64,000 nt of DNA from assembly GCA_943736015.1 (NCBI GenBank), contig OX031057.1, positions 38,526,501-38,590,500 on the forward strand. Direction: 5' to 3'. Numbering within the stretch: position 1 is the stretch's first letter; each line of letters opens with the position of its first letter. The stretch comes from Tridacna crocea. Lineage: Eukaryota > Mollusca > Bivalvia > Cardiida > Cardiidae. Made by a program: the position numbers and the translations under genes. The notes under the pieces are model-generated. The model saw only the letters and a list, made by a program, of their open reading frames with translations, was not told where the DNA came from and did no database searches. Positions 1 to 64,000 of this stretch are shown here, piece by piece.

Positions 1-1008
1 TACTAGCTTTTGTAGTTGTTGCATGGCTTATGAACCATCATTAGAGGCACTACCACATGCAAAAAGATTCAAGGCCTCTGTGGTATCATATGGAAAAGAT
101 GTATAGAATTGGCTTAATGAGAGTGAAACAAAATAAAAATCATTAATAAGTAGTGTTAAATTATCTGTTTGCACTGAGTAATAGTAAACTCCTCAGAAGT
201 CCGCATAGGAGCAGTTTTAATAGATAACATCTGATCTATTTCCATTATCAGACTTTCAATTGAGTTTTAATATTGCTATTTTTGATTTTCTTTATGGTGT
301 TCAACAAGGTGCTATTATTTCTGCAAAAACTCTTTTTGGTAAATAAAGCATTCTCTTTTGATTGTATGCGAAGTTTCTTATACCAGAACATCGCACAAAT
401 CATAAACATGCGTAAATAAACAATAATAAAAACCCTAAAACAAAAACTAAAAAAAAATGTGAATTTTACATTTTTAAAAAAAAAATTGACCATTAAGACT
501 AAAATTAAAAAAAGACTATGTTACCGGTTTTATTTTTTCTTGATATTTTAGGATAAGAACAAGCATATTTGTGGTCAAATTCAATATCAATTTCATAGGT
601 TGACAAGAACTGTAACATGGTGAAAATAACAATTCAATTTGTTCAAAATATTTTACAAATGTGAAATTTGGAGGTCACTTCAATCAAAAATTGATATGGT
701 CAATTTTGTTCAATATAACAATATAAACTAAAGGTTCATACATGATGGAGATAAATAAGCATTATTTTAGGAACAAATTTGGTCAGCAAATCAAAAATCA
801 GAAGGACTGTGGGCTCCTTTAATTGAGGCACACCCATTTTTTATCAAAAATTCTAAAAAATTCAAAAAATCAAAAACTGTGGTAGATGGAAGAAATTTCT
901 TTTTAGTAATATAATCCTCATGTAATACACTACCTTCACATAAATTTTCATAAAATTCTGGGCGTGGGCAGGTCCCTATGTAAATTTCATATAGGGTGAG
1001 ACCCCCCC
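1..1008. other. Left flank outside the macrosatellite array
   Basis: This AT-rich sequence has no counterpart elsewhere in the window. It contains many A and T runs and loosely repeated words such as TCAATTTTGTTCAA, but no recognisable gene, RNA or mobile element. An 81-codon minus-strand frame at 248-493 is rich in F, K and N, as expected from AT-rich DNA, and I do not call it a gene. Similarity to the repeat unit begins abruptly at about 1009. Confidence 0.8.
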
Positions 1009-4000
1009 TTTCAAATTTTCAGTCACTTTTATTGTGTCATCTGCAAATGTTTTTGATTTGGACAAACCTAAAATTTTGTCATTTGGTAATGAGATAAAAT
1101 CATTGTAACAGTGAATTGACTTCTCTCAGAAGGTCATTGCAACAGTGTATGTTTTGCTTTGTTAGTCATTGCAATCCTGGACAGTTATAGTCATTGTAAT
1201 ATTCACCTGATGAATGTCTCGCCTAGCCATTGGTACTGAGATTGACAAATCTTTTGCATAGTCATTGCAACCCTGACCCGACTTCTCTTTCACCTAGTCA
1301 TTGCAAGAATTGCTTGAGATTTTTTTTTATCATAAATGGATATATTGATGTCACCTTGTCATTGCTACAATGGATTGATAATTCTATGACTTTGTCATTG
1401 GAACAATTGATTGACTATCCTCTCGCCTAGACTTTGTAACACTGGATTATACTAAATTCTTATAAAATTGCTTCAACAGTTGATCTACAAAACTGTGATA
1501 GTGATTCAGACACTGGATTTCTCATCTTAATCTTGGAGTTCGGATCAATGGATCTTTTCTATCACCTTGGTAAATGTAACAATGGAGTGATAATTAATTT
1601 ATAAAGATTTTGCAACAGTGAATTGACCTTTTTTTCTCACCAGATAATTGGAACACTGCATTAATAATATTCTTACCAAGTCCATGCAACCCTGAACTAA
1701 CAGTTTACGTATGCATTGCAACAATGGTTTGAAAAATCATTGTATTAGTGAATTATTTTATCTGTAACAAAGTCATTGCAACAATGGATTAATTTTGTTT
1801 TATTTGTCACTGCTACACTGCATTAATTCTCTTTCTACTTGTAATTACAACAATGGATTTAAAAATTTATAACCAAGTCAATGCTAAAATGGATTGACTC
1901 ATTTCTGTTCTTGTCATTGCATCAATAGATATCCTATCCTGATCAAGTAATAACTTGTCTCAGAAGGTCATTGCAACTCTGCATTTTTTGCTTTGTTAGT
2001 CATTGCAGTCCTGGAGAGTTTTAATTGGTCATTGCAACATTCAACTGATGAATGTTGCTTCTAGTCATTGGCACTGAGATTGACAAATCTTTGTGTAGTC
2101 ATTGCAAGCCTGGACTGACTTCTCTTTTACCTAGTCATTGCAACAATGGATTGAGAAACACTTTATCATTGCTGCGCTGGATTGATTATTTTTCTACCAG
2201 TGATTACAAAAATGGACTTAGAAATCTATAACCTAGTCATTGCAACAATTGATTGTCATTGCATCAATAGATATCCTAACCTGACCAAGTAATACCAGTT
2301 TTAGACTTATAAATTCCATATCTAGTGATTGTAAGACTGAATTTACCAATCTGTTACTCAGCCGCTGAAAAACTGGATTATTCGTTTAGGCAGCATAACA
2401 GTGAATTGACTTCTCTCTGATGGTCATTGCAATACTGTATTTTTGCTTTGTTCATCATTGCAATTCTGGACAGTCATAACTAATCATTTCAACATTGAAC
2501 TGGTGAATGTTTCGCCTAGCCTTTGGTAATTCGATTTACAAATCTTTGCATAGATATCCTTATCTGACCAGGTAATAGAAGTTCTAGACTTGTAAATTCC
2601 AAATCTAGTGATAGTAATACTGAATTTATCAATCTCTGACTAAGTCACTGCAAAACTAGATTGACTTGTTAAAATCATTGTAACAGTAAACTGACTAATC
2701 TCAGGTCATTGAAACACTATTTTTTTGCTTTGTTAGTCATTGCAATCTTGGACAGTTGTAACCAGTGATTGCAACATTCAACTGATAAATGTCTCGCCTA
2801 GCCATTGGTACTGAGATTGACAAATCTTTGCATTGTCATTTCAGCTCTGGACCGACTTCTCTTTCACCTAGTCATTGCAACAATGGATTAACTTATTTCT
2901 GTTCTTGCCATTGCATCAATAGATATCCTAACTTGACCAAGTAATGTCACTTATCTATAGACATATAAATTCCATATCTAGTGATTGTAAGACTGAATTT
3001 ACCAATCTCTTATTTAGTCACTGAAAAACTGGATAACTCATTAAAACCATTGTAACAGTGAACTGACTGCTTTCAGAAGGTCATTGCAACACTGTACTTT
3101 TTGCTTTATTTCTCATTGCAATCCTGGACTGTTATAACTAGTCATTGCAACACTGAAGTGATGAATGTCTCGTGGTACTGAGACTGAGAAATTTTTGTGT
3201 GGTAATTGCAACCCTAGACTGACTCCTCTTTCATCTAGTCATTGCAACAATGGATTGAGAAACTTTATAATTTGTCATTGATACGATCATTGTTCTACTA
3301 GTAATTACAATAATGGATTTAGAAATTTATAACATAGTAATTGCAACAGTGGATCGACTTATTTCTGTGCTTGTCATTGTATCAATAGATATCCTAACCT
3401 GACCAAGTGATATCAGTTATAGACTTATAAATTCAATATCTAGTATTTGTAATACTGAAATTAACATTTCTTACTCAGCCGTAGAACACCTTGAGTACTC
3501 GTTAAATGTCTATATAACAGTGAATTGACTTCTTTCAGAAGGTCATTGCAACACTGTATGTTTTGCTTTGTTAGTCATTGCAATCCTGGACAGTTATAAG
3601 TAGTCATTGCAACATTCAACTGATGAATGTCTCGGCTAGCCATAGATGCTGAGATTGATAATACTTTGCATAGTCATTGCAAGCCTGGACTAACTTCTCA
3701 TTGACCTAGTCATTGCAACAATGCATTGAGAAACTTTTTGTCATAGCATCTCTGGATTGATTTTTTTTCACTACTGATTACACGATAGATTTAGAAATTG
3801 ATAAACTAGTCATTGAAACAATGGATTGACTTATTTCTATGCTTGTCATTGCATCAATAGTTATCCTAACCTGACCTAGTAATAATAGTTATAGACTTAT
3901 AAATTCTAAGTCTAGTGATTGTAATACTGAATTTAGCAATCTTTTACTTAGTCACTGCAAAATAGATGGACTGATTAAAAGTCATTATAACAGTGAACTG

Positions 4001-4284
4001 GCTTCTCTCAGAAGGTCATTGCAACACAGCATTTTTTGCTACACCTAATTGTTCCAACAATGGATTGAGAATTTGTTTGTCATTGCCACACTGGATTATT
4101 TTTCTACTATTAAATACAACAATGGATTTAGAAATTTATAACAAAGTCATTACAACAATTGATTGATTTATTTCTGTGCTTGTCATTGCATCAATAGATA
4201 TTCTTACCTGACCGAGTAATATCAATTATAGAGTTATGAATTCCATCTCTATTGATTGAAATACTGATTTTACCAATTTCTTAA
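1009..4284 (+). repeat. Domain A minisatellite, unit 1
   Basis: Imperfect ~35-bp monomers beginning GTCATTGCAAC and often continuing AATGGATTGA. Two deletions relative to unit 2 (at about 1950 and 2552) remove parts of higher-order blocks. Both have matching short words at their breakpoints (AAGTAA and ATAG), the signature of microhomology-mediated loss. The segment 3429-4284 is the left part of the 1019-bp duplication. Confidence 0.85.
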
Positions 4285-5100
4285 ATGCACCTATCCATGC
4301 TTTATTGAAGTTTCTTCTACCAGTACTTTGCACTATGTCTGTTTCAAACCACTGTCTGCTTTCCCACATAAACAAGTCGAAACGCTGATTGGCAGTAAAG
4401 AAACAGGTATCCTGTCGCACTGAATATATGTCAAAGATCTTAAAGTGAAATTCAATATCTAGTATTTGTAATACTAAAATTAACATCTCTTACTCAGCCG
4501 TAGAACACCTTGATTACTCGTTAAATGTCTATATAACAGTGAATTGACTTCTTTCAGAAGGTCATTGCAACACTGTATGTTTTGCTTTGTTAGTCATTGC
4601 AATCCTGGACAGTTATAAGTAGTCATTGCAACATTCAACTGATGAATGTCTCGCCTAGCCATAGGTGCTGAGATTGATAATACTTTGCATAGTCATTGCA
4701 AGCCTGGACTAACTTCTCATTGACCTAGTCATTGCAACAATGCATTGAGAAACTTTTTGTCATAGCATCTCTGGATTGATTTTTTTTCACTACTGATTAC
4801 ACGATAGATATAGAAATTGATAAACTAGTCATTGAAACAATGGATTGACTTATTTCTATGCTTGTCATTGCATCAATAGTTATCCTAACCTGACCTAGTA
4901 ATAATAGTTATAGACTTATAAATTCAAACCACTGTCTGCTTTCCCACATAAACAAGTCGAAACGCTGATTGGCAGTAAAGAAACGGGTATCCTGTCGCAC
5001 TGAATATATGTTAAAGATCTTAAAAGTGAAACAGCTTTAGCTAGGGAGTCAAAGTGTCAATCCGAGTCTTAAGTGCGGAATGTTGCTAACAGAGCCTGTG
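4285..5100 (-). repeat. SINE-like copy 1, unit 1 (split)
   Basis: The 3' part (4285-4447) is separated from the remainder (4926-5100) by duplicated minisatellite. The words around AAACCACTGTCTGCTTTC occur on both sides of the interruption because the 1019-bp duplication copied part of the element. The tRNA-like head lies at the right end on the minus strand. Confidence 0.75.
4448..4925 (+). repeat. Duplicated domain-A segment inside the SINE1 region, unit 1 only
   Basis: This 478-bp stretch is a second copy of 3429-3906 (offset 1019). Its left junction falls at the shared word AAATTC and its right junction at TTC. It splits the first SINE-like copy of unit 1 and is absent from all other units. 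Confidence 0.88.
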
Positions 5101-5816
5101 GATTTTTAGAGATAATGATAACAGAGAGACAGTAAGGAGAGGCAGAGAGTGTGTGAGGGAGTGAGTTTGAGAAAGCTTTGATTTTGACATTTTTTACTTT
5201 ATAGTGGAAAGGTTGTATTGTGGATGAAAAAATAGTTTGTAAGGCTAATGACGGAAAAGGGAAATATCTATACCGTGATAGATTTGAATAGACACGTGTT
5301 GAAAATGTTAGAGGGAAAATATAACAGCCACACGCTTCTTTTCCACATAACAAACGTCAATGCACTGTATATCTATAACTATAACTCTAACAAGTGTTAC
5401 CTGCACTGAAGGAAGGATCCAGTTAGTCTTAAATTATCTTTGATGTTCATTGAACAACGGTAATTTGCTTTGTCGAGATCTTCACAACGCAAATTGTCTA
5501 GTCAGCTTGAGAATTATATTATTCTATTCAGTAATTTAGATGACTTGTTCTGGACAACCACACTTATTTGTTGACATAAAGTAATAATGGAATTTAAGAA
5601 AGTAGATAAATATCAGATATCCATATTGTTAGAATAGAGATGGTGATTTAAATGGCAGGCTGTAAGGGGAGGTGGAGGCCAGGGAAAATTAATCAGACTG
5701 GTAAAATGTTGGTTGATAGGTAATGGTTGTAGTGTTGATACCGGATTTATTAGTAGAGATCGTTGTGTGTGTTTTCTTGGTGTTTTATGGCCGAATTGGT
5801 AAATACCGGACTGTCA

Positions 5817-6058
5817 ATGCACCTACCCATGCTTTATTGAAGCTTAATTTTACCAGTACTTCACAGATTGTCTGTTTTAAACCACTGTTTGCTTTCCCTC
5901 ATTAATAAATCAAAATGCCGATTGGCAGTAAAGAAAAATATATCTTGTCGCAATGAACATATAAAAAGGTCTTGACGAAGAGCTTTGGAACAGCTTCTGA
6001 TAGGGAGTCGAACCAGCAACCCGAGAGTTTTACGCCTGGAATGTTAAGGAGCCTCTTG
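5817..6058 (-). repeat. SINE-like copy 2, unit 1
   Basis: The minus strand shows the best-preserved tRNA-like head of the three copies, with GGTTCGACTCC matching the pol III box B consensus GGTTCGANTCC. Confidence 0.75.
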
Positions 6059-6537
6059 ATTTAAGGAGATACATGTATGAAGACAGACTGTGACAGAGAG
6101 GCAGAGAGTATATGAGGGATTGGGTTTGAGAGAGCTTTTGATTTTGACACGTTTACCTTATAGTGAAAGGTTGTATTGTGGATAAAAAATAGTGAATTAC
6201 TAAGGCCAATGACAGAAAAGCAAAATATCTATAAAGTGCTAGGGTTTAATATTCATGTTTTAAAAATGTTTAAATGGTAAATATCGGAACTGATATAAAA
6301 GAAACTCTGTTCTTTTTCACATAACCATCGTTGAAACAAGGAACAGCAATGAGAGACCAGAATCGCAGTTAATTTCATCAAATATGGGAAAATAATCTTC
6401 CATGTTAGCACTGGCGATCCCCTCTCTCTCTAGACTTGTAGATAAGCGACTGAGCTAATAGATTAGTCTTTTACGATTGATTGATTGAGTGGTTAGTTGA
6501 CTGTATGTGTTTAACAGCGTTTTCAACAATATTTGAG

Positions 6538-6788
6538 TTATATTAGGGCGGCCTGTACATGTACCCATGTTTTCCTGGAGTTCAGTAACCAGTACTTCAC
6601 ACAATATTCTTCCCAAGCCACTAACTGTTTTTTCAACTCCACATAACTCTTGTCAGATCCGCTTTTCAGATGTTGGAGAAGAATTAATCCTGTTGCAATG
6701 TGTATTATCAAATCCCAAAAAAGCATGGCTGAGCCGAGGATCTAAACCAGCTAACCCGTGTCTAAAGTTGTGTTGGCTACGGACCCGA
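6538..6788 (-). repeat. SINE-like copy 3, unit 1
   Basis: Third, more diverged copy. It lacks the short GAGTTTAACG segment found beside it in units 2-7 at the position equivalent to 15752. Confidence 0.75.
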
Positions 6789-8278
6789 TTGCTATTCAAA
6801 TATCTGTCAATAGAGTGTTGATTGGAAATGCTGTGATAGTTCTTACGATTAATAAAAGATAGGGAACCGATTTCAATCGCAAAATACCTATGTCTTCAAA
6901 ACGTTTGAAATACTTTCAGTCCAAGATAGTAGGTGTTTGGTCAGTGCCATAATTCATATTTTCGTTTACCTAGCTGTCAGTAAGTACCATCAATCCGATG
7001 TACCCCTAGCCCCTGAGAGGAGTCAACAAACGCTTGAGATTTAGCCAAGTCCTTTTTCCTTCAGCTGATTGTCCTGAGCTCTCAGTCCATGACACCAGCC
7101 ATTCCCCCCTGGTTAATAAACCACATGTTTTCCTCTCTACATAAGATGCTACCTTGATTGGTCAAGTGTAAGTGGATGCCCAGATTCTGGAATTTACCTT
7201 AACTGAATGTCGTTAGCTCTTACCCTCAGTCTGTTCGATGAAGCTTAGCCTATGAGATGTACCTCCTATCCGAGAAAGGTTTCTTCGTTTCTTTTGATTA
7301 ATATGTATGCCTTTAAAATGGAACCCTTTCAGGCACTGAAACTGTATCTACATGAATGTGATCGACCGGCATTCCTGAGCATGTATTCCCAGTCCGTGCT
7401 GTCATATATCCGTAGTCTTTAACTTGCACTTCAAACCATCGCACCGAGTTCTTGAGATTGTATCATCTGTTCGTGGAATGTTCCCTCAGTGTTTTTCATT
7501 TCCTCTTAGACTTGAAACTCGTGCCTATAGTCCATTTGATGTTCCCCAGGCACTACACCACTGAACTGACTCGAATGCTTGCATTTGCCCTGTTTGCTGA
7601 TAGCCTCAGCCCCTGAGAAACGTATCCTAAATCTGTGAGATGTACCCTTAGCGAGTAACTGTGCCCTGAGACCCGACAACTGTATGGTAAGGCTGTACCA
7701 CATGTCTGTCTGATGTACTCAAGGTTTGTAAGACGTGCACTTTGTCCATAGGTTATTCTCACATAACATGTCACGTATTGTAAGGTATTGAGATCCTTCT
7801 ATAGTCATTGAGATGTATTCTCGGGCCATGAAACCGTGATTTTACTTCCAGCCTGTCATCTTTCACCATAACTTGTGGGATGTTCCCATTTTCCTTTCTC
7901 CACACTCTTAGACTTTGACTTTGCAGAAACCCTAAAACTGTGTCTCTGTCCTTATGTCAACCTTACGTCATGTGCCTCTATCCAAGATCAAAATTTTCTC
8001 TAAGTTCAAATGATGTAACCTCCCTATTTTACATCTGTGCCTAAACTTTGGATTTACCTTCAGCCGATTAGCTTGTGCATTAGGTCTGTGCAATCTTTCC
8101 CCAATTTGTGAACTGTTTCTGCAATCCTAGGGCTCTTGGCCTCAGTCTATGGAATTGAGATATTAGTCGATGTGGGATGCCATTGAAACCCTTGTGCTAT
8201 TTCCTTTCTGTCGTTTTCCAACGTTTAAAAGGTGCCCTTTCTATTCTTTGACAATAAGTTTAATCCCAAAACTGTTTG
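6789..8278. repeat. Domain C, unit 1 (degenerate repeat-like, non-coding)
   Basis: No gene is recognised. The stretch is peppered with variants of a CTGTGAGATGTACCCT or CCTCAGTCTGTG theme about every 25-35 bp, suggesting an ancient, heavily diverged tandem repeat distinct from the GTCATTG family. Confidence 0.5.
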
Positions 8279-8868
8279 TCCCCTCTCTCTTTTACTCTTA
8301 TCGCTCTTGCTCTTTTCCTTACTTTGACATTGTATGTCGTTCTGGCTATCCCTCTTTCTGGGCTGTCTCTTTCTCTCTTCTCTTCCATCCTTCTATATCT
8401 CAGTCATTCTCTTACTCTTTCCTTTCGCTATCTCTCACTATCTCTATTTCTAATGTTTTCTTTTTCTCTGCCTGTTTCTCTATTTCTGTCTAACTCATTT
8501 CTTCTGTTCTCCAGACTCCATTTTTCTTTCAATCTCAATCCCTCCCTCCTTCCTCTCTACACCTGTCTCTCTACTTTTGCCTGTCTCTCTGCTTCTCTCT
8601 CTCTCTCTATCTCTCTGTATCTGTCTGCATCTGCCTCTCTGTGGCTCAATCTTCGTCTCTCTGCCTCTCTCTGGCTCTATATCTCTGCCTATCTTATGCT
8701 CTATTTCAATTCCTCTTTTAGGCTCTATCTGTCAGAATCTCTTTTTCTCTGTCCTGTTCTCTTTCTCTTTTGCTCTGTTCTCTTTCTCTTTTGCTCTCAT
8801 CCTCTATCTGTGTCTCTCACTCATTCTCTCTGTCTCTGTCTGTCTGTCTGTCTCTCTCTTCACGCTCT
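8279..8868 (+). repeat. Domain D CT-rich tract, unit 1
   Basis: About 590 bp overwhelmingly C and T on the plus strand (TCTCTG, CTTTCTC, CTGTCTG words). The pure CT run at 8595-8608 is only (CT)7, followed by an AT interruption. Long open frames here encode Leu/Ser-rich low-complexity peptides and are artefacts of composition. 8869-9000 is a pyrimidine-rich linker. Confidence 0.9.
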
Positions 8869-9000
8869 CATTAACCACATATAGCTTACCTCTTCTTATA
8901 AGTTTTTTCAAGTTCACAGATCGCAGTTTTCTCCTTTACCCCACAAACTGCATTCTCCATTTCAGATTTATCCTCCTTCAGTCCTTTTTACCCTCTGCCT

Positions 9001-10083
9001 CTTGCAACACTTGGTATACTAAATTCTTACAAAATTGTTTCTACACTTGATCTACTTAACTGTGAGAGTGTCATTGAGACACTTGATTTCTCATCTTAAA
9101 CTTCGTTCGGATCACTGGATTTTCTTTATCACCTGGGAAATGTAACAACGTAGTGATAATTAATTTATTAGGTCTTTGGAACAGTGAATTGACTTTTTTT
9201 CTCGCCGGGTAATTTGAACACTGTATTAATAATATTCTTACCAAGTCATTGCAACCAGGAACCAACCTTTTATGTAATCATTGCAACAATGGATTGAGAA
9301 GTCATTGTAACAGTGAATTAATTCATCTGTCACAGAGTCATTGCAACAATGGACTATTTCTTTTGTCATTACTACACTGGACTGATTATTTTTCTGCTAG
9401 TAATTACAACAATGGGTTTAGAAATTTATAACCTAGTCATTGCAACATTGGATTGACTTATTTCTGTCCTTATCATTGCATCAATAGTTATCCTAACCTG
9501 ACCAAGTAATATCAGTTATTGACTTATAAATTCCATATGTAGTGATTGTAATAGTGAATTTACCAAACTCTTACTTAGCTCCTGAAAGACTGGATTACTT
9601 GTTAAAAGTCATTATATGAGTGAATTGACATCGCTCTGAAGGTCATTGCAAGACTATTTTTTGCTTTGTTAGTTGTTGCAAATTTTGGACAGTTATAACT
9701 AGTTGTTCTAACATTCAACCGATGAATGTCTTGCCTAGCCATTAGTACTGAGATTGACCAATCTTTGCATAATCATTGTAACCTTAAACTGACTTCTCTT
9801 TAACCTAGTCATTGTAACAATGGACTGAGAAACTTTTTAATTTGTCATTGCTACACTGGATTGATTTTTTTTCTACTAGTAATGACTGTAATGGATTTAG
9901 AAATTGATAACCTAGTCATTGCAACAATGGATTGACTTATTTCTGTGCTTGTCATTGAATCGGTAGATATCCTTACTTGACTAAGTTATATCAGTAACAG
10001 ACTTTTAAATTCAATGTCTAGTGATTGTAATACTGAGTTTACCAATCTCTTCATTAGTCACTGCAAAACCAGATTGACACTGG
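9001..10083 (+). repeat. Domain E minisatellite, unit 1
   Basis: GTCATTGCAAC-family monomers with block markers at 9472 and 9951 (479 bp apart). The first ~480 bp align with domain A of the next unit at an offset of about 1650 (shared TAATAATATTCTTACCAAGT at about 9227 and 10884). Confidence 0.87.
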
Positions 10084-10207
10084 TTAACCCATTACTACAC
10101 AATCCCTACTTTTGAGGCCCCTGAGAAAGAAGGGTTTAGAAAACATTGTGGGAAAAAGAGAAAATGCTGGTAACCAGCATTTCCTCCTTTTCCCACAACG
10201 TTTTCTA
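10084..10207 (+). mobile_element. Truncated TTAA-type MITE with hairpin, end of unit 1
   Basis: Starts with TTAA then CCCATTACTACACAATC. The arms 10137-10171 and 10173-10207 are inverted repeats of 35 bp with 3 mismatches around a 1-nt centre (GCTGGTAACCAGC). The right arm stops after about 35 bp, and the expected mirror of the terminal ~50 bp, ending GGG then TTAA, is missing. The left terminus is related to that of the TTAA-flanked element at 55428-57130. TTAA duplication with CCC...GGG ends fits piggyBac-like or other TTAA-targeting DNA transposons. No transposase is present. Confidence 0.72.
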
Positions 10208-10223
10208 TCCTTCACAAAACAAA

Positions 10224-13200
10224 TTTCAAATTTTCAGTCACTTTTATTGTGTCATCTGCAAATGTTTTTGATTTGGACAAACCTAAAATTTTGTCATTTG
10301 GTAATGAGATAAAATCATTGTAACAGTGAATTGACTTTTCTCAGAAGGTCATTGCAACAGTGTATGTTTTGCTTTGTTAGTCATTGCAATCCTGGACAGT
10401 TATAGTCATTGTAATATTCACCTGATGAATGTCTCGCCTAGCCATTGGTACTGAGATTGACAAATCTTTTGCATAGTCATTGCAACCCTGACCCGACTTC
10501 TCTTTCACCTAGTCATTGCAAGAATTGCTTGAGATTTTTTTTTATCATAAATGGATATATTGATGTCACCTTGTCATTGCTACAATGGATTGATAATTCT
10601 ATGACTTTTTGTCATTGGAACAATTGATTGACTATCCTCTCGCCTAGACTTTGTAACACTGGATTATACTAATTTCTTATAAAATTGCTTCGACAGTTGA
10701 TCTAAACTGTGATAGTGATTCAGACACTGGATTTCTCATCTTAATCTTGGAGTTCGGATCAATGGATCTTTTCTATCACCTTGGTAAATGTAACAATGGA
10801 GTGATAATTAATTTATAAAGATTTTGCAACAGTGAATTGACCTTTTTTTCTCACCAGATAATTGGAACACTGCATTAATAATATTCTTACCAAGTCCATG
10901 CAACCCTGAACTAACAGTTTACGTATGCATTGCAACAATGGTTTGAAAAATCATTGTGACTTAAACAGTGAATTATTTTATCTGTAACAAAGTTATTGCA
11001 ACAATGGATTAATTTTGTTTTATTTGTCACTGCTACACTGCATTGATTCTCTTTCTACTTGTAATTACAACAATGGATTTAAAAATTCATAACCAAGTCA
11101 ATGCTAAAATGGATTGACTCATTTCTGTTCTTGTCATTGCATCAATAGATATCCTATCCTGATCAAGTAATATCACTTCTAAATATATCAATTCCATACC
11201 TAGTGATTGTAACAATGAATTTACCAATCTCTTACTCAGTCACTGCAAAACTAGATTGACTTGTTAAAATCATTGCAATAGTGAAGTAACTTGTCTCAGA
11301 AGGTCATTGCAACTCTGCATTTTTTGCTTTGTTAGTCATTGCAGTCCTGGAGAGTTATAATTGGTCATTGCAACATTCAACTGATGAATGTTGCTTCTAG
11401 TCATTGGCACTGAGATTGACAAATCTTTGTGTAGTCATTGCAAGCCTGGACTGACTTCTCTTTTACCTAGTCATTGCAACAATGGATTGAGAAACACTTT
11501 ATCATTGCTGCGCTGGATTGATTATTTTTCTACCAGTGATTACAAAAAATGGACTTAGAAATCTATAACCTAGTCATTGCAACAATTGATTGTCATTGCA
11601 TCAATAGATATCCTAACCTGACCAAGTAATACCAGTTTTAGACTTATAAATTCCATATCTAGTGATTGTAAGACTGAATTTACCAATCTGTTACTCAGCC
11701 GGTGAAAAACTGGATTATTCGTTAAGTCATCATAACAGTGAATTGACTTCTCTCTGATGGTCATTGCAACACTGTATTTTTGCTTTGTTCATCATTGCAA
11801 TTCTGGACAGTGATAACTAGTCATTGCAACATTGAACTGGTGAATGTTTCGCCTAGCCTTTGGTAATTCGATTTACAAATCTTTGCATAGTAGTTGCAAC
11901 CCTATACCGACTTCTCTCTCACCTAGTCATTGCAACAATAGAATGAGAAACTTTTGTATTTGCCATTGCAACACTGGATTGATTATTTCCTACTATTAAT
12001 TACAACAATGGATTTAGTAATTTATAACCTAGTCATTGCAACAATTGAATGACTTATTTCTGTGCTTGTTATTGGATCAATAGATATCCTTATCTGACCA
12101 GGTAATACAAGTTCTAGACTTGTAAATTCCAAATCTAGTGATAGTAATACTGAATTTATCGATCTCTAAGTCACTGCAAAACTAGATTGACTTGTTAAAA
12201 TCATTGTAACAGTAAACTGACTAATCTCAGGTCATTGAAACACTATTTTTTTGCTGTGTTGGTCATTGCAATCTTGGACAGTTGTAACTAGTGATTGCAA
12301 CATTCAACTGATAAATGTCTCGCCTAGCCATTGGTACTGAGATTGACAAATCTTTGCATTGTCATTTCAGCCCTGGACCGACTTCTCTTTCACCTAGTCA
12401 TTGCAACAATGGATTAACTTATTTCTGTTCTTGCCATTGCATCAATAGATATCCTAACTTGACCAAGTAATGTCACTTATCTATAGACATATAAATTCCA
12501 TATCTAGTGATTGTAAGACTGAATTTACCAATCTCTTATTTAGTCACTGAAAAACTGGATAACTCATTAAAACCATTGTAACAGTGAACTGACTGCTTTC
12601 AGAAGGTCATTGCAACACTGTACTTTTTGCTTTATTTCTCATTGCAATCCTGGACTGTTATAACTAGTCATTGCAACACTGAAGTGATGAATGTCTCGTG
12701 GTACTGAGACTGAGAAATTTTTGTGTGGTAATTGCAACCCTAGACGGACTTCTCTTTGATCTAGTCATTGCAACAATGGATTGAGAAACTTTATAATTTG
12801 TCATTGATACGGTCATTGTTCTACTAGTAATTACAATAATGGATTTAGAAATTTATAACATAGTAATTGCAACAGTGGATTGATTTATTTCTGTGCTTGT
12901 CATTGTATCAATAGATATCCTAACCTGACCAAGTAATATCAGTTATAGACTTATAAATTGAATATCTAGTATTTGTAATACTGAAATCAACATCTCTTAC
13001 TCAGCCGTAGAACACCTTGATTACTCGTTAAATGTCTATATAACAGTGAATTGACTTCTTTCAGAAGGTCATTGCAACACTGTATGTTTTGCTTTGTTAG
13101 TCATTGCAATCCTGGACAGTTATAAGTAGTCATTGCAACATTCAACTGATGAATGTCTCGCCTAGCCATAGATGCTGAGATTGATAATACTTTGCATAGT

Positions 13201-13810
13201 CATTGCAAGCCTGGACTAACTTCTCATTGACCTAGTCATTGCAACAATGCATTGAGAAACTTTTTGTCATAGCATCTCTGGATTGATTTTTTTTCACTAC
13301 TGATTACACGATAGATTTAGAAATTGATAAACTAGTCATTGAAACAATGGATTGACTTATTTCTATGCTTGTCATTGCATCAATAGTTATCCTAACCTGA
13401 CCTAGTAATAATAGTTATAGACTTATAAATTCTAAGTCTAGTGATTGTAATACGGAATTTAGCAATCTTTTACTTAGTCACTGCAAAATAGATGGACTGA
13501 TTAAAAGTCATTATAACGGTTAACTGGCTTCTCTCAGAAGGTCATTGCAACACAGCATTTTTTGCTACACCTAATTGTTCCAACAATGGATTGAGAATTT
13601 GTTTGTCATTGCCACACTGGATTATTTTTCTACTATTAAATACAACAATGGATTTAGAAATTTATAACAAAGTCATTACAACAATTGATTGATTTATTTC
13701 TGTGCTTGTCATTGCATCAATAGATATTCTAACCTGACCGAGTAATATCAATTATAGAGTTATGAATTCCATCTCTATTGATTGAAATACTGATTTTACC
13801 AATTTCTTAA
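10224..13810 (+). repeat. Domain A minisatellite with ~470-bp higher-order repeat, unit 2
   Basis: Monomers of 29-36 bp start with GTCATTG or a close variant. About 13-14 distinguishable monomers form a block, marked once per block by a GTCATTGCATCAATAG-type monomer. Markers lie at 11133, 11592, 12068, 12433, 12899, 13371 and 13708, giving spacings of 459, 476, 365, 466, 472 and 337. The short blocks are missing about three and four monomers. The first ~900 bp are related to domain E. No coding signal is seen. Confidence 0.88.
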
Positions 13811-14046
13811 ATGCACCTATCCATGCTTTATTGAAGTTTCTTCTACCAGTACTTTGCACTATGTCTGTTTCAAACCACTGTCTGCTTTCCCACATAAACA
13901 AGTCGAAACGCTGATTGGCAGTAAAGAAACGGGTATCCTGTCGCACTGAATATATGTCAAAGATCTTAAAGTGAAACAGCTTTAGCTAGGGAGTCAAAGT
14001 ATCAATCCGAGTCTTAAGTGCGGAATGTTGCTAACAGAGCCTGTGG
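13811..14046 (-). repeat. tRNA-derived SINE-like copy 1, unit 2
   Basis: Read on the minus strand, the right end is a degraded tRNA-like head (CTCTGTTAGCAACATTCCGC, then CGGATTGATACTTTGACTCCC-type sequence, a decayed box B). The body runs left to a tail around AGTACTGGTAGAAG and CATGGATAGGTGCAT. It aligns with copies 2 and 3 of the same unit. Nothing suggests it is functional. Confidence 0.72.
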
Positions 14047-14758
14047 ATTTTTAGAGATAATGATAACAGAGAGACAGTAAAGAGAGGCAGAGAGTGTGTG
14101 AGGGAGTGAGTTTGAGAAAGCTTTGATTTTGACATTTTTACTTTATAGTGGAAAGGTTGTATTGTGGATGAAAAAATAGTTTGTAAGGCTAATGACGGAA
14201 AAGGGAAATATCTATACCGTGATAGATTTGAATAGACACGTGTTGAAAATGTTAGAGGGAAAATATTATAACAGCCACACGCTTCTTTTCCACATAACAA
14301 ACGTCAATGCACTGAATATCTATAACTATAACTCTAACAAGTGTTACCTGCACTGAAGGAAGGATCCAGTTAGTCTTAAATTATCTTTGATGTTCATTGA
14401 ACAACGGTAATTTGCTTTGTCGAGATCTTCACAACGCAAATTGTCTAGTCAGCTTGAGAATTATATTATTCTATTCAGTAATTTAGATGACTTGTTCTAG
14501 ACAACCACACTTATTTGTTGACATAAAGCAATAATGGAATTTAAGAAAGTAGATAAATATCAGATATCCATATTGTTAGAATAGAGATGGTGATTTAAAG
14601 GGCTGGCTGTAAGGGGAGGTGGAGCCCAGGGAAAATTAATCAGACTGGTAAAATGTTGGTTGATAGGTAATGGTTGTAGTGTTGATACCGGATTTATTAG
14701 TAGAGATCGTTGTGTTTGTTTTCTTGGTGTTTTATGGCCTAATTGGTCAATACTGTCA
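14047..14758. repeat. Spacer between SINE-like copies 1 and 2, unit 2
   Basis: The first ~265 bp (to about 14310) match 15001-15275 with moderate divergence; both contain GAGTTTGAGA-type purine-rich sequence, TTTGATTTTGACA and AAAGGTTGTATTGTGGAT. SINE copy plus adjoining spacer therefore form a ~500-bp module present twice. The remaining ~450 bp is unique within the unit and holds no recognisable gene. The same spacer occupies the equivalent place in every other unit. Confidence 0.75.
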
Positions 14759-15000
14759 ATGCACCTACCCATGCTTTATTGAAGTTTATTTTTACCAGTA
14801 CTTTACAGATTGTCTGTTTTAAACCACTGTTTGTTTTCCCTCATTAATAAATCAAAATGCCGATTGGCAGTAAAGAAAAATGTATCTTGTCGCAATGAAC
14901 ATATAAAAAGGTCTTGACGAAGAGCTTTGGAACAGCTTCTGATAGGGAGTCGAACCAGCAACCCGAGAGTTTTACGCCTGGAATGTTAAGGAGCCTCTTG
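14759..15000 (-). repeat. tRNA-derived SINE-like copy 2 with box B, unit 2
   Basis: On the minus strand the head reads CTCTCGGGTTGCTGGTTCGA then CTCCC, typical of a tRNA T-arm; GGTTCGACTCC fits box B. The upstream GGCTCCTTAACATTCCAGGC matches the anticodon-arm region of copies 1 and 3, but a convincing box A is missing, so independent pol III transcription is doubtful. The body runs left to AAGTACTGGTAAAAATAA and a CATGGGTAGGTGCAT tail. Confidence 0.78.
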
Positions 15001-15482
15001 ATTTAAGGAGATACATGTATGAAGACCGAGAGACTGTGACAGGCAGAGAGTATATTATGAGGGATTGGGTTTGAGAGAGCTTTTGATTTTGACACGTTTA
15101 CCTTATAGTGAAAGGTTGTATTGTGGATAAAAAATAGTGAATTACTAAGGCCAATGACAGAAAAGCAAAATATCTATAAAGTGCTAGGGTTTAATATTCA
15201 TGTTTTAAAAATGTTTAAATGGTAAATATCGGAACTGATATAAAAGAAACTCTGTTCTTTTTCACATAATCATCGTTGAAACAAGGAACAGCAATGAGAG
15301 ACCAGAATCGCAGTTAATTTCATCAAATATGGGAAAATAATCTTCCATGTTAGCACTGGCGATCCCCTCTCTCTCTAGACTTGTAGATAAGCGACTGAGC
15401 TAATAGATTAGTCTTTTACGATTGATTGATTGAGTGGTTAGTTGACTGTATGTGTTTAACAGCGTTTTCAACAATATTTGAG
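15001..15482. repeat. Spacer between SINE-like copies 2 and 3, unit 2
   Basis: The left ~275 bp are homologous to the start of the first spacer. The remainder includes a CCCCTCTCTCTCTAG word and a GATTGATTGATTGAG short run. No gene is seen. The same spacer recurs in all units. Confidence 0.72.
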
Positions 15483-15733
15483 TTATATTAGGGCGGCCTG
15501 TACATGTACCCATGTTTTCCTGGAGTTCAGTAACCAGTACTTCACACAATATTCTTCCCAAGCCACTAACTGTTTTTTCAACTCCACATAACTCTTGTCA
15601 GATCCGCTTTTCAGATGTTGGAGAAGAATTAATCCTGTTGCAATGTGTATTATCAAATCCCAAAAAAGCATGGCCGAGCCGAGGATCTAAACCAGCAAAC
15701 CTGTGTCTAAAGTTGTGTTCGCTACGGACCCGA
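15483..15733 (-). repeat. tRNA-derived SINE-like copy 3, unit 2
   Basis: On the minus strand: a degraded head (CGTAGCGAACACAACTTTAG ... GGTTTAGATCCTC, a mutated box B), a central part containing GTTATGTGGAGTTGAAAAAA, and a 3' part AAGTACTGGTTACTGAACTC ... CATGGGTACATGTACAGG with CCGCCCTAATATAACTC at the end. From memory this 3' part resembles tRNA-SINEs of bivalves and gastropods; I could not check it. Open frames on both strands here are by-products of the SINE sequence. Confidence 0.78.
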
Positions 15734-17235
15734 TTGCTATTCAAATATCTGTCGAGTTTAACGTCAATAGAGTGTTGATTGGAAATGCTGTGATAGTTCT
15801 TACGATTAATAAAAGATAGGGAACCGATTTCAATCGCAAAATACCTATGTCTTCAAAACGTTTGAAATACTTTCAGTCCAAGATAGTAGGTGTTTGGTCA
15901 GTGCCATAATTCATATTTTCGTTTACCTAGCTGTCAGTAAGTACCATCAATCCGATGTACCCCTAGCCCCTGAGAGGAGTCAACAAACGCTTGAGATTTA
16001 GCCAAGTCCTTTTTCCTTCAGCTGATTGTCCTGAGCTCTCAGTCCATGACACCAGCCATTCCCCCCTGGTTAATAAACCACATGTTTTCCTCTCTACATA
16101 AGATGCTACCTTGATTGGTCAAGTGTAAGTGGATGCCCAGATTCTGGAATTTACCTTAACTAAATGTCGTTAGCTCTTACCCTCAGTCTGTTCGATGAAG
16201 CTTAGCCTATGAGATGTACCTTCTATCCGAGAAAGGTTTCTTCGTTTCTTTTGAATAATATGTATGCCTTTAAAATGGAACCCTTTCAGGCACTGAAACT
16301 GTATCTACATGAATGTGATCGACCGGCATTCCTGAGCATGTATTCCCAGTCCGTGCTGTCATATATCCGTAGTCTTTAACTTGCACTTCAAACCATCGCA
16401 CCGAGTTCTTGAGATTGTATCATCTGTTCGTGGAATGTTCCCTCAGTGTTTTTCATTTCCTCTTAGACTTGAAACTCGTGCCTATAGTCCATTTGATGTT
16501 CCCCAGGCACTACACCACTGAACTGACTCGAATGCTTGCATTTGCCCTGTTTGCTGATAGCCTCAGCCCCTGAGAAACGTATCCTAAATCTGTGAGATGT
16601 ACCCTTAGCGAGTAACTGTGCCCTGAGACCCGACAACTGTATGGTAAGGCTGTACCACATGTCCATCTGATGTACTCAAGGTTTGTAAGACGTGCACTTT
16701 GTCCATAGGTTATTCTCACATAACATGTCACGTATTGTAAGGTATTGAGATCCTTCTATAGTCATTGAGATGTATTCTCGGGCCATGAAACCGTGATTTT
16801 ACTTCCAGCCTGTCATCTTTCACCATAACTTGTGGGATGTTCCCATTTTCCTTTCTCCACACTCTTAGACTTTGACTTTGCAGAAACCCTAAAACTGTGT
16901 CTCTGTCCTTATGTCAACCTTACGTCATGTGCCTCTATCCAAGATCAAAATTTTCTCTAAGTTCAAATGATGTAACCTCTCTATTTTACATCTGTGCCTA
17001 ATTTTTGGATTTACCTTCAGCCGATTAGCTTGTGGATTAGGTCTATGCAATCTTTCCCCAATTTGTGAACTGTTTCTGCAATCCTAGGGCTCTTGGCCTC
17101 AGTCTATGGAATTGAGATATTAGTCGATGTGGGATGCCATTGAAACCCTTGTGCTATTTCCTTACTGTCGTTTTCCAACGTTTAAAAGGTGCCCTTTCTA
17201 TTCTTTGACAATAAGTTTAATCCCAAAACCGTTTG
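15734..17235. repeat. Domain C, unit 2 (degenerate repeat-like, non-coding)
   Basis: Theme words include CTATGAGATGTACC (about 16207), CTGTGAGATGTACCC (about 16590), GTCATTGAGATGTATTC (about 16760) and TTGTGGGATGTTCCC (about 16830), interspersed with CCTGAG or CCTCAG words. Spacing is irregular and no clean period can be fixed by eye. There is no splice-framed coding signal. Confidence 0.5.
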
Positions 17236-17828
17236 TCCCCTCTCTCTTTTACTCTTATCGCTCTTGCTCTCTTCCTTACTTTGACATTGTATGTCGTTCT
17301 GGCTATCCCTCTTTCTGGGCTGTCTCTTTCTCTCTTCTCTTCCATCCTTCTATATCTCAGTCATTCTCTTACTCTTTCCTTTCGCTATCTCTCACTATCT
17401 CTATTTCTAATGTTTTCTTTTTCTCTGCCTGTTTCTCTATTTCTGTCTAACTCATTTCTTCTGTTCTCCAGACTCCATTTTTCTTTCAATCTCAATCCCT
17501 CCCTCCTTCCTCTCTACACCTGTCTCTCTACTTTTGCCTGTCTCTCTGCTTCTCTCTCTCTCTCTCTCTCTGTATCTGTCTGCATCTGCCTCTCTGTGGC
17601 TCAATCTTCGTCTCTCTGCCTCTCTCTGGCTCTATATCTCTGCCTATCTTATGCTCTATTTCAATTCCTCTTTTAGGCTCTATCTGTCAGACTCTCTTTT
17701 TCTCTGTCCTGTTCTCTTTCTCTTTCGCTCTGTTCTCTTTCTCTTTCGCTCTCATTCTCTCTCTGTGTCTCTCACTCATTCTCTCTGTCTCTGTCTGTCT
17801 GTCTCTCTCTCTCTCCCTCACTCTCTCA
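17236..17828 (+). repeat. Domain D CT-rich tract, unit 2
   Basis: Pyrimidine-rich plus strand; pure run (CT)10 at 17552-17571. A duplicated word CTGTTCTCTTTCTCTTTCGC lies near 17708-17750. 17829-17961 is a linker with no gene. Confidence 0.9.
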
Positions 17829-17961
17829 TTAACCACATATCATAGCTTACCTCTTCTTATAAGTTTTTTCAAGTTCACAGATCGCAGTTTTCTCCTTTAC
17901 CCCACAAACTGCATTCTCCATTTCAGATTTATCCTCCTTCAGTCCTTTTTACCCTCTGCCT

Positions 17962-19044
17962 CTTGCAACACTTGGTATACTAAATTCTTACAAAATTGTT
18001 TCTACACTTGATCTACTTAACTGTGAGAGTGTCATTGAGACACTTGATTTCTCATCTTAAACTTCGTTCGGATCACTGGATTTTCTTTATCACCTGGGAA
18101 ATGTAACAACGTAGTGATAATTAATTTATTAGGTCTTTGGAACAGTGAATTGACTTTTTTTCTCGCCGGGTAATTTGAACACTGTATTAATAATATTCTT
18201 ACCAAGTCATTGCAACCAGGAACCAACCTTTTATGTAATCATTGCAACAATGGATTGAGAAGTCATTGTAACAGTGAATTAATTCATCTGTCACAGAGTC
18301 ATTGCAACAATGGACTATTTCTTTTGTCATTACTACACTGGACTGATTATTTTTCTGCTAGTAATTACAACAATGGGTTTAGAAATTTATAACCTAGTCA
18401 TTGCAACATTGGATTGACTTATTTCTGTCCTTATCATTGCATCAATAGTTATCCTAACCTGACCAAGTAATATCAGTTATTGACTTATAAATTCCATATG
18501 TAGTGATTGTAATAGTGAATTTACCAAACTCTTACTTAGCTCCTGAAAGACTGGATTACTTGTTAAAAGTTATTATATGAGTGAATTGACATCGCTCTGA
18601 AGGTCATTGCAAGACTATTTTTTGCTTTGTTAGTTGTTGCAAATTTTGGACAGTTATAACTAGTTGTTCTAACATTCAACCGATGAATGTCTTGCCTAGG
18701 CATTAGTACTGAGATTGACAAATCTTTGCATAATCATTGTAACCTTAAACTGACTTCTCTTTAACCTAGTCATTGTAACAATGGACTGAGAAACTTTTTA
18801 ATTTGTCATTGCTACACTGGATTGATTTTTTTTCTACTAGTAATGACTGTAATGGATTTAGAAATTGATAACCTAGTCATTGCAACAATGGATTGACTTA
18901 TTTCTGTGCTTGTCATTGAATCGGTAGATATCCTTACTTGACTAAGTTATATCAGTAACAGACTTTTAAATTCCATGTCTAGTGATTGTAATACTGAGTT
19001 TACCAATCTCTTCATTAGTCACTGCAAAACCAGATTGACACTGG
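17962..19044 (+). repeat. Domain E minisatellite, unit 2
   Basis: Same order as unit 1. The uninterrupted TGTAACAATGGACTGAG site that carries the insertion in unit 6 is near 18773. Confidence 0.87.
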
Positions 19045-19168
19045 TTAACCCATTACTACACAATCCCTACTTTTGAGGCCCCTGAGAAAGAAGGGTTTAG
19101 AAAACATTGTGGGAAAAAGAGAAAATGCTGGTAACCAGCATTTCCTCCTTTTCCCACAACGTTTTCTA
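19045..19168 (+). mobile_element. Truncated TTAA-type MITE, end of unit 2
   Basis: Hairpin arms 19098-19132 and 19134-19168; same truncation as unit 1. Confidence 0.72.
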
Positions 19169-19184
19169 TCCTTCACAAAACAAA

Positions 19185-22100
19185 TTTCAAATTTTCAGTC
19201 ACTTTTATTGTATCATCTGCAAATGTTTTTGATTTGGACAAACCTAAAATTTTGTCATTTGGTAATGAGATAAAATCATTGTAACCGTGAATTGACTTCT
19301 CTCAGAAGGTCATTGCAACAGTGTATGTTTTGCTTTGTTAGTCATTGCAATCCTGGACAGTTATAGTCATTGTAATATTCACCTGATGAATGTCTCGCCT
19401 AGCCATTGGTACTGAGATTGACAAATCTTTTGCATAGTCATTGCAACCCTGACCCGACTTCTCTTTCACTTAGTCATTGCAAGAATTGCTTGAGATTTTT
19501 TTTTATCATAAATGGATATATTGATGTCACCTTGTCATTGCTACAATGGATTGATAATTCTATGACTTTGTCATTGGAACAATTGATTGACTATCCTCTC
19601 GCCTAGACTTTGTGACACTGGATTATACTAAATTCTTATAAAATTGCTTCGACAGTTGATATAAACTGTGATAGTGATTCAGACACTGGATTTCTCATCT
19701 TAATCTTGGAGTTCGGATCAATGGATCTTTTCTATCACCTTGGTAAATGTAACAATGGAGTGATAATTAATTTATAAAGATTTTGCAACAGTGAATTGAC
19801 CTTTTTTTCTCACCAGATAATTGGAACACTGCATTAATAATATTCTTACCAAGTCCATGCAACCCTGAACTAACAGTTTACGTATGCATTGCAACAATGG
19901 TTTGAAAAATCATTGTAACTTAAACAGTGAATTATTTTATCTGTAACAAAGTCATTGCAACAATGGATTAATTTTGTTTTATTTGTCACTGCTACACTGC
20001 ATTGATTCTCTTTCTATGTGTAATTACAACAATGGATTTAAAAATTTATAACCAAGTCAATGCTAAAATGGATTGACTCATTTCTGTTCTTGTCATTGCA
20101 TCAATAGATATCCTATCCTGATCAAGTAATATCACTTCTAGATATATCAATTCCATACCTAGTGATTGTAACAATGAATTTACCAATCTCTTACTCAGTC
20201 ACTGCAAAACTAGATTGACTTGTTAAAATCATTGAAATAGTGAAGTAACTTGTCTCAGAAGGTCATTGCAACTTTGCATTTTTTGCTTTGTTAGTCATTG
20301 CAGTCCTGGAGAGTTATAATTGGTCATTGCAACATTCAACTGATGAATGTTGCTTCTAGTCATTGGCACTGAGATTGACAAATCTTTGTGTAGTCATTGC
20401 AAGCCTGGACTGACTTCTCTTTTACCTAGTCATTGCAACAATGGATTGAGAAACACTTTATCATTGCTGCGCTGGATTGATTATTTTTCTACCAGTGATT
20501 ACAAAAAATGGACTTAGAAATCTATAACCTAGTCATTGCAACAATTGATTGTCATTGCATCAATAGATATCCTAACCTGACCAAGTAATACCAGTTTTAG
20601 ACTTATAAAGTCCATATCTAGTGATTGTAAGACTGAATTTACCAATCTGTTACTCAGCCGGTGAAAAACTGGATTATTCGTTAAGTCATCATAACAGTGA
20701 ATTGACTTCTCTCTGATGGTCATTGCAACACTGTATTTTTGCTTTGTTCATCATTGCAATTCTGGACAGTGATAACTAGTCATTGCAACATTGAACTGGT
20801 GAATGTTTCGCCTAGCCTTTGGTAATTCGATTTACAAATCTTTGCATAGTAGTTGCAACCCTATACCGACTTCTCTCTCACCTAGTCATTGCAACAATAG
20901 AATGAGAAACTTTTGTATTTGCCATTGCAACACTGGATTGATTATTTCCTACTATTAATTACAACAATGGATTTAGTAATTTATAACCTAGTCATTGCAA
21001 CAATTGAATGACTTATTTCTGTGCTTGTTATTGGATCAATAGATATCCTTATCTGACCAGGTAATACAAGTTCTAGACTTGTAAATTCCAAATCTAGTGA
21101 TAGTAATACTGAATTTATTGATCTCTAAGTCACTGCAAAACTAGATTGACTTGTTAAAATCATTGTAACAGTAAACTGACTAATCTCAGGTCATTGAAAC
21201 ACTATTTTTTTGCTGTGTTGGTCATTGCAATCTTGGACAGTTGTAACTAGTGATTGCAACATTCAACTGATAAATGTCTCGCCTAGCCATTGGTACTGAG
21301 ATTGACAAATCTTTGCATTGTCATTTCAGCCCTGGACCGACTTCTCTTTCACCTAGTCATTGCAACAATGGATTAACTTATTTCTGTTCTTGCCATTGCA
21401 TCAATAGATATCCTAACTTGACCAAGTAATGTCACTTATCTATAGACATATAAATTCCATATCTAGTGATTGTAAGACTGAATTTACCAATCTCTTATTT
21501 AGTCACTGAAAAACTGGATAACTCATTAAAACCATTGTAACAGTGAACTGACTGCTTTCAGAAGGTCATTGCAACACTGTACTTTTTGCTTTATTTCTCA
21601 TTGCAATCCTGGACTGTTATAACTAGTCATTGCAACACTGAAGTGATGAATGTCTCGTGGTACTGAGACTGAGAAATTTTTAGTGGTAATTGCAACCCTA
21701 GACTGACTTCTCTTTGATCTAGTCATTGCAACAATGGATTGAGAAACTTTATAATTTGTCATTGATACGGTCATTGTTCTACTAGTAATTACAATAATGG
21801 ATTTAGAAATTTATAACATAGTAATTGCAACAGTGGATCGACTTATTTCTGTGCTTGTCATTGTATCAATAGATATCCTAACCTGACCAAGTGATATCAG
21901 TTATAGACTTATAAATTCAATATCTAGTATTTGTAATACTGAAATCAACATCTCTTACTCAGCCGTAGAACACCTTGATTACTCGTTAAATGTCTATATA
22001 ACAGTGAATTGACTTCTTTCAGAAGGTCATTGCAACACTGTATGTTTTGCTTTGTTAGTCATTGCAATCCTGGACAGTTATAAGTAGTCATTGCAACATT

Positions 22101-22768
22101 CAACTGATGAATGTCTCGCCTAGCCATAGATGCTGAGATTGATAATACTTTGCATAGTCATTGCAAGCCTGGACTAACTTCTCATTGACCTAGTCATTGC
22201 AACAATGCATTGAGAAACTTTTTGTCATAGCATCTCTGGATTGATTTTTTTTCACTACTGATTACACGATAGATTTAGAAATTGATAAACTAGTCATTGA
22301 AACAATGGATTGACTCATTTCTATGCTTGTCATTGCATCAATAGTTATCCTAACCTGACCTAGTAATAATAGTTATAGACTTATAAATTCTAAGTCTAGT
22401 GATTGTAATACTGAATTTAGCAATCTTTTACTTAGTCACTGCAAAATAGATGGACTGATTAAAAGTCATTATAACGGTTAACTGGCTTCTCTCAGAAGGT
22501 CATTGCAACACAACATTTTTTGCTACACCTAATTGTTCCAACAATGGATTGAGAATTTGTTTGTCATTGCCACACTGGATTATTTTTCTACTATTAAATA
22601 CAACAATGGATTTAGAAATTTATAACAAAGTCATTACAACAATTGATTGATTTATTTCTGTGCTTGTCATTGCATCAATAGATATTCTAACCTGACCGAG
22701 TAATATCAATTATAGAGTTATGAATTCCATCTCTATTGATTGAAATACTGATTTTACCAATTTCTTAA
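19185..22768 (+). repeat. Domain A minisatellite, unit 3
   Basis: Same monomer order as unit 2. A private small change lies at about 21681, where TTTTTAGTGG replaces TTTTTGTGTGG. Confidence 0.88.
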
Positions 22769-23004
22769 ATGCACCTATCCATGCTTTATTGAAGTTTCTT
22801 CTACCAGTACTTTGCACTATGTCTGTTTCAAACCACTGTCTGCTTTCCCACATAAACAAGTCGAAACGCTGATTGGCAGTAAAGAAACGGGTATCCTGTC
22901 GCACTGAATATATGTCAAAGATCTTAAAGTGAAACAGCTTTAGCTAGGGAGTCAAAGTATCAATCCGAGTCTTAAGTGCGGAATGTTGCTAACAGAGCCT
23001 GTGG
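22769..23004 (-). repeat. SINE-like copy 1, unit 3
   Basis: Same as the unit 2 copy; part of the conserved unit, not an independent insertion. Confidence 0.72.
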
Positions 23005-23716
23005 ATTTTTAGAGATAATGATAACAGAGAGACAGTAAAGAGAGGCAGAGAGTGTGTGAGGGAGTGAGTTTGAGAAAGCTTTGATTTTGACATTTTTACT
23101 TTATAGTGGAAAGGTTGTATTGTGGATGAAAAAATAGTTTGTAAGGCTAATGACGGAAAAGGGAAATATCTATACCGTGATAGATTTGAATAGACACGTG
23201 TTGAAAATGTTAGAGGGAAAATATTATAACAGCCACACGCTTCTTTTCCACATAACAAATGTCAATGCACTGAATATCTATAACTATAACTCTAACAAGT
23301 GTTACCTGCACTGAAGGAAGGATCCAGTTAGTCTTAAATTATCTTTGATGTTCATTGAACAACGGTAATTTGCTTTGTCGAGATCTTCACAACGCAAATT
23401 GTCTAGTCAGCTTGAGAATTATATTATTCTATTCAGTAATTTAGATGACTTGTTCTGGACAACCACACTTATTTGTTGACATAAAGCAATAATGGAATTT
23501 AAGAAAGTAGATAAATATCAGATATCCATATTGTTAGAATAGAGATGGTGATTTAAAGGGCTGGCTGTAAGGGGAGGTGGAGGCCAGGGAAAATTAATCA
23601 GACTGGTAAAATGTTGGTTGATAGGTAATGGTTGTAGTGTTGATACCGGATTTATTAGTAGAGATCGTTGTGTTTGTTTTCTTGGTGTTTTATGGCCTAA
23701 TTGGTCAATACTGTCA

Positions 23717-23958
23717 ATGCACCTACCCATGCTTTATTGAAGTTTATTTTTACCAGTACTTTACAGATTGTCTGTTTTAAACCACTGTTTGCTTTCCCTC
23801 ATTAATAAATCAAAATGCCGATTGGCAGTAAAGAAAAATGTATCTTGTCGCAATGAACATATAAAAAGGTCTTGACGAAGAGCTTTGGAACAGCTTCTGA
23901 TAGGGAGTCGAACCAGCAACCCGAGAGTTTTATGCCTGGAATGTTAAGGAGCCTCTTG
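23717..23958 (-). repeat. SINE-like copy 2, unit 3
   Basis: Box-B-like GGTTCGACTCC is intact. AGTTTTATGCC at about 23926 replaces AGTTTTACGCC of units 1-2; the change is shared by units 3-7. Confidence 0.75.
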
Positions 23959-24440
23959 ATTTAAGGAGATACATGTATGAAGACCGAGAGACTGTGACAG
24001 GCAGAGAGTATATTATGAGGGATTGGGTTTGAGAGAGCTTTTGATTTTGACACGTTTACCTTATAGTGAAAGGTTGTATTGTGGATAAAAAATAGTGAAT
24101 TACTAAGGCCAATGACAGAAAAGCAAAATATCTATAAAGTGCTAGGGTTTAATATTCATGTTTTAAAAATGTTTAAATGGTAAATATCGGAACTGATATA
24201 AAAGAAACTCTGTTCTTTTTCACATAACCATCGTTGAAACAAGGAACAGCAATGAGAGACCAGAATCGCAGTTAATTTCATCAAATATGGGAAAATAATC
24301 TTCCATGTTAGCACTGGCGATCCCCTCTCTCTCTAGACTTGTAGATAAGCGACTGAGCTAATAGATTAGTCTTTTACGATTGATTGATTGAGTGGTTAGT
24401 TGACTGTATGTGTTTAACAGCGTTTTCAACAATATTTGAG

Positions 24441-24691
24441 TTATATTAGGGCGGCCTGTACATGTACCCATGTTTTCCTGGAGTTCAGTAACCAGTACTT
24501 CACACAATATTCTTCCCAAGCCACTAACTGTTTTTTCAACTCCACATAACTCTTGTCAGATCCGCTTTTCAGATGTTGGAGAAGAATTAATCCTTTCGCA
24601 ATGTGTATTATCAAATCCCAGAAAAGCATGGCTGAGCCGAGGATCTAAACCAGCTAACCCGTGTCTAAAGTTGTGTTCGCTACGGACCCGA
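24441..24691 (-). repeat. SINE-like copy 3, unit 3
   Basis: Carries CCTTTCGCAATG, shared only with unit 4. Confidence 0.75.
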
Positions 24692-26191
24692 TTGCTATTC
24701 AAATATCTGTCGAGTTTAACGTCAATAGAGTGTTGATTGGAAATGCTGTGATAGTTCTTACGATTAATAAAAGATAGGGAACCGATTTCAATCGCAAAAT
24801 ACCTATGTCTTCAAAACGTTTGAAATACTTTCAGTCCAAGATAGTAGGTGTTTGGTCAGTGCCATAATTCATATTTTCGTTTACCTAGCTGTCGGTAAGT
24901 ACCATCAATCCGATGTACCCCTAGCCCCTGAGAGGAGTCAACAAACGCTTGAGATTTAGCCAAGTCCTTTTTCCTTCAGCTGATTGTCCTGAGCTCTCAG
25001 TCCATGACACCAGCCATTCCCCCCTGGTTAATAAACCACATGTTTTCCTCTCTACATAAGATGCTACCTTGATTGGTCAAGTGTAAGTGGATGCCCAGAT
25101 TCTGGAATTTACCTTAACTGAATGTCGTTAGCTCTTACCCTCAGTCTGTTCGATGAAGCTTAGCCCATGAGATGTACCTCCTATCCGAGAAAGGTTTCTT
25201 CGTTTCTTTTGATTAATATGTATGCCTTTAAAATGGAACCCTTTCAGGCACTGAAACTGTATCTACATGAATGTGATCGACCGGCATTCCTGAGCATGTA
25301 TTCCCAGTCCGTGCTGTCATATATCCGTAGTCTTTAACTCGCACTTCAAACCATCGCACCGAGTTCTTGAGATTGTATCATCTGTTCGTGGAATGTTCCC
25401 TCAGTGTTTTTCATTTCCTCTTAGACTTGAAACTCGTGCCTATAGTCCATTTGATGTTCCCCAGGCACTACACCACTGAACTGACTCGAATGCTTGCATT
25501 TGCCCTGTTTGCTGATAGCCTCAGCCCCTGAGAAACGTATCCTAAATCTGTGAGATGTACCCTTAGCGAGTAACTGTGCCCTGAGACCCGACAACTGTAT
25601 GGTAAGGCTGTACCACATGTCCGTCTGATGTACTCAAGGTTTGTAAGACATGCACTTTGTCCATAGGTTATTCTCACATAACATGTCACGTATTGTAAGG
25701 TATTGAGATCCTTCTATAGTCATTGAGATGTATTCTCGGGCCATGAAACCGTGATTTTACTTCCAGCCTGTCATCTTTCACCATAACTTGTGGGATGTTC
25801 CCATTTTCCTTTCTCCACACTCTTAGACTTTGACTTTGCAGAAACCCTAAAACTGTGTCTGTCCTTATGTCAACCTTACGTCATGTGCCTCTATCCAAGA
25901 TCAAAATTTTCTCCAAGTTCAAATGATGTAACCTCTCTATTTTACATCTGTGCCTAAACTTTGGATTTACCTTCAGCCGATTAGCTTGTGCATTAGGTCT
26001 GTGCAATCTTTCCCCAATTTGTGAACTGTTTCTGCAATCCTAGGGCTCTTGGCCTCAGTCTATGGAATTGAGATATAAGTCGATGTGGGATGCCATTGAA
26101 ACCCTTGTGCTATTTCCTTACTGTCGTTTTCCAACGTTTAAAAGGTGCCCTTTCTATTCTTTGACAATAAGTTTAATCCCAAAACCGTTTG
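24692..26191. repeat. Domain C, unit 3
   Basis: As unit 2, with private changes shared with unit 4 (GTAAGACATGCAC at about 25642, GAGATATAAGTCG at about 26070). Confidence 0.5.
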
Positions 26192-26778
26192 TCCCCTCTC
26201 TCTTTTACTCTTATCGCTCTTGCTCTCTTCCTTACTTTGACATTGTATGTCGTTCTGGCTATCCCTCTTTCTGGGCTGTCTCTTTCTCTCTTCTCTTCCA
26301 TCCTTCTATATCTCAGTCATTCTCTTACTCTTTCCTTTCGCTATCTCTCACTATCTCTATTTCTAATGTTTTCTTTTTCTCTGCCTGTTTCTCTATTTCT
26401 GTCTAACTCATTTCTTCTGTTCTCCAGACTCCATTTTTCTTTCAATCTCAATCCCTCCCTCCTTCCTCTCTACACCTGTCTCTCTACTTTTGCCTGTCTC
26501 TCTGCTTCTCTCTCTCTCTCTCTGTATCTGTCTGCATCTGCCTCTCTGTGGCTCAATCTTCGTCTCTCTAACTCTCTCTGGCTCTATATCTCTGCCTATC
26601 TTATGCTCTATTTCAATTCCTCTTTTAGGCTCTATCTGTCAGACTCTCTTTTTCTCTGTCCTGTTCTCTTTCTCTTTCGCTCTGTTCTCTTTCTCTTTCG
26701 CTCTCATTCTCTCTCTGTGTCTCTCACTCATTCTCTCTGTCTCTGTCTGTCTGTCTGTCTCTCTCTCCCTCACTCTCT
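26192..26778 (+). repeat. Domain D CT-rich tract, unit 3
   Basis: Pure run (CT)8 at 26508-26523. Private change CTCTCTAACTC at about 26564. 26779-26913 is linker. Confidence 0.9.
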
Positions 26779-26913
26779 TATTAACCACATATCATAGCTT
26801 ACCTCTTCTTATAAGTTTTTTCAAGTTCACAGATCGCAGTTTTCTCCTTTACCCCACAAACTGCATTCTCCATTTCAGATTTATCCTCCTTCAGTCCTTT
26901 TGACCCTATGCCT

Positions 26914-27996
26914 CTTGCAACACTTGGTATACTAAATTCTTACAAAATTGTTTCTACACTTGATCTACTTAACTGTGAGAGTGTCATTGAGACACTTGAT
27001 TTCTCATCTTAAACTTCGTTCGGATCACTGGATTTTCTTTATCACCTGGGAAATGTAACAACGTAGTGATAATTAATTTATTAGGTCTTCGGAACAGTGA
27101 ATTGACTTTTTTTCTCGCCGGGTAATTTGAACACTGTATTAATAATATTCTTACCAAGTCATTGCAACCAGGAACCAACCTTTTATGTAATCATTGCAGC
27201 AATGGATTGAGAAGTCATTGTAACAGTGAATTAATTCATCTGTCACAGAGTCATTGCAACAATGGACTATTTCTTTTGTCATTACTACACTGGACTGATT
27301 ATTTTTCTGCTAGTAATTACAACAATGGGTTTAGAAATTTATAACCTAGTCATTGCAACATTGGACTGACTTATTTCTGTCCTTATCATTGCATCAATAG
27401 TTATCCTAACCTGACCAAGTAATATCAGTTATTGACTTATAAATTCCATATGCAGTGATTGTAATAGTGAATTTACCAAACTCTTACTTAGCTCCTGAAA
27501 GACTGGATTACTTGTTAAAAGTCATTATATGAGTGAATTGACATCGCTCTGAAGGTCATTGCAAGACTATTTTTTGCTTTGTTAGTTGTTGCAAATTTTG
27601 GACAGTTATAACTAGTTGTTCTAACATTCAACCGATGAATGTCTTGCCTAGCCATTAGTACTGAGATTGACCAATCTTTGCATAATCATTGTAACCTTAA
27701 ACTGACTTCTCTTTAACCTAGTCATTGTAACAATGGACTGAGAAACTTTTTAATTTGTCATTGCTACACTGGATTGATTTTTTTTCTACTAGTAATGACT
27801 GTAATGGATTTAGAAATTGATAACCTAGTCATTGCAACAATGGATTGACTTATTTCTGTGCTTGTCATTGAATCGGTAGATATCCTTACTTGACTAAGTT
27901 ATATCAGTAACAGACTTTTAAATTCCATGTCTAGTGATTGTAATACTGAGTTGACCAATCTCTTCATTAGTCACTGCAAAACCAGATTGACACTGG
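26914..27996 (+). repeat. Domain E minisatellite, unit 3
   Basis: Same order as unit 1, with a private GCAGCAATGG monomer at about 27196. Confidence 0.87.
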
Positions 27997-28120
27997 TTAA
28001 CCCATTACTACACAATCCCTACTTTTGAGGCCCCTGAGAAAGAAGGGTTTAGAAAACATTGTGGGAAAAAGAGAAAATGCTGGTAACCAGCATTTCCTCC
28101 TTTTCCCACAACGTTTTCTA
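27997..28120 (+). mobile_element. Truncated TTAA-type MITE, end of unit 3
   Basis: Hairpin arms 28050-28084 and 28086-28120; same truncation. Confidence 0.72.
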
Positions 28121-28136
28121 TCCTTCACAAAACAAA

Positions 28137-31100
28137 TTTCAAATTTTCAGTCACTTTTATTGTGTCATCTGCAAATGTTTTTGATTTGGACAAACCTAAA
28201 ATTTTGTCATTTGGTAATGAGATAAAATCATTGTAACAGTGAATTGACTTCTCTCAGAAGGTCATTGCAACAGTGTATGTTTTGCTTTGTTAGTCATTGC
28301 AATCCTGGACAGTTATAGTCATTGTAATATTCACCTGATGAATGTCTCGCCTAGCCATTGGTACTGAGATTGACAAATCTTTTGCATAGTCATTGCAACC
28401 CTGACCCGACTTCTCTTTCACTTAGTCATTGCAAGAATTGCTTGAGATTTTTTTTTTATCATAAATGGATATATTGATGTCACCTTGTCATTGCTACAAT
28501 GGATTGATAATTCTATGACTTTGTCATTGGAACAATTGATTGACTATCCTCTCGCCTAGACTTTGTAACACTGGATTATACTAAATTCTTATAAAATTGC
28601 TTCGACAGTTGATCTAAACTGTGATAGTGATTCAGACACTGGATTTCTCATCTTAATCTTGGAGTTCGGATCAATGGATCTTTTCTATCACCTTGGTAAA
28701 TGTAACAATGGAGTGATAATTAATTTATAAAGATTTTGCAACAGTGAATTGACCTTTTTTTCTCACCAGATAATTGGAACACTGCATTAATAATATTCTT
28801 ACCAAGTCCATGCAACCCTGAACTAACAGTTTACGTATGCATTGCAACAATGGTTTGAAAAATCATTGTAACTTAAACAGTGAATTATTTTATCTGTAAC
28901 AAAGTCATTGCAACAATGGATTAATTTTGTTTTATTTGTCACTGCTACACTGCATTGATTCTCTTTCTACTTGTAATTACAACAATGGATTTAAAAATTT
29001 ATAACCAAGTCAATGCTAAAATGGATTGACTCATTTCTGTTCTTGTCATTGCATCAATAGATATCCTATCCTGATCAAGTAATATCACTTCTAGATATAT
29101 CAATTCCATACCTAGTGATTGTAACAATGAATTTACCAATCTCTTACTCAGTCACTGCAAAACTAGATTGACTTGTTAAAATCATTGCAATAGTGAAGTA
29201 ACTTGTCTCAGAAGGTCATTGCAACTCTGCATTTTTTGCTTTGTTAGTCATTGCAGTCCTGGAGAGTTATAATTGGTCATTGCAACATTCAACTGATGAA
29301 TGTTGCTTCTAGTCATTGGCACTGAGATTGACAAATCTTTGTGTAGTCATTGCAAGCCTGGACTGACTTCTCTTTTACCTAGTCATTGCAACAATGGATT
29401 GAGAAACACTTTATCATTGCTGCGCTGGATTGATCATTTTTCTACCAGTGATTACAAAAAATGGACTTAGAAATCTATAACCTAGTCATTGCAACAATTG
29501 ATTGTCATTGCATCAATAGATATCCTAACCTGACCAAGTAATACCAGTTTTAGACTTATAAAGTCCATATCTAGTGATTGTAAGACTGAATTTACCAATC
29601 TGTTACTCAGCCGGTGAAAAACTGGATTATTCGTTAAGTCATCATAACAGTGAATTGACTTCTCTCTGATGGTCATTGCAACACTGTATTTTTGCTTTGT
29701 TCATCATTGCAATTCTGGACAGTGATAACTAGTCATTGCAACATTGAACTGGTGAATGTTTCGCCTAGCCTTTGGTAATTCGATTTACAAATCTTTGCAT
29801 AGTAGTTGCAACCCTATACCGACTTCTCTCTCACCTAGTCATTGCAACAATAGAATGAGAAACTTTTGTATTTGCCATTGCAACACTGGATTGATTATTT
29901 CCTACTATTAATTACAACAATGGATTTAGTAATTTATAACCTAGTGATGCAACAATTGAATGACTTATTTCTGTGCTTGTTATTGGATCAATAGATATCC
30001 TTATCTGACCAGGTAATACAAGTTCTAGACTTGTAAATTCCAAATCTAGTGATAGTAATACTGAATTTATCGATCTCTAAGTCACTGCAAAACTAGATTG
30101 ACTTGTTAAAATCATTGTAACAGTAAACTGACTAATCTCAGGTCATTGAAACACTATTTTTTTGCTCTGTTAGTCATTGCAATCTTGGACAGTTGTAACT
30201 AGTGATTGCAACATTCAACTGATAAATGTCTCGCCTAGCCATTGGTACTGAGATTGACAAATCTTTGCATTGTCATTTCAGCCCTGGACCGACTTCTCTT
30301 TCACCTAGTCATTGCAACAATGGATTAACTTATTTCTGTTCTTGCCATTGCATCAATAGATATCCTAACTTGACCAAGTAATGTCACTTATCTATAGACA
30401 TATAAATTCCATATCTAGTGATTGTAAGGCTGAATTTACCAATCTCTTATTTAGTCACTGAAAAACTGGATAACTCATTAAAACCATTGTAACAGTGAAC
30501 TGACTGCTTTCAGAAGGTCATTGCAACACTGTACTTTTTGCTTTATTTCTCATTGCAATCCTGGACTGTTATAACTAGTCATTGCAACACTGAAGTGATG
30601 AATGTCTCGTGGTACTGAGACTGAGAAATTTTTGTGTGGTAATTGCAACCCTAGACTGACTTCTCTTTGATGTAGTCATTGCAAGAATGGATTGAGAAAC
30701 TTTATAATTTGTCATTGATACGATCATTGTTCTACTAGTAATTACAATAATGGGTTTAGAAATTTATAACACAGTAATTGCAACAGTGGATTGACTTATT
30801 TCTGTGCTTGTCATTGTATCAATAGATATCTTAACCTGACCAAGTGATATCAGTTATAGACTTATAAATTCAATATCTAGTATTTGTAATACTGAAATCA
30901 ACATCTCTTACTCAGCCGTAGAACACCTTGATTACTCGTTAAATGTCTATATAACAGTGAATTGACTTCTTTCAGAAGGTCATTGCAACACTGTATGTTT
31001 TGCTTTGTTAGTCATTGCAATCCTGGACAGTTATAAGTAGTCATTGCAACATTCAACTGATGAATGTCTCGCCTAGCCATAGATGCTGAGATTGATAATA

Positions 31101-31721
31101 CTTTGCATAGTCATTGCAAGCCTGGACTAACTTCTCATTGACCTAGTCATTGCAACAATGCATTGAGAAACTTTTTGTCATAGCATCTCTGGATTGATTT
31201 TTTTTCACTACTGATTACACGATAGATTTAGAAATTGATAAACTAGTCATTGAAACAATGGATTGACTCATTTCTATGCTTGTCATTGCATCAATAGTTA
31301 TCCTAACCTGACCTAGTAATAATAGTTATAGACTTATAAATTCTAAGTCTAGTGATTGTAATACTGAATTTAGCAATCTTTTACTTAGTCACTGCAAAAT
31401 AGATGGACTGATTAAAAGTCATTATAACGGTTAACTGGCTTCTCTCAGAAGGTCATTGCAACACAGCATTTTTTGCTACACCTAATTGTTCCAACAATGG
31501 ATTGAGAATTTGTTTGTCATTGCCACACTGGATTATTTTTCTACTATTAAATACAACAATGGATTTAGAAATTTATAACAAAGTCATTACAACAATTGAT
31601 TGATTTATTTCTGTGCTTGTCATTGCATCAATAGATATTCTAACCTGACCGAGTAATATCAATTATAGAGTTATGAATTCCATCTCTATTGATTGAAATA
31701 CTGATTTTACCAATTTCTTAA
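28137..31721 (+). repeat. Domain A minisatellite, unit 4
   Basis: Same monomer order as unit 2. It is the first unit from the left with the GTGATGCAAC monomer (about 29944) and the GCAAGAATGG monomer (about 30682), both also present in units 5-7. Confidence 0.88.
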
Positions 31722-31957
31722 ATGCACCTATCCATGCTTTATTGAAGTTTCTTCTACCAGTACTTTGCACTATGTCTGTTTCAAACCACTGTCTGCTTTC
31801 TCACATAAACAAGTCGAAACGCTGATTGGCAGTAAAGAAACGGGTATCCTGTCGCACTGAATATATGTCAAAGATCTTAAAGTGAAACAGCTTTAGCTAG
31901 GGAGTCAAAGTATCAATCCGAGTCTTAAGTGCGGAATGTTGCTAACAGAGCCTGTGG
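31722..31957 (-). repeat. SINE-like copy 1, unit 4
   Basis: Carries CTTTCTCACATAAAC at about 31796, where units 1-3 have CTTTCCCACATAAAC. The variant is shared with units 5-7. Confidence 0.72.
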
Positions 31958-32663
31958 ATTTTTAGAGATAATGATAACAGAGAGACAGTAAAGAGAGGCA
32001 GAGAGTGTGTGAGGGAGTGAGTTTGAGAAAGCTTTGATTTTGACATTTTTACTTTATAGTGGAAAGGTTGTATTGTGGATGAAAAAATAGTTTGTAAGGC
32101 TAATGACGGAAAAGGGAAATATCTATACCGTGATAGATTTGAATAGACACGTGTTGAAAATGTTAGAGGGAAAATATTATAACAGCCACACGCTTCTTTT
32201 CCACATAACAAATGTCAATGCACTGAATATCTATAACTCTAACAAGTGTTACCTGCACTGAAGGAAGGATCCAGTTAGTCTTAAATTATCTTTGATGTTC
32301 ATTGAACAACGGTAATTTGCTTTGTCGAGATCTTCACAACGCAAATTGTCTAGTCAGCTTGAGAATTATATTATTCTATTCAGTAATTTAGATGACTTGT
32401 TCTGGACAACCACACTTATTTGTTGACATAAAGCAATAATGGAATTTAAGAAAGTAGATAAATATCAGATATCCATATTGTTAGAATAGAGATGGTGATT
32501 TAAAGGGCTGGCTGTAAGGGGAGGTGGAGGCCAGGGAAAATTAATCAGACTGGTAAAATGTTGGTTGATAGGTAATGGTTGTAGTGTTGATACCGGATTT
32601 ATTAGTAGAGATCGTTGTGTTTGTTTTCTTGGTGTTTTATGGCCTAATTGGTCAATACTGTCA

Positions 32664-32905
32664 ATGCACCTACCCATGCTTTATTGAAGTTTATTTTTAC
32701 CAGTACTTTACAGATTGTCTGTTTTAAAGCACTGTTTGCTTTCCCTCATTAATAAATCAAAATGCCGATTGGCAGTAAAGAAAAATGTATCTTGTCGCAA
32801 TGAACATATAAAAAGGTCTTGACGAAGAGCTTTGGAACAGCTTCTGATAGGGAGTCGAACCAGCAACCCGAGAGTTTTATGCCTGGAATGTTAAGGAGCC
32901 TCTTG
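32664..32905 (-). repeat. SINE-like copy 2, unit 4
   Basis: Box-B-like word intact. Private change TTAAAGCACTG at about 32724. Confidence 0.75.
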
Positions 32906-33387
32906 ATTTAAGGAGATACATGTATGAAGACCGAGAGACTGTGACAGGCAGAGAGTATATTATGAGGGATTGGGTTTGAGAGAGCTTTTGATTTTGACAC
33001 GTTTACCTTATAGTGAAAGGTTGTATTGTGGATAAAAAATAGTGAATTACTAAGGCCAATGACAGAAAAGCAAAATATCTATAAAGTGCTAGGGTTTAAT
33101 ATTCATGTTTTAAAAATGTTTAAATGGTAAATATCGGAACTGATATAAAAGAAACTCTGTTCTTTTTCACATAACCATCGTTGAAACAAGGAACAGCAAT
33201 GAGAGACCAGAATCGCAGTTAATTTCATCAAATATGGGAAAATAATCTTCCATGTTAGCACTGGCGATCCCCTCTCTCTCTAGACTTGTAGATAAGCGAC
33301 TGAGCTAATAGATTAGTCTTTTACGATTGATTGATTGAGTGGTTAGTTGACTGTATGTGTTTAACAGCGTTTTCAACAATATTTGAG

Positions 33388-33638
33388 TTATATTAGGGCG
33401 GCCTGTACATGTACCCATGTTTTCCTGGAGTTCAGTAACCAGTACTTCACACAATATTCTTCCCAAGCCACTAACTGTTTTTTCAACTCCACATAACTCT
33501 TGTCAGATCCGCTTTTCAGGTGTTGGAGAAGAATTAATCCTTTCGCAATGTGTATTATCAAATCCCAGAAAAGCATGGCTGAGCCGAGGATCTAAACCAG
33601 CTAACCCGTGTCTAAAGTTGTGTTCGCTACGGACCCGA
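33388..33638 (-). repeat. SINE-like copy 3, unit 4
   Basis: Carries CCTTTCGCAATG as in unit 3, plus a private TTCAGGTGTTGG at about 33516. Confidence 0.75.
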
Positions 33639-35138
33639 TTGCTATTCAAATATCTGTCGAGTTTAACGTCAATAGAGTGTTGATTGGAAATGCTGTGATA
33701 GTTCTTACGATTAATAAAAGATAGGGAACCGATTTCAATCGCAAAATACCTATGTCTTCAAAACGTTTGAAATACTTTCAGTCCAAGATAGTAGGTGTTT
33801 GGTCAGTGCCATAATTCATATTTTCGTTTACCTAGCTGTCGGTAAGTACCATCAATCCGATGTACCCCTAGCCCCTGAGAGGAGTCAACAAACGCTTGAG
33901 ATTTAGCCAAGTCCTTTTTCCTTCAGCTGATTGTCCTGAGCTCTCAGTCCATGACACCAGCCATTCCCCCCTGGTTAATAAACCACATGTTTTCCTCTCT
34001 ACATAAGATGCTACCTTGATTGGTCAAGTGTAAGTGGATGCCCAGATTCTGGAATTTACCTTAACTGAATGTCGTTAGCTCTTACCCTCAGTCTGTTCGA
34101 TGAAGCTTAGCCCATGAGATGTACCTCCTATCCGAGAAAGGTTTCTTCGTTTCTTTTGATTAATATGTATGCCTTTAAAATGGAACCCTTTCAGGCACTG
34201 AAACTGTATCTACATGAATGTGATCGACCGGCATTCCTGAGCATGTATTCCCAGTCCGTGCTGTCATATATCCGTAGTCTTTAACTCGCACTTCAAACCA
34301 TCGCACCGAGTTCTTGAGATTGTATCATCTGTTCGTGGAATGTTCCCTCAGTGTTTTTCATTTCCTCTTAGACTTGAAACTCGTGCCTATAGTCCATTTG
34401 ATGTTCCCCAGGCACTACACCACTGAACTGACTCGAATGCTTGCATTTGCCCTGTTTGCTGATAGCCTCAGCCCCTGAGAAACGTATCCTAAATCTGTGA
34501 GATGTACCCTTAGCGAGTAACTGTGCCCTGAGACCCGACAACTGTATGGTAAGGCTGTACCACATGTCCGTCTGATGTACTCAAGGTTTGTAAGACATGC
34601 ACTTTGTCCATAGGTTATTCTCACATAACATGTCACGTATTGTAAGGTATTGAGATCCTTCTATAGTCATTGAGATGTATTCTCGGGCCATGAAACCGTG
34701 ATTTTACTTCCAGCCTGTCATCTTTCACCATAACTTGTGGGATGTTCCCATTTTCCTTTCTCCACACTCTTAGACTTTGACTTTGCAGAAACCCTAAAAC
34801 TGTGTCTGTCCTTATGTCAACCTTACGTCATGTGCCTCTATCCAAGATCAAAATTTTCTCCAAGTTCAAATGATGTAACCTCTCTATTTTACATCTGTGC
34901 CTAAACTTTGGATTTACCTTCAGCCGATTAGCTTGTGCATTAGGTCTGTGCAATCTTTCCCCAATTTGTGAACTGTTTCTGCAATCCTAGGGCTCTTGGC
35001 CTCAGTCTATGGAATTGAGATATAAGTCGATGTGGGATGCCATTGAAACCCTTGTGCTATTTCCTTACTGTCGTTTTCCAACGTTTAAAAGGTGCCCTTT
35101 CTATTCTTTGACAATAAGTTTAATCCCAAAACCGTTTG
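33639..35138. repeat. Domain C, unit 4
   Basis: As unit 3, with which it shares its private changes. Confidence 0.5.
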
Positions 35139-35451
35139 TCCCCTCTCTCTTTTACTCTTATCGCTCTTGCTCTCTTCCTTACTTTGACATTGTATGTCGT
35201 TCTGGCTATCCCTCTTTCTGGGCTGTCTCTTTCTCTCTTCTCTTCCATCCTTCTATATCTCAGTCATTCTCTTACTCTTTCCTTTCGCTATCTCTCACTA
35301 TCTCTATTTCTAATGTTTTCTTTTTCTCTGCCTGTTTCTCTATTTCTGTCTAACTCATTTCTTCTGTTCTCCAGACTCCATTTTTCTTTCAATCTCAATC
35401 CCTCCCTCCTTCCTCTCTACACCTGTCTCTCTACTTTTGCCTGTCTCTCTG

Positions 35452-35490
<39 letters not shown>

Positions 35491-35741
35491 CTGTCTGCAT
35501 CTGCCTCTCTGTGGCTTAATCTTCGTCTCTCTGCCTCTCTCTGGCTCTGTATCTCTGCCTATCTTATGCTCTATTTCAATTCCTCTTTTAGGCTCTATCT
35601 GTCAGACTCTCTTTTTCTCTATCCTGTTCTCTTTCTCTTTCGCTCTGTTCTCATTCTCTTTCGCTCTCATTCTCTCTCTGTGTCTCTCACTCATTCTCTC
35701 TGTCTCTGTCTGTCTGTCTCTCTCTCTCTCCCTCACTCTCT
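35139..35741 (+). repeat. Domain D CT-rich tract, unit 4
   Basis: Pure run (CT)16 at 35455-35486. 35742-35876 is linker. Confidence 0.9.
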
Positions 35742-35876
35742 CATTAACCACATATCATAGCTTACCTCTTCTTATAAGTTTTTTCAAGTTCACAGATCGC
35801 AGTTTTCTCCTTTACCCCACAAACTGCATTCTCCATTTCAGATTTATCCTCCTTCAGTCCTTTTTACCCTCTGCCT

Positions 35877-36959
35877 CTTGCAACACTTGGTATACTAAAT
35901 TCTTACAAAATTGTTTCTACACTTGATCTACTTAACTGTGAGAGTATCATTGAGACACTTGATTTCTCATCTTAAACTTCGTTCGGATCACTGGATTTTC
36001 TTTATCACCTGGGAAATGTAACAACGTAGTGATAATTAATTTATTAGGTCTTCGGAACAGTGAATTGACTTTTTTTCTCGCCGGGTAATTTGAACACTGT
36101 ATTAATAATATTCTTACCAAGTCATTGCAACCAGGAACCAACCTTTTATGTAATCATTGCAACAATGGATTGAGAAGTCATTGTAACAGTGAATTAATTC
36201 ATCTGTCACAGAGTCATTGCAACAATGGACTATTTCTTTTGTCATTACTACACTGGACTGATTATTTTTCTGCTAGTAATTACAACAATGGGTTTAGAAA
36301 TTTATAACCTAGTCATTGCAACATTGGATTGACTTATTTCTGTCCTTATCATTGCATCAATAGTTATCCTAACCTGACCAAGTAATATCAGTTATTGACT
36401 TATAAATTCCATATGTAGTGATTGTAATAGTGAATTTACCAAACTCTTACTTAGCTCCTGAAAGACTGGATTACTTGTTAAAAGTCATTATATGAGTGAA
36501 TTGACATCGCTCTGAAGGTCATTGCAAGACTATTTTTTGCTTTGTTAGTTGTTGCAAATTTTGGACAGTTATAACTAGTTGTTCTAACATTCAACCGATG
36601 AATGTCTTGCCTAGCCATTAGTACTGAGATTGACCAATCTTTGCATAATCATTGTAACCTTAAACTGACTTCTCTTTAACCTAGTCATTGTAACAATGGA
36701 CTGAGAAACTTTTTAATTTGTCATTGCTACACTGGATTGATTTTTTTTCTACTAGTAATGACTGTAATGGATTTAGAAATTGATAACCTAGTCATTGCAA
36801 CAATGGATTGACTTATTTCTGTGCTTGTCATTGAATCGGTAGATATCCTTACTTGACTAAGTTATATCAGTAACAGACTTTTAAATTCCATGTCTAGTGA
36901 TTGTAATACTGAGTTGACCAATCTCTTCATTAGTCACTGCAAAACCAGATTGACACTGG
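35877..36959 (+). repeat. Domain E minisatellite, unit 4
   Basis: Same order as unit 1. GAGAGTATCATTGAG at about 35940 is shared with units 5-6. Confidence 0.87.
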
Positions 36960-37083
36960 TTAACCCATTACTACACAATCCCTACTTTTGAGGCCCCTGA
37001 GAAAGAAGGGTTTAGAAAACATTGTGGGAAAAAGAGAAAATGCTGGTAACCAGCATTTCCTCCTTTTCCCACAACGTTTTCTA
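36960..37083 (+). mobile_element. Truncated TTAA-type MITE, end of unit 4
   Basis: Hairpin arms 37013-37047 and 37049-37083; same truncation. Confidence 0.72.
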
Positions 37084-37099
37084 TCCTTCACAAAACAAA

Positions 37100-40000
37100 T
37101 TTCAAATTTTCAGTCACTTTTATTGTGTCATCTGCAAATGTTTTTGATTTGGACAAACCTAAAATTTTGTCATTTGGTAATGAGATAAAATCATTGTAAC
37201 CGTGAATTGACTTCTCTCAGAAGGTCATTGCAACAGTGTATGTTTTGCTTTGTTAGTCATTGCAATCCTGGACAGTTATAGTCATTGTAATATTCACCTG
37301 ATGAATGTCTCGCCTAGCCATTGGTACTGAGATTGACAAATCTTTTGCATAGTCATTGCAACCCTGACCCGACTTCTCTTTCACTTAGTCATTGCAAGAA
37401 TTGCTTGAGATTTTTTTTTTTTATCATAAATGGATATATTGATGTCACCTTGTCATTGCTACAATGGATTGATAATTCTATGACTTTGTCATTGGAACAA
37501 TTGATTGACTATCCTCTCGCCTAGACTTTGTAACACTGGATTATACTAAATTCTTATAAAATTGCTTCGACAGTTGATCTAAACTGTGATAGTGATTCAG
37601 ACACTGGATTTCTCATCTTAATCTTGGAGTTCGGATCAATGGATCTTTTCTATCACCTTGGTAAATGTAACAATGGAGTGATAATTAATTTATAAAGATT
37701 TTGCAACAGTGAATTGACCTTTTTTTCTCACCAGATAATTGGAACACTGCATTAATAATATTCTTACCAAGTCCATGCAACCCTGAACTAACAGTTTACG
37801 TATGCATTGCAACAATGGTTTGAAAAATCATTGTAACTTAAACAGTGAATTATTTTATCTGTAACAAAGTCATTGCAACAATGGATTAATTTTGTTTTAT
37901 TTGTCACTGCTACACTGCATTGATTCTCTTTCTACTTGTAATTACAACAATGGATTTAAAAATTTATAACCAAGTCAATGCTAAAATGGATTGACTCATT
38001 TCTGTTCTTGTCATTGCATCAATAGATATCCTATCCTGATCAAGTAATATCACTTCTAGATATATCAATTCCATACCAAGTGATTGTAACAATGAATTTA
38101 CCAATCTCTTACTCAGTCACTGCAAAACTAGATTGACTTGTTAAAATCATTGCAATAGTGAAGTAACTTGTCTCAGAAGGTCATTGCAACTCTGCATTTT
38201 TTGCTTTGTTAGTCATTGCAGTCCTGGAGAGTTATAATTGGTCATTGCAACATTCAACTGATGAATGTTGCTTCTAGTCATTGGCACTGAGATTGACAAA
38301 TCTTTGTGTAGTCATTGCAAGCCTGGACTGACTTCTCTTTTACCTAGTCATTGCAACAATGGATTGAGAAACACTTTATCATTGCTGCGCTGGATTGATT
38401 ATTTTTCTACCAGTGATTACAAAAAAAGGACTTAGAAATCTATAACCTAGTCATTGCAACAATTGATTGTCATTGCATCAATAGATATCCTAACCTGACC
38501 AAGTAATACCAGTTTTAGACTTATAAAGTCCATATCTAGTGATTGTAAGACTGAATTTACCAATCTGTTACTCAGCCGGTGAAAAACTGGATTATTCGTT
38601 AAGTCATCATAACAGTGAATTGACTTCTCTCTGATGGTCATTGCAACACTGTATTTTTGCTTTGTTCATCATTGCAATTCTGGACAGTGATAACTAGTCA
38701 TTGCAACATTGAACTGGTGAATGTTTCGCCTAGCCTTTGGTAATTCGATTTACAAATCTTTGCATAGTAGTTGCAACCCTATACCGACTTCTCTCTCACC
38801 TAGTCATTGCAACAATAGAATGAGAAACTTTTGTATTTGCCATTGCAACACTGGATTGATTATTTCCTACTATTAATTACAACAATGGATTTAGTAATTT
38901 ATAACCTAGTGATGCAACAATTGAATGACTTATTTCTGTGCTTGTTATTGGATCAATAGATATCCTTATCTGACCAGGTAATACAAGTTCTAGACTTGTA
39001 AATTCCAAATCTAGTGATAGTAATACTGAATTTATCGATCTCTAAGTCACTGCAAAACTAGATTGACTTGTTAAAATCATTGTAACAGTAAACTGACTAA
39101 TCTCAGGTCATTGAAACACTATTTTTTTGCTCTGTTAGTCATTGCAATCTTGGACAGTTGTAACTAGTGATTGCAACATTCAACTGATAAATGTCTCGCC
39201 TAGCCATTGGTACTGAGATTGACAAATCTTTGCATTGTCATTTCAGCCCTGGACCGACTTCTCTTTCACCTAGTCATTGCAACAATGGATTAACTTATTT
39301 CTGTTCTTGCCATTGCATCAATAGATATCCTAACTTGACCAAGTAATGTCACTTATCTATAGACATATAAATTCCATATCTAGTGATTGTAAGACTGAAT
39401 TTACCAATCTCTTATTTAGTCACTGAAAAACTGGATAACTCATTAAAACCATTGTAACAGTGAACTGACTGCTTTCAGAAGGTCATTGCAACACTGTACT
39501 TTTTGCTTTATTTCTCATTGCAATCCTGGACTGTTATAACTAGTCATTGCAACACTGAAGTGATGAATGTCTCGTGGTACTGAGACTGAGAAATTTTTGT
39601 GTGGTAATTGCAACCCTAGACTGACTTCTCTTTGATGTAGTCATTGCAAGAATGGATTGAGAAACTTTATAATTTGTCATTGATACGATCATTGTTCTAC
39701 TAGTAATTACAATAATGGGTTTAGAAATTTATAACACAGTAATTGCAACAGTGGATTGACTTACTTCTGTGCTTGTCATTGTATCAATAGATATCTTAAC
39801 CTGACCAAGTGATATCAGTTATAGACTTATAAATTCAATATCTAGTATTTGTAATACTGAAATCAACATCTCTTACTCAGCCGTAGAACACCTTGATTAC
39901 TCGTTAAATGTCTATATAACAGTGAATTGACTTCTTTCAGAAGGTCATTGCAACACTGTATGTTTTGCTTTGTTAGTCATTGCAATCCTGGACAGTTATA

Positions 40001-40686
40001 AGTAGTCATTGCAACATTCAACTGATGAATGTCTCGCCTAGCCATAGATGCTGAGATTGATAATACTTTGCATAGTCATTGCAAGCCTGGACTAACTTCT
40101 CATTGACCTAGTCATTGCAACAATGCATTGAGAAACTTTTTGTCATAGCATCTCTGGATTGATTTTTTTTCACTACTGATTACACGATAGATTTAGAAAT
40201 TGATAAACTAGTCATTGAAACAATGGATTGACTCATTTCTATGCTTGTCATTGCATCAATAGTTATCCTAACCTGACCTAGTAATAATAGTTATAGACTT
40301 ATAAATTCTAAGTCTAGTGATTGTAATACTGAATTTAGCAATCTTTTACTTAGTCACTGCAAAATAGATGGACTGATTAAAAGTCATTATAACGGTTAAC
40401 TGGCTTCTCTCAGAAGGTCATTGCAACACAGCATTTTTTGCTACACCTAATTGTTCCAACAATGGATTGAGAATTTGTTTGTCATTGCCACACTGGATTA
40501 TTTTTCTACTATTAAATACAACAATGGATTTAGAAATTTATAACAAAGTCATTACAACAATTGATTGATTTATTTCTGTGCTTGTCATTGCATCAATAGA
40601 TATTCTAACCTGACCGAGTAATATCAATTATAGAGTTATGAATTCCATCTCTATTGATTGAAATACTGATTTTACCAATTTCTTAA
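37100..40686 (+). repeat. Domain A minisatellite, unit 5
   Basis: Same monomer order as unit 2. The T run after GCTTGAGA at about 37411 is longer than in units 1-3, a feature shared with unit 6. Confidence 0.88.
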
Positions 40687-40922
40687 ATGCACCTATCCAT
40701 GCTTTATTGAAGTTTCTTCTACCAGTACTTTGCACTATGTCTGTTTCAAACCACTGTCTGCTTTCTCACATAAACAAGTCGAAACGCTGATTGGCAGTAA
40801 AGAAACGGGTATCCTGTCGCACTGAATATATGTCAAAGATCTTAAAGTGAAACAGCTTTAGCTAGGGAGTCAAAGTATCAATCCGAGTCTTAAGTGCGGA
40901 ATGTTGCTAACAGAGCCTGTGG
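40687..40922 (-). repeat. SINE-like copy 1, unit 5
   Basis: Carries the CTTTCTCACATAAAC variant common to units 4-7. Confidence 0.72.
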
Positions 40923-41634
40923 ATTTTTAGAGATAATGATAACAGAGAGACAGTAAAGAGAGGCAGAGAGTGTGTGAGGGAGTGAGTTTGAGAAAGCTTT
41001 GATTTTGACATTTTTACTTTATAGTGGAAAGGTTGTATTGTGGATGAAAAAATAGTTTGTAAGGCTAATGACGGAAAAGGGAAATATCTATACCGTGATA
41101 GATTTGAATAGACACGTGTTGAAAATGTTAGAGGGAAAATATTATAACAGCCACACGCTTCTTTTCCACATAACAAATGTCAATGCACTGAATATCTATA
41201 ACTATAACTCTAACAAGTGTTACCTGCACTGAAGGAAGGATCCAGTTAGTCTTAAATTATCTTTGATGTTCATTGAACAACGGTAATTTGCTTTGTCGAG
41301 ATCTTCACAACGCAAATTGTCTAGTCAGCTTGAGAATTATATTATTCTATTCAGTAATTTAGATGACTTGTTCTGGACAACCACACTTATTTGTTGACAT
41401 AAAGCAATAATGGAATTTAAGAAAGTAGATAAATATCAGATATCCATATTGTTAGAATAGAGATGGTGATTTAAAGGGCTGGCTGTAAGGGGAGGTGGAG
41501 GCCAGGGAAAATTAATCAGACTGGTAAAATGTTGGTTGATAGGTAATGGTTGTAGTGTTGATACCGGATTTATTAGTAGAGATCGTTGTGTTTGTTTTCT
41601 TGGTGTTTTATGGCCTAATTGGTCAATACTGTCA

Positions 41635-41876
41635 ATGCACCTACCCATGCTTTATTGAAGTTTATTTTTACCAGTACTTTACAGATTGTCTGTTTTAAAC
41701 CACTGTTTGCTTTCCCTCATTAATAAATCAAAATGCCGATTGGCAGTAAAGAAAAATGTATCTTGTCGCAATGAACATATAAAAAGGTCTTGACGAAGAG
41801 CTTTGGAACAGCTTCTGATAGGGAGTCGAACCAGCAACCCGAGAGTTTTATGCCTGGAATGTTAAGGAGCCTCTTG
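41635..41876 (-). repeat. SINE-like copy 2, unit 5
   Basis: Box-B-like word intact; same as unit 3. Confidence 0.75.
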
Positions 41877-42358
41877 ATTTAAGGAGATACATGTATGAAG
41901 ACCGAGAGACTGTGACAGGCAGAGAGTATATTATGAGGGATTGGGTTTGAGAGAGCTTTTGATTTTGACACGTTTACCTTATAGTGAAAGGTTGTATTGT
42001 GGATAAAAAATAGTGAATTACTAAGGCCAATGACAGAAAAGCAAAATATCTATAAAGTGCTAGGGTTTAATATTCATGTTTTAAAAATGTTTAAATGGTA
42101 AATATCGGAACTGATATAAAAGAAACTCTGTTCTTTTTCACATAACCATCGTTGAAACAAGGAACAGCAATGAGAGACCAGAATCGCAGTTAATTTCATC
42201 AAATATGGGAAAATAATCTTCCATGTTAGCACTGGCGATCCCCTCTCTCTCTAGACTTGTAGATAAGCGACTGAGCTAATAGATTAGTCTTTTACGATTG
42301 ATTGATTGAGTGGTTAGTTGACTGTATGTGTTTAACAGCGTTTTCAACAATATTTGAG

Positions 42359-42609
42359 TTATATTAGGGCGGCCTGTACATGTACCCATGTTTTCCTGGA
42401 GTTCAGTAACCAGTACTTCACACAATATTCTTCCCAAGCCACTAACTGTTTTTTCAACTCCACATAACTCTTGTCAGATCCGCTTTTCAGATGTTGGAGA
42501 AGAAGTAATCCTGTCGCAATGTGTATTATCAAATCCCAGAAAAGCATGGCTGAGCCGAGGATCTAAACCAGCTAACCCGTGTCTAAAGTTGTGTTCGCTA
42601 CGGACCCGA
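42359..42609 (-). repeat. SINE-like copy 3, unit 5
   Basis: Carries AAGTAATCCTGTCGCAATG, shared with unit 6. Confidence 0.75.
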
Positions 42610-44111
42610 TTGCTATTCAAATATCTGTCGAGTTTAACGTCAATAGAGTGTTGATTGGAAATGCTGTGATAGTTCTTACGATTAATAAAAGATAGGGAAC
42701 CGATTTCAATCGCAAAATACCTATGTCTTCAAAACGTTTGAAATACTTTCAGTCCAAGATAGTAGGTGTTTGGTCAGTGCCATAATTCATATTTTCGTTT
42801 ACCTAGCTGTCAGTAAGTACCATCAATCCGATGTACCCCTAGCCCCTGAGAGGAGTCAACAAACGCTTGAGATTTAGCCAAGTCCTTTTTCCTTCAGCTG
42901 ATTGTCCTGAGCTCTCAGTCCATGACACCAGCCATTCCCCCCTGGTTAATAAACCACATGTTTTCCTCTCTACATAAGATGCTACCTTGATTGGTCAAGT
43001 GTAAGTGGATGCCCAGATTCTGGAATTTACCTTAACTGAATGTCGTTAGCTCTTACCCTCAGTCTGTTCGATGAAGCTTAGCCCATGAGATGTACCTCCT
43101 ATCCGAGAAAGGTTTCTTCGTTTCTTTTGATTAATATGTATGCCTTTAAAATGGAACCCTTTCAGGCACTGAAACTGTATCTACATGAATGTGATCGACC
43201 GGCATTCCTGAGCATGTATTCCCAGTCCGTGCTGTCATATATCCGTAGTCTTTAACTCGCACTTCAAACCATCGCACCGAGTTCTTGAGATTGTATCATC
43301 TGTTCGTGGAATGTTCCCTCAGTGTTTTTCATTTCCTCTTAGACTTGAAACTCGTGCCTATAGTCCATTTGATGTTCCCCAGGCACTACACCACTGAACT
43401 GACTCGAATGCTTGCATTTGCCCTGTTTGCTGATAGCCTCAGCCCCTGAGAAACGTATCCTAAATCTTTGAGATGTACCCTTAGCGAGTAACTGTGCCCT
43501 GAGACCCGACAACTGTATGGTAAGGCTGTACCACATGTCCGTCTGATGTACTCAAGGTTTGTAAGACGTGCACTTTGTCCATAGGTTATTCTCGCATAAC
43601 ATGTCACGTATTGTAAGGTATTGAGATCCTTCTATAGTCATTGAGATGTATTCTCGGGCCATGAAACCGTGATTTTACTTCCAGCCTGTCATCTTTCACC
43701 ATAACTTGTGGGATGTTCCCATTTTCCTTTCTCCACACTCTTAGACTTTGACTTTGCAGAAACCCTAAAACTGTGTCTCTGTCCTTATGTCAAACTTACG
43801 TCATGTGCCTCTATCCAAGATCAAAATTTTCTCCAAGTTCAAATGATGTAACCTCTCTATTTTACATCTGTGCCTAAACTTTGGATTTACCTTCAGCCGA
43901 TTAGCTTGTGCATTAGGTCTGTGCAATCTTTCCCCAATTTGTGAACTGTTTCTGCAATCCTAGGGCTCTTGGCCTCAGTCTATGGAATTGAGATATTAGT
44001 CGATGTGGGATGCCATTGAAACCCTTGTGCTATTTCCTTACTGTCGTTTTCCAACGTTTAAAAGGTGCCCTTTCTATTCTTTGACAATAAGTTTAATCCC
44101 AAAACCGTTTG
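42610..44111. repeat. Domain C, unit 5
   Basis: As unit 2, with private changes shared with unit 6 (AAATCTTTGAGATG at about 43462 and ATTCTCGCATAAC at about 43589). Confidence 0.5.
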
Positions 44112-44424
44112 TCCCCTCTCTCTTTTACTCTTATCGCTCTTGCTCTCTTCCTTACTTTGACATTGTATGTCGTTCTGGCTATCCCTCTTTCTGGGCTGTC
44201 TCTTTCTCTCTTCTCTTCCATCCTTCTATATCTCAGTCATTCTCTTACTCTTTCCTTTCGCTATCTCTCACTATCTCTATTTCTAATGTTTTCTTTTTCT
44301 CTGCCTGTTTCTCTATTTCTGTCTAACTCATTTCTTCTGTTCTCCAGACTCCATTTTTCTTTCAATCTCAATCCCTCCCTCCTTCCTCTCTACACCTGTC
44401 TCTCTACTTTTGCCTGTCTCTCTG

Positions 44425-44463
<39 letters not shown>

Positions 44464-44714
44464 CTGTCTGCATCTGCCTCTCTGTGGCTTAATCTTCGTC
44501 TCTCTGCCTCTCTCTGGCTCTGTATCTCTGCCTATCTTATGCTCTATTTCAATTCCTCTTTTAGGCTCTATCTGTCAGACTCTCTTTTTCTCTATCCTGT
44601 TCTCTTTCTCTTTCGCTCTGTTCTCTTTCTCTTTCGCTCTCATTCTCTCTCTGTGTCTCTCACTCATTCTCTCTGTCTCTGTCTGTCTGTCTCTCTCTCT
44701 CTCCCTCACTCTCT
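44112..44714 (+). repeat. Domain D CT-rich tract, unit 5
   Basis: Pure run (CT)16 at 44428-44459. 44715-44849 is linker. Confidence 0.9.
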
Positions 44715-44849
44715 CATTAACCACATATCATAGCTTACCTCTTCTTATAAGTTTTTTCAAGTTCACAGATCGCAGTTTTCTCCTTTACCCCACAAACTGC
44801 ATTCTCCATTTCAGATTTATCCTCCTTCAGTCCTTTTTACCCTCTGCCT

Positions 44850-45932
44850 CTTGCAACACTTGGTATACTAAATTCTTACAAAATTGTTTCTACACTTGAT
44901 CTACTTAACTGTGAGAGTATCATTGAGACACTTGATTTCTCATCTTAAACTTCGTTCGGATCACTGGATTTTCTTTATCACCTGGGAAATGTAACAACGT
45001 AGTGATAATTAATTTATTAGGTCTTCGGAACAGTGAATTGACTTTTTTTCTCGCCGGGTAATTTGAACACTGTATTAATAATATTCTTACCAAGTCATTG
45101 CAACCAGGAACCAACCTTTTATGTAATCATTGCAACAATGGATTGAGAAGTCATTGTAACAGTGAATTAATTCATCTGTCACAGAGTCATTGCAACAATG
45201 GACTATTTCTTTTGTCATTACTACACTGGACTGATTATTTTTCTGCTAGTAATTACAACAATGGGTTTAGAAATTTATAACCTAGTCATTGCAACATTGG
45301 ATTGACTTATTTCTGTCCTTATCATTGCATCAATAGTTATCCTAACCTGACCAAGTAATATCAGTTATTGACTTATAAATTCCATATGTAGTGATTGTAA
45401 TAGTGAATTTACCAAACTCTTACTTAGCTCCTGAAAGACTGGATTACTTGTTAAAAGTCATTATATGAGTGAATTGACATCGCTCTGAAGGTCATTGCAA
45501 GACTATTTTTTGCTTTGTTAGTTGTTGCAAATTTTGGACAGTTATAACTAGTTGTTCTAACATTCAACCGATGAATGTCTTGCCTAGCCATTAGTACTGA
45601 GATTGACCAATCTTTGCATAATCATTGTAACCTTAAACTGACTTCTCTTTAACCTAGTCATTGTAACAATGGACTGAGAAACTTTTTAATTTGTCATTGC
45701 TACACTGGATTGATTTTTTTTCTACTAGTAATGACTGTAATGGATTTAGAAATTGATAACCTAGTCATTGCAACAATGGATTGACTTATTTCTGTGCTTG
45801 TCATTGAATCGGTAGATATCCTTACTTGACTAAGTTATATCAGTAACAGACTTTTAAATTCCATGTCTAGTGATTGTAATACTGAGTTGACCAATCTCTT
45901 CATTAGTCACTGCAAAACCAGATTGACACTGG
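44850..45932 (+). repeat. Domain E minisatellite, unit 5
   Basis: Same order as unit 1. The uninterrupted AACAA at 45665-45669 is the empty site for the unit 6 insertion. Confidence 0.87.
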
Positions 45933-46056
45933 TTAACCCATTACTACACAATCCCTACTTTTGAGGCCCCTGAGAAAGAAGGGTTTAGAAAACATTGTGG
46001 GAAAAAGAGAAAATGCTGGTAACCAGCATTTCCTCCTTTTCCCACAACGTTTTCTA
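45933..46056 (+). mobile_element. Truncated TTAA-type MITE, end of unit 5
   Basis: Hairpin arms 45986-46020 and 46022-46056; same truncation. Confidence 0.72.
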
Positions 46057-46072
46057 TCCTTCACAAAACAAA

Positions 46073-49000
46073 TTTCAAATTTTCAGTCACTTTTATTGTG
46101 TCATCTGCAAATGTTTTTGATTTGGACAAACCTAAAATTTTGTCATTTGGTAATGAGATAAAATCATTGTAACAGTGAATTGACTTCTCTCAGAAGGTCA
46201 TTGCAACAGTGTATGTTTTGCTTTGTTAGTCATTGCAATCCTGGACAGTTATAGTCATTGTAATATTCACCTGATGAATGTCTCGCCTAGCCATTGGTAC
46301 TGAGATTGACAAATCTTTTGCATAGTCATTGCAACCCTGACCCGACTTCTCTTTCACTTAGTCATTGCAAGAATTGCTTGAGATTTTTTTTTTTTATCAT
46401 AAATGGATATATTGATGTCACCTTGTCATTGCTACAATGGATTGATAATTCTATGACTTTGTCATTGGAACAATTGATTGACTATCCTCTCGCCTAGACT
46501 TTGTAACACTGGATTATACTAAATTCTTATAAAATTGCTTCGACAGTTGATCTAAACTGTGATAGTGATTCAGACACTGGATTTCTCATCTTAATCTTGG
46601 AGTTCGGATCAATGGATCTTTTCTATCACCTTGGTAAATGTAACAATGGAGTGATAATTAATTTATAAAGATTTTGCAACAGTGAATTGACCTTTTTTTC
46701 TCACCAGATAATTGGAACACTGCATTAATAATATTCTTACCAAGTCCATGCAACCCTGAACTAACAGTTTACGTATGCATTGCAACAATGGTTTGAAAAA
46801 TCATTGTAACTTAAACAGTGAATTATTTTATCTGTAACAAAGTCATTGCAACAATGGATTAATTTTGTTTTATTTGTCACTGCTACACTGCATTGATTCT
46901 CTTTCTACTTGTAATTACAACAATGGATTTAAAAATTTATAACCAAGTCAATGCTAAAATGGATTGACTCATTTCTGTTCTTGTCATTGCATCAATAGAT
47001 ATCCTATCCTGATCAAGTAATATCACTTCTAGATATATCAATTCCATACCTAGTGATTGTAACAATGAATTTACCAATCTCTTACTCAGTCACTGCAAAA
47101 CTAGATTGACTTGTTAAAATCATTGCAATAGTGAAGTAACTTGTCTCAGAAGGTCATTGCAACTCTGCATTTTTTGCTTTGTTAGTCATTGCAGTCCTGG
47201 AGAGTTATAATTGGTCATTGCAACATTCAACTGATGAATGTTGCTTCTAGTCATTGGCACTGAGATTGACAAATCTTTGTGTAGTCATTGCAAGCCTGGA
47301 CTGACTTCTCTTTTACCTAGTCATTGCAACAATGGATTGAGAAACACTTTATCATTGCTGCGCTGGATTGATTATTTTTCTACCAGTGATTACAAAAAAT
47401 GGACTTAGAAATCTATAACCTAGTCATTGCAACAATTGATTGTCATTGCATCAATAGATATCCTAACCTGACCAAGTAATACCAGTTTTAGACTTACAAA
47501 GTCCATATCTAGTGATTGTAAGACTGAATTTACCAATCTGTTACTCAGCCGGTGAAAAACTGGATTATTCGTTAAGTCATCATAACAGTGAATTGACTTC
47601 TCTCTGATGGTCATTGCAACACTGTATTTTTGCTTTGTTCATCATTGCAATTCTGGACAGTGATAACTAGTCATTGCAACATTGAACTGGTGAATGTTTC
47701 GCCTAGCCTTTGGTAATTCGATTTACAAATCTTTGCATAGTAGTTGCAACCCTATACCGACTTCTCTCTCACCTAGTCATTGCAACAATAGAATGAGAAA
47801 CTTTTGTATTTGCCATTGCAACACTGGATTGATTATTTCCTACTATTAATTACAACAATGGATTTAGTAATTTATAACCTAGTGATGCAACAATTGAATG
47901 ACTTATTTCTGTGCTTGTTATTGGATCAATAGATATCCTTATCTGACCAGGTAATACAAGTTCTAGACTTGTAAATTCCAAATCTAGTGATAGTAATACT
48001 GAATTTATCGATCTCTAAGTCACTGCAAAACTAGATTGACTTGTTAAAATCATTGTAACAGTAAACTGACTAATCTCAGGTCATTGAAACACTATTTTTT
48101 TGCTCTGTTAGTCATTGCAATCTTGGACAGTTGTAACTAGTGATTGCAACATTCAACTGATAAATGTCTCGCCTAGCCATTGGTACTGAGATTGACAAAT
48201 CTTTGCATTGTCATTTCAGCCCTGGACCGACTTCTCTTTCACCTAGTCATTGCAACAATGGATTAACTTATTTCTGTTCTTGCCATTGCATCAATAGATA
48301 TCCTAACTTGACCAAGTAATGTCACTTATCTATAGACATATAAATTCCATATCTAGTGATTGTAAGACTGAATTTACCAATCTCTTATTTAGTCACTGAA
48401 AAACTGGATAACTCATTAAAACCATTGTAACAGTGAACTGACTGCTTTCAGAAGGTCATTGCAACACTGTACTTTTTGCTTTATTTCTCATTGCAATCCT
48501 GGACTGTTATAACTAGTCATTGCAACACTGAAGTGATGAATGTCTCGTGGTACTGAGACTGAGAAATTTTTGTGTGGTAATTGCAACCCTAGACTGACTT
48601 CTCTTTGATGTAGTCATTGCAAGAATGGATTGAGAAACTTTATAATTTGTCATTGATACGATCATTGTTCTACTAGTAATTACAATAATGGGTTTAGAAA
48701 TTTATAACACAGTAATTGCAACAGTGGATTGACTTATTTCTGTGCTTGTCATTGTATCAATAGATATCTTAACCTGACCAAGTGATATCAGTTATAGACT
48801 TATAAATTCAATATCTAGTATTTGTAATACTGAAATCAACATCTCTTACTCAGCCGTAGAACACCTTGATTACTCGTTAAATGTCTATATAACAGTGAAT
48901 TGACTTCTTTCAGAAGGTCATTGCAACACTGTATGTTTTGCTTTGTTAGTCATTGCAATCCTGGACAGTTATAAGTAGTCATTGCAACATTCAACTGATG

Positions 49001-49659
49001 AATGTCTCGCCTAGCCATAGATGCTGAGATTGATAATACTTTGCATAGTCATTGCAAGCCTGGACTAACTTCTCATTGACCTAGTCATTGCAACAATGCA
49101 TTGAGAAACTTTTTGTCATAGCATCTCTGGATTGATTTTTTTTCACTACTGATTACACGATAGATTTAGAAATTGATAAACTAGTCATTGAAACAATGGA
49201 TTGACTCATTTCTATGCTTGTCATTGCATCAATAGTTATCCTAACCTGACCTAGTAATAATAGTTATAGACTTATAAATTCTAAGTCTAGTGATTGTAAT
49301 ACTGAATTTAGCAATCTTTTACTTAGTCACTGCAAAATAGATGGACTGATTAAAAGTCATTATAACAGTTAACTGGCTTCTCTCAGAAGGTCATTGCAAC
49401 ACAGCATTTTTTGCTACACCTAATTGTTCCAACAATGGATTGAGAATTTGTTTGTCATTGCCACACTGGATTATTTTTCTACTATTAAATACAACAATGG
49501 ATTTAGAAATTTATAACAAAGTCATTACAACAATTGATTGATTTATTTCTGTGCTTGTCATTGCATCAATAGATATTCTAACCTGACCGAGTAATATCAA
49601 TTATAGAGTTATGAATTCCATCTCTATTGATTGAAATACTGATTTTACCAATTTCTTAA
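46073..49659 (+). repeat. Domain A minisatellite, unit 6
   Basis: Nearly identical to unit 5, including the long T run at about 46384. A private change lies at about 47497 (ACTTACAAAG for ACTTATAAAG). Confidence 0.88.
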
Positions 49660-49895
49660 ATGCACCTATCCATGCTTTATTGAAGTTTCTTCTACCAGTA
49701 CTTTGCACTATGTCTGTTTCAAACCACTGTCTGCTTTCTCACATAAACAAGTCGAAACGCTGATTGGCAGTAAAGAAACGGGTATCCTGTCGCACTGAAT
49801 ATATGTCAAAGATCTTAAAGTGAAACAGCTTTAGCTAGGGAGTCAAAGTATCAATCCGAGTCTTAAGTGCGGAATGTTGCTAACAGAGCCTGTGG
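49660..49895 (-). repeat. SINE-like copy 1, unit 6
   Basis: I see no difference from the unit 5 copy. Confidence 0.72.
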
Positions 49896-50607
49896 ATTTT
49901 TAGAGATAATGATAACAGAGAGACAGTAAAGAGAGGCAGAGAGTGTGTGAGGGAGTGAGTTTGAGAAAGCTTTGATTTTGACATTTTTACTTTATAGTGG
50001 AAAGGTTGTATTGTGGATGAAAAAATAGTTTGTAAGGCTAATGACGGAAAAGGGAAATATCTATACCGTGATAGATTTGAATAGACACGTGTTGAAAATG
50101 TTAGAGGGAAAATATTATAACAGCCACACGCTTCTTTTCCACATAACAAATGTCAATGCACTGAATATCTATAACTATAACTCTAACAAGTGTTACCTGC
50201 ACTGAAGGAAGGATCCAGTTAGTCTTAAATTATCTTTGATGTTCATTGAACAACGGTAATTTGCTTTGTCGAGATCTTCACAACGCAAATTGTCTAGTCA
50301 GCTTGAGAATTATATTATTCTATTCAGTAATTTAGATGACTTGTTCTGGACAACCACACTTATTTGTTGACATAAAGCAATAATGGAATTTAAGAAAGTA
50401 GATAAATATCAGATATCCATATTGTTAGAATAGAGATGGTGATTTAAAGGGCTGGCTGTAAGGGGAGGTGGAGGCCAGGGAAAATTAATCAGACTGGTAA
50501 AATGTTGGTTGATAGGTAATGGTTGTAGTGTTGATACCGGATTTATTAGTAGAGATCGTTGTGTTTGTTTTCTTGGTGTTTTATGGCCTAATTGGTCAAT
50601 ACTGTCA

Positions 50608-50849
50608 ATGCACCTACCCATGCTTTATTGAAGTTTATTTTTACCAGTACTTTACAGATTGTCTGTTTTAAACCACTGTTTGCTTTCCCTCATTAATAAA
50701 TCAAAATGCCGATTGGCAGTAAAGAAAAATGTATCTTGTCGCAATGAACATATAAAAAGGTCTTGACGAAGAGCTTTGGAACAGCTTCTGATAGGGAGTC
50801 GAACCAGCAACCCGAGAGTTTTATGCCTGGAATGTTAAGGAGCCTCTTG
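50608..50849 (-). repeat. SINE-like copy 2, unit 6
   Basis: Box-B-like word intact; I see no difference from unit 5. Confidence 0.75.
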
Positions 50850-51331
50850 ATTTAAGGAGATACATGTATGAAGACCGAGAGACTGTGACAGGCAGAGAGT
50901 ATATTATGAGGGATTGGGTTTGAGAGAGCTTTTGATTTTGACACGTTTACCTTATAGTGAAAGGTTGTATTGTGGATAAAAAATAGTGAATTACTAAGGC
51001 CAATGACAGAAAAACAAAATATCTATAAAGTGCTAGGGTTTAATATTCATGTTTTAAAAATGTTTAAATGGTAAATATCGGAACTGATATAAAAGAAACT
51101 CTGTTCTTTTTCACATAACCATCGTTGAAACAAGGAACAGCAATGAGAGACCAGAATCGCAGTTAATTTCATCAAATATGGGAAAATAATCTTCCATGTT
51201 AGCACTGGCGATCCCCTCTCTCTCTAGACTTGTAGATAAGCGACTGAGCTAATAGATTAGTCTTTTACGATTGATTGATTGAGTGGTTAGTTGACTGTAT
51301 GTGTTTAACAGCGTTTTCAACAATATTTGAG

Positions 51332-51582
51332 TTATATTAGGGCGGCCTGTACATGTACCCATGTTTTCCTGGAGTTCAGTAACCAGTACTTCACACAATA
51401 TTCTTCCCAAGCCACTAACTGTTTTTTCAACTCCACATAACTCTTGTCAGATCCGCTTTTCAGATGTTGGAGAAGAAGTAATCCTGTCGCAATGTGTATT
51501 ATCAAATCCCAGAAAAGCATGGCTGAGCCGAGGATCTAAACCAGCTAACCCGTGTCTAAAGTTGTGTTCGCTACGGACCCGA
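51332..51582 (-). repeat. SINE-like copy 3, unit 6
   Basis: Same as unit 5. Confidence 0.75.
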
Positions 51583-53084
51583 TTGCTATTCAAATATCTG
51601 TCGAGTTTAACGTCAATAGAGTGTTGATTGGAAATGCTGTGATAGTTCTTACGATTAATAAAAGATAGGGAACCGATTTCAATCGCAAAATACCTATGTC
51701 TTCAAAACGTTTGAAATACTTTCAGTCCAAGATAGTAGGTGTTTGGTCAGTGCCATAATTCATATTTTCGTTTACCTAGCTGTCAGTAAGTACCATCAAT
51801 CCGATGTACCCCTAGCCCCTGAGAGGAGTCAACAAACGCTTGAGATTTAGCCAAGTCCTTTTTCCTTCAGCTGATTGTCCTGAGCTCTCAGTCCATGACA
51901 CCAGCCATTCCCCCCTGGTTAATAAACCACATGTTTTCCTCTCTACATAAGATGCTACCTTGATTGGTCAAGTGTAAGTGGATGCCCAGATTCTGGAATT
52001 TACCTTAACTGAATGTCGTTAGCTCTTACCCTCAGTCTGTTCGATGAAGCTTAGCCCATGAGATGTACCTCCTATCCGAGAAAGGTTTCTTCGTTTCTTT
52101 TGATTAATATGTATGCCTTTAAAATGGAACCCTTTCAGGCACTGAAACTGTATCTACATGAATGTGATCGACCGGCATTCCTGAGCATGTATTCCCAGTC
52201 CGTGCTGTCATATATCCGTAGTCTTTAACTCGCACTTCAAACCATCGCACCGAGTTCTTGAGATTGTATCATCTGTTCGTGGAATGTTCCCTCAGTGTTT
52301 TTCATTTCCTCTTAGACTTGAAACTCGTGCCTATAGTCCATTTGATGTTCCCCAGTCACTACACCACTGAACTGACTCGAATGCTTGCATTTGCCCTGTT
52401 TGCTGATAGCCTCAGCCCCTGAGAAACGTATCCTAAATCTTTGAGATGTACCCTTAGCGAGTAACTGTGCCCTGAGACCCGACAACTGTATGGTAAGGCT
52501 GTACCACATGTCCGTCTGATGTACTCAAGGTTTGTAAGACGTGCACTTTGTCCATAGGTTATTCTCGCATAACATGTCACGTATTGTAAGGTATTGAGAT
52601 CCTTCTATAGTCATTGAGATGTATTCTCGGGCCATGAAACCGTGATTTTACTTCCAGCCTGTCATCTTTCACCATAACTTGTGGGATGTTCCCATTTTCC
52701 TTTCTCCACACTCTTAGACTTTGACTTTGCAGAAACCCTAAAACTGTGTCTCTGTCCTTATGTCAAACTTACGTCATGTGCCTCTATCCAAGATCAAAAT
52801 TTTCTCCAAGTTCAAATGATGTAACCTCTCTATTTTACATCTGTGCCTAAACTTTGGATTTACCTTCAGCCGATTAGCTTGTGCATTAGGTCTGTGCAAT
52901 CTTTCCCCAATTTGTGAACTGTTTCTGCAATCCTAGGGCTCTTGGCCTCAGTCTATGGAATTGAGATATTAGTCGATGTGGGATGCCATTGAAACCCTTG
53001 TGCTATTTCCTTACTGTCGTTTTCCAACGTTTAAAAGGTGCCCTTTCTATTCTTTGACAATAAGTTTAATCCCAAAACCGTTTG
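51583..53084. repeat. Domain C, unit 6
   Basis: As unit 5, with one private change CCCCAGTCACTAC at about 52351. Confidence 0.5.
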
Positions 53085-53397
53085 TCCCCTCTCTCTTTTA
53101 CTCTTATCGCTCTTGCTCTCTTCCTTACTTTGACATTGTATGTCGTTCTGGCTATCCCTCTTTCTGGGCTGTCTCTTTCTCTCTTCTCTTCCATCCTTCT
53201 ATATCTCAGTCATTCTCTTACTCTTTCCTTTCGCTATCTCTCACTATCTCTATTTCTAATGTTTTCTTTTTCTCTGCCTGTTTCTCTATTTCTGTCTAAC
53301 TCATTTCTTCTGTTCTCCAGACTCCATTTTTCTTTCAATCTCAATCCCTCCCTCCTTCCTCTCTACACCTGTCTCTCTACTTTTGCCTGTCTCTCTG

Positions 53398-53440
<43 letters not shown>

Positions 53441-53691
53441 CTGTCTGCATCTGCCTCTCTGTGGCTTAATCTTCGTCTCTCTGCCTCTCTCTGGCTCTGT
53501 ATCTCTGCCTATCTTATGCTCTATTTCAATTCCTCTTTTAGGCTCTATCTGTCAGACTCTCTTTTTCTCTATCCTGTTCTCTTTCTCTTTCGCTCTGTTC
53601 TCTTTCTCTTTCGCTCTCATTCTCTCTCTGTGTCTCTCACTCATTCTCTCTGTCTCTGTCTGTCTGTCTCTCTCTCTCTCCCTCACTCTCT
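53085..53691 (+). repeat. Domain D CT-rich tract, unit 6
   Basis: Pure run (CT)18 at 53401-53436, the longest in the window. It opens a 264-codon Leu/Ser-rich frame only because of its length modulo 3. 53692-53826 is linker. Confidence 0.9.
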
Positions 53692-53826
53692 CATTAACCA
53701 CATATCATAGCTTACCTCTTCTTATAAGTTTTTTCAAGTTCACAGATCGCAGTTTTCTCCTTTACCCCACAAACTGCATTCTCCATTTCAGATTTATCCT
53801 CCTTCAGTCCTTTTTACCCTCTGCCT

Positions 53827-54646
53827 CTTGCAACACTTGGTATACTAAATTCTTACAAAATTGTTTCTACACTTGATCTACTTAACTGTGAGAGTATCAT
53901 TGAGACACTTGATTTCTCATCTTAAACTTCGTTCGGATCACTGGATTTTCTTTATCACCTGGGAAATGTAACAACGTAGTGATAATTAATTTATTAGGTC
54001 TTCGGAACAGTGAATTGACTTTTTTTCTCGCCGGGTAATTTGAACACTGTATTAATAATATTCTTACCAAGTCATTGCAACCAGGAACCAACCTTTTATG
54101 TAATCATTGCAACAATGGATTGAGAAGTCATTGTAACAGTGAATTAATTCATCTGTCACAGAGTCATTGCAACAATGGACTATTTCTTTTGTCATTACTA
54201 CACTGGACTGATTATTTTTCTGCTAGTAATTACAACAATGGGTTTAGAAATTTATAACCTAGTCATTGCAACATTGGATTGACTTATTTCTGTCCTTATC
54301 ATTGCATCAATAGTTATCCTAACCTGACCAAGTAATATCAGTTATTGACTTATAAATTCCATATGTAGTGATTGTAATAGTGAATTTACCAAACTCTTAC
54401 TTAGCTCCTGAAAGACTGGATTACTTGTTAAAAGTCATTATATGAGTGAATTGACATCGCTCTGAAGGTCATTGCAAGACTATTTTTTGCTTTGTTAGTT
54501 GTTGCAAATTTTGGACAGTTATAACTAGTTGTTCTAACATTCAACCGATGAATGTCTTGCCTAGCCATTAGTACTGAGATTGACCAATCTTTGCATAATC
54601 ATTGTAACCTTAAACTGACTTCTCTTTAACCTAGTCATTGTAACAA
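53827..54646 (+). repeat. Domain E minisatellite, unit 6, left part
   Basis: Ends with AACAA (54642-54646), the left target-site duplication of the inserted foldback element. Confidence 0.87.
54642..54646 (+). repeat. Left target-site duplication AACAA
   Basis: Single copy in the empty sites of units 1-5 (for example 45665-45669), duplicated around the insertion. Confidence 0.85.
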
Positions 54647-55423
54647 CACACTGATCAACGTGAGCCGCGGACACCATGTGTTCTCGGTACACCAGATCAA
54701 ATTTTTACATGAAAGAACCGGAGGTGGTGTAAGTATTTTCATCTTTATGGACCGGATTTACCTAGAAAGAAATGTTGATTTACAGCAATGTCAAGACGAA
54801 TGATTGATCTGTTTACATACATACTACGGAATAATAATACCATCATCTAAGCGAGCTGTGGCTTTATGAGCAACTGGGGTCTTATTGTTTTGCAGTTTAT
54901 TGCCAAATCTTGGACAAAATTCCATACCATTATTCATTTTACAAGTTTGTATGATAAGATACATGTTTTCCCTAATAGAACACAAAATTTCACTTAGAAA
55001 TGTCCATCCAAAGCGAAGATATGTGTTTTTAAATGGACCTGGGTAGAGGAAAATATGCTAACAAGACACTAATTTTATTTTCAATGTATGCACATGGACA
55101 CCAGATCAGAAAAAGCTTGGGGTAACTGGACACCAACCTTTAAATCATCAATATTTCTGCCTGAAACTCGATGCATGGGCTGTGTACGAAGACTATTTTT
55201 GTAAACATTATGTCACTACGGTCCATTACCAGATAAAGAGCATGTTCAACCCAATTTCATTACTTCTAGCACTTGCTTTTTTTTTTTTTTAAATATTTGC
55301 AATATTACGGCAATTTACGAAGTAGACCTACGATGCTTGATCACAATTGACCGGTCATTGCCTCCAATGTTGGTGCAAGACATGTTCCTTGTTTACAGCG
55401 TTTCAGTTTAATGAATGGCGTAA
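54647..55423 (+). repeat. Left inverted arm of the foldback element
   Basis: About 777 bp, complementary to 57135-57902 with roughly a tenth of positions different by eye. It contains a T run (about 55269-55290) that is longer than in the right arm. The region matching the right arm's open frames carries in-frame stops here. Confidence 0.87.
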
Positions 55424-55427
55424 TTAA
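55424..55427 (+). repeat. Left TTAA target duplication of inner element
   Basis: TTAA immediately outside CCCATTACC. Confidence 0.75.
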
Positions 55428-57130
55428 CCCATTACCACGCAATCAGGAGCTTTAATGTCCCTGGGAAAGATGGCTTAGAAAAACATTGTCCATAAAGAAA
55501 AAACCCTATTAACTAATACAGTGTGTACATTATTTACCACATTTGGCCTGATTCTTAGTTTAAATAATTTTCAACTCCGCTTGGCCAACTGTTAGAATGG
55601 CGTTGTACCCTTCGTACATTTACATGCGTGCGTTTGTTCGTCTACGCGTTTATTTCTAAAATTTTTATTTAATAGACTTCTCCTCAGAATTAAACCACCA
55701 AGTGGAAATCAACAAAAATCAACGTGGATGATTCCATAAGTTTCTTTCGAGATACTTCGATCCTTTAAAAAACATGGCTTATGTGGAAGGAGCTTATTTT
55801 CCGTGTACGGCGCGTTGTGAAAATTGTAAAATTTGTCCTCTCTAAAGAACTCAATCACGAGATTGGCATTGGGTAGTTTTCTATCACACTCCTTCAATAA
55901 ATTTTGATATGTTGAAAAACATATAGCTTTTGTTGGTGGGGCTTATTTTCTCTTAGTGTCATAAAGCGAAAGTACTTGCAGCTCTTTAAATTCATTGATA
56001 ATAATTGTATACATGTACATGTATTTCATAACACAGATGATCTCTGATAATGTTTCATTTCATCCAATATGCTGGGTGATCATGATATATGAGATATTTA
56101 TCTTTATTGTTACAAACTTACATAGTTCTTGGAAATACAGCATTATAGTGCTCAGATATAGTTACAGTTCAACCTATATTAATCAATTACCAAAGGGACG
56201 GTCGAAAGAGCTTGCCAAAGGCAGGTGCTTGCTTGATATTGATGAACGTCTGTGCATTGCTATTTGTCGGGAACTAAATGTATGCTTGTTTATTCAGGTT
56301 GCTTGCTTAATACCGGTGGCCAACATGCCAGGTTTCACTATATTTCGTATTGCTGAAATTTATTGAAGAGGTCATCAGACCCTCCAACAGTGGTGATTTT
56401 AAAATTCAGACTGCCAGAGAGTTTGCTAATTCTATATCTTCGAGCGTAATTGTTCTGATACACAGTCTGTTTCGTCATAGTTTTGTAAATAAAGCGAAAA
56501 AAAAAGGAAACAGGAAATAGACGTGGTTTATTTTTATATATGACGAATTTCAGAAAAGGTTTCATTTAGTAATTTGCCATGGCTGCATTTAACCTCTCTA
56601 ATAATTTCCTAGCACACTACGTACCTTTGAGCGATATAAATTTAACCTGATTCTGTTCCCTCTTTTTATCCATGCAGAAGTCTTTAGTTGGTTCTAGAGC
56701 ATCGAGAGGTAGTATCACACTCAAAGTGAAAATTGTACAAGTGAAAAAAATGTCAGTAATCAAGTTGCTGAGAAATTTCAAAAACAAACTCACCACTTTA
56801 TCAGTACTCGAATGTTTACAAATATGTCTATTATGTATTAAGCATTATCTTGAAGATAATTAATTTTCATAGTCCCATTCAACATGTAGCGTGTTCTACA
56901 AAAAAGTTTTTAATACCATCAAGAATGAAAGAACTGAACAATTTCGGTGTATGTACAATGTAACTCAAAGCCGGCGATCTAACGTATACATACGTTGGCC
57001 AGTGTGACCAATTCTTGCACTCAAAGTAATGAACACGAATTACAGATTCTTTGGATTAGTTAATAGGGACAATGTTTTTCTAAGCCATCTTTCCCCAGGA
57101 GATTATAGCTCATGATTGCCTGGTAATGGG
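55428..57130. mobile_element. TTAA-flanked DNA element nested at the palindrome centre
   Basis: 1703 bp bounded by TTAA (55424-55427 and 57131-57134) with inverted ends CCCATTACCA...TGGTAATGGG. The TIRs are about 76-90 bp (55428-55517 and 57055-57130), and the left one carries an extra A-rich stretch of about 12 bp. The ends match the MITE fragment in each macrosatellite unit. The interior is AT-rich. Its open frames, up to 123 codons (55995-56366 plus; 56338-56565 and 55709-55897 minus; 56672-56863 plus), resemble nothing I recognise, and no complete transposase is present. Best read as a non-autonomous piggyBac-like or other TTAA-targeting element. Confidence 0.75.
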
Positions 57131-57134
57131 TTAA
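57131..57134 (+). repeat. Right TTAA target duplication of inner element
   Basis: TTAA immediately outside GGTAATGGG. Confidence 0.75.
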
Positions 57135-57902
57135 TACGCCATTCATAAAACTGAAACGCTGTAAACAAGGAACATGTCTTGCACCAACATTGGAGGCAAT
57201 GACCGGACAATTGTGATCAAGCATCGTAAGTCTACTTCGTAAATTGCCGTAATATTGAAAATGTTTCAAAAAAGCAAGTGCTAGAAGTAATGAAGTTGGG
57301 TTGAACATGCTTTTTATCAGGTAATGGACCGTAGTGACATAATGTTTACAAAAATAGTCTTCGTACACAGCCCATGCATCGAGTTTCAGGCAGAAATATT
57401 GATGATTTAAAGGTTGGTGTCCAGTTACCACAAGCTTTTTCTGATCTGGTGTCCATGTGCATACATTGAAAATAAAATTGGTGTCTTGTTAGCATATTTT
57501 CCTCTACCCAGGTCCATTCAAAAACGTATATCTTCGCTTTGGATGGACATTTGTAAGTGAAATTTTGTGTTCCTATAGGAAATACATTTATCTTATCATA
57601 CAAAGTTGTAAAAGGAACAATGGTTTGGGATTTTGTCCAAAATTTGGTAATAAACTGCAAAACAATAAGACCCCAGTTGCTCATAAAGCCACAGCTCGCT
57701 TAGATGCTGGTATTGTTATTCCCTAGTTTGTATGTAAACCGATCAATCATTCGTCTTGACATTGCTGTAAATCAACATTTCTATCTAGGTTAATCAGGTC
57801 CACAAAAATGAAAATACTTACACCACCACCGGTTCTTCCATGGAAAATCCGATCTGGTGTACCGAGAACACATGGTGTCCGCGGCTCACGTTGATCAGTG
57901 TG
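57135..57902 (-). repeat. Right inverted arm of the foldback element
   Basis: About 768 bp, the inverted copy of 54647-55423. On the minus strand it has two overlapping open frames in different phases (57346-57684, 112 codons; 57060-57431, 123 codons). Comparison with the left arm shows amino-acid-changing differences and stops (TAC to TAG, CAA to TAA), so coding function is unlikely. Confidence 0.87.
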
Positions 57903-57907
57903 AACAA
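57903..57907 (+). repeat. Right target-site duplication AACAA
   Basis: Partner of 54642-54646. Confidence 0.85.
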
Positions 57908-58170
57908 TGGACTGAGAAACTTTTTAATTTGTCATTGCTACACTGGATTGATTTTTTTTCTACTAGTAATGACTGTAATGGATTTAGAAATTGATAACCT
58001 AGTCATTGCAACAATGGATTGACTTATTTCTGTGCTTGTCATTGAATCGGTAGATATCCTTACTTGACTAAGTTATATCAGTAACAGACTTTTAAATTCC
58101 ATGTCTAGTGATTGTAATACTGAGTTGACCAATCTCTTCATTAGTCACGGCAAAACCAGATTGACACTGG
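57903..58170 (+). repeat. Domain E minisatellite, unit 6, right part
   Basis: Resumes with AACAA (57903-57907), the right target-site duplication, and continues exactly as the other units. Confidence 0.87.
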
Positions 58171-58294
58171 TTAACCCATTACTACACAATCCCTACTTTT
58201 GAGGCCCCTGAGAAAGAAGGGTTTAGAAAACATTGTGGGAAAAAGAGAAAATGCTGGTAACCAGCATTTCCTCCTTTTCCCACAACGTTTTCTA
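58171..58294 (+). mobile_element. Truncated TTAA-type MITE, end of unit 6
   Basis: Hairpin arms 58224-58258 and 58260-58294; same truncation. Confidence 0.72.
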
Positions 58295-58310
58295 TCCTTC
58301 ACAAAACAAA

Positions 58311-61300
58311 TTTCAAATTTTCAGTCACTTTTATTGTGTCATCTGCAAATGTTTTTGATTTGGACAAACCTAAAATTTTGTCATTTGGTAATGAGATAAA
58401 ATCATTGTAACAGTGAATTGACTTCTCTCAGAAGGTCATTGCAACAGTGTATGTTTTGCTTTGTTAGTCATTGCAATCCTGGACAGTTATAGTCATTGTA
58501 ATATTCACCTGATGAATGTCTCGCCTAGCCATTGGTACTGAGATTGACAAATCTTTTGCATAGTCATTGCAACCCTGACCCGACTTCTCTTTCACTTAGT
58601 CATTGCAAGAATTGCTTGAGATTTTTTTTTTATCATAAATGGATATATTGATGTCACCTTGTCATTGCTACAATGGATTGATAATTCTATGACTTTGTCA
58701 TTGGAACAATTGATTGACTATCCTCTCGCCTAGACTTTGTAACACTGGATTATACTAAATTCTTATAAAATTGCTTCGACAGTTGATCTAAACTGTGATA
58801 GTGATTCAGACACTGGATTTCTCATCTTAATCTTGGAGTTCGGATCAATGGATCTTTTCTATCACCTTGGTAAATGTAACAATGGAGTGATAATTAATTT
58901 ATAAAGATTTTGCAACAGTGAATTGACCTTTTTTTCTCACCAGATAATTGGAACACTGCATTAATAATATTCTTACCAAGTCCATGCAACCCTGAACTAA
59001 CAGTTTACGTATGCATTGCAACAATGGTTTGAAAAATCATTGTAACTTAAACAGTGAATTATTTTATCTGTAACAAAGTCATTGCAACAATGGATTAATT
59101 TTGTTTTATTTGTCACTGCTACACTGCATTGATTCTCTTTCTACTTGTAATTACAACAATGGATTTAAAAATTTATAACCAAGTCAATGCTAAAATGGAT
59201 TGACTCATTTCTGTTCTTGTCATTGCATCAATAGATATCCTATCCTGATCAAGTAATATCACTTCTAGATATATCAATTCCATACCTAGTGATTGTAACA
59301 ATGAATTTACCAATCTCTTACTCAGTCACTGCAAAACTAGATTGACTTGTTAAAATCATTGCAATAGTGAAGTAACTTGTCTCAGAAGGTCATTGCAACT
59401 CTGCATTTTTTGCTTTGTTAGTCATTGCAGTCCTGGAGAGTTATAATTGGTCATTGCAACATTCAACTGATGAATGTTGCTTCTAGTCATTGGCACTGAG
59501 ATTGACAAATCTTTGTGTAGTCATTGCAAGCCTGGACTGACTTCTCTTTTACCTAGTCATTGCAACAATGGATTGAGAAACACTTTATCATTGCTGCGCT
59601 GGATTGATTATTTTTCTACCAGTGATTACAAAAAATGGACTTAGAAATCTATAACCTAGTCATTGCAACAATTGATTGTCATTGCATCAATAGATATCCT
59701 AACCTGACCAAGTAATACCAGTTTTAGACTTATAAAGTCCATATCTAGTGATTGTAAGACTGAATTTACCAATCTGTTACTCAGCCGGTGAAAAACTGGA
59801 TTATTCGTTAAGTCATCATAACAGTGAATTGACTTCTCTCTGATGGTCATTGCAACACTGTATTTTTGCTTTGTTCATCATTGCAATTCTGGACAGTGAT
59901 AACTAGTCATTGCAACATTGAACTGGTGAATGTTTCGCCTAGCCTTTGGTAATTCGATTTACAAATCTTTGCATAGTAGTTGCAACCCTATACCGACTTC
60001 TCTCTCACCTAGTCATTGCAACAATAGAATGAGAAACTTTTGTATTTGCCATTGCAACACTGGATTGATTATTTCCTACTATTAATTACAACAATGAATT
60101 TAGTAATTTATAACCTAGTGATGCAACAATTGAATGACTTATTTCTGTGCTTGTTACTGGATCAATAGATATCCTTATCTGACCAGGTAATACAAGTTCT
60201 AGACTTGTAAATTCCAAATCTAGTGATAGTAATACTGAATTTATCGATCTCTAAGTCACTGCAAAACTAGATTGACTTGTTAAAATCATTGTAACAGTAA
60301 ACTGACTAATCTCAGGTCATTGAAACACTATTTTTTTGCTCTGTTAGTCATTGCAATCTTGGACAGTTGTAACTAGTGATTGCAACATTCAACTGATAAA
60401 TGTCTCGCCTAGCCATTGGTACTGAGATTGACAAATCTTTGCATTGTCATTTCAGCCCTGGACCGACTTCTCTTTCACCTAGTCATTGCAACAATGGATT
60501 AACTTATTTCTGTTCTTGCCATTGCATCAATAGATATCCTAACTTGACCAAGTAATGTCACTTATCTATAGACATATAAATTCCATATCTAGTGATTGTA
60601 AGACTGAATTTACCAATCTCTTATTTAGTCACTGAAAAACTGGATAACTCATTAAAACCATTGTAACAGTGAACTGACTGCTTTCAGAAGGTCATTGCAA
60701 CACTGTACTTTTTGCTTTATTTCTCATTGCAATCCTGGACTGTTATAACTAGTCATTGCAACACTGAAGTGATGAATGTCTCGTGGTACTGAGACTGAGA
60801 AATTTTTGTGTGGTAATTGCAACCCTAGACTGACTTCTCTTTGATGTAGTCATTGCAAGAATGGATTGAGAAACTTTATAATTTGTCATTGATACGATCA
60901 TTGTTCTACTAGTAATTACAATAATGGGTTTAGAAATTTATAACACAGTAATTGCAACAGTGGATTGACTTATTTCTGTGCTTGTCATTGTATCAATAGA
61001 TATCTTAACCTGACCAAGTGATATCAGTTATAGACTTATAAATTCAATATCTAGTATTTGTAATACTGAAATCAACATCTCTTACTCAGCCGTAGAACAC
61101 CTTGATTACTCGTTAAATGTCTATATAACAGTGAATTGACTTCTTTCAGAAGGTCATTGCAACACTGTATGTTTTGCTTTGTTAGTCATTGCAATCCTGG
61201 ACAGTTATAAGTAGTCATTGCAACATTCAACTGATGAATGTCTCGCCTAGCCATAGATGCTGAGATTGATAATACTTTGCATAGTCATTGCAAGCCTGGA

Positions 61301-61895
61301 CTAACTTCTCATTGACCTAGTCATTGCAACAATGCATTGAGAAACTTTTTGTCATAGCATCTCTGGATTGATTTTTTTTCACTACTGATTACACGATAGA
61401 TTTAGAAATTGATAAACTAGTCATTGAAACAATGGATTGACTCATTTCTATGCTTGTCATTGCATCAATAGTTATCCTAACCTGACCTAGTAATAATAGT
61501 TATAGACTTATAAATTCTAAGTCTAGTGATTGTAATACTGAATTTAGCAATCTTTTACTTAGTCACTGCAAAATAGATGGACTGATTAAAAGTCATTATA
61601 ACGGTTAACTGGCTTCTCTCAGAAGGTCATTGCAACACAGCATTTTTTGCTACACCTAATTGTTCCAACAATGGATTGAGAATTTGTTTGTCATTGCCAC
61701 ACTGGATTATTTTTCTACTATTAAATACAACAATGGATTTAGAAATTTATAACAAAGTCATTACAACAATTGATTGATTTATTTCTGTGCTTGTCATTGC
61801 ATCAATAGATATTCTAACCTGACCGAGTAATATCAATTATAGAGTTATGAATTCCATCTCTATTGATTGAAATACTGATTTTACCAATTTCTTAA
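58311..61895 (+). repeat. Domain A minisatellite, unit 7
   Basis: Same order as units 4-6, with private changes such as ACAATGAATT at about 60091 in place of ACAATGGATT. Confidence 0.88.
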
Positions 61896-62131
61896 ATGCA
61901 CCTATCCATGCTTTATTGAAGTTTCTTCTACCAGTACTTTGCACTATGTCTGTTTCAAACCACTGTCTGCTTTCTCACATAAACAAGTCGAAACGCTGAT
62001 TGGCAGTAAAGAAACGGGTATCCTGTCGCACTGAATATATGTCAAAGATCTTAAAGTGAAACAGCTTTAGCTAGGGAGTCAAAGTATCAATCCGAGTCTT
62101 AAGTGCGGAATGTTGCTAACAGAGCCTGTGG
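61896..62131 (-). repeat. SINE-like copy 1, unit 7
   Basis: Same sequence type as units 4-6. Confidence 0.72.
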
Positions 62132-62843
62132 ATTTTTAGAGATAATGATAACAGAGAGACAGTAAAGAGAGGCAGAGAGTGTGTGAGGGAGTGAGTTTGA
62201 GAAAGCTTTGATTTTGACATTTTTACTTTATAGTGGAAAGGTTGTATTGTGGATGAAAAAATAGTTTGTAAGGCTAATGACGGAAAAGGGAAATATCTAT
62301 ACCGTGATAGATTTGAATAGACACGTGTTGAAAATGTTAGAGGGAAAATATTATAACAGCCACACGCTTCTTTTCCACATAACAAATGTCAATGCACTGA
62401 ATATCTATAACTATAACTCTAACAAGTGTTACCTGCACTGAAGGAAGGATCCAGTTAGTCTTAAATTATCTTTGATGTTCATTGAACAACGGTAATTTGC
62501 TTTGTCGAGATCTTCACAACGCAAATTGTCTAGTCAGCTTGAGAATTATATTATTCTATTCAGTAATTTAGATGACTTGTTCTGGACAACCACACTTATT
62601 TGTTGACATAAAGCAATAATGGAATTTAAGAAAGTAGATAAATATCAGATATCCATATTGTTAGAATAGAGATGGTGATTTAAAGGGCTGGCTGTAAGGG
62701 GAGGTGGAGGCCAGGGAAAATTAATCAGACTGGTAAAATGTTGGTTGATAGGTAATGGTTGTAGTGTTGATACCGGATTTATTAGTAGAGATCGTTGTGT
62801 TTGTTTTCTTGGTGTTTTATGGCCTAATTGGTCAATACTGTCA

Positions 62844-63085
62844 ATGCACCTACCCATGCTTTATTGAAGTTTATTTTTACCAGTACTTTACAGATTGTCT
62901 GTTTTAAACCACTGTTTGCTTTCCCTCATTAATAAATCAAAATGCCGATTGGCAGTAAAGAAAAATGTATCTTGTCGCAATGAACATATAAAAAGGTCTT
63001 GACGAAGAGCTTTGGAACAGCTTCTGATAGGGAGTCGAACCAGCAACCCGAGAGTTTTATGCCTGGAATGTTAAGGAGCCTCTTG
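62844..63085 (-). repeat. SINE-like copy 2, unit 7
   Basis: Box-B-like word intact; same as units 5-6. Confidence 0.75.
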
Positions 63086-63567
63086 ATTTAAGGAGATACA
63101 TGTATGAAGACCGAGAGACTGTGACAGGCAGAGAGTATATTATGAGGGATTGGGTTTGAGAGAGCTTTTGATTTTGACACGTTTACCTTATAGTGAAAGG
63201 TTGTATTGTGGATAAAAAATAGTGAATTACTAAGGCCAATGACAGAAAAGCAAAATATCTATAAAGTGCTAGGGTTTAATATTCATGTTTTAAAAATGTT
63301 TAAATGGTAAATATCGGAACTGATATAAAAGAAACTCTGTTCTTTTTCACATAACCATCGTTGAAACAAGGAACAGCAATGAGAGACCAGAATCGCAGTT
63401 AATTTCATCAAATATGGGAAAATAATCTTCCATGTTAGCACTGGCGATCCCCTCTCTCTCTAGACTTGTAGATATGCGACTGAGCTAATAGATTAGTCTT
63501 TTACGATTGATTGATTGAGTGGTTAGTTGACTGTATGTGTTTAACAGCGTTTTCAACAATATTTGAG

Positions 63568-63818
63568 TTATATTAGGGCGGCCTGTACATGTACCCATGT
63601 TTTCCTGGAGTTCAGTAACCAGTACTTCACACAATATTCTTCCCAAGCCACTAACTGTTTTTTCAACTCCACATAACTCTTGTCAGATCCGCTTTTCAGA
63701 TGTTGGAGAAGAAGTAATCCTGACGCAATGTGTATTATCAAATCCCAGAAAAGCATGGCTGAGCCGAGGATCTAAACCAGCTAACCCGTGTCTAAAGTTG
63801 TGTTCGCTACGGACCCGA
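63568..63818 (-). repeat. SINE-like copy 3, unit 7
   Basis: Carries CCTGACGCAATG, one change from units 5-6. Confidence 0.75.
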
Positions 63819-64000
63819 TTGCTATTTAAATATCTGTCGAGTTTAACGTCAATAGAGTGTTGATTGGAAATGCTGTGATAGTTCTTACGATTAATAAAAG
63901 ATAGGGAACCGATTTCAATCGCAAAATACCTATGTCTTCAAAACGTTTGAAATACTTTCAGTCCAAGATAGTAGGTGTTTGGTCAGTGCCATAATTCATA
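63819..64000. repeat. Domain C, unit 7 (start only)
   Basis: The first ~180 bp of the domain, truncated by the window end. Confidence 0.5.

Follow-up and report, generated by a model that had tools for sequence, protein, structure and literature searches.

In the human genome, gene-free megasatellites with units of several kb and embedded transposons have been described; at 4p11, units of ~6 kb contain blocks of about 1.6 kb that consist of the 147-bp Acro satellite, and the expansion of these arrays is presumed to proceed via unequal crossing over (PMC2588610). The human macrosatellites DXZ4 and D4Z4 are likewise built of kilobase units arranged head to tail; their units measure 3 and 3.3 kb, DUX4 lies in those of D4Z4, and DXZ4 is mentioned as bound by CTCF. 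Regarding terminology, macrosatellite was applied in a crayfish paper to all repeats longer than 100 bp, the means of the families being 202-622 bp (PMC13130569). As for homogenisation, a review states that the process is more efficient in the central repeats of an array than in the terminal ones, i.e. the edge effect (PMC5615363).

The array presented here, contained in a window of 64 kb (the whole stretch of DNA analysed), is genuine but belongs to an ordinary class of large satellites; among the descriptions found, that of the human gene-free megasatellites containing transposons comes nearest to it (PMC2588610). Just like them, it combines gene-free units of several kb with blocks of smaller satellites within the unit; unlike them, it exhibits a ~36-bp monomer, the higher-order repeats of which measure ~460 bp, as well as a divergence ladder that can be read from an edge, and its transposon pieces come down to one putative MITE-like stretch where the human arrays contain identified families. 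With ~9 kb, its units are also longer than those of DXZ4 and D4Z4. Compared with the statement of the review (PMC5615363), the edge effect concerns here ~9-kb units and a single edge. A small and non-exhaustive search, covering its sources in part, returned no invertebrate for which a ~9-kb unit devoid of genes is described. With a probability of roughly three in four, the array would be a gene-free megasatellite arisen by local tandem duplication, in which unequal exchange then expanded and homogenised the interior and left out the copies at the edge. The genome would most likely be eukaryotic, to judge from the satellite organisation and from the lack of detected genes.

In self-BLAST, the window appears as one head-to-tail repeat family from 1009 to 64000, with lags mostly of 8.95-8.97 kb and an identity of 99.35% over 40,807 columns between 4923-45669 and 13869-54646. 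Six complete ~8.96-kb units, numbered U0 to U5 from the left, are followed by U6, of which the window includes 5,690 bp. Unit starts, defined via homology to the left array edge, lie at 1009, 10224, 19185, 28137, 37100, 46073 and 58311, and all units, as well as their internal features, are given on the + strand: the edge unit U0 (1009-10223; 9,215 bp), which is the most diverged in the alignment, U1 (10224-19184; 8,961 bp), U2 (19185-28136; 8,952 bp), U3 (28137-37099; 8,963 bp), taken as the reference unit for offsets, U4 (37100-46072; 8,973 bp), U5 (46073-58310; 12,238 bp with an insertion counted) and the initial 5,690 bp of U6 (58311-64000), stopped by the window end. Of the two array edges, the left one is in the window, the right end being situated beyond it. 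The earlier note had announced a macrosatellite with a unit of ~8.96 kb in at least 6.6 copies and a sharp left edge, and had proposed comparing the window against itself; the unit, the copy number, the edge and the head-to-tail family all stand, and the steps between its anchors (8961, 8952, 8963, 8973 and 12238) are the measured lengths of U1 to U5. The class is also right, as the tandem units are of kilobase size, follow each other head to tail and share 98.9-99.9% identity in aligned bases. The internal repeats, the hairpin at the junction, the insertion behind the long step and the divergence gradient were absent from that note.

Substitutions between the 21 pairs of units range from 0.10% (U4-U5) to 1.12% (U0-U6), and divergence from the later units drops inward, from 1.0% for U0 to 0.7% for U1, 0.5% for U2, 0.2% for U3 and 0.1% for U4. 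Among U0-U5, 145 sites are variable; in gap-free columns, sites private to one unit against the other five number 53 in U0, 27 in U1, 17 in U2, 5 in U3, 2 in U4 and 4 in U5, the count for U0 including changes common to all the others since sites were not polarised. An assembly artefact repeating one unit is hardly credible in view of these 145 sites graded by position and of an insertion with target duplication confined to U5, and the copies can be considered real on the sequence evidence, as already advanced in the earlier note. The rolling-circle amplification of an excised circle, reinserted in one event, would account for the strict head-to-tail order and the single constant junction but predicts near-equal distances between units, against the 1.0-1.1% at the edge and 0.1% inside that were observed; already disfavoured on this ground, it is very improbable.

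The tree of units forms a ladder in array order, with supports of 99, 95 and 86 on the main splits; being unrooted, it does not give the order of U0 and U1, and that of U4, U5 and U6 is unresolved (support 40). Along the natural order of the units, 26 of the 36 informative sites split once, which is the joint best score of 360 orders, in a tie with three others that differ from it just in the order of U0/U1 or U4/U5; the best of the remaining orders reach 22. The remaining 10/36 sites conflict with the ladder and, together with the higher private count of U5 (4) than of U4 (2), weigh against the preferred explanation. The ladder alone cannot tell unequal exchange from one-directional growth, in which template switching or break-induced replication would recopy the newest unit at a moving right end and the older units would hardly exchange: both predict the ladder as well as private sites that become fewer from U0 to U4.

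Permutation tests of patchiness, run on 7 of the 15 pairs among U0-U5, bear on this point. Between U2 and U3, only 4 of 68 variable sites differ inside offsets 2710-7381 against 34 of 77 outside, and none of 100 permutations was as strong. Permutations as strong numbered 1/100 for U1-U2, 4/100 for U2-U4 and 0/100 for U1-U3, where the segment corresponds to an excess of differences; for U0-U1, U3-U4 and U4-U5, with 7, 9 and 43 permutations of 100 as strong, patchiness is not clear, which also weighs against the preferred explanation. The patchy similarity of U2 and U3 and the 10/36 conflicting sites point to exchange between existing units, which makes one-directional growth an unlikely alternative. 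From the sequence, the patchiness is read as exchange among neighbouring units from which edge units would be excluded. For the edge effect in satellite arrays, the review on the matter cites the 1999 work of McAllister and Werren.

At the left, the array borders a flank (1-1008; no strand assigned) with 28.9% GC over 1-1000. In comparisons with U3 and with the insertion of U5, this flank gave a single 27-bp match (85%, E 0.002), which lies in the middle of U3, with neither the end of U3 nor the insertion matched; the first array base is therefore in phase with the unit junction. This base, at 1009, is the position lying 16 bp beyond the end of a hairpin in the other units, and post hoc arithmetic gives an edge at random phase a chance of ~40 in 8,963 to fall at most 20 bp from the hairpin end. 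As the edge is in junction phase and the flank does not match the unit end, the junction can be read as the original duplication seam, with a left breakpoint that would be located at 1009.

The length of U0 results from its own indels: in the alignment, it is devoid of blocks of about 116 and 192 bp and carries an extra segment of 581 bp (4442-5023, limits from the alignment). The first part of this segment, 481 bp, is a higher-order piece 98.5% like U0 3429-3909 and 98.75% like its counterparts in U1-U6; the second part is another copy of the adjoining middle sequence, 97.2% identical over 109 bp within U0 and 97.1-97.8% over 138 bp to the other units. The composite thus places a higher-order satellite piece in the middle region, followed by duplicated middle sequence, and template switching might be its source.

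Each complete unit ends with a putative MITE-like stretch, which in U3 covers 137 bp (36963-37099), begins with TTAACCC without a matching end and has the unit junction as its right limit by definition. TTAA marks certain DNA transposons, and the label MITE is suggested by this start, by the hairpin inside the stretch (37012-37083), which ends 16 bp ahead of the junction, and by 81 columns that align at 74% with a portion of the U5 insertion. Folded as RNA, the 156 nt of 36955-37110 reach -52.4 kcal/mol (z -7.2), with none of 200 shuffles as stable. The six complete unit junctions are identical across the stretch, the hairpin being present at each. The absence of variable columns among U0-U5 (0/137) makes a weak case for special conservation, since 145 variable sites over some 8,600 columns free of gaps would predict about 2 in 137. 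A miRNA hairpin family was also discarded, the best Rfam model, mir-4654, scoring 33.3 bits against a gathering score of 87. If the hairpin-forming remnant of a MITE drove the array, through cruciform or stalled-fork breaks occurring once per unit and fixing the 9-kb phase of expansion and exchange, the array would be a transposon-seeded, self-amplifying megasatellite; this is distinctly doubtful.

Within the unit, described here for U3, satellite block A (28225-31709; offsets 89-3573), with counterparts in U0-U6, is composed of ~36-bp monomers in ~460-bp higher-order repeats and is followed by a middle region (31721-33175) holding a ~490-510-bp segment in two copies (31721-32209 and 32663-33175; 74.4% over 523 columns). 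Next come a pyrimidine-rich tract (35135-35879; 745 bp, 80% C+T), whose five counterparts in complete units measure 729-749 bp, and satellite block B (35944-36953; offsets 7808-8817), ~1.0 kb of the same monomers as in block A. Pyrimidine-rich tracts can adopt triplex DNA. The monomer has 104 matches in U3, of which 103 lie within blocks A and B and one at offset 6273, two being on the opposite strand, against 0-2 matches per sequence in 20 first-order Markov sequences; a spacing of 36 is the commonest (33/103), those of 28-36 and about 70 being frequent too. TRF reports periods of 461-471 with 76-78% matches, in addition to 282 and 367, and seven internal BLAST pairs of block A, at lags of 364-1771, share 76.7-80.9% identity. 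Over the whole unit (28137-37099), CpG observed/expected is 0.39, with 0.23 in the first 3.5 kb, mostly block A, and 0.57 at offsets 3600-7000; these values perhaps originate from germline methylation.

A conserved protein-binding box in the monomer is not supported. Its apparent conservation is biased as the monomers were picked by that very motif; between higher-order copies, motif identity (79-85%) does exceed that of the spacer (74-79%) in 7/7 overlapping comparisons, but against circular shifts the excess is clear in one of seven (6 of 513 shifts), shifts as strong making up from 78/714 (11%) to 417/885 (47%) in the other six. A motif that stays constant as the rest of the monomer diverges, in the manner of a CENP-B-box-like satellite, is likewise not supported. 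SOX-like sites were also considered: on both strands of U3, ACAATG occurs 31 times (mean 8.6, maximum 17 in 100 first-order Markov sequences) and ACAA[AT]G 43 times (mean 19.2, maximum 35 in 100 such sequences). This excess may just reflect the monomer sequence and the sites are not retained as a special feature.

The step of 12,238 bp between 45961 and 58199 is one unit, the reason for its length being a transposon-like insertion of 3,256 bp in U5 (54647-57902; no strand assigned). Its inverted arms of ~850 bp share 93.2% identity over 849 columns in self-BLAST, a separate comparison giving four shorter ungapped pieces at 90-97%. The termini are CACACTG and CAGTGTG and, judged from the empty site in U4, the insertion is flanked by a 5-bp target duplication, AACAA. 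Most simply, this is a nonautonomous DNA transposon that arrived after array formation; the 5-bp duplication and the CAC ends presumably recall Transib-type elements. The arms also hold a TTAACCCATTAC segment resembling the start of the unit-junction stretch.

Concerning coding content, the earlier note had the units as gene-free, which holds within the reach of the Pfam and Rfam libraries: the six read-through frames of U3, like those of the insertion, gave no Pfam match above cut-off, and in the 64-kb window neither a tRNA nor an Rfam match reaching its gathering score was found. Med15_fungi in U3, WKTW_rpt in the insertion and LRR_11 in the flank fall below the Pfam cut-off and are taken as chance matches. 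The window has 20 stop-free stretches of at least 110 aa; 17 of them overlap a pyrimidine-rich tract and the three others, of 117-142 aa, are located in the insertion. An exact-pattern search returned 0 matches in viral_contigs and 0 in genome_contigs, which says little as these are viral and prokaryotic collections and may not include the genome of the window itself. rDNA spacers commonly carry subrepeats and pyrimidine-rich tracts, both of which are present in the unit, and one could envisage a spacer of ribosomal type or some other functional noncoding array whose gene the family libraries miss. No recognisable RNA gene was found per unit, since none of the window reaches an Rfam gathering score and the ten matches obtained in U3 with open thresholds, the best being miRNA models on the hairpin, all stay below theirs; this origin has very little probability.

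Local duplication followed by unequal exchange would have proceeded as follows. A ~36-bp monomer, then ~460-bp higher-order repeats, would have spread locally, and a MITE-like element starting with TTAA would have arrived beside these satellite repeats. A stretch of ~9 kb would then have been duplicated in tandem, with a right breakpoint located inside the MITE-like element or immediately past it; such a breakpoint would explain why the unit junction lies there and would make the left end of U0 the original left breakpoint. Subsequently, unequal crossing-over and gene conversion would have expanded and homogenised the interior, edge units leaving the exchange and diverging, before a transposon entered U5. 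In all likelihood, the array plays no coding role and is kept by recombination. A breakpoint that may be the original one, an edge unit that has diverged, copies graded by position and signs of exchange between neighbours would make it a readable record of its own formation, and hence a clean case for testing how satellites with long units start and are homogenised.
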